DNA of 64,000 bases from Arcuatula senhousia (Eukaryota > Mollusca > Bivalvia > Mytilida > Mytilidae). How positions within the stretch are numbered: the stretch's first letter is position 1; each line of letters starts with the position of its first letter. The stretch is from assembly GCA_963971305.1 (NCBI GenBank), contig OZ020303.1, forward strand, positions 85,537,058-85,601,057. Direction: 5' to 3'. Under the pieces are notes generated by a model. The model worked only from the letters and a program-made list of their open reading frames with translations. It had not been told where the DNA came from and made no database searches. This document shows positions 1 to 64,000 of this stretch, piece after piece. Both the position numbers and the translations under genes were made by a program.

Positions 1-986
1 GCATTTCTATAATTGTCATTATAAATTTAAAATGATTAACAGTGTTTGTACATTTTATCTATCAAAACAAGTTAAAAAAATTGTTTAAATAAAACATATG
101 GACTTACATGCATCCCATTATTCTACATTCATGAAATTCCCTTTATAAACAAACTTGCGCTCACTGTTTCGAACAAAAACATGTTTTGGCTCCAAAGTCA
201 TTGAATGTCAAATTCAAAATGGCAGAGGACAGTGACTCTTCTGAGCATGCCCAGAACAATAACCATGGAATGTTTTGAAAACCTTGTAAAAATTATAAAA
301 TTTTCCAAGCTTTTTTATAAGGAAACCATGGGAAAAGTTTGGAATTCCGTGGTTTCCATGGAAAATCTACACCCGGGTATATTCCTAATATTTGACTGCT
401 GCTATTCCAATGAATTATATGGAAAAACAGACGAAATAAACATCCGGAATGACATTTGTTTTACAAAATGCTAAGGAATATATCCTAGTATAACCAATAG
501 TCGTTTGGTGATTAGCGATACTGGTGTCATGTCATGGTTTCATTAATTCAAATATTTTTACCGTGGAAATGTAATCACAACCCATGTCTAAATAAAGCAT
601 GAACATGAGGACTTGATCCGGCTCATAACAATGTTTTACTGGCCTACGTTCGTTTTTCAGTAAATGCATCATGGTCTCGTGAAGTAAAGGTGTTCATGTG
701 AAAAATTCATCTAAAGAATCTTTTAAGGCCAAGCAAATTGTAATGCTTTAAAAAAAATATATATATAGTAGAGTATTTACCAACTTGTGCTTGAATGTTT
801 TTTTTTGACAGAAAAAATACAAATACCAATTATTATTAATTTGGAAAATCACCATATTGGGTTTACAACTTTTGTTGTTTGATTTTTTCTTCTTCACCTT
901 TTCTATTTTGTGTATACCAACTCTGATCCATTGCACTGATGGTATTTACTGAATTATTATGTTTTCCCTTCAAATCTGCATACGGC
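1..986. other. AT-rich sequence without a recognised gene
   Basis: I see no splice-bounded coding exon or recognisable repeat here. Short open frames exist, but none shows a known domain. A short ATG frame near position 220 encodes an acidic start (MAEDSDSSEH) but stops after about 20 codons. It could be a first exon, but nothing confirms that. Confidence 0.4.
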
Positions 987-2583
987 TGTGCTATTGAACT
1001 TTAACACGAATTTTAGTAACTTAAAGCAACACCCGCCTCCAGAAACATTGCAACAGAGATAAGACAAAATATCTAAAAAAAGAATACTTGGCTGGAGTAT
1101 GTAATAAGAATGGCCCTCTCGAATAATTCTCAGATATCATTTCATTGGACATTTCTGATCAATGTACCTAGAAAGAGTAAGTACGCATACACCACACCAC
1201 CTGAAGAAGAATTGCACATAATGCACAGCACATGTAGCTTTCAAGACTGGTCAATTTATGAATGGAGGTGCATTGAGGTCTAATATATCATTTTCCATGG
1301 ACAAGGGGATTAGGTAAGTTAGTCCAGTAACTTTGAATTTAATTGATTGTCTTTTTTTGAAGGCAGATGAGTTTTTCAAAAACTGTTTCAGTTATTTAAT
1401 AGTTTTGGCCATAAATAAAAAAAAACCCTAGAGCATTTACATATATTTTTGCATATAAACTAAAATGCATTGTAAGTTATATGATAATAGGTGCAACCTA
1501 AAATGGGACGCAGCTTTAGAAAAAAGTTGTCAAAAATATTATTGATCAATAACTAATAATTACAAATATCGAATTATTAGTGCAATGACAAATACTTGTA
1601 ACATCGTAAAATAATATCAAAATATAATAGGATGACGTTGACGGGACGAAATAACATTCTTTTGGTGCTACGTTATTCATGACGTCATTTCCCGGTCAGA
1701 GTATTTCGCGCTCCAGCAGAAGTAAACAAAGCAACTTTTTTTCTGCCAGGTTTTGGGTGATTTTCTATATACCAATATATCTTTTTAGAAGTATTGGGTG
1801 GAGAAGATTGATATAAAAACCTGGCAGAAAATGACGACTTGTTTCAATCTCAATCAAGATTTTTGGAAAAAAAAACACTGGAACATTCACATGCACAGGA
1901 TTAATCAAATAACCTCTATGATCAGCTAAGCCTAACGTAAGACCATCTTTTTTACTATTCAGTTTTGTAAAGCTTTATCTTTTATTGTTATTGTCTTAAA
2001 CATCGCCATAAATTGGTTGAATTACTGGTAAACAATCACTAATCACATTTGTTCCTACCATGACCATTTTCGCGAGAACTTGGCGAGATCATTTCATCTC
2101 TTTGACGACGAGAGTTTCCTTGAAAAATATATTTAGAGAGTTAGTTTTGACTTTCCATCCGTATACTCCTGTTTATATTAAAAAGAATTTTTACTGTGGT
2201 TATTAAATCTGTCAATTTCAAAATTTATTCCAAAAAAAAAGGCATCGAATTTCTGGCCCCAGAAAAATCGTGCCAAGTGCGCTTGCGCGCACTCGGCACA
2301 TCCGGTTTGGAAAAAAAACAAACCATTAGTTTTTTGAAAGTTTCAACATATGTGGGACTGTGTCCCATATAACATGCTTACTATCGCCATAAGATAAACA
2401 TTCTTTTCCTCAATTTTGACGTCTTGCTCATTAAAACTTTCATCATCTTAAAAATGATTTCCAAGAGGAGGAAAAGAAAGAATAATTATTCTTTTTTAAT
2501 ATGTTGCTTCATCTCTGTTGCAATGTTTCTGGAGGCAGGTGTTGATATAAGTTACTAAACATTCATGTTGAAGTTTAATAGCA
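987..2583. mobile_element. Non-autonomous DNA-transposon-like element with about 80-bp terminal inverted repeats
   Basis: The sequence at 987-1066 returns in inverted orientation at about 2505-2583, sharing for example the core CCTCCAGAAACATTGCAACA. The ends match at roughly 80% by eye, with small substitutions. There is no transposase frame inside, so this would be a non-autonomous (MITE-like) copy of about 1.6 kb. A related internal segment (GACGTCA, then AGAGTATTTCG, then two CCTGGC motifs) reappears at about 24.88-25.07 kb, so it is a dispersed family. The target-site duplication was not resolved. Confidence 0.65.
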
Positions 2584-2621
2584 TACCCGCATGCAGATAT
2601 GAAGAAAACACATCATCCATT

Positions 2622-2975
2622 GTTGGTAGAAAGAAGCAAAAAAGGTACCAATGGGGCATTCGAGTGTTAAAAGTCCGAAAGGGCATCGACCACACCGGCA
2701 AACACTAACAAGAAAATCACGAAGAAACACAAAACACAAAATCAAATCGTAACAAGAACTCAGGTGCTCCGGAAGAATGAGAGGTTCCTGCCTGCTATAG
2801 CACACCCGTCGTACTGCTAATTGCCAATTTAGTGTGTCAAATCTGATTAAGGAAGATAAAACAAAACTTTTCGACAAACCAACATCTGCACTCATTCGAG
2901 AGATATAAATGCCATATTTGTACACGAGTGCATGGTGTCTACCGTAAACTGTCTTGAGTAAAAACAGCAACTGTA
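2622..2975 (+). repeat. Dispersed repeat family A, long copy
   Basis: It begins near GAAGCAAA..GGTACCAATGGGGCA and passes through the family signature CAGGTGCTCCGGAAG, then TTCCTGC and TATAGCACACCCGTCG. Matching copies lie at 8381-8610 and 12212-12600, partial copies at 7155-7215, and an inverted, split copy around 45.2 and 46.3 kb. Only this copy and the 12.2 kb copy carry the extra ~140 bp containing CCAACATCTG. No protein is evident. It is SINE-like in size, but no tRNA-derived head was identified. Confidence 0.6.
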
Positions 2976-3099
2976 AAGCAACATAACCCTGTGTTAGCAA
3001 TTAATGTGTTGAACGTGACGCTCTGCCAAGAAAATCGATGTAATTTCTGCAAGCTATCGAATAACGAATCAACAGTTATACGAAAGCCGGAGCGGACGG

Positions 3100-4175
3100 A
3101 ATGTTGCTACACAAGAAGGGTAAGTAGACAATTGGAAATTTGAAGTCATCACGTTTGTCATAGAGCTTTGTTGAAAGTCAATTTCGATATGTAGATCTAA
3201 ATATGAAGCAGACTTCATAGAATCCGTTGTGTCTTTTATCTCTAGTTCCTGAGAATATATGAGATAGAGAAAGTTCCCAAACGGGAATTGTACAGTTAGA
3301 GGACATTTTCAATATAACGGAACGAGGTTAAAAGAGAGAGCTAGTCTAAAATATTTTTTTTTGTCTGGAAGAGATTGTAAAAAGTCTGTTTTATATGAAT
3401 GAAGAAACAAATTAGCAAGTAAAGGTGCACCACTAGTGCACATTGGAATCCCTATTGGTTGCTGAAAAACACGTCCACCAAACTGAAAAAAAATATGTCG
3501 TCGATAAGAAAATTGAGCATGTCGATTATTTTGTATTCTGTATATTTGTTCTTTTTCTTAGACTCATTGATGACAAAGTAAGTCTTACTGTAATCGACTA
3601 CCAGATATTTGTACCTGTATTTCCATTCTTTAAAAAAAAACGCGCTACGTATAATCATCTATGCCAATCGTGATTTGAGTTGAGAAGTGTAAATCGAAAG
3701 TTTTTGAAACTGACTTTGAGCTAAGAATCTCCAATAATTCTTTTGAATTCTTCTGGATCCACCATTGCTAGAATACCAACATTCGTAATATTTCTGGAGG
3801 CCGGGTTTTATTGCCGTTAGTATTGAAGTAAACAGTACTGAAAGAGGTTTAGTAGTACATTTTAATGATCCCGCAATGAAGCGCTGTTGGTATGGATATT
3901 TCTGTAATTTAGGAATCCAATACAGGGATGCAATGTCATCATTGTCAGCACCAACAGAAATCCCAAAGGAGGGAATGACAGATTTGTGATCAATCATTTT
4001 CTCCTTAAACAATGTTGTAGCTGCGTATGTGGTGCTATTGCTGGTACAACTATCACCTAATTCAGTTGTCAAGCAGTCAACATAGTATTTCTTGCACACA
4101 AAAATGATGTTCTTTGGTGCTTTGTCTGCAGGCACAAAAGCATATTTGTCATGTAAGGGGACATTGGTAGAAGAT
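3100..4175 (-). pseudogene. Degenerate reverse transcriptase, Penelope-like type (class uncertain)
   Basis: Reading the minus strand from about 4175 downward, the frame gives HDKYAFVPADKAPKN, then YWIPKLQKYPYQQRFIAGS, then after frame changes YRYKYLV and FLIDDIF, then GIPM..GAPLLANLFLHSY near 3400. The order matches the reverse-transcriptase remnants at 7.3-8.9 kb and 60.6-61.6 kb. The catalytic YxDD box is ruined (reads close to YIENVL near 3310). Multiple stops and frameshifts make it a dead copy. The family is abundant in bivalves and cnidarians. I place it near Penelope-like elements by general resemblance only. Confidence 0.75.
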
Positions 4176-4430
4176 TGGAGGTATATATAATGCTAAAAAA
4201 GTCTTATAATTGTTCTTGTCACAAGTGGTACATGTAGTCAGCCTACAACAGGTGAAGAGATATATTATGACGTTGAATATTCCAAAACAATAAAAGTTAG
4301 GTTTTAATACACTTATATTTATATATATCACTAATTGAATGCTTAATGTAACAATTATCTTGCATTTTCTTGATTTTCACTCAATTTTACATTTTTGACT
4401 AATAGTTCGAAGCATATTTTTGTCACATAT

Positions 4431-5315
4431 CAGTGTTCTCCTTTTTTCAAAAAGGTAAGGTGGGTGTTTTGAAAAACCACTTACCAACCGGGTTTTTTCT
4501 ACTGCTTATTTCTTATCAATTTGGACCCCCCCCCATTGTTCTGAGGATCCCCCCTTTTTTAAAAATTCTGGATCTGCCCCTGAAACCCTTTATCAGAGAG
4601 AGTGATTGTTTTAATAAAACCATATAATGCACATTATACATGGTATACAAACAAAGATACAGTAAAAATAGCCTTAATTAAATCTAGGCTATTTTAAGAA
4701 TTTTCTTTGTTTTTTCTTTAGGCTAGAGTTATCTTTCTTTTCCTATTAGTTAGCCAATATGTTAATTTTCCCGCCAAAAAGTCACATGATCACACCTCAA
4801 ATGTAAACAAACACACTTGATCCTTCTTTAGCATTGCAGAAGTTATGTCAGCAAAAAATTCAAACTTAATTGTATGTTTTATGTTCTTTTTGTGGATTAA
4901 ACTATTTCTAAGTTGAAGGTAAATATCAATATTCTTTTTCTTTCAATAAAACCTTTGAATAAACCACATGGATGCATGTCGTACTGGACACGTACCAGCC
5001 ATTTTTTATTTACATTTTCTCCATTTTTGATTGGATGATAAGAAATTTACATACAATAAATTATTCTTAGCACCTCCTGTTTTACCTTGTCGGCAAATTT
5101 CTTTTATGTTTGCTGGTCACCTATCGATCTGTGGTTTTAATTGGCTTGGGTTATAAAAGTGTCACTCAATGTCTTCATTAAATTAGTAACAAAAGACCTA
5201 ATCAAACATTAATTTTTTTGAAAATTGCCGACCACCTTACCAAAAGGAAAGGTGGTCCGCTCTGGAAAAAAAGGTGGTCGGCACACCCGGCTTAAATGGC
5301 GAATGGAGAACACTG
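4431..5315. mobile_element. hAT-like MITE with CAGTGTTCTCC termini
   Basis: The left end reads CAGTGTTCTCC and the right end is its exact reverse complement GGAGAACACTG, followed inward on both sides by AAGGTAAGGTGG-like sequence in opposite orientation. The CAGTG start is hAT-like. The flanks (CACATAT and CATATAT) resemble an imperfect target duplication. Nothing inside resembles a transposase. The element is 885 bp long. Confidence 0.55.
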
Positions 5316-7154
5316 CATATATGTAAGTTATCCGATTTTTTAATTTGTGAAAGTAAAACCATCTAAACTGTAAATTTCTTTTATTCTTTAAATAATTTCC
5401 TTCATTAATAAGACAGATATGAATAAATGAAGATTGTGTTTTTGTTGAAAATTTAATTGAAAACCACATGATTTTGTACTATTTTCATTGGTAATACTGT
5501 AATTCTAAAGTTTTCTCTTTCTTCAATTATTGAGAACAGCCGGTTTTAGGTTATAAGGTGTATACTCATTCACGTGGCTTCAAATCTCAGTGACATAAAA
5601 TTATAATTTTACTAAGAGTGTTCACCAACATGTCAGTTGAGAGGTAAAATTGAGATATTTTGTCAACATTCAAAATCCATTTTAAACGGAAAAATAACTG
5701 TATCGAAAACACAATGCTTTATATAGCTAAAAAATACCCTCAACCATTTTTTGTTTTCTGCGCTCTGAAGTGGTGGTACCTTGCTATTATTTCAGTGACA
5801 GAGCCTCACTCTCGGGAACAATAAATCTGCTTGGCGAACCTTGCAGATGTTGTTCTAAATGCATTCTATTTTAATTGATGGGATCCCATACTTTTGTTCA
5901 AAATTCCAGCACAGATCTAAGCATTGATATGTATGCCATGTATTTTGGGGTATCTTTCAAGGTTCCGTCAAGAAATCCTAGAGCGCATCTAGTCTGTGTG
6001 TTATCTTGCTCATATGTCTTTTCCGTATTGGGTCGTCAGAGATGGGTTTTGATGTTTGAGATCATGGTTTCCAGTTGGTAAGAAGTGGGAATTTTGCTTT
6101 ATGCTTATTATGCTAACCCACCTAACCTTACCTTAGAACGTCAAAATTGACCATTTTCACAGCATTTCTATATCATATTTAATCACGTTAACACGTTAAC
6201 TTCTCTGACACCATTAGTCAAATTGAAATCAAACTTTGTCAGCTGTTCATTACGTTCTTAGTGCACAAAACTCATGTGGAAACTTTTATTGGTTGAAAAA
6301 CATGCTGTCATGATTTATTCAATATATTTGATTATGTCCGTTGAAATCTTTTCTGTTTCAGTTTTGAGAAAAAATATAAAAGTTTTCTTAAGTTTTTCAT
6401 TGAAATTTAGTTTAAACTTTATTTCTAAAGAAGAAAAAATATAAAGATATATCTATTTTTATATTTCTCTTCAATTATAAAATATAGACCTCTTCTGAAA
6501 CAATTAAACATATTGGTTGGTAAGAAACGTATTTCTTCATGATGGTATATAAAAAGGAGCCTTAAACTCAATAATGCAACCAAGTCTCTCTCTGAAATGT
6601 TTCACTCAAGGATCCTAGAATAAAGCATAGAATTACATATCTTATAAATGTACATGTATATGTTCAATTGAAAGTTAACAAAATATGTTCTTTCAAATTG
6701 GCAGTGTTGAAAACATATATAGTATATATTATGCAGCATTTAGTTAAACCTTTTACTTTATGACTCTTTCAATGTCAATTAGCTTATAATTAAGGCATTT
6801 AAGTCAGGGATTCAGGCTCCTGGGATCCTCTTGTTTCTGTTTATATGTTATGCATAGCTATCTCTTTATCGTCTTTAGGTAATAGTTCAATGTGATATGT
6901 GTATGTGATACTTACCGTATCTGAACAAAAGTGTGTTTTATGGAATTATCTCATAAAAAACATCAATTTTACCGCAATTCTCGATTGCGCTTGATTTGAA
7001 TTGAATATAAGAAGCAGGTCGCTTAATTGTAAAATGTATGGAGACTTACATGAAGATAAAATACTGTCTTAATATATGTTTTGGAACAAAAAGAATACAA
7101 TTTGCAGCTTTATCGTATGTACTACGTATACTCAACCGTTTTTGCACAGTGCAC
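5316..7154. other. Unassigned AT-rich sequence
   Basis: I find no gene, splice-bounded exon or clear repeat in this stretch. The open frames are short and unlike known proteins. It may be intron of the downstream + strand gene or intergenic. Confidence 0.35.
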
Positions 7155-7215
7155 CATTATACATTGAAAGAAGCAAAGCGGCACCAATAGGGCATTCCAG
7201 TGTCAAAAGTGTTAA
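7155..7215 (+). repeat. Partial copy of dispersed repeat family A (5' part)
   Basis: The segment GAAGCAAAGCGGCACCAATA followed by GGGCATTCCAGTGTC matches the left part of family A at about 2622 and the inverted copy at about 46.3 kb. It lies just upstream of the 7.3 kb reverse-transcriptase remnant. Confidence 0.5.
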
Positions 7216-7314
7216 TGCACAAAAAGGGAAAATAAACAATTGGACGCAGCCGAATGCATTAACTTCAGAAATTTCTAAATTCTCGGCAATGTTCCGTATC
7301 CATAGATCGTGAAG

Positions 7315-8870
7315 CTGTCGGTTGCCCTTTTTCTTACATGACAAATATGTTGTCACACCTGCAGACAAGGTTTCATACAATATAGTTTTTCTATGTAAAG
7401 CACATTACTACAAATGTTCAAGAATTGAGCATTGATGGTTATTCATCTGCTAGTGTTAAAAATACACTTGGACTTCATCTGACAAAGATGAGCATAGCCA
7501 ACCATAACTCTTTCATGTCTTCTTTATATATTCAAATGAAAAGGGATCATGAAGAGTTACCATATTTGTACTGGATACCTAAACTACACGAAAATCCGTA
7601 CAAAGAAATGTATATAGCTGAATCTTCATCGTGGTCAACTACAGAACTGTCCGCTCAACTTACTAAGATCTTGTCTGCTGTTGAAGAAGGACAATAAGCA
7701 TACTGTGACACTATTTATAATTGCAGTGGAAGTTGGTTTTAAACAGAAGATTTGTTAGATAATTTTAAATCCCGGTCATTCACTGAGGTGCAGTCTTTTA
7801 AAACTTTCGATTTTTCAATCAAGCACACCACATTGCCACACGAAAAAAAATTAGTGTCGCCTGAAAAAATTTAACTTATTGAAAAGGCTTTTTCGAATTC
7901 AATGAACTTTGTTGTTTTAGGTTATAATTCTACATTTTTTCTCCAAAACATCTTATAAAGATAAGATTTGTTACACTTCGGATGAAGATTGCAGTATACT
8001 TGATTTCCTTATTGACAACATATTTGTCACATTTTGAGGAGAGAATTTTCAACAACAAATCGGCATTACAATGGGCACAAACTGTGCTCCTGTCCTCGCC
8101 GACTTGTCTTTATACTCATACGAGACTGAGTTTGTTCAGGAATTCGTCAAGAACAAGAAGATGAAAAAGGCAAGGTCCTTAATCTCACTTTCAGATATCT
8201 TGATGACGTCAACTCTTCGTTTGGAAGATGGATTCCTTCAATATATCCTCTAGAGTTAGAGATTAAAGAAACCACCGAATCCACTTGCTTTACATCATTC
8301 TTGTATCTACATCTCGATTTCGACTCAGGTGGTCATCTGAGAACAAAAATTTACGATGAAAGAGACAATTTTAATTTTAAAGAAGCAGAGGTACCAGTGG
8401 GATATCTGAATATCAAAAGCCCAAAAGGGCAGAGACAAAACCAGCAAACACAAACAAGACCGGGACAAAAACAGACAACATGCAAAACATGGAAAGACAA
8501 AATAACTGAATATGAATCAACGAAGCGAACTCCAGTCGAAACAAGAGTGAACTCAGGTGCTCCGGAAGAGTAAGCAGTTCCTGCTTGCTATAGCACGCCC
8601 GTCGCGTTGTCGGGTATTAATTTTCCCAGCCTGGAAAGTAACATACCAACGTCACCTGCATACGGTGTCTATATTTCACAACTTATTCGACATGCCAGGG
8701 CTTGTTCACATTTTTCCGATTTTTTTTCCGACACAGCTTTATCCGTAACCGACTTTTAGACCAAGGTTATAAGGAAATACGTCTCATACGATCTCTAAAA
8801 ATTATTTCTTCGTTATCAGTCACTGGTATAAAAATTCAAAATCGTGTAGAAAAAATGGTTAGTTCTTGTT
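7315..8870 (+). pseudogene. Degenerate reverse transcriptase, same family as 3.1-4.2 and 60.6 kb
   Basis: The fragments, in order, are CPFFLHDKYVVTPADK (about 7330), YLYWIPKLHENPYKE (7560), MGTNCAPVLADLSLYSYE (8071), a catalytic FRYLDD box (about 8195), KIYDERDNFNF (8350) and, after an inserted repeat, SPAYGVYISQLIRHAR (about 8655-8700). The parts fall in different frames with stops between them, so the copy is inactive. The catalytic box survives, unlike in the 3.4 kb copy. A family A repeat interrupts it at 8381-8610. Confidence 0.8.
8381..8610 (+). repeat. Family A repeat inserted inside a reverse-transcriptase remnant
   Basis: Sequence from GAAGCAGAGGTACCAGTGGG to GCTATAGCACGCCCGTCGCG interrupts the protein match: the ERDNFNF segment lies before it and the PAYGVYISQL segment after it. 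This shows that family A is mobile or was inserted later, and gives a length near 230 bp for the short version. It shares CAGGTGCTCCGGAAGAGTAA with the other copies. Confidence 0.65.
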
Positions 8871-9551
8871 TTGATTAGTGTTTGGCTATTTGTTGTACTG
8901 AGATGATCAACTTAGCATCCAAATATATTTCACAAATTTGTTGTGTTTTGTGTAAGTACCGGACCGAAAGACCACAATGGAAGGGGGAAGAACCTGGTTA
9001 ACCCACAATTTCTTTTGAAATGTCTGAACCACGTCAGGACCATTGCGATCTTCAATTTTTCCGGTATGTCTTCCTTGTTTTGTCTTTTCTTATGGACATT
9101 CAGATTGATCCTCCAAGTTCGGTAATTTTGATTTTACCTGTATTTGACAATAGAAAACCGAATTCCAAAAGAATTGCAATCTGCTAATTTAAAACTTTGA
9201 TATGCATTTTGAAATCCGGATTTAGTCACAAAGGAAACAGAAAAATACCAAAATTGGTATAAAACAGTTAATTTAGTTCTATTTTGCTTTGAATATTTCA
9301 AGGAGTAATCTCTTATCAACTGCATTGGTAGGCCAAACACCAAAGTAAAAACAAAAAATAAAAATAAAAAAACGTTTGATATCGACCATACACAAATTTG
9401 TATTTTGAGAACGCATACTTTTACTTTTACCATTTCAAATTTCAAAAAAAAAAAAATATCAATGAAATGAATTTTCTAATTTTCATTAGGAAACACAGTA
9501 ATTGTAATTCAACAAAAACAAAAAGTTCTTACTAACAGTAATTGATTGTAG
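8871..9551. other. Upstream intron or intergenic sequence of the DSL/EGF gene
   Basis: Nothing coding is recognised. The last bases (TTGATTGTAG) form the 3' splice site of the first visible exon. Because that exon opens in the middle of a codon, more exons must lie upstream. I could not identify them in this window. Confidence 0.4.
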
Positions 9552-9727
9552 GTTGTACATAAAAGCCTGGATATATTACACAAGAGTATCAACAAATACT
9601 ATGAACCCAAGTACAAATGGATGTGATGATACTTACTACGGACAAAACTGTTCTCACAGATGTCCTTCAAAGAGGGAACAGCTCCATGGAGAATGCTCAA
9701 GTGAGAGAAGATGGGTCTGCACAAAAG
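9552..9727 (+). CDS. DSL/EGF gene exon: DSL-like domain
   Basis: The exon is bounded by GATTGTAG and AAAAG|GTGAGC. It encodes WIYYTRV, then CDDTYYGQNCSHRC, then GECSSERRWVCTK, and finishes as GWTGDTC in the next exon. The six-cysteine spacing and the YYG..C and GW.G..C motifs fit a divergent DSL domain. It enters and leaves after the first base of a codon. Confidence 0.75.
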
Positions 9728-12700
9728 GTGAGCCAATAGTAATTATTTGCACGAGGTTAATTAATTGAAACTAAAATACCAGTTACTGCGATTTTCATTG
9801 CCGAAATATCTAAACATAAATAATCATAAATGTCCGCATCATGTGTGTAGTCATTGGAGTGACTTTTTTTTCAAATGTATATAAATTAATTATGTCGCAT
9901 GTTGAATTCATTCCACAACATCAAGTGATAATTGGTGAAGTGCCATGAAATATCCTCACAGATATATACTCAAATGTCACATCAATATTTTATCAAAGGA
10001 TATAAATAAAGACAATCATTTCTAAAATATGGTGAAGCCTAAGTAAAGAAAACAGAAATGTTAGATAACGCACCCATGCCCGTCATAAAAACAACTTCAA
10101 TGTTTTGTTTTATTTCATTAATGGGCGAAACATGCAAAGCGGGTCATAAGTTTATCCTATCACAAAACAGGATAACTGATTATTCTCATATTCAGCTTAT
10201 TCTCTGTTCTAAGGTTGGACTGGTGACACATGTTTAACAAACACTAACGAGTGTGACAGCAACCCGTGTGGTAATGGTTCCTGTGTGGACACCTATGGAA
10301 GTTACTACTGTAAATGTAGACCTGGTATGAACGGTAAACATTGTGAGATGGATGTCAACGAGTGTTTTAATACAGAACTTTGTCATCATGGGACGTGCCA
10401 CAACACGATGGGGTCTTATTACTGTAAATGTGACCAAGGTTGGACAGGGAAGGATTGTGACGAAGACATCAACGAATGCGTCCTCAATAATAATGTGGTA
10501 TGTAATCATGGCACTTGTACAAACACAAATGGATCATATAGTTGTGCTTGTCTCCCTGGTTGGAATGGAACACATTGTGATGTTGATATAAATGAATGTA
10601 AAAAAAGCATGTGTTTGGATGGACATTGCTCTAATACAAATGGAAGTTATATATGCCAATATACGTCATCAACAAGGTTCTTTACAAGTGCCTATGAATC
10701 TCAACTTGAGAGTTTTCAAAAGAAAAACACCGAACGTTCAAATACGTATACACATTTTAGTTCTCTTGAACCGTCTCAAACATCTCTTGGAAAAATGTTT
10801 CACGAATCACCCATATTCAGTGAATTACACCAAAAGAAGTCGAACCACAGTTGGTTGTTAGCTTCAAGCCTTTATCGTCTAGATTCATGGTTATTAGAAA
10901 ACACACTACCAGCAAATCGGAACATTGAAACAACAGTCATGTTAGAAAACACACTACGAGCAAATCAGAACATTGAGACAACAGTCATGTTAGAAAATAC
11001 ACTACCAGCAAATCAGAACACTGAGACAACAGTCATGATAGAAAATACACTACCAGCAAATCAGAACATTGAGACAACAGTAACGTTACCATTAGAGTAT
11101 TCATATAGATCAGCGATATCTCCATCATCATCATCTATTCACGGTTTGTCATCACAACCAACCATAGACAAATATTTATCATCATCACAGACATACGATC
11201 AAACACACAATCTGCAACCTAGCAAAATCTTACAAGAACCCCATTTATCTACCAACACAAAGCCAATACTAACGCCAACTCCAAGAACCATTCTAGAGGT
11301 TACCAGATCAAGTGATGGCAAGTCATACATAACATCTACATCAAATATGAAATTATCTACAACAACCATGATTCAAAAATGTAAGTCATTTAGTTAGGCT
11401 TTTATAAATCAAGCAGATATGTCAAGATGTTCTGTTTTCTCTTAACGTATAGCTTAAGTTAGAGGATATAGATAAAAGTACGTTTAATACTGGCACTTGT
11501 TGTTCAAACAGTTCCGTCAGATTGTTTAACTGTTTTAGACTCTACCAAGTTCCATTTGAATATTTCATTCACAAAGATAACATAATAAGGATTGGAAACC
11601 AATAAGGATGGTTGAACTTATTTATTTCCTCTTCTCTACCCCATATTGTTTTAGAAGTAATTGTTTCTAAAGAAATTGTAAAACACTTTGATTTAGAAAA
11701 AGTAAAAATAGGTTCCCAAGAGGTGATTTAAAAATCCATCTTTTGTCAACAAAATTAATCAAAGTATTTTATAAAGCTTTTGTATGCAAACTAGGATTTA
11801 TACTCCTTTGTAATACTCGTATTTTAATTCTTATTTCAGTAACTCCAGACAAATCTTCATTTCAGGTAATATAGAATAAAATGCTGGATTGGATTTTTTC
11901 TCTCTCTTCGCAAATCAGTAATGTACTACTATACTATATGTCTGGCATTTAAAAGAGCAAAATCGTGAAAATGTCAATTAATTTTGATATTTAAAAGTAA
12001 ACGACTCAAACAAATTTATCAATCAAAACTAAATACAAATGTTTTTTTTTTTTTTCTCAGAACATATTGGAGAAATAAATTTATGAAATACAAAACGAAG
12101 ATAATAATGACAGCTTAATTAATATCAAAATGGTAATAAAAGTTAATGCGTTTGTCACAGCATACTAGTATCTTGGTGAACTTTATATTTTCATACCAAT
12201 GACTCTAAGAAGCAAAGGTGTACCAAAGGGGTAATCAGTATCATAAAACCGTAAAGACAAAGACAAAACCGGCAGACAAAAAAATCATCACAACAAAACA
12301 AACCACATAACAACATAAAACACACACAAACATAACAACAAAACCGCATTCAGCAACGTGAACTCAAGTCGAAACGAGAGTGAACTCAGGTGCTCCAGAA
12401 GAGTAAGCAGTTCCTGCTTGCTATAGCACACCCGTCACGTTGCCAAAGATCGATTAAGTGTTGGTCAAATCCGGAAAGGATGACATTACAAAACTCTATG
12501 TCAAACCAACATCTGTGCTCATCTGAGAGATAGAAATCCCGTATTTGTATACAAGCACATGTCGTCCGTAAAATTTCTTGAGTGATGACAACAACCTGGG
12601 TGCAACGTACCCTAAGTACTCTAAACTTATATAAAGGATTTGGTGTATATTTATTTGTTTTTGTAGAAATGGATAAAGGAGAATATGGTACTGGCCCTGG

Positions 12701-14407
12701 GTATATTAATTGGAGTAGCACTAGTTCTAGGTGTTGTAGTAATATTTCTGATCTGTAAAAGGTATGTATAGGTTTGACGTTAATTATGTAACATTCGAAC
12801 AAATTGATAACATAACATACTTAACATAATAAAATACTGATTATTTGTGCTTGAAATCTTTGGATAAATTTGAATCATACATTTTCAATGCATGGAACTG
12901 TATTTCCAAGTTAAGATCATCATCAGCAGCAGCAATCTACTGAGCTCTACTTTACAAATGAGATCATTTTACTTGCAAACATGAATTTGTAAAAATATTT
13001 CTTGTAAAACTAGTACTAATATGATATCTGATATGCTTTAACAAGAGTTAACACTAAAGTATGTCTCGCCTGCCGGCACCATCAGAAACAATTATTCTTT
13101 CTTACTTCCACTATATTTTGAATTTACATGGATTTTCAGTTTCTGAGATCAAAAGATGTTTAAAGAACTTAAACATTGCAAATATATGCAATAAAAATAA
13201 TCAAAGTCACTCAACTGGAAAATCAAGGTCAAGGTCAAAAGATGGGGATGCAACTGTGCTAAGCTACTACTGGGACATATGTATACCAAGTTTCATCAAC
13301 CTAGGACCTATAGTTCTTGAGATATGGAGGTGCTCACAAAACTTTTCCATTGCTATTATATGTATTGAAAATTGTCAAAGTCACTCAACCGAAAAATCAA
13401 GGTCAAGGTCAAAAGATGGGGATGCAACTGTGGTAAGCTACTACTGGGGCATATGTATACCAAGTTTCATCAACCTAGGACCTATAGTTCTTGGGATATG
13501 GAGTTGCTCACAAAACTTTTCCATTGCTATTATATGTATTGAAAATTGTCAAAGTCACTCAACCGGAAAATCAAGGTCAAGGACAAAAGATGGGGATGCA
13601 ACTGAGCTAAGCTACTACTGGGGCATATGCATACCAAGTTTCATCAACCTAGGACCTATAGTTCTTGAGATATGGAGGTGCTCGCAAAACTTTTTCATTG
13701 CTATTATATGTATTGAAAATTGTCAGTCACTCAACCGGAAAATCAAGGTCAAGGTCAAAAGATGGGGATGCAACTGTGCTAAGCTACTACTGGGGCATAT
13801 GCATACCAAGTTTCATCAACCTAAGACCTATAGTACTTGAGTTATGGAGGTGCTCATAAAACTTTTCCAAAAAGTTAACGCCGCCGTCGCCGCCGCCGCC
13901 GCCGCCGTCGCCGCCGCCGCCGCCGGTAAAGTAACACCTATGTCCCGCTCTGCTTCGCAGGCGAGACAAAAATTGTGTCAAGGGACAGTGTGATGTGATG
14001 TAGAGGGCAAATTTGTTTCATTAAATTATATTTTTAAACTCATGCACACTTTATCTTTGAGCATTGTCTACTTAACAATCATTTTAAGAATTTTTCAATC
14101 CCACTCATGTGAAGAAACGATATTTTGTCATTTTTAAAGTCATAAGATTAGTGATAATTCAATGATTATTTTCAGGTGTAAATCTAAGGCTCCTTCTCCC
14201 CCTCCCAAGGAACAGACTTACCCAGACCTGTTAAAGAACAAGAGAAGATTGACATTGTTTTTAACACCAGAGGATGAGCTGATACAAGACAATGGTTCAG
14301 TGTTCTCTGAGAGTAATGAGCTGTCACATCAGACCCAACCGACCATTACACACATCAACCCTCTGTACACTGAACAGGATCTGGATAAAGGATCTAACTA
14401 CTGTTGA
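9552..14407 (+). CDS. DSL-like/EGF transmembrane protein, candidate Notch-ligand-type gene (5' partial, 5 exons)
   Basis: Five exons join in phase (9552-9727, 10214-11380, 11840-11865, 12667-12761, 14176-14407) to encode 564 residues to the stop. In order the product has a DSL-like module with six cysteines (CDDTYYGQNC to GWTGDTC), three complete EGF repeats with calcium-binding DVNEC/DINEC starts, a truncated fourth EGF, a Ser/Thr-rich stalk with 16-residue repeats, one transmembrane helix and a roughly 80-residue cytoplasmic tail. DSL plus EGF plus transmembrane is the layout of Delta/Serrate/LAG-2 ligands that activate Notch on neighbouring cells. However, the typical PRDDxFGH part of DSL is not conserved, there are few EGFs, and the signal peptide and any MNNL domain are not visible. 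A generic EGF receptor-like protein remains possible. Confidence 0.8.
10214..11380 (+). CDS. DSL/EGF gene exon: EGF repeats and Ser/Thr-rich stalk
   Basis: The exon has a 3' splice site TTCTAAG and a 5' splice site AAAAAT|GTAAGT. EGF modules follow one another: NECDSNPCGNGSCVDTYGSY, then DVNECFN, DINECVL, and a last DINECKK module that loses its final cysteine and runs into TSSTRFF. The remainder is rich in Ser, Thr, Asn and Gln with several possible N-glycosylation sites, and it contains four tandem LENTLPANQNIETTVM-type repeats. Confidence 0.85.
10894..11085 (+). repeat. Coding minisatellite: four 48-bp units (16 residues each)
   Basis: The consensus residue unit is LENTLPANQNIETTVM, with changes such as R for Q or P and I for L. 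The period is exactly 48 bp, so copy-number changes keep the frame. It lies in the extracellular stalk between the EGF modules and the membrane helix, a position typical of length-variable mucin-like stalks. Confidence 0.85.
11840..11865 (+). CDS. DSL/EGF gene micro-exon (26 nt)
   Basis: The segment between TTATTTCAG and TTTCAG|GTAATA is 26 nt. It completes a codon from the previous exon and encodes LTPDKSSFQ, leaving phase 0 for the membrane exon. Phase agreement on both sides supports it, but at this size it needs transcript evidence. Confidence 0.6.
12212..12600 (+). repeat. Dispersed repeat family A, long copy, in an intron
   Basis: It carries the family markers GAAGCAAAGGTGTACCAAAG, CAGGTGCTCCAGAAGAGTAA and TATAGCACACCCGTCACG. 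It also has the extra downstream part (CCAACATCTGTGCTCATC) shared with the 2.6 kb copy. It sits less than 70 bp before the transmembrane exon. Confidence 0.6.
12667..12761 (+). CDS. DSL/EGF gene exon: transmembrane helix
   Basis: The exon has a strong polypyrimidine tract and TTTTTGTAG before it and AAAAG|GTATGT after it. It encodes KWIKEN followed by about 24 hydrophobic residues (MVLALGILIGVALVLGVVVI, then FLIC) and a basic K-R stop-transfer. A single-pass type I orientation follows, with the EGF repeats outside. Confidence 0.85.
13060..13975 (+). mobile_element. Helitron-like/pearl-type element with 174-bp internal tandem repeats
   Basis: The left end is TATGTCTCGCCTGCCGGCAC. The body is about four tandem copies of a ~174-bp unit (each with TCAAGGTCAAGG, then AAAGATGGGGATGCAACTG). 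A (GCC)n microsatellite at 13878-13925 follows, then a 3' hairpin formed by TGTCCCGCTCTGC and GCAGGCGAGACA. Bivalve pearl/CvA elements and Helitron-derived DINE/HINE elements share this order: short flank, tandem monomers, microsatellite, terminal hairpin. The open frame through it only reflects a repeat with few stops. Its ends match the elements at 21.5 and 63.1 kb. Confidence 0.7.
14176..14407 (+). CDS. DSL/EGF gene terminal coding exon: cytoplasmic tail
   Basis: The acceptor ATTATTTTCAG precedes RCKSKAPSPPPKEQ. The exon continues through RRLTLFLTPEDELIQ to SNYC and a TGA stop. The tail is proline- and serine-containing with LY and TY tyrosines (YPDLL, NPLYTE). I see no clear PDZ-binding terminus. 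The phase agrees with the membrane exon. Confidence 0.85.
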
Positions 14408-16654
14408 TGTTTGTCATATCATACTCAACCGACCATTATAATATATAAGAGTCGTGCAATTTATGTGCTGTACTGGGCATGCACATGTCAAATCATCTCT
14501 TATTGTTCAACTCCAGTTAAAATATCATATCACTGATAATAGTTTAATGACTTCTTTTTTTTACAAAATTGCATTGTAATTAATAAGCCATAACAATCTA
14601 AAACATAGGTATGTTGTTATGCATTTTAACAAAAAATAACAACAGAATATAGATAGTATTGTATAAATTGTAAACATTTATTTTTTGTAAAACAGAATTG
14701 ATAAATGTTCTTAAACATGTTAAATGTCACACAAAGAATGTTTACCCCACCTGTTTCAAACATTTGAATAGGGTATTAATGTCTGTAAATATTAATGTCT
14801 TTTCTCTATTTATCTATGACTGTAAAGTCACTTTCCATCTTAGTTTTATAGTATTTTTCAGTATTTTCATTTTCTTTAAAATCGGGTAAGAAAAATACAA
14901 CTGCATTTTATGATTATTTTAATTGAATGAGTTTTAATTGTAATCACAATTACAAAAATAATTCTCACATAAATAAATGGACGGAATGTGATTTTCACAA
15001 TAAAAGAAATTGGAGTTTACAGATTATTCTTCCAATATTAAAGGTACATAAGCTGGATTAAGTTATAAATTGTAATATTTTATTTTGAATTATTCAGTGT
15101 TGATAAGTTCTAATGTAAATCAATACACTTTTATATTAAAGAGAAGAAAATCAAGAAATAAAGCATTATTAAATAGAAACCAACTTAACTAAGGAGCATT
15201 TTATTCACATTTTTTCTAAGAATTATTATCTTATAAAAATGCATAAGCTTATGTCCTTTTATGTAGACAGAGAGTGGTGATTGCATAGCATGTGACAAGT
15301 ATACATACAAATTGTTTTCATGAAAATAGACACCCTAAGACAATCTTATCTAAAGTGATCATTACCAAAATTGCATGCTATTCATATAATGGCAAAATTA
15401 ACCAAAGACCTGAGTGTGTTTGTTCTTTACTCAAAGAAGTAGGTTCAGTAATAGCCAAAATCAGCCAAAAATTTCAACTTAGAGTTCAACTTCTTTAAAT
15501 AAGTGGGAAATATGTTTTAAAATCTTGTATCTTTAAGAGAAGCAAAAAACTAGCTGTGAAATATTCAAAAGATAGGAGAAAATCAGGCTAAAAATCATGA
15601 TTTTATGAATATTTCGATTTTTGACAATTTAGGGCATTTTTGGTAAGAAATCACTTAATTCAACATAGAGCACAGGCATCAACAAATACAATTTTGTAAA
15701 GAGATGCATAATTTTGCCTGACAAATAGATTTAGAATTAAAGTTGTCGATGGATATGCTCTATACTTATTTGAACAAAAACCCCTTACAAATCCTTAAAA
15801 TTGAAGCTAATCTTGATATTTTCTGAGTTTCAACGAGTTTATGATGTTATTATACCAAGCATGTTGCTGTCACCATGTGAAATGGATTGAATATGTAAAG
15901 TTGGGTTATCTAATGACTGAATTGCATCAAATCCATTGAGGTAGTACAAATTTGAAAATTGTAAAAAGAGTAAAAATATGGGGCCAATTTCAGTACTTAC
16001 TGAACATACTCCTTTGATCTATATCCAATAATGAATTTATTAAGTGAATAACAATTGCTGATATGTACAGAAAGGACAAAGAGGATGTAATTTAACACAT
16101 TTTGTATAATGTTATCCTTGAATGATGTGAATGCAATCACCATATACACACAACATTAAAATAATATTATATGATATAATCTTAACCATATAGAACATAT
16201 ATTAAATGGCAAGTCTATAATTTAAATCTTTCTGTGATAGACAAATGAATAAAGGTTAAAACAAAATTACTGAACTTGGAGGACTAATCATAAATGTCAA
16301 AGAAAAAAGAGGTTTACTATGCATCACCTTCATAAAAAACACCAAATCAAATGTCTGTTAAATACATAGATACCTAACTTCTGTTTACACATCACAAAAT
16401 AAGGGTATCACAATACCATGACTAGACAATATCTTAAATCAATCTCCTTGTATATAAAAAAATCATAGCTGTTCATATAGAACACATGACATCATCAGAA
16501 CTGTTATTCCTTTATACACTGATTTCTTAACAGCAAAATCTACTTGTAAGGTACAATAGCAAAGTACAAACTCTTATAACATCAAACAGTGATTGAATTA
16601 TCAAACATAAGGCAAGGAACCAACATTTTTAGTGATCATGATTTCAAACTTAAA
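14408..16654. other. 3' untranslated and intergenic sequence with candidate poly(A) signals
   Basis: AATAAA occurs at 14972-14977, 14999-15004 and 15157-15162, all on the + strand and all plausible ends for the DSL/EGF transcript. No other gene is recognised up to about 16.65 kb. Confidence 0.45.
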
Positions 16655-16920
16655 ACTTCAGGATGTTCGCCTGTCAGTTTGAAAACAACCAGGTATCTAG
16701 ATTTATATATTTGATGAATAGACCATAGATAAAGGTACAAAATAAGCGGTTGCCAAACTTTTGAGATAATAAGCGTTCAAAATTTGGCGGGAAAAATGTT
16801 TTCACTGGCTTTTTCATAGGTTATGCATTGAGCTTGTTTTACTGTAAAAACCTTTGAAATAATAACAAGAAATTTATAAAATTTTGACCAATTAACCTAA
16901 TTAAAGTTTGTTTTTGCCTG
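16655..16920 (+). repeat. Partial copy of the GGATGTT-type MITE
   Basis: A left end CAGGATGTTCGCC and an interior TTCAAAATTTGGCGGGAAAA resemble the better-preserved element at 20505-20900. The right terminus is not recognisable here; sequence of the next tandem-repeat element follows. Confidence 0.45.
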
Positions 16921-17459
16921 CAAAAACTTCCCTTAAAGGTTCTAAGTTCAAAGGGCCATTACTCCCACAAAAATTTGAGGATCAAAATTTCCTGGTCATG
17001 TACACAACTACATATGGTGTACTTCCTATATACATGTACCAAGTTTCATTGAATTTGGTTCAGTAGTTTCAGAGGAGTTGCGCCGACAAGATGATAAATG
17101 GGGATTTCAAGAAAAAGTTCTACGTTCAAAGGGCCATAACTCCCACAAAAATTTGAGAATTGAAATTTCCTGTTAATGTGCACAACTGCATATGGTGTTC
17201 TTACTATATACCTTATTTCATTGAATTCGGTTCAGTAGTTTCAGAGTTATTGCACTGACAAGATGTTAAATGAGAATTTTCAGCAAATTCCTAAGCTCAA
17301 AGGGCCATAACTCCCTTAAAAATTTGAGGATAAAAAATTCCTCGTAATATGGTTCAGAAGTTTCAGAGGAGTTGCGCTGACATTCTTTGTGACAGACAGA
17401 CTGATGGACGGACATGACAAAAACAATATGTCTCCCCACAAAAGTGAGGGGAGACATAA
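16921..17459 (+). mobile_element. Helitron-like element with about 175-bp tandem units and 3' hairpin
   Basis: Three units contain TCAAAGGGCCATAACTCCC at 16949, 17127 and 17298, the last internally shortened. They are followed by GACAGACAGACTGATGGACG and then a hairpin made of TATGTCTCCCC and GGGGAGACATA (17427-17457). The architecture equals that of the 13.1, 21.5, 23.9 and 41.5 kb elements, with unrelated monomer sequence. Confidence 0.6.
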
Positions 17460-19757
17460 TTATGAAAAGGAATTAGGGGATAGCTAGGCGAAAATAATAT
17501 CCCTATTTTAATGGTTAAATCAAGAGAATTCTCATAATCTGACAGAAATCTAAGAAAACTGACCAGGGATCATCCTAAATCTAACTCATTGAAGCAAAAT
17601 AAACTTGACTAAACCAAAAATAATTTAAAAAATGCACTATAGACATGGTACAATAAATGTCATCTTTCCACTCTATCTAATTAATACAGTTAAAATCATA
17701 ACTAAAACACAAAAAAAATCATTTCTTAAATACCAATTTAATTGAATCATCTTTATAGCCTTTAAAAACTTGTGAATTTGATTTGTTTCCTTTTTCATTT
17801 TAAAAGAGCTAGAAAATAAAATCAATCTAAATCTAAATAAAATAGAGAAAATTATTTGAAAAATTCTTGACATTATTAGCAGGCATCTAAAAAATCAAAA
17901 AGAAATTGCCTTTTTAAGACAATTTAGGCTAATCTTAACATGACTGCTTTAACAAACGTCAAATATAAAACATGTTAACCAAGTGTGCTCCTAAAAACAA
18001 CATTGTGAGTTAAAACTAGATTAACCTTAAATTTTTACTCAGTTCAGGGACCAATATACTACGGACCTTCAGTCATTAAACAAAATCATCAAGATTCAGT
18101 TTTTGATTTAATAAACATGATTTTGTTTCATATCACTATACAGGATCTTTATTCTTTAGGACTCAGTTGAAACATGTTATGATGAACATAAATTAAAACA
18201 AACATTCAAATCACTTAACTTCTAAGTGACATTATTTGATCTGACAGCACTTGAATACACATATAGGTTTAGAGCTAAAATTGGTTCTCTTAAAAAGACA
18301 TATTTTCAAAAATCAGAATATCAAATTAAAATTGTGTCATTTTATTGTTTGGTAGTTATACATGAAACTGCCCACGATTTGGGGGGAAATATACCTAATT
18401 TTTGAATTAGACATAAATAATAAATGTTGATGATTGGCTAAAAAGTGCAAAATAACAACATTAGAATCTGTTTGGTCATTGTTGTAATATTTTTTTGGGC
18501 ATTTTTTTAATCAAATCTAATATTTTACCGGTTTTCCAAGTTTTCTACTCCTAGCGTGTCTGATGAAGGTTAATCCAGAAAAGCGCTTCACACGCAGTGA
18601 AATTTTGCTTTTGTACATTTATTAAAATCATTTTAATATGTGGATCGTGTCTTTTTGGCACATATTCCATATTCTTTCGTTTTTAATATTTTGTGAGAAT
18701 AAAATATGAGTGGACCTGCAGTCCACAAAGGTAATCTTAATGAAACATTAGTGTTTGTAAGACGAATCTGAAGTTAAAATATTTTTTGTGTGCTGTGGTC
18801 TTCTTATATTTTTTTAGTAAAAAAATAAACAGAAAATTAAGTTCTTGAACTATTTTTAGGGAAAATAAAATTCTAAATCACATTTGACCCAATGCTGAAA
18901 AGAAATTTGATTCAAGTAAAAAAAACCAACATTTTTTAGATTTTTTTCAAAAAGGGCCATACACAGTCCTTATCATACCTTATTCTACGACAAGATGAAG
19001 GAAAAAGTATATGGGTTGAATGAAGAGGCATTCTTTTCACTCTTCTTTAGCATAAGAGTATACATTTTGATATGAACATAAGATCACAAATTCATTATAC
19101 TAGTAGATAATATGAATGTAGTACTTCTGAAAATCAGTTAACAGACAAAATAAAAAATGATGTTGTTAAACAACAAATTTGATCTATAACAATGAGATTT
19201 ATAAAATATTATGCAAGTTTAAATAATAATTACAGATTCAACAAACTCTATCAGCATGAAACCTGATATGAACGATCAGATGCTGGAGTTGGATATAAAG
19301 CTTACAAAACAATGCTGAAGAAAGACTTTAAACAAACCATGCTACACAACAAATGTGACCGACTCCAAATCATTGGTACATAGCTAGTTCAGTGTTCCAG
19401 CCAACTATATGTACAAACAGTCATTCATATAAGACCAGTCTATACTTGAAATTTGTATAAAAAGTCTTATATCAATTTCAAGAATATTTGAAAGAATTAA
19501 AGAATAATTAAAAGAATATAACCTTACATTTGCATGTTCTATAATTCCCTTTCCTTGATTGGTAAACAATATTTCGTTTTTTATTATTTGAAAATAGTAT
19601 GAAATATCTTTTTGAAAGTTTTGATCTTTAACTAGCTTATGTTATGCCTGATGTGTACTTATCATTCATATACTCCCTATAACATGGAAATGTTAAGTTG
19701 TAGCTGGGACACTGAGATATGTAAGTATTAAACAAGGCACAAAACTTGCACTCTTAA
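17460..19757. other. Intergenic sequence between convergent genes
   Basis: No protein gene is seen. The part near 19.76 kb should be 3' untranslated sequence of the phosphatase gene: a minus-strand AATAAA lies at 19580-19585, about 170 bp past the stop. A hammerhead-like motif lies at 18554-18595. Confidence 0.45.
18554..18595 (+). ncRNA. Hammerhead ribozyme motif (candidate, with weak stem II)
   Basis: The order is stem I GCGTGT, core CTGATGA, stem II region AGGTTAATCCA, core GAAA, stem III AAGC/GCTT (perfect and without a loop), cleavage-site C after TT, then stem I' ACACGC, fully complementary to GCGTGT. Stem II has only two G-C pairs plus an A-A closing position, so activity is doubtful. 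Type I hammerheads with short stem III are known from Penelope-like elements and retrozymes. It probably marks the remnant of such an element. Confidence 0.5.
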
Positions 19758-20084
19758 TCAGGTCTGGTTTTCTTTATGACTTGTAGATTGTTCTAACAAT
19801 TTCTGCTCTATATTGGTTTGTAGTTGACTAATGAATGTAAATAAAGCAAAAGCATGACTTTTCTTCATTTCTGTCCAATGTTCCCGAGACTCTGTGTCTA
19901 CCATGCTGTCTCTAGTTGACATGGACCAGCTCATTGATGATGTACAGTTCATGTTATCTAGTACCACCCAGTGGTGTGTCAGATAAGATAACAGTTTCTC
20001 ATAGATGTTAGTCAATGCATCATCATTCAGTGGCTTTAGTTTGTATATTATCTTCAAAAGATACTCTAATGTGTGTCTAGTTCC
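19758..20084 (-). CDS. PTPDC1-type gene exon L (last coding exon)
   Basis: The acceptor CCATTTCAG precedes GTRHTLEYLLKIIYKLKPL; the exon runs through SYLTHHWVVLD to HKENQT and TGA. The preceding exon ends in phase 0 and this one opens in phase 0. The helical C-terminal region corresponds to the conserved C-terminus of the family, with an invertebrate-specific insert between the two helices (rich in Ser, Met and Thr). Confidence 0.85.
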   Translation of the reverse strand, partial: GTRHTLEYLLKIIYKLKPLNDDALTNIYEKLLSYLTHHWVVLDNMNCTSSMSWSMSTRDSMVDTESREHWTEMKKSHAFALFTFISQLQTNIEQKLLEQSTSHKENQT

Positions 20085-23000
20085 CTGAAATGGTAAAGAC
20101 CGTCATTAAATGGAATGGTTTTATCATGGTATTCAAAAGAAAATGGCTTAAAAAGAATATTAGAAAATCTGTCAAAGTCAAAAATGGCCGGGTTTCGTTT
20201 AACAGGAAGTAGGTAAGCCACATACCTGAAATCATATCCCACATTATGGGACCCCACCCTGATGCTATATACCAAATGTCAAGTGGCTGTGATTAGTAGT
20301 TGCTGAGAAAACTGTTACCAAAATTTCTTGCCCGCCCGCATGCTGCCCGCAGCCTGTCCGCCCGACATTCACCATTTTATAACCCGGATTTTCTCTAGTG
20401 AAATCCTGCCAAATATGGATTGCTTTTTCAAAATTGACTGCAGTTTTTTTAAGATTCACATGTACAGTTTCTGAGAAAAGCTTGACAGAAATGTGTACAG
20501 ACATTAAGGATGTTCGAGGGTGACTTTGAAAGTGATGAGGTTTTGAAATTGATGCCTTAAATCATAAGGGTATAATTTAAAATACAAATTAAGCTAAAAA
20601 TTTTGATAGGTTACCGTACTCGTTTTAAAGATAATTAGAGTTCAAAATTTGGCGGGAAAAGGTTTTCTCTGGTTTTATCATAGCTTTAACATAAGCATTA
20701 TTTAGCTGTTTAAACCTGTGAAATAGTGATTAGAATTTAAAATAAATTTGTAAAACATATATTTATGGTGTAATGAAGACATTACACAAAAGAAAAGTAG
20801 GGGTTACCATGCAAAAATGTTTGCCTTATTTTGATGGAAAACACCCGAGGATTCCGAAAAAATGTCAGAAATCTCAAAATCTGACCCTCCAACATCCTTA
20901 AAGCATTTGTACATATGTAGGGACAGACTGATCAGTTATAATGTTTGCCCTGAAATGTTGTCGCAAAACAAAAACCAAAAGAGTCCTTAAGAATAGTATA
21001 TTAACTTACTCTTTCTAACTTTGGTAAAACTGAATCAACTTCTCTGGTTTTTATTATCACACTTAAATCTTGGGCTTTTAACACTGGCTCCTAAAACAGA
21101 CAAAATTACTACACAATTTAATGGCATAATTTTTAACTGTTTGACATGCATATGTTTTGTCTATTAAAGACTCTATTGAGATGCCCAAGGCCTAATAAAC
21201 TTGATATGGATGAAAAAAAGTTATAAATACATGTACAGATAAATATTCCAAGACAAAAATTCATTTATTTCAAATAAAATCTTATGTAAATCTGTTCTTT
21301 TGCTCTGTTCTATTTTGACAAACTGCTACTTTAAAGTTTTCACACACAACCAATGTAAAGAAATATAAGAAATATTACCAAGTTTTAACATTTACATTTT
21401 TGTAATTTTTTCCTAAAATCTGGACATTGCAAACAATTATGCAAAGTTTTTTAAACAAAGAAAAGAAACAAGTGTGGCCACTAAAAGTATGTCTCGCCTG
21501 CCGGCACCATCGCTAAAATCAACTACCCAAGCTTTCATTTCTTGATATAAACACAAAAAGTGTCAGTATACCTAATAACATATGCCTAGTTATTATACTA
21601 TTCAAGCAATCCATTGTCCACACAAGTATTACAAAAAGTTTTCTGTCTGAAAAAAGACCCAAGTTCACAGAGTCACTGGAGCGTAAAAATGGGGTCTTGG
21701 TCACATGGCATGGTGACAGTTGCGTTGTCCATAACCGCAACTGTCTGTTTACCCAATACCTCAGATGCCTAGCTATTATAACTTTCCAGCAATTCATCTT
21801 CCATAAAAGTCTTACAAAAAAAATTTTCGGCCTGAAAAAGACCTAAGTTCACAGAGTCACTGGAGCGTGAAAGGTCAGGGTCACATAGCATGGTGACAGC
21901 TGCATGGACCATAACCTAAACTGTCTGTATTCGAAATATCAGATGCCTAGCTATTATACTTTTCAAGCAATTCATCGTCCACAAAAGTCTTACAAAAAAG
22001 TTTACGGCCTGAAAAAAGACCTAAGTTCACAGAGTCACTGGAGCGTGAAAATGGGGTCAGGGTCAAACGGCATGGTGACAGTTGCGTAGACCATAACCTG
22101 AACTGTCTGTATACCAAATATCAGATGCCTAGCTATTATACTTTTCAAGCAATTCATCTTCCATAAAAGTCTTACAAAAAAAATTTTCGGCCTGAAAAAG
22201 ACCTAAGTTCACAGAGTCACTGGAGCGTGAAAATGGGGTCAGGGTCACATAGCATGGTGACAGCTGCATGGACCATAACCTAAACTGTCTGTATTCGAAA
22301 TATCAGATGCCTAGCTATTATACTTTTCAAGCAATTCATCGTCCACAAAAGTCTTACAAAAAAGTTTACGGCCTGAAAAAAGACCTAAGTTCATAGAGTC
22401 ACTGGAGCGTGAAAATGGGGTCAGGGTGAAACGGCATGGTGACAGTTGCGTAGACCATAACCTGAACTGTCTGTATACCAAATATCAGATGCCTAGCTAT
22501 TATACTTTTCAAGCAATTCATTGTCCACAAAAGTCTTACAAAAAAGTTTACGACGCCGCCGACGCCACCGCCGTCAAGTAATACCTATGTCTCGCCTTCC
22601 GCGACTATTCGTCGCAGGCGAGACAAAAATTGCCTACAAAAAATCCAGCTATCTGTTGATACATTCAGCTACATTAGAACAAACCTTTAAATGGTCCAGC
22701 CAACTAAACATAACTTCAGCTAACACATTGGCATCCTACTCTGTAGCTAACTCTTTCTACATTAGAACAAACCTTTAAATGATCCAGCCAACTAAACATA
22801 ACTTCAGCTAACAAACCTTTAAATGGTCCAGCCAACTAAACATTACTTCAGCTAACAAACCTTTAAATGATCCAGCCAACTAAACATTACTTCAGCTAAC
22901 ACATTGGCATCCTACTCTGTAGCTAACTCTTTCTACATTAGAACAAACCTTTAAATGGTCCAGCTAACTAAACATAACTTCAGCTAACACATTGGCATCC

Positions 23001-26000
23001 TACTCTGTAGCTAACTCTTTCTACATTAGAACAAACCTTTAAATGATCCAGCCAACTAAACATAACTTCAGCTAACAAACCTTTAAATGGTCCAGCCAAC
23101 TAAACATTACTTCAGCTAACAAACCTTTAAATGATCCAGCCAACTAAACATTACTTCAGCTAACACATTGGCATCCTACTCTGTAGCTAACTCTTTCTAC
23201 ATTAGAACAAACCTTTAAATGGTCCAGCTAACTAAACCTAACTTCAGCTAACACATTGGCATCCTGTTCTGTAGCTAACTCTTTCTACATTAGAACAAAC
23301 CTTTAAATGATCCAGCCAACTAAACATAACTTCAGCTAACAAACCTTTAAATGATCCAGCCAACTAAACATTACTTCAGCTAACAAACCTTTAAATGATC
23401 CAGCCAACTAAACATAACTTCAGCTAACAAACCTTTAAATGATCCAGCCAACTAAACATCACTTCAGCTAACAAACCTTTAAATGATCCAGCCAACTAAA
23501 CCTAACTTCAGCTAACAAACCTTTAAATGATCCAGCCAACTAAACATAACTTCAGCTAACAAACCTTTAAATGGTCCAGCCAACTAAACCTAACTTCAGC
23601 TAACAAACCTTTAAATGGTCCAGCCAACTAAACATAACTTCAGCTAACACATTGGCATCTTGTTCTGTAGCTAACTCTTTCCATGCTGAATCACTCTTGT
23701 TTAATGTTTCCTGCAAGGCATGAAAACTTCATCAAAATCTGATATAGTGAAATAAAAATCAAAAATTTCTATACATAAGATGAAATAATCTGTAAGTTCA
23801 TTTAAAATACAAATAACATAATATGATTAAGGCCTTTTAGCGAGCATCAAAAATCTATACCTTTTAAAAACAAGCAAATCTGTGAGCTAATGCTCACTAG
23901 TGATACCCCCGCTCCCCAAACTATGCCATGCACACAAGTTTAAATACTCGGTAAACAGGAAGAAGTTGACCTAGGAACATAAAATTGGTATACACCATAT
24001 GGGACTATAGGATAAAGCTATATGCAAAATATCAGACCTTTATATCTTGTAGTTGCTGAGAAAACTTTGACGAAAAATTTGCATTCATGTTCACTATGTG
24101 CAAAAATCAAAGTATTTGGTAAACAGGAAGTAGTTGACCTAGGAACATAAAATCGGTATACACCATATGGTACTATAGGAGAAAGCTTTATGCAAAATAT
24201 CAGACCTCTACGTCATGTAGTTGCTTAGAAAACTGTGACGGAAATTTTGAATGTATGTACACTATGTGTACAAACCTAAGTATTCGGTAAACAGGAAGTA
24301 GTTGACCTAGGAACATAAAATTGGTATACACCATATGGGACTATAGGATAAAGCTATACGCAAAATATCAGACCTTTATCTCTTGTAGTTGCTGAGAAAA
24401 CTTTGACAAAAATTTTGCATTCATGTTCACTATGTGCAAAAATCAAAGTTTTCGGTAAACAGGAAGTAGTTGACCTAGGAGCATGAAATCGGTATACACC
24501 ATACGGTAATATAGGAGAAAGCTATACACAAAATATCAGACCTCTGCATCATGTAGTTGCTGAGAAAACTGTGACGGAAATTATGTTACGGACGGACGGA
24601 CGAACGGACGGACGGACGGACAAGGGTAAAACAGTATACCCCCCTCTTCTTCGAAGCGGGGGTATAATAAATCCATGTGCTCGACCGGCTAAGTTTAACA
24701 TAAAGAGGGAACTTTTAAAAAAAGGAATAAGATAGTAGCAAAGTCTGACCCCACCCAACCTAAATCATATGCACTTGAGAAAGTTGTTGTTAGAATATCT
24801 GGGAACAATAACGACTTATTAAAGATTTAATTATTTGTGCAAATAATAAATCCTGTAACATTCTGGGACGACATTAAGCGGGGAAGAAATTATCTATTTT
24901 ATGGATTACGTGACGTCACTTCCTTGTCAGAGTATTTCGTGCTTCTTCAGCAGACCAAAACAACATTCAGATTCTGTCAGGTTTTGTGAGATTTTCGTAA
25001 CAGTGTTTTATTTGAAGCATTGGTAACAGAGGGTACATTAAGAAACCTGGCGGAAAAAACGGTAAAGTAAAAATATCATGCGGGTGATTGAGGAAAGTGA
25101 GTGAAACCCCACAGGATGGGACTCTTCTATCATTTTCAGGTAAGAACCTTTTATTTATTATTATGAGTAGGTTTTATTCAGTAAATTTGTGTATTTCTTT
25201 ATCTTATTTTATCTTACTTAGAATTTAACAAAGCTTGGTCAGTATCATGCATTTGGTATGACTAGTCAATGGGACAATGTTGCCAAAAGCTAGCTCGGTA
25301 ATTTCCGGAAAATCGTTTTTCAGCGGAAAAGACCAAATGGTGTTTAAATAAAAATCGGAGTGTAAAAATAAACAAGCGGATGAATGAAGGTTTTATCACT
25401 GTTTTTAAATTTCAATTTTTATATTTTTGCATAACAGATTATGATGTATTTTTTATAAGCCCAGAGGGTTGATTGTTTTACTTGCTCCGTGCCTATTATT
25501 TTATTCATTCCGTAAAAGTAAGCCTGTTCCGGTTTTCTTGTCAGTATATTTCTGGAACATCTCAAAACATGCATAATGCCGTAGGGCTCGCATCTGCGAT
25601 GCTCACTATAAATAGAATTAACAGTTATTTAAGGTTTATTTTGTTATTTTTTTACCATTTCTATGGAAGACCTTGTCAGTACCACTGTTATTGTCACTTT
25701 ATCTGCAATGAATTGATTGGTTACTAAAAATAGGACACAATAATCTCTACTGAAATCGTTTGAGAATAACTGGCTTTAGGTCATGCACCTACATAAAGCC
25801 TGGAAAACAAACCTGGTAAATATCAGCCCTTCTGCCTACTTCTTCTGACACATCAGTAGATCCCAGGGCTTCAGCGATATCATTTGTAGACAGATTGCCC
25901 AGGTCTGTACAGACAACATCGACCTCATCACTCTGTTGTGATAAGACATCCCCCATAGAACTGGTATCATTTTCTGTGTCAGGCTGTTGGTCTAGTTTTA

Positions 26001-29000
26001 ACAGTCTCTCATTAGGAAGGTCTTCCATACAGACACTTTGCTTCCTCGCTAGACATCGGACTTGTTTCTCCAGAGAGGTCTGTGATGTGACTCTAGGTAG
26101 ACCATTGTCTGGGGAGTTACTGATTCTTCTCTCCAGTATTAAGTTGTTACTTGGTGATTTCCTGATCTGTGATAATGATTGGCCTTTACCTGATAGTTCT
26201 AACAATCTCTCGCACACTACATATATAGTCTGAAAGAAGATAAAAGATAATGATTGGCCTCTACCTGATAGTTCTAACAATCTCTCACATACTACATATA
26301 TAATCTGAAAGAAGATAAAAGATAATGATTGGCCTCTACCTGATAGTTCTAACAATCTCTCACACACTACATATATAATCTAAAAGATAAAAGATAATGA
26401 TTGCCCTCTACCTGATAGCTCTAACAATCTCTCACACACAACATATATAATCTAAAAGAAGATAAAAGATAATGATTGGCCTCTACCTGATAGTTCTAAC
26501 AATCTCTCACATACTACATATATAATCTGAAAGAAGATAAAAGATAATGATTGGCCTCTACCTGATAGTTCTAACAATCTCTCACACACTACATATATAA
26601 TCTGAAAGAAGATAAAAGATAATGATTGACCTCTACCTGATAGCTCTAACAATCTCTCACACACTACATATATAATCTGAAAGAAGATAAAAGATAATGA
26701 TTGGCCTCTACCTGATAGCTCTAACAATCTCTCACACACAACATATATTATCTAAAAGAAGATAAAAGATAATGATTGGCCTCTACCTGATAGCTCTAAC
26801 AATCTCTCACATACTACATATATAATCTGAAAGAAGATAAAAGATAATGATTGGCCTCTACCTGATAGCTCTAACAATCTCTCACATACTACATATATAG
26901 TCTGAAAGAAGATAAAAGATAATGATTGGCCTCTACCTGATAGTTCTAACAATCTCTCACACACTACATATATAATCTAAAAGAAGATAAAAGATAATGA
27001 TTGGCCTCTACCTGATAGTTCTAACAATCTCTCACACACTACATATATAATCTAAAAGAAGATAAAAGATAATGATTGGCCTCTACCTGATAGCTCTAAC
27101 AATCTCTCACATACTACATATATAGTCTGAAAGAAGATAAAAGATAATGATTGGCCTCTACCTGATAGCTCTAACAATCTCTCACATACTACATATATAG
27201 TCTGAAAGAAGATAAAAGATAATGATTGGCCTCTACCTGATAGTTCTAACAATCTCTCACACACTACATATATAATCTAAAAGATAAAAGATAATGATTG
27301 GCCTCTACCTGATAGCTCTAACAATCTCTCACACACTACATATATAATCTAAAAGAAGATAAAAGATAATGATTGGCCTCTACCTGATAGCTCTAACAAT
27401 CTCTCACATACTACATATATAGTCTGAAAGAAGATAAAAGATAATGATTGGCCTCTACCTGATAGCTCTAACAATCTCTCACATACTACATATATAGTCT
27501 GAAAGAAGATAAAAGATAATGATTGGCCTCTACCTGATAGTTCTAACAATCTCTCACACACTACATATATAATCTAAAAGATAAAAGATAATGATTGGCC
27601 TCTACCTGATAGCTCTAACAATCTCTCACACACTACATATATAATCTAAAAGAAGATAAAAGATAATGATTGGCCTCTACCTGATAGCTCTAACAATCTC
27701 TCACATACTACATATATAGTCTGAAAGAAGATAAAAGATAATGATTGGCCTTTACCTAATAGCTCTAACAACCTCTCACATACTACATATATAATCTAAA
27801 AGAAGATAAAAGATAATGATTGGCCTCTACCTGATAGCTCTAACAATCTCTCACACACTACATATATAATCTAAAAGAAGATAAAAGATAATGATTGGCC
27901 TTTACCTAATAGCTCTAACAACCTCTCACATACTACATATATAATCTAAAAGAAGATAAAAGATAATGATTGGCCTCTACCTGATAGTTCTAACAATCTC
28001 TCACACACTACATATATAATCTAAAAGAAGATAAAAGATAATGATTGGCCTCTACCTGATAGTTCTAACAATCTCTCACACACTACATATATAATCTAAA
28101 AGAAGATAAAAGATAATGATTGGCCTCTACCTGATAGTTCTAACAACCTCTCACACACTACATATATAATCTAAAAGAAGATAAAAGATAATGATTGGCC
28201 TCTACCTGATAGCTCTAACAATCTCTCACACACTACATATATAATCTGAAAGAAGATAAAAGATAATGATTGGCCTCTACCTGATAGCTCTAACAATCTC
28301 TCACACACTACATATATAATCTGAAAGAAGATAAAAGATAATGATTGGCCTCTACCTGATAGCTCTAACAATCTCTCACATACTACATATATTATCTAGA
28401 GGAAGATAAAAGATAATGATTGGCCTCTACCTGATAGCTCTAACAATCTCTCACATACTACATATATAATCTGAAAGAAGATAAAAGATAATGATTGGCC
28501 TCTACCTGATAGCTCTAACAATCTCTCACACACTACATATATAATCTAAAAGAAGATAAAAGATAATGATTGGCCTCTACCTGATAGTTCTAACAATCTC
28601 TCACACACTACATATATAATCTGAAAGAAGATAAAAGATAATGATTGGCCTCTACCTGATAGTTCTAACAATCTCTCACACACTACATATATAATCTAAA
28701 AGAAGATAAAAGATAATGATTGGCCTCTACCTGATAGCTCTAACAATCTCTCACACACTACAAATATAATCTGAAAGAAGATAAAAGATAATGATTGGCC
28801 TCTACCTGATAGCTCTAACAATCTCTCACACACTACATATATAATCTGAAAGAAGATAAAAGATAATGATTGACCTCTACCTGATAGTTCTAACAATCTC
28901 TCACACACTACATATATTATCTAGAGGAAGATAAAAGATAATGATTGGCCTCTACCTGATAGCTCTAACAATCTCTCACATACTACATATATAATCTGAA

Positions 29001-32000
29001 AGAAGATAAAAGATAATGATTGGCCTCTACCTGATAGTTTTAACAATCTCTCACACACTACATATATAATCTAAAAGATAAAAGATAATGATTGGCCTCT
29101 ACCTGATAGCTCTAACAATCTCTCACATACTACATATATAATCTAAAAGAAGATAAAAGATAATGATTGGCCTCTACCTGATAGCTCTAACAATCTCTCA
29201 CACACTACATATATAATCTAAAAGAAGATAAAAGATAATGATTGGCCTCTACCTGATAGTTCTAACAATCTCTCACATACTACATATATAATCTGAAAGA
29301 AGATAAAAGATAATGATTGGCCTCTACCTGATAGCTCTAACAATCTCTCACACACTACATATATAATCTAAAAGAAGATAAAAGATAATGATTGGCCTCT
29401 ACCTGATAGCTCTAACAATCTCTCACACACTACATATATAATCTGAAAGAAGATAAAAGATAATGATTGGCCTCTACCTGATAGCTCTAACAATCTCTCA
29501 CACACTACATATATAATCTAAAAGAAGATAAAAGATAATGATTGGCCTCTACCTGATAGTTCTAACAATCTCTCACACACTACATATATAATCTGAAAGA
29601 AGATAAAAGATAATGATTGGCCTCTACCTGATAGTTCTAACAATCTCTCACACACTACATATATAATCTAAAAGAAGATAAAAGATAATGATTGGCCTCT
29701 ACCTGATAGCTCTAACAATCTCTCACACACTACAAATATAATCTGAAAGAAGATAAAAGATAATGATTGGCCTCTACCTGATAGCTCTAACAATCTCTCA
29801 CACACTACATATATAATCTGAAAGAAGATAAAAGATAATGATTGACCTCTACCTGATAGTTCTAACAATCTCTCACACACTACATATATTATCTAGAGGA
29901 AGATAAAAGATAATGATTGGCCTCTACCTGATAGCTCTAACAATCTCTCACATACTACATATATAATCTGAAAGAAGATAAAAGATAATGATTGACCTCT
30001 ACCTGATAGTCTAACAATCTCTCACACACTACATATATAATCTAAAAGATAAAAGATAATGATTGGCCTCTACCTGATAGTTCTAACAATCTCTCACACA
30101 CTACATATATAATCTGAAAGAAGATAAAAGATAATGATTGACCTCTACCTGATAGCTCTAACAATCTCTCACACACTACATATATAATCTAAAAGATAAA
30201 AGATAATGATTGGCCTCTACCTGATAGCTCTAACAATCTCTCACACACTACATATATAATCTGAAAGAAGATAAAAGATAATGATTGGCCTCTACCTGAT
30301 AGTTCTAACAATCTCTCACACACTACATATATAATCTAAAAGATAAAAGATAATGATTGGCCTCTACCTGATAGCTCTAACAATCTCTCACACACTACAT
30401 ATATAATCTGAAAGAAGATAAAAGATAATGATTGGCCTCTACCTGATAGTTCTAACAATCTCTCACACACTACATATATAATCTGAAAGACGATAAAAGA
30501 TAATGATTGGCCTCTACCTGATAGTTCTAACAATCTCTCACACACTACATATATAATCTGAAAGAAGATAAAAGATAATGATTGGCCTCTACCTGATAGT
30601 TCTAACAATCTCTCACACACTACATATATAATCTAAAAGATAAAAGATAATGATTGGCCTCTACCTGATAGTTCTAACAATCTCTCACACACTACATATA
30701 TAATCTGAAAGACGATAAAAGATAATGATTGGCCTCTACCTGATAGCTCTAACAATCTCTCACACACTACATATATAATCTGAAAGAAGATAAAAGATAA
30801 TGATTGACCTCTACCTGATAGTTCTAACAATCTCTCACACACTACATATATAATCTAAAAGATAAAAGATAATGATTGGCCTCTACCTGATAGCTCTAAC
30901 AATCTCTCACACACTACATATATAATCTAAAAGAAGATAAAAGATAATGATTGACCTCTACCTGATAGTTCTAACAATCTCTCACATACTACATATATAA
31001 TCTAAAAGAAGATAAAAGATAATGATTGGCCTCTACCTGATAGCTCTAACAATCTCTCACACACTACATATATAATCTGAAAGAAGATAAAAGATAATGA
31101 TTGGCCTCTACCTGATAGTTCTAACAATCTCTCACACACTACATATATAATCTGAAAGACGATAAAAGATAATGATTGGCCTCTACCTGATAGTTCTAAC
31201 AATCTCTCACACACTACATATATAATCTGAAAGAAGATAAAAGATAATGATTGACCTCTACCTGATAGTTCTAACAATCTCTCACACACTACATATATAA
31301 TCTGAAAGACGATAAAAGATAATGATTGGCCTCTACCTGATAGTTCTAACAATCTCTCACACACTACATATATAATCTAAAAGAAGATAAAAGATAATGA
31401 TTGGCCTCTACCTGATAGTTCTAACAATCTCTCACACACTACATATATAATCTAAAAGATAAAAGATAATGATTGGCCTCTACCTGATAGCTCTAACAAT
31501 CTCTCACACACTACATATATAATCTGAAAGAAGATAAAAGATAATGATTGACCTCTACCTGATAGTTCTAACAATCTCTCACATACTACATATATAATCT
31601 GAAAGATAAAAGATAATGATTGGCCTCTACCTGATAGTTCTAACAACCTCTCACACACTACATATATAATCTGAAAGAAGATAAAAGATAATGATTGGCC
31701 TCTATCTGATAGTTCTAACAATCTCTCACACACTACATATATAATCTAAAAGAAGATAAAAGATAATGATTGGCCTCTACCTGATAGCTCTAACAATCTC
31801 TCACACACTACATATATAATCTAAAAGAAGATAAAAGATAATGATTGGCCTCTACCTGATAGTTCTAACAATCTCTCACACACTACATATATAATCTAAA
31901 AGAAGATAAAAGATAATGATTGGCCTCTACCTGATAGTTCTAACAATCTCTCACACACTACATATATAATCTAAAAGAAGATAAAAGATAATGATTGGCC

Positions 32001-35000
32001 TCTACCTGATAGTTCTAACAATCTCTCACACACTACATATATAATCTGAAAGAAGATAAAAGATAATGATTGGCCTCTACCTGATAGTTCTAACAATCTC
32101 TCACACACTACATATATAATCTAAAAGATAAAAGATAATGATTGGCCTCTACCTGATAGTTCTAACAATCTCTCACATACTACATATATAATCTGAAAGA
32201 AGATAAAAGATAATGATTGGCCTCTACCTGATAGTTCTAACAATCTCTCACATACTACATATATAATCTGAAAGATAAAAGATAATGATTGGCCTCTACC
32301 TGATAGTTCTAACAATCTCTCACACACTACATATATAATCTAAAAGAAGATAAAAGATAATGATTGGCCTCTACCTGATAGTTCTAACAATCTCTCACAC
32401 ACTACATATATAATCTGAAAGAAGATAAAAGATAATGATTGGCCTCTACCTGATAGTTCTAACAATCTCTCACACACTACATATATAATCTAAAAGATAA
32501 AAGATAATGATTGGCCTCTACCTGATAGTTCTAACAATCTCTCACACACTACATATATAATCTAAAAGAAGATAAAAGATAATGATTGGCCTCTACCTGA
32601 TAGTTCTAACAACCTCTCACATACTACATATATAATCTGAAAGAAGATAAAAGATAATGATTGGCCTCTACCTGATAGTTCTAACAACCTCTCACATACT
32701 ACATATATAATCTAAAAGATAAAAGATAATGATTGGCCTCTACCTGATAGTTCTAACAATCTCTCACACACTACATATATAATCTGAAAGAAGATAAAAG
32801 ATAATGATTGGCCTCTACCTGATAGTTCTAACAATCTCTCACACACTACATATATAATCTAAAAGAAGATAAAAGATAATGATTGGCCTCTACCTGATAG
32901 TTCTAACAATCTCTCACACACTACATATATAATCTGAAAGAAGATAAAAGATAATGATTGGCCTCTACCTGATAGTTCTAACAATCTCTCACACACTACA
33001 TATATAATCTAAAAGAAGATAAAAGATAATGATTGGCCTCTACCTGATAGCTCTAACAATCTCTCACACACAACATATATAATCTGAAAGACGATAAAAG
33101 ATAATGATTGGCCTCTACCTGATAGTTCTAACAATCTCTCACACACTACATATATAATCTGAAAGACGATAAAAGATAATGATTGGCCTCTACCTGATAG
33201 TTCTAACAATCTCTCACACACTACATATATAATCTGAAAGAAGATAAAAGATAATGATTGGCCTCTACCTGATAGCTCTAACAATCTCTCACACACAACA
33301 TATATAATCTGAAAGACGATAAAAGATAATGATTGGCCTCTACCTGATAGTTCTAACAATCTCTCACACACTACATATATAATCTGAAAGACGATAAAAG
33401 ATAATGATTGGCCTCTACCTGATAGCTCTAACAATCTCTCACACACAACATATATAATCTGAAAGACGATAAAAGATAATGATTGGCCTCTACCTGATAG
33501 TTCTAACAATCTCTCACACACTACATATATAATCTGAAAGACGATAAAAGATAATGATTGGCCTCTACCTGATAGTTCTAACAATCTCTCACACACTACA
33601 TATATAATCTGAAAGAAGATAAAAGATAATGATTGGCCTCTACCTGATAGCTCTAACAATCTCTCACACACAACATATATAATCTGAAAGACGATAAAAG
33701 ATAATGATTGGCCTCTACCTGATAGTTCTAACAATCTCTCACACACTACATATATAATCTGAAAGACGATAAAAGATAATGATTGGCCTCTACCTGATAG
33801 TTCTAACAATCTCTCACACACAACATATATAATCTAAAAGAAGATAAAAGATAATGATTGGCCTCTACCTGATAGTTCTAACAATCTCTCACACACTACA
33901 TATATAATCTGAAAGACGATAAAAGATAATGATTGGCCTCTACCTGATAGTTCTAACAATCTCTCACACACTACATATATAATCTGAAAGACGATAAAAG
34001 ATAATGATTGGCCTCTACCTGATAGTTCTAACAATCTCTCACATACTACATATATAATCTGAAAGAAGATAAAAGATAATGATTGGCCTCTACCTGATAG
34101 CTCTAACAATCTCTCACACACTACATATATTATCTGAAAGACGATAAAAGATAATGATTGGCCTCTACCTGATAGTTCTAACAATCTCTCACACACTACA
34201 TATATAATCTGAAAGACGATAAAAGATAATGATTGGCCTCTACCTGATAGTTCTAACAATCTCTCACATACTACATATATAATCTGAAAGAAGATAAAAG
34301 ATAATGATTGGCCTCTACCTGATAGCTCTAACAATCTCTCACATACTACATATATAATCTAAAAGAAGATAAAAGATAATGATTGGCCTCTACCTGATAG
34401 TTCTAACAATCTCTCACACACTACATATATAATCTGAAAGAAGATAAAAGATAATGATTGGCCTCTACCTGATAGCTCTAACAATCTCTCACACACTACA
34501 TATATAATCTGAAAGAAGATAAAAGATAATGATTGGCCTCTACCTGATAGTTCTAACAATCTCTCACATACTACATATATAATCTGAAAGAAGACAAAAG
34601 ATAATGATTGGCCTCTACCTGATAGCTCTAACAATCTCTCACATACTACATATATTATCTGAAAGAAGATAAAAGATAATGATTGACCTCTACCTGATAG
34701 TTCTAACAATCTCTCACACACTACATATATAATCTGAAAGAAGATAAAAGATAATGATTGGCCTCTACCTGATAGTTCTAACAATCTCTCACACACTACA
34801 TATATAATCTGAAAGAAGATAAAAGATAATGATTGGCCTCTACCTGATAGTTCTAACAATCTCTCACACACTACATATATAATCTGAAAGAAGATAAAAG
34901 ATAATGATTGGCCTCTACCTGATAGTTCTAACAATCTCTCACATACTACATATATAATCTGAAAGAAGACAAAAGATAATGATTGGCCTCTACCTGATAG

Positions 35001-38000
35001 TTCTAACAATCTCTCACACACTACATATATTATCTAAAAGAAGATAAAAGATAATGATTGGCCTCTACCTAATAGTTCTAACAATCTCTCACATACTACA
35101 TATATAATCTGAAAGAAGATAAAAGATAATGATTGGCCTCTACCTGATAGTTCTAACAATCTCTCACATACTACATATATAATCTAAAAGAAGATAAAAG
35201 ATAATGATTGGCCTCTACCTGATAGTTCTAACAATCTCTCACACACTACATATATAATCTAAAAGAAGATAAAAGATAATGATTGGCCTCTACCTGATAG
35301 TTCTAACAATCTCTCACATACTACATATATAATCTAAAAGAAGTAAAAAGATAATGATTGGCCTCTACCTGATAGTTCTAACAATCTCTCACACACTACA
35401 TATATTATCTGAAAGAAGATAAAAGATAATGATTGGCCTCTACCTGATAGCTCTAACAATCTCTCACACACTACATATATTATCTGAAAGAAGATAAAAG
35501 ATAATGATTGGCCTCTACCTGATAGCTCTAACAACCTCTCACACACTACATATATTATCTGAAAGAAGATAAAAGATAATGATTGGCCTCTACCTGATAG
35601 CTCTAACAACCTCTCACACACTACATATATTATCTGAAAGAAGATAAAAGATAATGATTGGCCTCTACCTGATAGCTCTAACAATCTCTCACACACTACA
35701 TATATAATCTAAAAGAAGATAAAAGATAATGATTGGCCTCTACCTGATAGTTCTAACAATCTCTCACACACTACATATATAATCTGAAAGACGATAAAAG
35801 ATAATGATTGGCCTCTACCTGATAGTTCTAACAATCTCTCACACACTACATATATAATCTGAAAGAAGATAAAAGATAATGATTGGCCTCTACCTGATAG
35901 TTCTAACAATCTCTCACACACTACATATATAATCTAAAAGAAGATAAAAGATAATGATTGGCCTCTACCTGATAGTTTTAACAATCTCTCACACACTACA
36001 TATATAATCTAAAAGAAGATAAAAGATAATGATTGACCTCTACCTGATAGTTCTAACAATCTCTCACACACTACATATATAATCTGAAAGATAAAAGATA
36101 ATGATTGGCCTCTACCTGATAGCTCTAACAATCTCTCACACACTACATATATTATCTAAAAGAAGATAAAAGATAATGATTGGCCTCTACCTGATAGTTC
36201 TAACAATCTCTCACACACTACATATATAATCTGAAAGAAGATAAAAGATAATGATTGGCCTCTACCTGATAGTTCTAACAATCTCTCACACACTACATAT
36301 ATAATCTGAAAGATAAAAGATAATGATTGGCCTCTACCTGATAGCTCTAACAATCTCTCACACATTACATATATAATCTAAAAGAAGATAAAAGATAATG
36401 ATTGGCCTCTACCTGATAGCTCTAACAATCTCTCACATACTACATATATAATCTGAAAGAAGATAAAAGATAATGATTGGCCTCTACCTGATAGTTCTAA
36501 CAATCTCTCACACACTACATATATTATCTAGAGGAAGATAAAAGATAATGATTGGCCTCTACCTGATAGTTCTAGCAATCTCTCACATTCAACATATATA
36601 ATCTGAAAGAAGATAAAAGATAATGATTGGCCTCTTCCTGATAGTTCTAACAATCTCTCACACACTACATATATAATCTGAAAGAAGATAAAAGATAATG
36701 ATTGGCCTCTACCTGATAGTTCTAACAATCTCTCACACACTACATATATAATCTGAAAGAAGATAAAAGATAATGATTGACCTCTACCTGATAGTTCTAA
36801 CAATCTCTCACATACTACATATATAATCTAAAAGAAGATAAAAGATAATGATTGGCCTCTACCTGATAGTTCTAACAATCTCTCACATACTACATATATA
36901 ATCTAAAAGAAGATAAAAGATAATGATTGGCCTCTACCTGATAGTTCTAACAATCTCTCACACACTACATATATAATCTAAAAGAAGACAAAAGATAATG
37001 ATTGGCCTCTACCTGATAGTTCTAACAATCTCTCACACACTACATATATAATCTGAAAGAAGATAAAAGATAATGATTGGCCTCTACCTGATAGCTCTAA
37101 CAATCTCTCACACACTACATATATAATCTGAAAGAAGATAAAAGATAATGATTGGCCTCTACCTGATAGTTCTAACAATCTCTCACACACTACATATATA
37201 ATCTGAAAGAAGATAAAAGATAATGATTGGCCTCTATCTGATAGTTCTAACAATCTCTCACACACTACATATATAATCTAAAAGAAGATAAAAGATAATG
37301 ATTGGCCTCTACCTGATAGTTTTAACAATCTCTCACACACTACATATATAATCTGAAAGAAGATAAAAGATAATGATTGGCCTCTACCTGATAGTTCTAA
37401 CAATCTCTCACACACTACATATATAATCTGAAAGATAAAAGATAATGATTGGCCTCTACCTGATAGTTCTAACAACCTCTCACACACTACATATATAATC
37501 TGAAAGAAGATAAAAGATAATGATTGGCCTCTACCTGATAGTTCTAACAATCTCTCACACACTACATATATAATCTGAAAGAAGATAAAAGATAATGATT
37601 GGCCTCTACCTGATAGTTCTAACAATCTCTTACATACTACATATATAATCTAAAAGAAGATAAAAGATAATGATTGGCCTCTACCTGATAGCTCTAACAA
37701 TCTCTCACACACTACATATATAATCTGAAAGAAGATAAAAGATAATGATTGGCCTCTACCTGATAGTTCTAACAATCTCTCACACACTACATATATAATC
37801 TGAAAGAAGATAAAAGATAATGATTGGCCTCTACCTGATAGTTCTAACAATCTCTCACACACTACATATATAATCTGAAAGAAGATAAAAGATAATGATT
37901 GGCCTCTACCTGATAGTTCTAACAATCTCTCACACACTACATATATAATCTAAAATAAGATAAAAGATAATGATTGGCCTCTACCTGATAGTTCTAACAA

Positions 38001-41000
38001 TCTCTCACACACTACAAATATAATCTGAAAGAAGATAAAAGATAATGATTGGCCTCTACCTGATAGTTCTAACAATCTCTCACACACTACATATATAATC
38101 TGAAAGAAGATAAAAGATAATGATTGGCCTCTACCTGATAGTTCTAACAATCTCTCACAAACTACATATATAATCTGAAAGAAGATAAAAGATAATGATT
38201 GGCCTCTACCTGATAGTTCTAACAATCTCTCACACACTACATATATAATCTAAAAGATAAAAGATAATGATTGGCCTCTACCTGATAGTTCTAACAATCT
38301 CTCACACACTACATATATAATCTAAAAGAAGATAAAAGATAATGATTGGCCTCTACCTGATAGTTCTAACAATCTCTCACACACTACATATATAATCTAA
38401 AAGATAAAAGATAATGATTGGCCTCTACCTGATAGTTCTAACAATCTCTCACACACTACATATATAATCTAAAAGAAGATAAAAGATAATGATTGGCCTC
38501 TACCTGATAGTTCTAACAATCTCTCACACACTACATATATAATCTAAAAGAAGATAAAAGATAATGATTGGCCTGTACCTGATAGTTCTAACAATCTCTC
38601 ACACACTACATATATAATCTAAAAGAAGATAAAAGATAATGATTGGCCTCTACCTGATAGCTCTAACAATCTCTCACACACTACATATATAATCTGAAAG
38701 AAGATAAAAGATAATGATTGGCCTCTACCTGATAGTTCTAACAATCTCTCACACACTACATATATAATCTAAAAGAAGTAAAAAGATAATGATTGGCCTC
38801 TACCTGATAGTTCTAACAATCTCTCACATACTACATATATAATCTGAAAGAAGATAAAAGATAATGATTGGCCTCTACCTGATAGTTCTAACAATCTCTC
38901 ACACACTACATATATAATCTAAAAGATAAAAGATAATGATTGGCCTCTACCTGATAGTTTTAACAATCTCTCACACACTACATATATAATCTAAAAGATA
39001 AAAGATAATGATTGGCCTCTACCTGATAGTTCTAACAATCTCTCACATACTACATATATTATCTGAAAGACGATAAAAGATAATGATTGGCCTCTACCTG
39101 ATAGTTCTAACAATCTCTCACATACTACATATATAATCTGAAAGAAGATAAAAGATAATGATTGGCCTCTACCTGATAGTTCTAACAATCTCTCACATAC
39201 AACATATATAATCTGAAAGAAGATAAAAGATAATGATTGGCCTCTACCTGATAGTTCTAACAATCTCTCACACACTACATATATTATCTAAAAGAAGTAA
39301 AAAAAGTAATACAATGATATGTTTCTGTTATAATTCTAGCAACCTCTCTCATACTTCAAACATAATCTAAAAAGTTTATGCCACCGCCGCTACCAGAAAT
39401 AAAAATAACAACAAAGTTCCAGACAGTAAATTTAGCTACGCCTGATGCATGTTTCGTCTATACAAGACTCATCAGAGGCACTCTACCAAAATATTAATAT
39501 GCCAAATACTATATGATTATGAAGACCATAGCACAATAAAACCAAAAAATACCAAACGGGGGAATCAAATTAATACTAAGATGATCAACCTATGTCTGGG
39601 GTAGGAAGAACCTTAGGATTTAGACAATTTTGAAATTTAAACTGATAATTTAAAAAGCTTTGATGTGTTCTCCAACACAAAAGCGGGCTAACCTCTGGGA
39701 ATTAAAACTCCACCAGCAGTGCTAACCTTCACGTGTGTTCGAAATAAAAATAACAACAAAGTTCCAGACAGTAAATTTAGCTACGCCTGAAGCACGTTTC
39801 ATCTATTCAAGACTCATCAAAGTAATACCTATGTCTCGCCTTCTGTGAGTATTTGTGGCAGGCAAGACACAAAATGTGGCCAGTAAAGAATGTCCTGTCT
39901 GTATGCACCACCATGAAACTCATTTAAGGTCAATCTAGATCCTTATCCTTTGAGAAAAGAAGGACATTAAGTCATGGCCATTTGGCAGATGACAGAATGA
40001 CATCTAACTATTAAGAAGAGTCATTGAAAAAATCGATATCTTACACAGGAAAAATAGTAACACATGTATAATTATTGGAAAACTGAAATGACTAAAAAAA
40101 ACAACACTAAGGTCAACCAATATTTACAGTCATAAAAGTGTCAACAAGAGGTCAAGGTCACATGTCATGGTGAAGGTTGCATAGAATATAACCTGATGTA
40201 TAAACATACTAAATACATTGTATCAGATAAATGAGTAACTTCCCTGTTAGACCTTTCATTGGTTTTGAGTACTTTTTCATTTGATCAATACTTTTGGGTT
40301 TTGACCATCCAATATTTTGATTTTTAAATGCTACCGATGAGAGGTTACTCCTTGAAATATGCATATACAGCATACCCAAATTACCCGTTTTATACCTGTT
40401 TTAGTATGTGTATTTTGAAACCACTGGGTTGATAACCTCTGCTGGTGTACCAGAGGTCCCAAAGGGTAATCACAAGCTTAAGAATGGTTTTCACACTTGT
40501 CTGGCACTAATTTAATACTATTTTGTCGTTGAAATATCTGTTTGTTAAATTCAAAATTGTTTAAAACACCAGGTTTCTTTCCTTGTTTTGCACGTGGTCG
40601 ATATCCTAGGTGCTGGATTTGGCTTCCCTGTTAGACCTTTTTTGGTTCAAGTACTAGTTGCTGCTCAATACTTTTGGGTTTTGACCTTCCAATGCTTTTT
40701 TTATCCAATTGCTGCCGATGAGAGGTTACTCCTTGAAATATGCATATACAGCATAACCAAATTACCTGTTTAATACCCATTTTGGTATAAATGTGTATTT
40801 TTAGACTTTTCAAGAAATTCATTTTCCACAAAGGTTCACAGAATTGTTTAAGTGTGAAGATGGGGTCAAGGTTGTATGACATGAGACAGTTGCATAGATT
40901 AGACCATGGCCCCACATGTTTGTAAACTAAATATCTGATGCCTTGGTATTATTCTTTTCAAGTGATTCATTTTCCACAAAAGTCTTACAAAGAAGTTTAT

Positions 41001-44000
41001 GCCATGACAAAAGATTAAAGTTCCCAGAGATGCTGAAGGGTAAAAATGGTGTCAAGGTAACAAGACTTGATGGTAACACCTGCGTAGACCGAAACCCTTT
41101 TATTGATCTTTTCAAGTCATTCATTTTCAACAAAAGTCTTCCAGAGAGTAATACCTACGTCTGGCCTTTTGTGAGTATCCCAATAAACAAGACAAAAATG
41201 ATGCTCTGAATTTTAAAGAATTCCCTTTTTCTTCCACACATTAACGAATTTACATTAAACACTTAGTGTGATTCAGAAACTAGAGATTCACATCAAAAAC
41301 ATGTTAGGTTGATATAAGTAAACAAAGTATAACTAGTTGAAGCAGCCACACTGCGTTACTTTGGTGTTTGATAGTATAAGGGCAAATAATTGAAATAAAC
41401 TATAATAAAATATAATGGGCATTACTAGTACTATCAAATGTATATGTATTAATATAAGACTCTGCCCTGGTAGTGGGAGTGATAGTAATGTAAAAAATTA
41501 TGCATGACAAAGGAATTATGTGCCCTTAGGCTATCTATGCAGCAAAGCCCCTAAGGGCATTATCAAAATTCCGAAACCCTCTGCACAATCTACATCCATA
41601 GTGCAACTACTACATGTACTAAGCAAAGTTTCAGTTCCATATTCCAAATAACCTAGGAGGAAATGCGTGACAAAGGAATAATGTGCCCTTAGGCTACCTA
41701 TTCAGCACAGCCCCTAAGGGCATTATCAAAATTCCAAAACCTTCGACAAAATCAACATCCATAGTACAACTTCTGACCCAAGTTTCGGTTCTTTATTCCA
41801 AATAACCTAGGAGGATTTGCATGATGAAGGAAAAATGTGCCGTTAGGCTACCTATGCAGCCCAGCCCCTAAGGGCATTATCAAAATATCGAAACCTTCTG
41901 CACAATCTACATCCATAGTGCAACTACTGAGCCGAGTTTCAGTTCCATATTCCGAATAACCTGGGAGGAGTTGCGTGACAAAGGAATAATGTTCCCTTAG
42001 GCTACCTATGCAGCCTTGCCCCTAGGGGCATTATCAAAATTCCGAAACCTTCAGCAAAATCTACATCTATAGTACAACTACTGAGCCAAGTTTCAGTTCC
42101 ATATTCCAAATAACCTGGGAGGAGTTGCGTGACAAAGGAATAATGTTCCCTTAGGTTACCTATGCAGCCCAGCCCCTAGAGGCATTATCAAAATTCCAAA
42201 CCTTGGGCACAGTCCCCACCCACAATGCAATCAATGACCCAAGTTTCATCTTTTTACTCAAAGTGGTTACAGAGATTATCCTGGACATCAATGCCATACT
42301 TACTTACGTAGGTACATCGAACAGCAAAACATTATCCCCATGCTTTTGCTAGCGCTGGGATAATAATCAAGGAAATCTTACTATTGTATACCTACCTTTG
42401 GAACATATTTCAGTCTCCTTGCTTCATAACCATGGAGCATGTGCTTTTGTCTGTTCAGGAATTGTTGAAGTGTGAATTCATGGCTATCACTTCCCCTGCA
42501 AAACAAACGTTGATTTTTAATGGAGATCATGACAATAGTAGCTACAACACTGGACTTTACATTCTTCTTCTTCTTTCAATAATTTATTCATGTTATTTGT
42601 TATAACAAACAGCACACATTTTCTCTAAAGAGGATGTGTTCAATAAATTTGTTGAAAACTAAAGTTTTAAAAATAAATTGTAATCTTATTCTACTCTTGT
42701 ATTTTAAAATTACAAATTGCCCATCAATTATTTTTGTATTCCAAACTAATCTATATTATTAAAACAATGAGATGAACTTTCTATAATTTTTCACTTAATA
42801 TACTCTGACTGGCTAAGATAATAACCTAATTTTTCATTGGTCAAAAGCTCGGGCACAGTGCATTGTGACCCCATGAAGTTGTTTGGTACTACATGTACTA
42901 CTAGAAGTCATTCATAATGTGTACATTGAATGTGGAGGAGAGACAAACATCAAATGACATGGGTTGTGCAATTCTGCCATAAAATTTCTAATATTTTTGT
43001 CTCTGAAATTTCCTATTTTTAAATTCAAAATTGTTTAAAACACCAGATTTCTGTCCTTGTAATGCACATGGTCGATATCCTCGGTGCTGGATTTGGCTTC
43101 CTTGTTCGAATGTTTTGGTTTTGAGTACTTTTCGTTTTCAACAGTTTTGGAATTTGACCTTCTTATGTTTTGATTTAAATATTACTCCTTGAAATAATGA
43201 TATACATGTATAGCATATCCAAATCAACTGTTTATACCAGCGTTTCGGTATTTGTAATTCTTAATGTTTTATGATGTTTTATTCCTTAATCAATAGCATG
43301 AGATGAAGTTTCTTTAGCCTATTTCACCTAGACTCATTTTTTCAGGTGTAAATAGCCATGAAAACTTGTTTGCACAGATGTTTCAGTGATGAATGTTTCG
43401 GAGGTTGGAACTCAATCTTAATTTTGAAAATCTTATTTTCGTGTAGATTTTCTGCACAATATTGGTTAAAATCTTTGCCCTCCATTGACTGTAGAACCTC
43501 TCACTAAATCTGTGTTCTTAAATATCTGGATCCGACCCTGTTTTCCTCCTAATTTAAAGCCATGTAATTGGAAGCTTTATCTGTCACTAAAATTGTGTTT
43601 TTTTCAAAATATAGGACGATCAAGTGTTCAATGCGGTATCATGAAATTCAAAAATGTAATTCATATGTGAGTTCAATGGTTGAAGGTATAAAGTGTATTA
43701 AAATCAATTAGTGTGGCCATTAAATTGTATTGTTTTAATATCTATTACAGTTGTTCTAATATCTATTACAGTTGTTCTAATATCTATTACAGTTGTTCTA
43801 ATATCTATTACTGTTCTAATATCTATTACAGTTGTTCTAATATCTATTACAGTTGTTCTAATATCTATTACAGTTGTTCTAATATCTATTTCAGGTTTTT
43901 ATGTTATTTTTCATCATTGATGTTTTTTTTGGGGGGGGAATGGCCCAAAATGCCATGTTGTACATATTTAACGTATTTGTGAGTTTTACTAAAATAAATC

Positions 44001-47000
44001 AAATAATTATTTTTTCAGCGTATTTTGATGTTAAAAACATCCTTTTTATTGTGAATATATGGCCGACTTCATAATTATCTTTTTAGAACTAATAAATCAG
44101 GTTATAATCTTAATTACTTTTGTGTATGTATAGGAACTGTTTTATAAGATACATCTGTTAAGAAGTCACTGATGACATCCCTTAAAACAGACTTTTGACA
44201 CTTTTCTTATGTTTTATCAACTTTCAAGCATAAACATAATATGCAAAGATGATACAACAATGTTTTAGGTACATACTGTATTGCAAAAATGATACGGAAT
44301 GGTTTTAGGTATTGCTCAAATTCTCTGATGACCTGCATTTGACCTCTTGTCTGTATTGCACCATGTCTATAATTAGAAATCAAAACATAAATGGAAAGAT
44401 TCAACACACATTATCATTAAGTTGAATTACAAAAAATATCAAACCACAAAAAAATGTCAGTAAGAAGTGAATAAAAATGATATGATTTGATAAAACTATA
44501 CCCAACTCATCATAAGATCACAGTAGTGTAGAATAAAAAGAAAGATATTGAATATTTAAGAACATTTCTAGTGAGCACAGCTCGTAGTGGGCAGGAAATG
44601 CCTACAGGGAGAGCTCTAGGGCAAGCTCCCGTGAAAAATTTGCCTGATGCTGATATTGATTTTTTTTGGTCCGGATATGCTTCTCACAATTTATACAGGT
44701 TCGATGTGAATTTGAAAATAATTACCAGTTTTGCTAGTGGCCTTCCAAAAATTATCTTTGTAAATATAGAACAAAGAAATGTGTCAAGATGAAAATCATG
44801 CCCCGCTGGCAAATAAAATTAATGACATTTTGAAACATTAAAAAAATCTGTTGTCAGATTCCTATGATTCAGTAAGGCTGTAATTTAGGTCAAAATCAGT
44901 GGGCCGGTGTTAGACATGACAAAAAATATTGCATCATCAATGATACTGACAAATGTATTGCATCATCAATGATACTGACAAATGTATTGCATAATCAATT
45001 ATTATAGTTTCATTGAGACAAACCTTTTAATTATGCCTGACAAATGTATGGCATTATCTGCCTGACAAATGTATGGCATTATCAATTATTATGATTTTAT
45101 TGAGACAACCCTTTTAAGCCTGACAAAGGTATTGTGGCATCAATGATTATTTCAATGGTACACAAAATTTTGTCTTCCTTTACCTGATTTGACACCCCAG
45201 GTTTGCTAAAGCAGGCAGGAACCACTTACTCTTCAGAACACCTGAGTTCACTCTTGTTGACCACAGGCGTTTGGGTCCAGGATTTTATTTTATTATAAAT
45301 AACGTGTATATAAAAATTTTCATCTCGTCTATATACTATTTCCACAAGGCAAGAATGTTTGAAAGTTCTAAAAATAGAACTGACAGAAACTCCCTTTTTT
45401 CTTGTAGAAATATTTTTTACCATAAACAACTAAAACATTCTATAACTCCTTTCAGCTGTAACTTCCTTTAGGAAGCAAAAGTAAAGCATGTCAGTATGTA
45501 TATATCTCACATCGGGTCTTTTTTCCTACGAAGCGAAACAAAAGATCACCACGGACGGAAGTGGCCAAAGATTTTCAAGGGAAACAATATTCCGCCAAAT
45601 AAAAGGACTTTTGAGTGACACTACAGTAAGGTAAAATCTGGGCGAGTTCGAACAAATCATTTGGCGGAAAATGTGGACTCAATTTTATTTGAAATATTTT
45701 TACTGACGAGTTGGTAGTATAATAAAACGTACATACAAACTAGGACTCGATGGGTGTTCCATAAATTTTCAAAAAGACGTTCAAGGATAATAAATACTTG
45801 GTTATTTCATTTCAATGATAAAATTGGAAAAAGTAGAAGAATATTGTCTCCCTTTAAAATTTTAAACTACTTCCGTCCGTGGTGGTTTGTTTGGCTCGCT
45901 TCAGTGGAAAAAAGATTAGATTCAAAGTCATTGCGAATTGTTTCATGATAAATATGTTCCCAATTGTGAGATTAAACTGAAAGGATTTAGAGAATCACCA
46001 ATATTTCATGTAAAACATTTGATTCTATGAGAAAATATGGGGGTTTTCCGCGAGTAAATTTTGTTCTATTTTTAGAACTTTCAAACATTCTTGCCTTGTG
46101 GAAATAGTATATAGACAAGATGAAAATTTTTATATACACATTATTTATAATAAAATAAAATCCTGGACCCAAACGCCTGTGGTTATGACTGTAGTTTGCA
46201 TTGTTGATTTCTGTTCCGTTGATTTTGTGTTTCTTTGTGCTGATATTGTTCCTGTTACCAGTTCTGTTGATGTCCTTTTTCGGACTTTTGACACTCAAAT
46301 GCCCCGTTGGTGCCTCTTTGCTTCTTACAGACCTTTCATGCCTGACAAAGGTATTGCATCATAAATTATTATTATTTTATTGATACAGACCTTTCATGCC
46401 TGACAAAGGTATTGCATCATAAATTATTATTATTTTATTGATACAGACCTTTCATGCCTGACAAAGGTATTGCATCATAAATCATTATTATCTTATTGAT
46501 ACAGACCTTTCATGCCTGACAAAGGTATTGCATCATCAATTATTATTATTTTATTGATACAGACCTTTTATGCCTGACAAAGGTATTGCATCATCAATTA
46601 TTATTATTTTATTGATACAGACCTTTTATGCCTGACAAAGGTATTGCATCATCAATTATTATTATTTTATTGATACAGACCTTTTGGACCTGACAAAATG
46701 TATTGCATCATCAGCACTAATCCTGTTGGTGAAGACCAGATAAGCAGCAATTATAACACCTGTCCTACCTGAAAAAGGGTGTGAAAACAAAGTCTTAAAA
46801 AACATGTATTTGATTCTGTGATCAGAATTGTATTTTGTTGGTGATTCTTTTGATAAATTTTTTCTGCTACTACAAAATCATAAGATCCTAAGCATTCAAG
46901 ATCCAGTTCAGTGATTAATTAGGGGTCATCTAACAACTTCTGGAGACTTTTTTAAAGCTTTTGATACTGAAGAAAGAGGGTTGCTTCCAATTTTCTCTAT

Positions 47001-50000
47001 CTATTATACTTTTTGATTTATAAGCCAAAAACTATGGTCTGACCTCTCTGTTCTATTTTTAGCAACAGTGGCCATGTTTTTTGGTCATCCGTCAGCATTT
47101 GTGCAATTTTGGTAGAGGACATAGCATAGATGTATGTGCGAAGTTTAAAAGCAATCCCTTCAGTAGTTTCAGAGGAAAAGATTTTTACAGAAAAGTTAAC
47201 ATCGTCGACAAAGGACGACAAGTAATGGCAATAGCTCACATGACATTTTGGGTCAGGTGAGATTAAAATTATATGCAGTCACTGGCATATTTATTGATAT
47301 GTGGTCAGTACACTTTTCCTGCTCATATAGACAAATGGCAGTGTAAAGACCAATGTTTTTAAACTAACTGTACCGAGCCCAAAATGGCAACGGATATGAA
47401 GAGACAGACAAACAGAGGATGGACAAGTTAAACTCACCTAGACCACCATGGCAATGGATGGCTACTTGTCCTTGTGTAACAGATTGACAGACAAACAGGA
47501 TGAATCCTATACACCCCCCTAAATACTCACCAAGACCAGCATGGCAATGAATGGCTACTTTTCCTTGAGTAACAGCAAACTGTATAACTTTGACCATATC
47601 TAGAATAGTACTTAATGATGCTACCCCGTAATCATCCCTGTAAAAGGTTATAAAATTGTGAATCAGGCATGAAGCGGGTAACAATCTAATGTAAGGCATT
47701 AAATTACCATCATTTTTCTAATGTAAGGCATTAAATTACCATCACTTTTCTAATGTAAGGCATTGAATTACCATCATTTTTCTAATGTAAGGCATTGAAT
47801 TACCATCACTTTTAAAAACCTGCATTGCCTTTGCACAATTACTATAAAAAGAATCCTGTTAAAAAGTTTAAAAACATAGTCTTCCAATTTCTTTCCATTA
47901 CATTTTTATGCTTTCTTTTCTAAGCAACTTTAAATAAGAATATTGTGCTATTCTGTCCAATTAAATGTCTTGGTCTGAACAACACAAGGGAAGTTTCAAA
48001 TATGCCTAACTTAAAGATTTACCCTTAAATTTAAGAAGGTTTCACACAAAACTTTTTTTTAATTGTACATCATGTCATGAACTACTAAACAATAAAGATA
48101 ATCATAATTATATGCATCTAAATCCATGAGGAAATGATGGCAAATACATGTATGTAGTATTTTATTAAATCACTTTAAGTTCTTTAAACCAGCGTTGAAA
48201 TTTTCTAGTAGTTTTAAAGTGCAGTTCTATGTAAGAATCAGGCAAAATGAAAAATGTTTGAATCATGATTTAAAAGACACACAGTTTTGACAATGCATTG
48301 TCATTCGAAATAGGCTTCTAATGAAGAAACAACCATTAGTTGTCATCTCCAGTGTCAGAGGATGGAGAAAAATTTCTGTAACAAGGATAGGGATTTAGCA
48401 TGGCTTGACACGAGTTATCTCCCTTAGATCCAAATTATGCATTTTAACCAAAATATATCTAAAATTTCTGACACTTTTGAATATTGCCAATGCATTTTTT
48501 GTTACTTTTTAAGCATTTTGAACAGTATTTTGAAATCAAACTTGTGTGTTTTTTAAATCATGATTCACTCATTGCCTGATCCTTACATAGAATAGCACTT
48601 TAACATAGTATAGTATATGAAGATTTTGATTTTCTTATATATTTACTTACCATCCAAAATTGTAAAAATACACTGAAAACAAAACAAATAGTAGATATAA
48701 AAAATACTAATTATTGTGCTGCTATTTCATATCAGTCTTTCCTTAAACTTGATTTAACAACTTTTTCAATTGAGTTTAGATAAAACTAACATGTTTGACA
48801 ATTAAGTGTCTTAAGAGATGAAAAAGGTTAAATATAATTAGGTCAGTAAAGTTGGTGAGTAATGAAGCACCTGTTGTTAGTATTTAATCATTAAGCATAT
48901 CAACATGATCAATTCAGGTAGAAATAAAAATGACAACAAAGTTCCAGACAATAAATTTTGCTACGCCTGACACGCCTTTCGTCTATTCAAGACTCATCAG
49001 AGGCGCTCTACCAAAATATTGAAAATGCCAAACACTGTATGAATATGAAGAGCATAGAACAGTATAACCAAAAATACCAAACTGGGGAACCAAATTATTA
49101 CTAAGATATTCAACCTATGTCTTGGGTAGGGAGAACCTTAGGGTTTAGACAATTTTGAAATTTAGACGGATAATTTAAAGCTTTGATGTATTCTCCAACT
49201 CAAAAGTGTTTAAACTGATCTCACCTGTCCAATAATTACTGATCAAATGGTCAATCAGATCCATTTCATTTTGTACCTGAATTATAGGTTCTTACATAAG
49301 TTCTTGAAAAAGACCAACTGATCTTTCACAAGTGATAGAATTTTTCAGTCTTTTTGCGAGTGGAGCGCAGAAGAACAAGCCAAAAGACCCCAAAAATTCT
49401 ATTACGAGTAAAAGATCATTGTCGGCTTTCCAAGAACATGTGTGAGTTCCTTTTTCTTCTGTAAAAATCTTTTTTTATATACTGAAACCTTAGGGGACTC
49501 CATTATAAAAACCTAAAGTTTTAAATAACATCACATTGCATTGGCCAACACCATCAATCAATATCAGTACTGATGGTTTTTATTGGTTAATTGACCCGTG
49601 TGAGATCGTTGCACGTGCTCGCATCTCAACCTGGTCATTTCACACTGAAGAAATGTAATTACGGATGAACTGATATTCTTTTCATGAGTTATACTACAAC
49701 AAGTGCTTCACTGACCTAATATTAAACCTCATTCTTCTCCTAAGACACCTACTTGGCAAACCTGTTGGTGTCATTTTAATTCAACTGAAAAAAGGTACCA
49801 CTATTCTGAAATTGAGTATAAAATACAAAGAATTTATGTCCTTTGATTTGAGGAATCATAGAGAGAAAGCAAAATGTTAAAGAATCTACCATCAATAACT
49901 GATTATTGCCTACAGATACTGTCCTACACTTATCATATGCCTATATACTATTCATATGCCAGTGGAGGTCTTTTACTTGGCAGCCAGTTCTACTCATAAC

Positions 50001-53000
50001 TGTTTTGTTACACTACTTCCTTGAGTAATGTATACATGTATGTTTAAAAACAATTCATTTTTACTTAGTTTAAGAAGTTAAATTCTGTTTACTTACTTTA
50101 CAAGTGGGATCTCTGACTGAAGAATATGTCCAAAAGACATAATGCTCCATCTCACAATACTTATCCCCCCCATCACCAAACCAAGTTGATTCCAAGAGTA
50201 TGATTTATGATGATTAAATAATTTATAAAGTTTCATGATTCCTTATTATCTTCATGGTAAAGTACCTTCAACCTAAAGGTAAACCTAAGTATACACCCCC
50301 CTTTTTTTCTGTGATCTTTCAACCATGAAGTTGATAAGACAGGTACAGTTTTAGAAAGATTTTTGTTTGTTCATATCCTGATGTATATATGTGTACAAAG
50401 TCTTATGATGAAACCAAACTTCCTTCATGGTAAACTAGCTTCAACTTATAGGTACCTGATTTGGAACAGACGAAAAGACCATAACACTATATGCCCCCCT
50501 ACTTTCGAATTCGTAGATAGGGCGTAAATATATCAGATGACCTTATAACTGACATTAATACCAAAACATACCTCCATTATCCATTAATTGCTGTGGATCA
50601 TATGAAAAACCACTTTTATCAAGACCAAATCCACAGTCAGCATGCTCTCCTGGCTTCTGTATGTTAATAACTGAGGTTATACCCTGTCTGAAATAGTGAG
50701 ATAATTGGCAGTCAGGATGATAAATTAGAAGAATATGACTGATGTGTTGAGCTCTCCCAACTATTAATCCCTATGGGTTTGAGTGTTCTGAGTGGTCAGA
50801 TCCAGCAGTCCTAACTTAAGATTTTAAGTTTGTCAGATGTTGGACCTTCTGGGTCGTTCCAGGTAACTTGAATGATCTCAAATGACATATAATTATGATG
50901 GTTATTATGATTTTGAGATTAAAATGTTGGTTATTGTATATTTGAGATGTTCCCCAACGATTAAATGCTTGAAAATTATCAAAAAATTTTGAAGCATATT
51001 GTGTTCTCGTGATGTAGCTAGGAACAAATTGTTCCTTACTGGTGTGAATGTTCACTGCCGATGGGTTAGGTGTGCCATCACTGTTAGAGCTTCCCAGACA
51101 TACCCAGACAATTGGCAGTCAGCATGTTTTCCTGTCTACTGTATGTTAATGACTGATGTTTTACTTTGTTTGAAATAGTGAGATAATCAAATGGTCAGGC
51201 CATGTCATATCATGACTATGTGGAGGTATCAAATGGTCAGACCATGTCATATCATGACTTTGTAGAGGTATCACATGGTCAGGCCATGTCATATCATGAC
51301 TTAGTGGAGGTATTAAATGGTCAGACCATGTCATATCATGACTTTGATGAGGTATTAAATGATCAGACCATGTCAAATCATGACTTTGTGGAGGTATCAA
51401 ATGGTCAGGCAATGTCATATCATGACTTTGTAGAGGTATCAAATGGTCAGACCATGTCATATCATGACTTTGTAGAGGTATCAAATGGTCAGACCATGTC
51501 ATATCATGACTTAGTTGAGGTATAAAATGGTCAGACCATGTCATATCATGACTTTGTGGAGGTATCAAATGGTCAGACCATGTCATATCATGACTTTGTG
51601 GAGGTATCAAACGGTCAGGCCATGTAATATCATGACTTTGTGGAGGTATCAAATGGTCAGGCCATGTCATATCATGACTTTGTAGAGGTATCACATGGTC
51701 AGGCCATGTCATATCATGACTTAGTGGAGGTATCAAATGGTCAGACCATGTCATATCATGACTTTGTAGAGGTATCAAATGGTCAGACCATGTCATATCA
51801 TGACTTAGTTGAGGTATCAAATGGTCAGGCCATGTCATATCATGACTTAGTTGAGGTATCAAATGGTCAGACCATGTCATATCATGACTTTGTGGAGGTA
51901 TCAAATGGTCAGGCCATGTAATATCATGACTTTGTGGAGGTATCAAATGGTCAGGCCATGTCATATCATGACTTTGTAGAGGTATCACATGGTCAGGCCA
52001 TGTCATATCATGACTTAGTGGAGGTATCAAATGGTCAGACCATGTCATATCATGACTTTGTAGAGGTATCAAATGGTCAGACCATGTCATATCATGACTT
52101 AGTTGAGGTATCAAATGGTCAGGCCATGTCATATCATGACTTAGTTGAGGTATCAAATGGTCAGGCCATGTAATATCATGACTTTGTGGAGGTATCAAAT
52201 GGTCAGACCATGTCATATCATGACTTAGTTGAGGTATCAAATGGTCAGGCCATGTCATATCATGACTTTGTGGAGATATCAAATGGTCAGGCCATGTCAT
52301 ATCATGACTTAGTAGAGGTATCAAATGGTCAGACCATGTCATATCATGACTTAGTTGAGGTATCAAATGGTCAGGCCATGTCATATCATGACTATGTGGA
52401 GGTATCAAATGGTCAGGCCATGTCATATCATGACTTAGTGGAGGTATTAAATGGTCAGACCATGTCATATCATGACTTTGTGGAGGTATTAAATGATCAG
52501 ACCATGTCAAATCATGACTTTGTGGAGGTATCAAATGGTCAGACCATGTCAAATCATGACTTAGTGAAGGTATCAAATGGTCAGACCATGTCATATCATG
52601 ACTTTGTAGAGGTATCAAATGGTCAGACCATGTCATATCATGACTTTGTGGAGGTATCAAATGGTCAGACCATGTCATATCATGACTTTGTGGAGGTATC
52701 AAATGGTCAGACCATGTCATATCATGACTTTGTGGATGCATCAAATGGTCAGACCATGTCATATCATGACTTTGTGGAGGTATCAAATGGTCAGACCATG
52801 TCATATCATGACTTTGTAGAGGTATCAAATGGTCAGACCATGTCATATCATGACTTAGTTGAGGTATAAAATGGTCAGACCATGTCATATCATGACTTTG
52901 TGGAGGTATCAAATGGTCAGACCATGTCATATCATGACTTTGTGGAGGTATCAAACGGTCAGGCCATGTAATATCATGACTTTGTGGAGGTATCAAATGG

Positions 53001-56000
53001 TCAGGCCATGTCATATCATGACTTTGTAGAGGTATCACATGGTCAGGCCATGTCATATCATGACTTAGTGGAGGTATCAAATGGTCAGACCATGTCATAT
53101 CATGACTTTGTAGAGGTATCAAATGGTCAGACCATGTCATATCATGACTTAGTTGAGGTATCAAATGGTCAGGCCATGTCATATCATGACTTAGTTGAGG
53201 TATCAAATGGTCAGACCATGTCATATCATGACTTTGTGGAGGTATCAAATGGTCAGGCCATGTAATATCATGACTTTGTGGAGGTATCAAATGGTCAGGC
53301 CATGTCATATCATGACTTTGTAGAGGTATCACATGGTCAGGCCATGTCATATCATGACTTAGTGGAGGTATCAAATGGTCAGACCATGTCATATCATGAC
53401 TTTGTAGAGGTATCAAATGGTCAGACCATGTCATATCATGACTTAGTTGAGGTATCAAATGGTCAGGCCATGTCATATCATGACTTAGTTGAGGTATCAA
53501 ATGGTCAGGCCATGTAATATCATGACTTTGTCGAGGTATCAAATGGTCAGACCATGTCATATCATGACTTAGTTGAGGTATTAAATGGTCAGGCCATGTC
53601 ATATCATGACTTTGTGGAGATATCAAATGGTCAGGCCATGTCATATCATGACTTAGTAGAGGTATCAAATGGTCAGACCATGTCATATCATGAATTAGTT
53701 GAGGTATCAAATGGTCAGGCCATGTCATATCATGACTATGTGGAGGTATCAAATGGTCAGGCCATGTCATATCATGACTTAGTGGAGGTATTAAATGGTC
53801 AGACCATGTCATATCATGACTTTGTGGAGGTATTAAATGATCAGACCATGTCAAATCATGACTTTGTGGAGGTATCAAATGGTCAGACCATGTCAAATCA
53901 TGACTTAGTGAAGGTATCAAATGGTCAGACCATGTCATATCATGACTTTGTGGAGGTATCAAATGGTCAGACCATGTCATATCATGACTTTGTGGAGGTA
54001 TCAAATGGTCAGACCATGTCATATCATGACTTTGTGGAGGTATCAAATGGTCAGACCATGTCATATCATGACTTTCTGGATGTATCAAATGGTCAGACCA
54101 TGTCATATCATGACTTTGTGGAGGTATTAAATGATCAGACCATGTCATATCATGACTTAGTGAAGGTATCAAATGGTCAGGCCATGTCATATCATGACTT
54201 TGTGGAGGTATCAAATGGTCAGCCCATGTCATATCATGACTTAGTGGAGATATCAAATGGTCAGACCATGTCATATCATGACTTAGTGGAGGTATCAAAT
54301 GGTCAGACCATGTCATATCATGACTTAGTGAAGGTATCAAATGGTCAGACCATGTCATATCATGACTTTGTGGAGGAATCAAATGGTCAGCCCATGTCAT
54401 ATCATGACTTAGTGAAGGTATCAAATGGTCAGACCATGTCAAATCATGACTTTGTGGAGGTATCAAATGGTCAGACCATGTCATATCATGACTTTGTGGA
54501 TGTATCAAATGGTCAGACCATGTCATATCATGACTTTGTGGAGGTATTAAATGATCAGACCATGTCAAATCATGACTTAGTGGAGGTATCAAATGGTCAG
54601 ACCATGTCATATCATGACTTTGTAGAGGTATCACATGGTCAGGCCATGTCATATCATGACTTAGTGGAGGTATCAAATGGTCAGACCATGTCATATCATG
54701 ACTTTGTAGAGGTATCAAATGGTCAGACCATGTCATATCATGACTTAGTTGAGGTATCAAATGGTCAGGCCATGTCATATCATGACTTAGTTGAGGTATC
54801 AAATGGTCAGACCATGTCATATCATGACTTTGTGGAGGTATCAAATGGTCAGGCCATGTAATATCATGACTTTGTGGAGGTATCAAATGGTCAGGCCATG
54901 TCATATCATGACTTTGTAGAGGTATCACATGGTCAGGCCATGTCATATCATGACTTAGTGGAGGTATCAAATGGTCAGACCATGTCATATCATGACTTTG
55001 TAGAGGTATCAAATGGTCAGACCATGTCATATCATGACTTAGTTGAGGTATCAAATGGTCAGGCCATGTCATATCATGACTTAGTTGAGGTATCAAATGG
55101 TCAGGCCATGTAATATCATGACTTTGTCGAGGTATCAAATGGTCAGACCATGTCATATCATGACTTAGTTGAGGTATTAAATGGTCAGGCCATGTCATAT
55201 CATGACTTTGTGGAGATATCAAATGGTCAGGCCATGTCATATCATGACTTAGTAGAGGTATCAAATGGTCAGACCATGTCATATCATGACTTAGTTGAGG
55301 TATCAAATGGTCAGGCCATGTCATATCATGACTATGTGGAGGTATCAAATGGTCAGGCCATGTCATATCATGACTTAGTGGAGGTATTAAATGGTCAGAC
55401 CATGTCATATCATGACTTTGTGGAGGTATTAAATGATCAGACCATGTCAAATCATGACTTTGTGGAGGTATCAAATGGTCAGACCATGTCAAATCATGAC
55501 TTAGTGAAGGTATCAAATGGTCAGACCATGTCATATCATGACTTTGTGGAGGTATCAAATGGTCAGACCATGTCATATCATGACTTTGTGGAGGTATCAA
55601 ATGGTCAGACCATGTCATATCATGACTTTGTGGAGGTATTAAATGATCAGACCATGTCATATCATGACTTAGTGAAGGTATCAAATGGTCAGGCCATGTC
55701 ATATCATGACTTTGTGGAGGTATCAAATGGTCAGCCCATGTCATATCATGACTTAGTGGAGATATCAAATGGTCAGACCATGTCATATCATGACTTAGTG
55801 GAGGTATCAAATGGTCAGACCATGTCATATCATGACTTAGTGAAGGTATCAAATGGTCAGACCATGTCATATCATGACTTTGTGGAGGAATCAAATGGTC
55901 AGCCCATGTCATATCATGACTTAGTGAAGGTATCAAATGGTCAGACCATGTCAAATCATGACTTTGTGGAGGTATCAAATGGTCAGACCATGTCATATCA

Positions 56001-59000
56001 TGACTTTGTGGATGTATCAAATGGTCAGACCATGTCATATCATGACTTTGTGGAGGTATTAAATGATCAGACCATGTCAAATCATGACTTAGTGGAGGTA
56101 TCAAATGGTCAGACCATGTCATATCATGACTTTGTGGAGGTATCAAATGGTCAGACCATGTCATATCATGACTTTGTAGAGGTATTAAATGGTCAGACCA
56201 TGTCATATCATGACTTAAATGAAGAAGTTTTAATAAAGATTTAGTGTTAAATACTTACTCTTTAAACTGTTGCAAAATCTTAAATTTTTCAATGGCTGCA
56301 GAACTAGGTCTGGCCATGGCTAAAATATTGTCTGTCACCCTAAAATGGAAACTACCAACATTAGAATTTTACAGTTCAATTGTACATATGTTTCATGTGT
56401 TTAGTTGCTGTAAATCTGTTTTTTTAAATACTGTAAAAGTAATTATATTGCGAGGTATTTATTTTTAACGGATTTTGCGGTAAATCATTTTTCACGAAAT
56501 TAAATACCTGCGAATGAATTAAATTTTATGAAATGAGTAGAATAATGAGCAGAATTTGTGAAATTAAGTACCCGCAAACTTTGGTGAAATCCTAAAATCA
56601 CGAAAATAAGTATGTGTCATCTATTACATGTAGATGACACAGTACTAATAGTACTGTAAATATGATATTTTACATTTAAAATGTGAAATATCTTAATTGT
56701 TAGTTAACTTGAGCAAACTCTGGAAACAAAATTCAGTTTTAAATTTCTAAATCTTAAAAACTTGTGTCCTTTACCTTTGACCTCAATTTCAATAGGGTTT
56801 TCCTTTCCCCATAAGCTTCATTATAGGCAAGATTTATGAAATCCTATGAGGAAATGCAAAGGTTATGTCCTGGAAAATTCTGATTTCTATCATATCTATA
56901 CTTCCATGCATTTGCAAAAGGGGGACAACAATGATGTTCATTTTATACAAACAAGTTGGTATCAATCTCCATCTTGTTTTTCCCAGTTCTCCCATTCACA
57001 GTATATGTATTTCTTACCAGTTATAATATAATCCATCTATCTCCATCTTATCTTTTTCCCAGTTCTCCCATTCACAGTATATGTATTTCTTACCAGTTAG
57101 AATATAACCCATCTATCTCCATCTTATCTTTTTCCCAGTTCTCCCATTCACAGTATATGTATTTCTTACCAGTTTTAGAATATAATCCATCTATCTCCAT
57201 CTTGTTTTTTTACCCAGTTCTCCCACACACAGTATATGTATTTCTTACCAGTTAGAATATAATCCATCTATCTCCATCTTGTCTTTTTCCCAGTTCTCCC
57301 ATTCACAGTATATGTATTTCTTACCAGTTAGAATATAATCCATCTATCTCCATCTTATCTTTTTCCCAGTTCTCCCATTCAGAGTATATGTATTTCTTAC
57401 CAGTTAGAATATAATCCATTTATCTCCATCTTATCTTTTTCCCAGTTCTCCCACACACATGACACACAGTATATGTATTTCTTACCAGTTTTAGAATATA
57501 ATCCATCTATCTCCATCTTGTTTTTTTACCCAGTTCTCCCACGTACAGTATATATTTCTTACCAGTTAGAATATAATCCATCTATCTCCATCTTATCTTT
57601 TTCCCAGTTCTCCCAGGTACAGTATATATTTCTTACCAGTTAGAATATAACCCATCTATCTCCATCTTATCTTTTTCCCAGTTCTCCCACACACAGTATA
57701 TATTTCTTACCAGTTAGAATATAATCCATCTATCTCCATCTTATCTTTTTCCCAGTTCTCCCATTCACAGTATATGTATTTCTTACCAGTTAGAATATAA
57801 TCCATCTATCTCCATCTTATCTTTTACCCAGTTCTCCCACACACAGTATATATTTCTTACCAGTTTTAGAATATAATCCATCTATCTCCATCTTATCTTT
57901 TTACCCAGTTCTCCCACGTACAGTATATACATCTCTTACCAGTTAGAATATAATCCATCTATCTCCATCTTATCTTTTTCCCAGTTCTCCCACATACAGT
58001 ATATACATCTCTTACCAGTTAGAATATAATCCATCTATCTCCATCTTGTCTTTTTCCCAGTTCTCCCATTCACAGTATATACATTTCTTACCAGTTAGAA
58101 TATAATCCATCTATCTCCATCTTATCTTTTTCCCAGTTCTCCCACGTACAGTATATGTATTTCTTACCAGTTAGAATATAATCCATTTATCTCCATCTTA
58201 TCTTTTTCCCAGTTCTCCCACACACAGTATATATATTTCTTACCAGTTAGAATATAATCCATCTATCTCCATCTTATCTTTTTCCCAGTTCTCCCACATA
58301 CAGTATATATATTTCTTACCAGTTAGAATATAACCCATCTATCTCCATCTTATCTTTTTCCCAGTTCTCCCACACACAGTATATATTTCTTACCAGTTAG
58401 AATATAACCCATCTATCTCCATCTTATTTTTTACCCAGTTCTCCCACACACAGTATATATATTTCTTACCAGTTAGAATATAATCCATCTATCTCCATCT
58501 TATCTTTTACCCAGTTCTCCCACACACAGTATATACATTTCTTACCAGTTAGAATATAATCCATCTATCTCCATCTTATCTTTTTCCCGGTTCTCCCACA
58601 CACAGTATATATATTTCTTACCAGTTAGAATATAATCCATCTATCTCCATCTTATCTTTTTCCCAGTTCTCCCACACACAGTATATATATTTCTTACCAG
58701 TTAGAATATAATCCATCTATCTCCATCTTATCTTTTACCCAGTTCTCCCACACACAGTATATACATTTCTTACCAGTTAGAATATAATCCATCTATCTCC
58801 ATCTTATCTTTTTCCCAGTTCTCCCACACACAGTATATATATTTCTTACCAGTTAGAATATAACCCATCTATCTCCATCTTATTTTTTACCCAGTTCTCC
58901 CACACACAGTATATATATTTCTTACCAGTTAGAATATAATCCATCTATCTCCATCTTATCTTTTACCCAGTTCTCCCACACACAGTATATACATTTCTTA

Positions 59001-60607
59001 CCAGTTAGAATATAACCCATCTATCTCCATCTTATCTTTTTCCCAGTTCTCCCACACACAGTATATATTTCTTACCAGTTAGAATATAATCCATCTATCT
59101 CCATCTTATCTTTTTCCCAGTTCTCCCACGTACAGTATATGTATTTCTTACCAGTTAGAATATAATCCATTTATCTCCATCTTATCTTTTTCCCAGTTCT
59201 CCCACACACAGTATATATATTTCTTACCAGTTAGAATATAATCCATCTATCTCCATCTTATCTTTTTCCCAGTTCTCCCACGTACAGTATATACATCTCT
59301 TACCAGTTAGAATATAATCCATCTATCTCCATCTTATCTTTTTCCCAGTTCTCCCACGTACAGTATATACATCTCTTACCAGTTAGAATATAATCCATCT
59401 ATCTCCATCTTATCTTTTTCCCAGTTCTCCCACGTACAGTATATACATCTCTTACCAGTTAGAATATAATCCATCTATCTCCATCTTATCTTTTTCCCAG
59501 TTCTCCCATTCACAGTATATATATTTCTTACCAGTTAGAATATAATCCATCTATCTCCATCTTATCTTTTTCCCAGTTCTCCCACGTACAGTATATGTAT
59601 TTCTTACCAGTTAGAATATAATCCATTTATCTCCATCTTATCTTTTTCCCAGTTCTCCCACACACAGTATATATATTTCTTACCAGTTAGAATATAATCC
59701 ATCTATCTCCATCTTGTTTTTCCCAGTTCTCCCACGTACAGTATATGTATTTCTTACCAGTTAGAATATAAACCATCTATCTCCATCTTATCTTTTTCCC
59801 AGTTCTCCCACGTACAGTATATATATATTTCTTACCAGTTAGAATATAATCCATCTATCTCCATCTTATCTTTTTCCCAGTTCTCCCATTCACAGTATAT
59901 ATATTTCTTACCAGTTAGAATATAATCCATCTATCTCCATCTTATCTTTTCCCCAGTTCTCCCATTCACAGTATATGTATTTCTTACCAGTTAGAATATA
60001 ATCCATCTATCTCCATCTTGTCTTTTTCCCAGTTCTCCCACACACAGTATATATATTTCTTACCAGTTAGAATATAATCCATCTATCTCCATCTTATCTT
60101 TTCCCCAGTTCTCCCACACACAGTATATATATTTCTTACCAGTTAGAATATAATCCATCTATCTCCATCTTGTCTTTTTCCCAGTTCTCCCACACACAGT
60201 ATATATATTTCTTACCAGTTAGAATATAATCCATCTATCTCCATCTTATCTTTTTACCCAGTTCTCCCACACGTATATATATTTCTTACCAGTTAGAATA
60301 TAATCCATCTATCTCCATCTTATCTTTTTCCCAGTTCTCCCACACACAGTATATATATTTCTTACCAGTTAGAATATAATCCATCTATCTCCATCTTATC
60401 TTTTTCCCAGTTCTCCCATTCATAGTATATATATTTCTTACCAGTTAGAATATAATCCATCTATCTCCATCTTATCTTTTTCCCAATTCTCCCAAGTACA
60501 GTATTTACATTTCTTTCCACCACAGAACAGAGAACATGCTTTCTCATGTGAAATCATTGATCTGGCATGCTCAGAAAATTTACTGTATTTTCCTTTAGGC
60601 TTCGCAC
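19758..60607 (-). CDS. PTPDC1-type dual-specificity protein phosphatase (12 exons, N-terminus outside window)
   Basis: Twelve minus-strand exons (A 60442-60607, B 56259-56339, C 50572-50687, D 48651-48672, E 47531-47637, F 46681-46768, G 44277-44366, H 42396-42495, I 25813-26229, J 23609-23710, K 21010-21090, L 19758-20084) join with consistent phases and GT-AG borders into 564 residues plus stop. The catalytic domain has the WPD-type segment NFGWDDYGVASL and the phosphatase loop HCHAGLGRTG with its nucleophilic Cys and Arg. The remaining exons follow vertebrate PTPDC1 in order (VTDNILAMARPS, QKPGEHADCG, IQTRGQ, RQKHMLHGYEAR, LDHLK). The family has been linked to centrosome and cilium control. 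Introns total about 39 kb, mostly tandem arrays. The first exon(s) lie beyond 60607 and were not found. Confidence 0.92.
20228..20420. repeat. Remnant of a tandem-repeat (pearl-like) element in intron K-L
   Basis: GTTGCTGAGAAAACTGTTAC resembles the monomer of the 23.9 kb element. It is followed by a GCCCGCCCGC/GCCTGTCCGCCCG low-complexity patch like the microsatellite part of those elements. Only one unit and no clear ends are visible. Confidence 0.4.
20505..20900. mobile_element. MITE with TAAGGATGTT-GAGGGT termini in intron K-L
   Basis: The left end TAAGGATGTTCGAGGGT is mirrored at the right end by ACCCTCCAACATCCTTA. The element is about 396 bp and has no coding capacity. The interior TTCAAAATTTGGCGGGAAAA is shared with the 16.7 kb fragment. 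Confidence 0.65.
21010..21090 (-). CDS. PTPDC1-type gene exon K
   Basis: An 81-nt exon lies between CTGTTTTAG and AAAGA|GTAAGT and encodes EPVLKAQDLSVIIKTREVDS then VLPKLER. It opens and closes in phase 0 and corresponds to the KEPVITKEDVD segment of vertebrate PTPDC1. Confidence 0.88.
21480..22630 (+). mobile_element. Helitron-like/pearl-type element, about 182-bp monomers, intact ends
   Basis: The left end TATGTCTCGCCTGCCGGCAC is followed by five to six tandem units of ~178-182 bp (CAGATGCCTAGCTATTATAC at 21762, 21940, 22122, 22304 and 22486), a GCCGCC-type patch, AAGTAATACCTATG and a 3' hairpin (TGTCTCGCCT pairing with AGGCGAGACA). A near-identical relative starts at 63.1 kb, suggesting recent spread. 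It abuts the exon J-derived array. Confidence 0.75.
22660..23608. repeat. Tandem array derived from the 3' end and donor site of exon J
   Basis: Read on the minus strand, units contain GTGTTAGCTGAAGTTATG, then GTTGGCTGGACCATTTAAAG followed by GTTTGTTAG. These are the last codons of exon J (VLAEVM..LDHLK) and its 5' splice site. Short units of about 43 bp and longer ~87-bp units reaching back to the KELATEQ codons alternate irregularly for about 950 bp. Unit sequences vary at few positions (ATGG/ATGA in the K-L-H codons, A/C in CATA). The array directly follows the functional donor at 23608. Confidence 0.85.
23609..23710 (-). CDS. PTPDC1-type gene exon J
   Basis: A 102-nt exon lies between GCCTTGCAG and TTAAAG|GTTTGT and encodes ETLNKSDSAWKELATEQ, then DANVLAEVMFSWLDHLK. 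It is phase 0 at both ends and matches the RDGAWERI to WVEQLK segment of vertebrate PTPDC1. It is taken as the functional copy because only here is the upstream GCCTTGCAG acceptor present and the frame open. Confidence 0.88.
23884..24672 (+). mobile_element. Pearl/CvA-type Helitron-like element: 4 x 168 bp plus (GGAC)n
   Basis: The unit GGTAAACAGGAAGTAGTTGA recurs at 23950, 24118, 24286 and 24454, an exact 168-bp period. It is followed by a GGACGGACGGAC tetranucleotide run at about 24590-24622 and a 3' end ATACCCCCCTCTTCTTCG, AAGCGGGGGTAT. The 5' side carries GATACCCCCGCT, inverted relative to AGCGGGGGTAT. This is a textbook match to the layout of pearl/CvA elements known from oysters, which carry an (ACGG)n microsatellite. 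Confidence 0.8.
24850..25075 (+). repeat. Dispersed repeat related to the interior of the 0.99-2.58 kb element
   Basis: ACGTGACGTCACTTCC, GTCAGAGTATTTCG, TCAGGTTTTGTGAGATTTTC and AACCTGGCGGAAAA follow in the same order as in the 1.67-1.85 kb segment (there ATGACGTCATTTCC ... AACCTGGCAGAAAA). I see no terminal inverted repeats here. Confidence 0.55.
25076..25812. other. Remainder of intron I-J
   Basis: No repeat or exon is recognised. Open frames are short. The right edge is the 5' splice site of exon I. Confidence 0.4.
25813..26229 (-). CDS. PTPDC1-type gene exon I (functional copy next to the 75-bp array)
   Basis: A 417-nt exon (139 codons) lies between TCTTCTTTCAG and ATTTACCAG|GTTTGT. 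It begins TIYVVCERLLELSGKGQSLS, aligned with the PK-IIHLVCKLL segment of vertebrate PTPDC1. It then runs through a low-complexity linker (SNNLILERRISNSPDNGLPR, CMEDLPNERLLK) and ends EEVGRRADIYQ. It is phase 0 at both ends. Its first 57 nt plus acceptor are the template of the large upstream array. It also contains a cryptic internal donor, CTATCAG|GTAAAG. Confidence 0.88.
26230..39297 (-). repeat. 13-kb 75-bp minisatellite built from the acceptor and start of exon I (about 174 units)
   Basis: On the minus strand each unit is an acceptor (TATCTTCTTTCAG or ..TTTTAG), then about 60 nt of exon I (residues IIYVVCERLLELSG-RGQSLS), then directly the next acceptor. The period is 75 bp, with frequent 72-bp units lacking GAA in the pyrimidine tract. 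Both periods keep the frame, so long open stretches of a 25-residue repeat appear. They break wherever CAG is TAG before the splice point. Nearly all units keep the AG. Local groups share variants (CGATAAAAG at 33.0-34.3 kb, TTATCT at 35.4-35.7 kb), showing amplification in blocks. It fills most of the 16-kb intron H-I. Confidence 0.95.
39438..39482 (-). ncRNA. Hammerhead ribozyme motif (family B, copy 1)
   Basis: Minus strand order: stem I AGTGCCT, core CTGATGA, stem II GTCT-TGTAT-AGAC, core GAAA, stem III region ACATGCAT, cleavage-site C, stem I' AGGCGT. Stem II is perfect, stem I pairs over five bases, and both core boxes are intact. Stem III has lost pairing in the middle compared with the expected ACGC/GCGT, so the copy may be weak. 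Confidence 0.65.
39783..39822 (-). ncRNA. Truncated hammerhead motif (family B, copy 2)
   Basis: The core reads TTGATGA instead of CTGATGA. Stem II is GTCT-TGAAT-AGAT, GAAA is intact and AGGCGT follows the cleavage-site C. The 5' strand of stem I is missing because the repeat ends there. Likely inactive. Confidence 0.5.
39826..40210 (+). repeat. Fragment of the TGTCTCGCC Helitron-like family (3' end and body)
   Basis: AAGTAATACCTATGTCTCGC, then a degenerate GCAGGCAAGACA, reproduce the 3' end of the 21.5 kb element. The following GTGGCCAGTAAAGAATGTCC and GGTCAAGGTCACATG pieces resemble a second element's start and body. Strongly eroded. Confidence 0.45.
40328..40373 (+). ncRNA. Hammerhead-like motif (family C, copy 1)
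   Basis: Stem I ATGCT pairs with AGCAT. The core box reads CCGATGA (C in place of the normal U at its second base). Stem II is GAGG-TTACT-CCTT, then GAAA, stem III ATATG/CATAT (palindromic), cleavage-site A. All three helices form, but the core change would be expected to lower or abolish cleavage. Confidence 0.45.
40710..40753 (+). ncRNA. Hammerhead-like motif (family C, copy 2)
   Basis: Same layout as the upstream copy, with a better stem I (TGCTG pairing with CAGCA directly at the core). The core box is again CCGATGA, followed by stem II GAGG/CCTT, GAAA and stem III ATATG/CATAT. Retention of all three stems in both copies, and compensating differences in stem I, argue for a real ribozyme fold in the family. 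Confidence 0.5.
40803..41203 (+). repeat. Eroded copy of the 182-bp-monomer Helitron-like element
   Basis: About two monomers are recognisable (CAAGTGATTCATTTTCCACA, AAAGTCTTACAAAGAAGTTT, GATGCTGAAGGGTAAAAATG). It ends in GAGTAATACCTACGTCTGGC and a broken terminal hairpin (ATAAACAAGACAAAAATG). Compare the intact element at 21.48-22.63 kb. Confidence 0.5.
41204..41469. other. Unassigned part of intron H-I
   Basis: No repeat or exon is recognised between the eroded element and the next tandem-repeat element. Confidence 0.35.
41470..42366 (+). mobile_element. Helitron-like element with 154-163-bp monomers and TTATCCCC hairpin
   Basis: Five units with GTGCCCTTAGGCTACCTATG-type sequence start at about 41521, 41684, 41838, 41992 and 42146. 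The 3' end, ATTATCCCC, then ATGCTTTTGCTAGCGCT, then GGGATAATAA, can form a terminal hairpin. It ends only about 30 bp before the 5' splice site of exon H. The monomer is unrelated to the other families, but the layout is the same. Confidence 0.65.
42396..42495 (-). CDS. PTPDC1-type gene exon H
   Basis: A 100-nt exon lies between GTTTTGCAG and CCAAAG|GTAGGT and encodes GSDSHEFTLQQFLNRQ then KHMLHGYEARRLKYVPK. This is the block conserved with vertebrate PTPDC1 (RQRHLLHGYEARLLKHVPK). It ends in phase 0, so exon I (or an array copy of its start) can join directly. Confidence 0.9.
42496..43730. other. Intron G-H, first part, with an eroded family C repeat
   Basis: A degenerate family C copy lies at about 42995-43255 (CACATGGTCGATATCCTCGG, TACTCCTTGAAATAATG); its ribozyme core is lost. 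Nothing else was recognised. Confidence 0.4.
43731..43892 (+). repeat. 21-bp tandem repeat, about 8 copies, in intron G-H
   Basis: The unit TTCTAATATCTATTACAGTTG repeats with one shortened copy. On the plus strand each unit has an acceptor-like CTATTACAG, but the host gene is on the minus strand. The 21-bp period yields a short open frame (VLISITV repeats) that I do not regard as coding. Confidence 0.8.
43893..44276. other. Remainder of intron G-H
   Basis: AT-rich with a GGGGGGGG run near 43932. No exon or repeat was identified before the exon G donor. Confidence 0.35.
44277..44366 (-). CDS. PTPDC1-type gene exon G
   Basis: A 90-nt exon lies between TCTAATTATAG and GCAATACA|GTATGT and encodes (R)HGAIQTRGQMQVIREFEQ then YLKPFRIIFAI. 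It corresponds to the SIQTRGQL..REF segment just after the phosphatase loop in PTPDC1. The acceptor pyrimidine tract is weak, but phase and homology agree. Confidence 0.87.
44560..44815. other. Unidentified less AT-rich segment with a 73-codon open frame
   Basis: The + strand frame 44571-44792 begins with a non-ATG codon and reads for example GQEMPTGRALGQAPVK. It lies in the intron of a minus-strand gene and resembles nothing I recognise. It may be a fragment of an inserted element. Confidence 0.25.
44925..45160 (-). repeat. Degenerate copies of the exon F-derived repeat
   Basis: TGACAAATGTATTGCATCAT and CCTGACAAAGGTATTG units recur about five to six times, with truncations. They match the 58-bp array at 46.33-46.68 kb, which shows that the array once extended further and was split by the insertion at 45.19-46.33 kb. 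Confidence 0.65.
45190..46330 (-). mobile_element. Family A repeat split by a foldback element (nested insertion)
   Basis: Left of the foldback lies GCAGGCAGGAACCACTTACT, TCAGAACACCTGAGTTCACT (inverse of the family A 3' part). To the right lies TTTTGACACTCAAATGCCCC, GGTGCCTCTTTGC (inverse of its 5' part). The two halves make one minus-strand family A copy, itself sitting inside the exon F-derived array. Confidence 0.6.
45264..46184. mobile_element. Foldback element with about 118-bp inverted arms
   Basis: The sequence from CACAGGCGTTTGGGTCCAGG through CTATATACTATTTCCACAAG to TTCTAAAAATAGA is repeated in inverted order at about 46060-46184 with only a couple of differences. An inner inverted pair (ACCACGGACGGAAGT and ACTTCCGTCCGTGGT) extends the potential stem. 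The high arm identity suggests a recent insertion. No transposase is present. Confidence 0.8.
46331..46680 (-). repeat. 58-bp tandem array derived from the 3' end and donor of exon F
   Basis: Units recur at exactly 58-bp spacing (46339, 46397, 46455, 46513, 46571, 46629), in register with the functional exon copy at 46687. On the minus strand each holds GATGATGCAATAC, TTTGTCAGG, then AAAAGGTCTGTATCA, i.e. the codons DDAI.FVR.K plus the 5' splice site and 20 nt of intron. The period is not a multiple of three, so use of an array donor would shift frame. Confidence 0.9.
46681..46768 (-). CDS. PTPDC1-type gene exon F (phosphatase loop, second half)
   Basis: An 88-nt exon lies between CCCTTTTTCAG and CAAAAG|GTCTGT. 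It completes the P-loop Gly and gives RTGVIIAAYLVFTNRISADD then AIHFVRSK. The loop Arg is the first full codon. The donor GTCTGT is non-consensus, which is notable because an array carrying the same donor follows immediately. Confidence 0.88.
46915..47262 (+). mobile_element. 3' part of a bivalve Helitron-like element in intron E-F
   Basis: TTAGGGGTCATCTAACAACTT resembles the monomer of the 62.3 kb element. CCTTCAGTAGTTTCAGAGGA is a motif common to these monomers. The 3' end, AGCTCACATGAC, ATTTTG, GGTCAGGTGAG, forms a terminal hairpin. The 5' end is missing. Confidence 0.5.
47433..47530 (-). repeat. Two-copy, 93-bp in-frame duplication of the end of exon E with its donor
   Basis: Minus-strand CACAAGGACAAGTAGCCATC, then CATTGCCATGGTGGTCTAGG then TGAGTTTAAC, repeats the end of exon E (VTQGKVAIHCHAGLG) and its 5' splice site 93 bp downstream. 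The intervening sequence has no stop. Use of the downstream donor would insert 31 residues and a second HCHGGLG loop in front of RTG. It looks like the first step of the process that produced the larger arrays. Confidence 0.8.
47531..47637 (-). CDS. PTPDC1-type gene exon E (catalytic cysteine)
   Basis: A 107-nt exon lies between CTTTTACAG and GGTCTTG|GTGAGT and encodes (W)DDYGVASLSTILDMVKV, then IQFAVTQGKVAIHCHAGLG. It holds the general-acid region and the nucleophilic Cys of HCHAGLG; the Arg follows in exon F. The phase fits exons D and F. Confidence 0.92.
47686..47815. repeat. 32-bp tandem repeat, four copies, in intron D-E
   Basis: CTAATGTAAGGCATTAAATT/ACCATCATTTTT repeats at 47686, 47718, 47750 and 47782. 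It is not visibly derived from an exon, although it begins only about 50 bp upstream of the exon E acceptor. Confidence 0.8.
47816..48212. other. Middle of intron D-E
   Basis: AT-rich. Nothing recognised. Confidence 0.35.
48213..48605. mobile_element. MITE with about 80-bp inverted repeats near exon D
   Basis: TTTAAAGTGCAGTTCTATGT, AAGAATCAGGC and AATCATGATTTAAAAGACAC on the left are mirrored at the right as TTTTTTAAATCATGATTCAC, GCCTGATCCTTACATAGAAT, AGCACTTTAA. The length is near 390 bp with no coding capacity. It ends about 45 bp from micro-exon D. Confidence 0.7.
48651..48672 (-). CDS. PTPDC1-type gene micro-exon D (22 nt)
   Basis: A 22-nt segment lies between TTGTTTTCAG and GGATG|GTAAGT. 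It encodes the inside of VYFYNFGW, joining DNG of exon C to DDYG of exon E in exact phase. The peptide is conserved with vertebrate PTPDC1 (IYFYNFGWKDYG), which makes this very small exon credible. Confidence 0.88.
48673..48908. other. Intron C-D, first part
   Basis: No feature recognised. AT-rich intronic sequence. Confidence 0.35.
48909..49220 (-). repeat. Single family B repeat with hammerhead motif
   Basis: GAAATAAAAATGACAACAAA, GTTCCAGACAATAAATTTTG, GCCAAACACTGTATGAATAT and TTAGACAATTTTGAAATTTA follow the same order as in the 39.4 kb dimer. It is one copy only, with intact ribozyme core boxes. Confidence 0.7.
48963..49006 (-). ncRNA. Hammerhead ribozyme motif (family B, best conserved core)
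   Basis: Minus strand: stem I GCGCCT (6 bp with AGGCGT), core CTGATGA, stem II GTCT-TGAAT-AGAC (perfect), core GAAA, stem III AGGC/GTGT (partly paired), cleavage-site C after GT, stem I' AGGCGT. Two of three stems and all core bases are canonical. Stem III is the doubtful element. Confidence 0.7.
49221..50571. other. Remainder of intron C-D
   Basis: A poorly conserved intron repeat, ATGGTAAAGTACCTTCAACC (about 50258) and ATGGTAAACTAGCTTCAACT (about 50430), each followed within 50-70 bp by a C-rich CACCCCCC or GCCCCCC patch, suggests two or three eroded monomers of a tandem-repeat element. No exon was found. Confidence 0.35.
50572..50687 (-). CDS. PTPDC1-type gene exon C
   Basis: A 116-nt exon lies between CACTATTTCAG and TGGAG|GTATGT and encodes QGITSVINIQKPGEHADCGF, then GLDKSGFSYDPQQLMDNG. 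It corresponds to the conserved IINLQRPGEHASCG block of PTPDC1. A decayed duplicate of its 5' half lies 0.45 kb upstream. Confidence 0.92.
51105..51186 (-). pseudogene. Decayed duplicate of the start of exon C
   Basis: Minus-strand CTCACTATTTCAAACAAAGT and TCAGTCATTAACATACAGTA, GCATGCTGACTGCC mirror the acceptor and first ~70 nt of exon C. The acceptor AG has become AA and a stop (CAG TAG) interrupts it. It directly abuts the 42-bp array, so a local duplication of this intron/exon edge preceded or accompanied array growth. Confidence 0.7.
51187..56222. repeat. 5-kb 42-bp minisatellite (about 120 units) with higher-order repeats, in intron B-C
   Basis: The plus-strand unit is about TATCAAATGGTCAGACCATG, TCATATCATGACTTTGTGGA, GG. 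The core ATGGTCAGACCAT and the TCATATCATGA part are near-palindromic. Higher-order blocks are clear: a distinctive AAACGGTCAGG unit recurs after 1,344 bp (32 units) and the TCGAGG unit after 1,596 bp (38 units). Because 42 is divisible by three and stops are rare, one minus-strand frame stays open for 1,681 codons (MTWSDHLIPPQSHD repeats), and plus-strand frames are partly open too. I treat this as satellite, not protein. Confidence 0.93.
56259..56339 (-). CDS. PTPDC1-type gene exon B
   Basis: An 81-nt exon lies between TTCCATTTTAG and TTTAAAGA|GTAAGT and encodes (W)VTDNILAMARPSSAAIE, then KFKILQQFK. The VTDNILAMARPS block is almost identical to vertebrate PTPDC1. The phase fits exon A (W split) and exon C. 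Confidence 0.93.
56340..56967. other. Intron A-B between exon B and the 76-bp array
   Basis: AT-rich. A short repeat of AATTAAATTT..CGAAAT-type motifs around 56.47-56.6 kb and a small TACATGTAGATGACAC inverted patch were the only things noticed. Confidence 0.35.
56968..60441 (-). repeat. 3.5-kb 76-bp array built from the 3' end and donor of exon A (about 45 units)
   Basis: Minus-strand units read GGGAGAACTGGGAAAAAGAT, AAGATGGAGATAGATGGATT, ATATTCTAACTG then GTAAGAAATATA. These are the last codons of exon A (WENWEKDKMEIDGLYSNW) plus its consensus-like 5' splice site and ~20 nt of intron. Almost every unit keeps GTAAGA. Length varies from about 72 to 80 bp in the TA/CA stretch that joins units. 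The array starts exactly at the functional donor and runs away from the exon. Confidence 0.95.
60442..60607 (-). CDS. PTPDC1-type gene exon A (first exon visible)
   Basis: A 166-nt exon lies between GTATTTGTAG and TAACTG|GTAAGA and encodes AKPKGKYSKFSEHARSMISH, then EKACSLFCGGKKCKYCTWEN, then WEKDKMEIDGLYSNW. It matches the KYSQMAERL..CSMACGGRACKY..GVYSSW part of PTPDC1. It opens two bases into a codon, so at least one coding exon lies upstream. The array units reproduce only its 3' part, which identifies this as the functional copy. Confidence 0.9.
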
Positions 60608-60647
60608 CTACAAATACATGTACATGTAGTATTCTATATTCTATAGA

Positions 60648-61570
60648 AGTTATTACTGCATTAAACTTTCTTTTAGATAATATTTACATCCGGTTCGGTA
60701 AACAAATATATCGCCAAGTCATTGGAATTCCAATGGGAACCAATTGTGCTCCACTCATAGCTGATCTGTTTTTATATTGTTACGAATCACAGTTTATGGC
60801 CAAGCTACAAAAAGACCCAAACAAAAACCACCTTATTGAAACTTTTAACAATACATATAGGTACTTAGATGACATACTTGCTCTAAACAACCCCACATTC
60901 TCAAATTTTATAAATGATATATATCATAAAGAATTAACCCTAAATAAAGCAAACTCAACCGACAGTAGATGTCCATTTCTAGATTTGGACTTAAGCATTA
61001 TCAATGGTAGATTACACACTAAAGTATATGATAAACGGGATGACTTTTCATTCCCAATAGTTAATTTTCCGTTTCTTGAAGGAGACGTACCATTAGCTCC
61101 AGCTTACGGGGTATACATTTCACAATTAGTCAGGTATGCTCGCATTTGCAGTGATGTGTCTGATTTTAATGATAAACCGTTTTATTACAGAAAAATTGCT
61201 AAAACAAGGTTACCGTTACCACAAATTAGTCAAATCTTTTACAAAATTTGCACATAAATATGGACATCTCATCGAAAAATTTGATTGTACACGTAGATTT
61301 CTGATTGTTAAATGACTGATTCGTTTTGTCATTTTCTCTGGACTATGAGATCGGTAGTTTTGTTATTAAAGGAATATCTCATCCTGACTTTTACAGCAAT
61401 GTTACAGTTTATAAAGCACAAAAATTCAAAAACAACCTTATGGAAATTAAAAACTGGCTTAAAAACCTTTTGAAAAAAGGATACGAATTCAATGTTTTAG
61501 TAAAATCTTTGCATTTGGTATGTTTTGGCAGAAATATTGATAGCTTGATAGTAACTTTAAAACGTTAAAT
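60648..61570 (+). pseudogene. 5'-truncated reverse transcriptase remnant, 40 bp from exon A
   Basis: The + strand begins in EVITALNFLLDNIY, then GIPMGTNCAPLIADLFLYCY, the catalytic RYLDDI box (about 60858), CPFLDLDLSI, KVYDKRDDFSFPIVNFPF and APAYGVYISQLVRYAR. A frameshift near 61170 moves the match to another frame (TEKLLKQGYRYHKLVKSF). After a further stop, GISHPDFYSN to KKGYEFNVLVKSL follows at 61370-61520. The motif set equals the other two copies and is the best preserved. It lies in the opposite orientation to the phosphatase gene, in its upstream intron. Confidence 0.85.
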
Positions 61571-62341
61571 TTTCACTTTGTATCCACTGTATTATTTATA
61601 AGAACCACAGCGATCAAGTATGTTGGTTCTGTATGGTGATACAACTCTTAATCATTCATTGTTTTGACGTGGGGTGTCGGATTTAGAACTGATGTATTTG
61701 ATTCTTTTACATCAATCGATAAATGTTCTTAGCTAGTTGTCAGTAACTTCGAGTGTTCTCAAGAGAGTTCCTCCTTGTTTTGTTGTTTTCGTACAGTATT
61801 TTGTCTTAGGTTCTCTCTTGTTGAATTGAACTTTTGTCGATTGAGTTTTACAATGTGTTTTATATGTAGCTTTACGCAAGCTCATCAATAGGGGGAAGGT
61901 TGGATCCAAAAAACTAGTTTAACCCCGCCACATTTTATATGTGCCTGTCCTAAGCCAGGAAACTTTGCCAAAGCCTTTGTTTGTCCTTGTCATTCTATGT
62001 TAACTGTTTTATGTCAAGAATTGAGTCTTTCGTTGATGATTTAGGGATTGGTTTTGATACTTTTGTATTGTATTATAAGTCTTGGGCCAATGCAAGACGG
62101 TAAGCAGTGACCTATGGTCATGTTGAAGACTGCTTGCTGTTTTCCGTTGTGATTTTTTGAATTGCTGTTTGTTTATAATGTTTATGTTTGTTGTGTCGCG
62201 TACACTTATTCCACATCTCAATATCGTATATCATGTTATCACACTTGCACATAAAAACACGTAAAAACATTCAAATATACAAAACAAAACAATAATTAGA
62301 GACAGATTGTGAAATTAAATATCTTTTTTTTTTCATTTAAC
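61571..62341 (+). other. 3' flank of the reverse-transcriptase element
   Basis: The stretch after the last reverse-transcriptase codons (TTGGTTCTGTATGGTGATAC, GACGTGGGGTGTCGGA) is probably the element's 3' untranslated part. No ribozyme core (CTGATGA plus GAAA) was found in it. Nothing else was recognised. Confidence 0.35.
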
Positions 62342-63088
62342 AAGAGGCTCTCAGGAGCCTGAATTGCTCACCTGGTCTTGATGTCAACCCTATGAAGAAC
62401 TTTGTAGAGCTATATAAGCTGTACATTTAAGCAAGCAACAGCTTTTCTCTTTCAGCAATAGTTTTCATTCTGTCATGTCTGTAGGCCAAAATGTTATTTT
62501 GAGGGCCATCTGAACACTTTGACTCTATAGAGACTTTTGTTGAGAGCTTAATGAACAAAACATTTTAGCAAGCAACCTCTTTTCTTAATCTGCTATATTT
62601 TTCATTATATAAGCCAAAAACATGAAAACATGTTAATTTAGGGGCTGTAATCCCTATAAGGGGTCAATTGACAACTTTGACCCTATGACAACTTTTGTAG
62701 AGCTATAAATAAGCTGAACATTTAAGCAAGCAATAACTTTTCCCTATCTGCAATAGTTTTCATTCTATAGGCCAAAAACACTATTTTTCGCCTTTAAGGG
62801 GCTGTAACCCCTAAAAGGGGTCATCTGACAACTTCAACCCTTGAAGACTTTAGTAGAGCTTAATGAGCTAAACATCTAAGCAAGCAACAGCTTTTTCTCC
62901 ATCTGCAATAATTTTCATTCTATGGGCCAAAAACACTATTTTTCTCCTTTAAAGGGGCTGTAACCCCTATAAGGGGACATCTGACAACTTTGACAGTATG
63001 GAGACTTTTGTAGAGCTAAATGAGCTGAACATTTAAGCAAGCAACAGCTTTTCTCTATCTGCAATAGTTTTCATTCTATAAGCCAAAA
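62342..63088 (+). mobile_element. Bivalve Helitron-like element, 5' end and 150-165-bp tandem units
   Basis: It starts with a palindromic AGAGGCTCTCAGGAGCCTGA and GCTCACCTGG, a 5' end I recognise as common in bivalve genomes. Units with GGGGCTGTAACCCCTATAAG, GGTCATCTGACAACTT then GCAAGCAACAGC recur at about 62641, 62808 and 62955. The 3' end is missing: the next element begins directly. Confidence 0.6.
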
Positions 63089-63089
63089 T

Positions 63090-64000
63090 CATGAACAAGT
63101 GTGGCCACTAAAAGTATGTCTCGCCTGCCGGCACCATCGCTAAAATCAACTACCTAAGCTTTCATTTCTTGATATAAACATAAAAAGTGTCAGTATACCT
63201 AATAACAGATGCCTAGTTATTATACTATTCAAGAAATCCATTGTCCACACAAGTATTACAAAAAGTTTTCTGTCTGAAAAAAGACCTAAGTTCACAGAGT
63301 CACTGGAGCCTAAAAATTGGGTCATGGTCACATGGCATGGTGACAGTTGCATTGTCCATAACCGCAACTGTCTGTTTACCCAATATCAGATGCCTAGCTA
63401 TTATAACTTTCCAGCAATTCATTGTCCATAAAAGTCTTACAAAAAAGTTTTTCGGCCTGAAAAAGACCTAAGTTCACAGATTCACTGGAGCGTGAAAATG
63501 GGGTCAGGGTCACACGGCATGGTGACAGTTGCATAGACCATAACCTGAAATGTCTGTATACTAAATATCAGATGCCTAGCTATTATACTTTTCAAGCAAT
63601 TCATCGTCCACAAAAGTCTTACAAAAAAGTTTACAGCCTGAAAAAAGACCTAAGTTCACAGAGTCACTGGAGCGTGAAAATGAGGTCAGGGTCACACGGC
63701 ATGGTGACAGTTGCGTAAACCATAACCTGAACTGTCTGTATACTAAATATCAGATGCCTAGCTATTATACTTTTCAAGCAATTCATCGTCCACAAAAGTC
63801 TTACAAAAAAGTTTACAGCCTGAAAAAAGACCTAAGTTCACAGAGTCACTGGAGTGTGAAAATGAGGTCAGGGTCACATGGCATGGTGACAGTTGCGTAG
63901 ACCATAACCTGAACTGTCTGTATACCCAATATCAGATGCCTAGCTATTATACTTTTCAAGCAATTGATCGTCCACAAAAGTCTTACAAAAAAGTTTACGG
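63090..64000 (+). mobile_element. Second copy of the 182-bp-monomer Helitron-like element (cut by window end)
   Basis: From ACAAGTGTGGCCACTAAAAG and TATGTCTCGCCTGCCGGCAC it runs nearly identical to the 21.48-22.63 kb element, including the first divergent unit and at least four regular units. The last one is cut off at position 64000. The flanking GTGGCCACTAAAAG is shared too, so it belongs to the element. Confidence 0.75.

Follow-up and report, generated by a model that had tools for sequence, protein, structure and literature searches.

The window, that is, the whole 64-kb stretch of mussel DNA that was analysed, carries on its minus strand a gene with a raw length of 40850 bp. Reading frame and splice signals located eleven exons (A to K), and tblastn of a related protein (P0004) a twelfth, J2. 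When the exons were joined without J2, the top named relative of the resulting protein was PTPDC1 of Mytilus galloprovincialis (69% identity over the query), its identity to the M. californianus protein was 68%, and pieces of exons C, E and F matched the Pfam domain DSPc (E 1.2e-15). Judged by its sequence, the gene is PTPDC1. Among the tblastn matches listed, exons A to I were found with the M. galloprovincialis protein P0002, and exons J, J2 and K with P0004. The native exon junctions are consistent with the Mytilus and related proteins, whose sequences continue uninterrupted across them. Among the 120 PTPDC1 relatives listed of 929 found, only two (P0026 and P0029) had an internal repeat, which was serine-rich and lay outside the exon edges that bear the arrays described below.

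All features of this gene are given on the minus strand, with a slash marking the exon-intron border. Exons A (60442..60607, 5' end not determined, donor AACTG/GTAAGA), B (56259..56339), C (50572..50687), E (47531..47637, donor CTTG/GTGAGT), F (46681..46768, donor AAAAG/GTCTGT), G (44277..44366), H (42396..42495) and I (25813..26229, acceptor TTTCAG/ACTATA) are each supported by tblastn as well as by the joined frame. For the 22-nt exon D (48651..48672) the tblastn match alone is weak (E 0.80), and the joined frame supports its placement. Exon J (23609..23710, donor TTTAAAG/GTTTGT) is based on reading frame and splice signals together with tblastn of P0004, the relative that also matched exon J2 (20998..21090, ends approximate) and the last exon, K, with the stop codon (19758..20084).

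Merging overlapping rows of Tandem Repeats Finder (TRF) with a period of at least 20 bp gave 11 arrays in the gene. Together these arrays make up 63% of the raw gene, which collapses from 40850 to 16106 bp when one unit is kept per array. Unit-by-unit alignment revealed that four of the arrays, named here after exons A, F, I and J, begin in exon sequence and cross the exon-intron border. Each unit was scored against the 12 placed exons, read in gene orientation; none of 300 shuffles attained the observed score for A, I or J, and for F a single one of 300 did. The comparison covered these four arrays and those with periods of 42, 32 and 21 bp. For the 42-, 32- and 21-bp arrays, 131, 110 and 102 of the 300 shuffles did as well on the gene strand (67, 300 and 165 on the other strand); because shuffles match their exon scores, these arrays were judged not to be exon-derived and were rejected as further exon copies. 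Running head-to-tail with TRF periods of 76 (A), 58 (F), 75 (I) and 44/88 bp (J), the four exon-derived arrays fit the definition of a minisatellite, for which PMC3618361 states a unit size of about 15-100 bp.

The alignments and shuffles thus bear out, for all four arrays, the claim of an earlier note on this DNA that they are built from the gene's own exon edge, splice site included. The unit had been described there as an exon end plus splice site plus about 20 nt of intron, which needs correction for A, where the founder copy is wholly exonic. Its copy numbers of ~45 for A and ~174 for I come close to the 45 donors and 175 acceptors, one per full copy, that we counted beyond the native sites; counted with the native site, there are 2 donors at exon E, 7 at F and 17 at J. 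In A, I and J the exon-derived portion of the array is almost the same as its exon, while in F it is decayed, which suggests separate births at different times. Viral contigs, searched for exact matches to one piece of the I unit and one of the A unit, yielded none.

The exon A array (56961..60519, TRF) consists of a founder copy, then 45 full copies that each carry GTAAG, and finally a broken last copy. At 60518-60443, the founder coincides with the 3' end of exon A; between it and the array unit there are 7 differences in 76 positions. The part of the unit that had passed for 20 nt of intron resembles a stretch further upstream in the exon (17 of 21 nt, a score reached by 4 of 20000 shuffles); this intron-exon likeness may be accidental. 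The same variant units recur within the array (at 59456, 59380 and 59304, and also at 58926 and 58470), as expected from exchange within it. Intronisation of a duplicated exon end appears the likeliest course at this junction: a 76-nt piece of the exon end would have been duplicated, a donor would have arisen at the very start of the second copy (GGAAAG to GGTAAG), and all sequence past the new donor would have become intron.

The largest array, at the acceptor of exon I (26171..39302, TRF), holds 175 full copies beyond the exon in this assembly. Its 75-bp unit starts with 16 nt of intron (TTTTATCTTCTTTCAG) and continues through 59 nt of exon I, and the copy in the exon differs from the array consensus at 3 positions. 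An open frame runs through 96 of the 175 units, while 56 have an in-frame stop at the TAG of the acceptor and 23 are gapped. Counted by distinct variant types, synonymous changes in these units numbered 11 against 7.7 expected, so that conservation of the frame was not significant (P = 0.10). The units also contain a donor-like motif, CAGGTAGAG, which is exact in 168 of 175 and lies 40 nt past the acceptor; most units therefore resemble a potential 40-nt micro-exon.

At the exon F donor, TRF found a 58-bp array (46326..46711) with seven donors AAAGGTCTGT including the native one. Its unit comprises 31 nt of exon and 27 nt of intron and has drifted further from the exon sequence. TRF and alignment also identified a decayed block of F-type units (44927..45117) farther along this intron. 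Between the two F-type blocks lies an insert with inverted-repeat arms at 45260-45380 and 46063-46183 (121 nt, 98% complementary). The exon J donor carries an array of mixed period (22669..23649, TRF) with 17 donors AAAGGTTTG including the native one, in which the 44-bp unit combines 39 nt of exon with 5 nt of intron (GTTTG) and the 88-bp form combines 72 nt of exon with 16 nt of intron; the array is the one described before, and its periods, previously put at 43/87 bp, were off by one. A fifth junction, the exon E donor, is covered by a two-copy duplication (47432..47575) that is not among the 11 TRF arrays. The copies are spaced 93 bp apart, with a best ungapped stretch of 51 nt at 90%, and the second donor (CTAG/GTGAGT) is reached in frame without a stop. 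An ungapped scan of the gene at offsets of 20-300, with the best 30 duplications listed, returned it as the highest-scoring two-copy duplication outside the masked arrays, which confirms the two-copy 93-bp version reported earlier.

Other repeats occur in the gene and the window. Intron B contains a 42-bp array of ~120 copies (51186..56216, TRF) which, being not exon-derived, provides an internal control. A gene-strand frame of 1697 codons without a stop runs through it (51164-56254), and we considered it as coding sequence. Treating every variant as independent gives an expectation of 8.7 stops, but the copies share ancestry; counted by distinct variant types, the absence of stops is not unusual (0 stop types against 0.8 expected, P = 0.42) and synonymous types are at expectation (4 against 4.1), and the candidate was rejected. 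A nearly identical 182-bp satellite unit occurs at 21557-22552 and 63188-63998, 41 kb apart; perhaps both lie inside mobile elements. On the plus strand, the open frame 10213-11394, whose cysteine spacing we take to be EGF-like, holds four copies of a 48-bp repeat at 10894-11088, an exonic minisatellite that is not at a junction. Two further open frames, at 3312-4192 on the minus strand and 7386-8570 on the plus strand, resemble reverse-transcriptase fragments.

The copies in the arrays could have consequences for splicing, and predicted readings differ between the junctions. Use of a later donor in array A would give NW* (W, then a stop) right after the native junction, and with later donors in F and J the sixth and the third codon, respectively, would be a stop. 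Since the later A, F and J donors run into stops, functional transcripts should depend on the site joined to the exon. At exon I, the first two upstream acceptors would add 25 or 50 codons in frame, and beyond these TAG blocks the reading. The second donor of exon E would add 31 in-frame codons without a stop, repeating the phosphatase signature motif, CX5R; the second signature copy, HCHGGLG, completed by the R of exon F, retains it. Against the donor consensus, this second donor (TAGGTGAGT) matches at 7 of 9 positions and the native one at 6 of 9. These predictions touch on a suggestion of the earlier note, namely selection for decoy splice sites. On such a reading, the copies would compete with the native sites, so that some transcripts would end in nonsense-mediated decay or encode longer proteins, with copy number tuning the output. 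Such a role would also predict what is seen in arrays A and I, where GTAAG is intact in 45/45 copies and AG in 175/175. Also in its favour, later A, F and J donors would hit stops while the E site and the first two upstream I acceptors would be readable, and IFI6 is reported in PMC4526556 to use repeat units as donors. However, intact motifs are not exceptional in units that are themselves so uniform. Array A has 57 invariant columns out of 76, and its donor motif is equalled or surpassed in conservation by 27 of the 76 circular shifts. In array I, with 49 of 75 columns invariant, few stretches vary more than the acceptor tract (69 of 75 shifts have variability as low or lower), partly due to gaps of a shorter variant, 17 copies being gapped beside the AG; the donor-like motif of the same units is rather well kept (14 of 75 shifts). 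Pyrimidine-to-purine variant types were not rarer in the acceptor tract of array I, with 3 types in its 13 columns (21 occurrences) against 4 in the 26 columns elsewhere (18 occurrences). Neither in A nor in I does the splice motif stand out by its conservation from the remainder of the unit, so that the suggested selection is unsupported, and early stops past a donor would be expected by chance in AT-rich introns. We therefore regard a decoy function as distinctly unlikely.

To judge the placement of the arrays, we collapsed them and threw their units randomly onto the gene, leaving out wholly exonic positions. All resulting P values are for a single locus that was chosen after the fact for this very feature. 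For the 11 TRF arrays, four lie at junctions against 1.20 expected (P = 0.023). An in-situ set of seven arrays was also formed, without the element-like 154-, 168- and 182-bp arrays, a class assignment based on their period and on the recurrence of the 182-bp unit at 63188-63998 rather than on an element library; in this set four arrays at junctions compare with 0.55 expected (P = 0.001), the F array and the decayed F block being merged into one. With exon E added, the counts become 5 of 8 in the in-situ set (0.67 expected, P = 0.00013) and 5 of 12 for all arrays (1.33 expected, P = 0.006); here E is counted as an event and weaker duplications near 40806-41147 (offsets 148-186) and 50250-50454 (offset 173) are left uncounted, and counting them would raise P. 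Like the merging of TRF rows into 11 arrays, the omission of the element-like arrays and the fusion of the two F blocks, this treatment of E tilts the figures towards the junction reading. The wholly exonic founder at exon A suggests counting any exon contact as the target, which gives 5 of 8 against 1.15 expected (P = 0.0024) or, for all arrays, 5 of 12 against 1.93 (P = 0.031; P for four or more = 0.11). The junction cluster is thus unusual under most versions of random placement; one locus does not establish a genome-wide bias.

We consider it rather probable that the arrays are neutral minisatellites, and that the exon-attached splice site is still the one in use. Founding copies would have come from short tandem duplications nearby, some of which by chance took in an edge of an exon, and slippage or unequal exchange would later have lengthened the arrays. 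The splice site would be supplied by the copy attached to the exon body, further copies would be transcribed and removed as intron, and the arrays as such would be without a selected role. The exon match, the copy numbers in this assembly, the intact splice dinucleotides of A and I and the effects on reading are seen directly in the sequence; the mutational route, the site in use and the neutrality are inferred from it. What chance explains poorly is the placement, as five events were seen where random throws expect ~0.7-1.9 (P = 0.0001 to 0.03). Exon edges may instead be preferred birth sites, at which a factor tied to splice junctions starts tandem duplications more often in this genome; co-transcriptional structures, steps in nucleosome occupancy or composition, and short homologies between exon and intron start are candidates. 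This is a possibility we entertain tentatively and hold to be doubtful. It gains from the five of eight in-situ duplications that sit on a junction, and from the fact that the top two-copy duplication outside the masked arrays, at exon E, does so too. It loses from the smaller excess once the 154-182-bp arrays and any exon contact are admitted, from the choice of a locus picked for this feature, and from the 42-, 32- and 21-bp arrays, which arose in the same gene without an exon. The wider proposition that junctions are preferred minisatellite birth sites throughout the genome in this mussel lineage, by way of a process linked with transcription or splicing, and that the arrays in addition modulate productive splicing by their copy number, strikes us as unlikely. 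Long, near-identical arrays are hard to assemble, and copy number may be wrong for that general reason; yet inflated or misjoined repeats are a most improbable source of the whole pattern, because point variants, themselves arranged in an internal structure, distinguish the units and because an assembly error would hardly yield four unrelated units each joined to its own exon.

If the junction bias were true, mutagenesis by tandem duplication would be tied to splicing or transcription, and introns would have a route by which to grow. Even as a chance cluster under the neutral-duplication explanation, the gene offers a natural series for studying how satellites are seeded from an exon edge, and how the spliceosome finds the correct site when many others are nearly identical to it. 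The locus is of a known kind, unusual in its scale and in the four or five junctions affected in one gene. The previous statement that no system of this kind has been described fails, as repeats at exon-intron boundaries, the IFI6 donor minisatellite and introns from tandem duplication have all been published. The IFI6 case reportedly involves a single junction and a 12-bp unit. Its primary paper, on a minisatellite with multiple splice donors, is reportedly Turri 1995, and a PNAS paper of 2007 is said to treat human introns that arose from tandem arrays. A mollusc case, or several such arrays in one gene, was not found among the matches listed in a search of titles and abstract starts in the open literature, most subscription journals lying outside it.

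De Grassi and Ciccarelli (2009) state that repeats at exon-intron boundaries of human paralogs generate novel introns, with 27 intron modifications after manual inspection (PMC2812944). The repeats at the mussel junctions are likewise of minisatellite type, located at exon-intron boundaries, and may yield novel introns. As summarised in that paper, the gene-modifying variable repeats average four units of 30 bp and occur in recently duplicated paralogs (PMC2812944), whereas the mussel arrays reach 175 copies and affect four or five junctions in one gene. In common with the minisatellite of IFI6 (6-16, G1P3), arrays A and I present tandem units with intact splice sites at an exon end; two downstream repeat units of IFI6 are stated to be used as donors (PMC4526556), whereas the mussel copies are candidate sites. 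Tandem duplication and intronisation are both named as routes of intron gain in PMC2891723 and PMC3443670. As in the tandem-duplication route outlined there, an exonic stretch may have been duplicated in the mussel gene and one copy may have become intron, for which exon A provides the best fit. In the cases put forward in those two sources the new intron arises between two copies, whereas in the mussel gene existing introns were apparently extended and duplication continued into long arrays.
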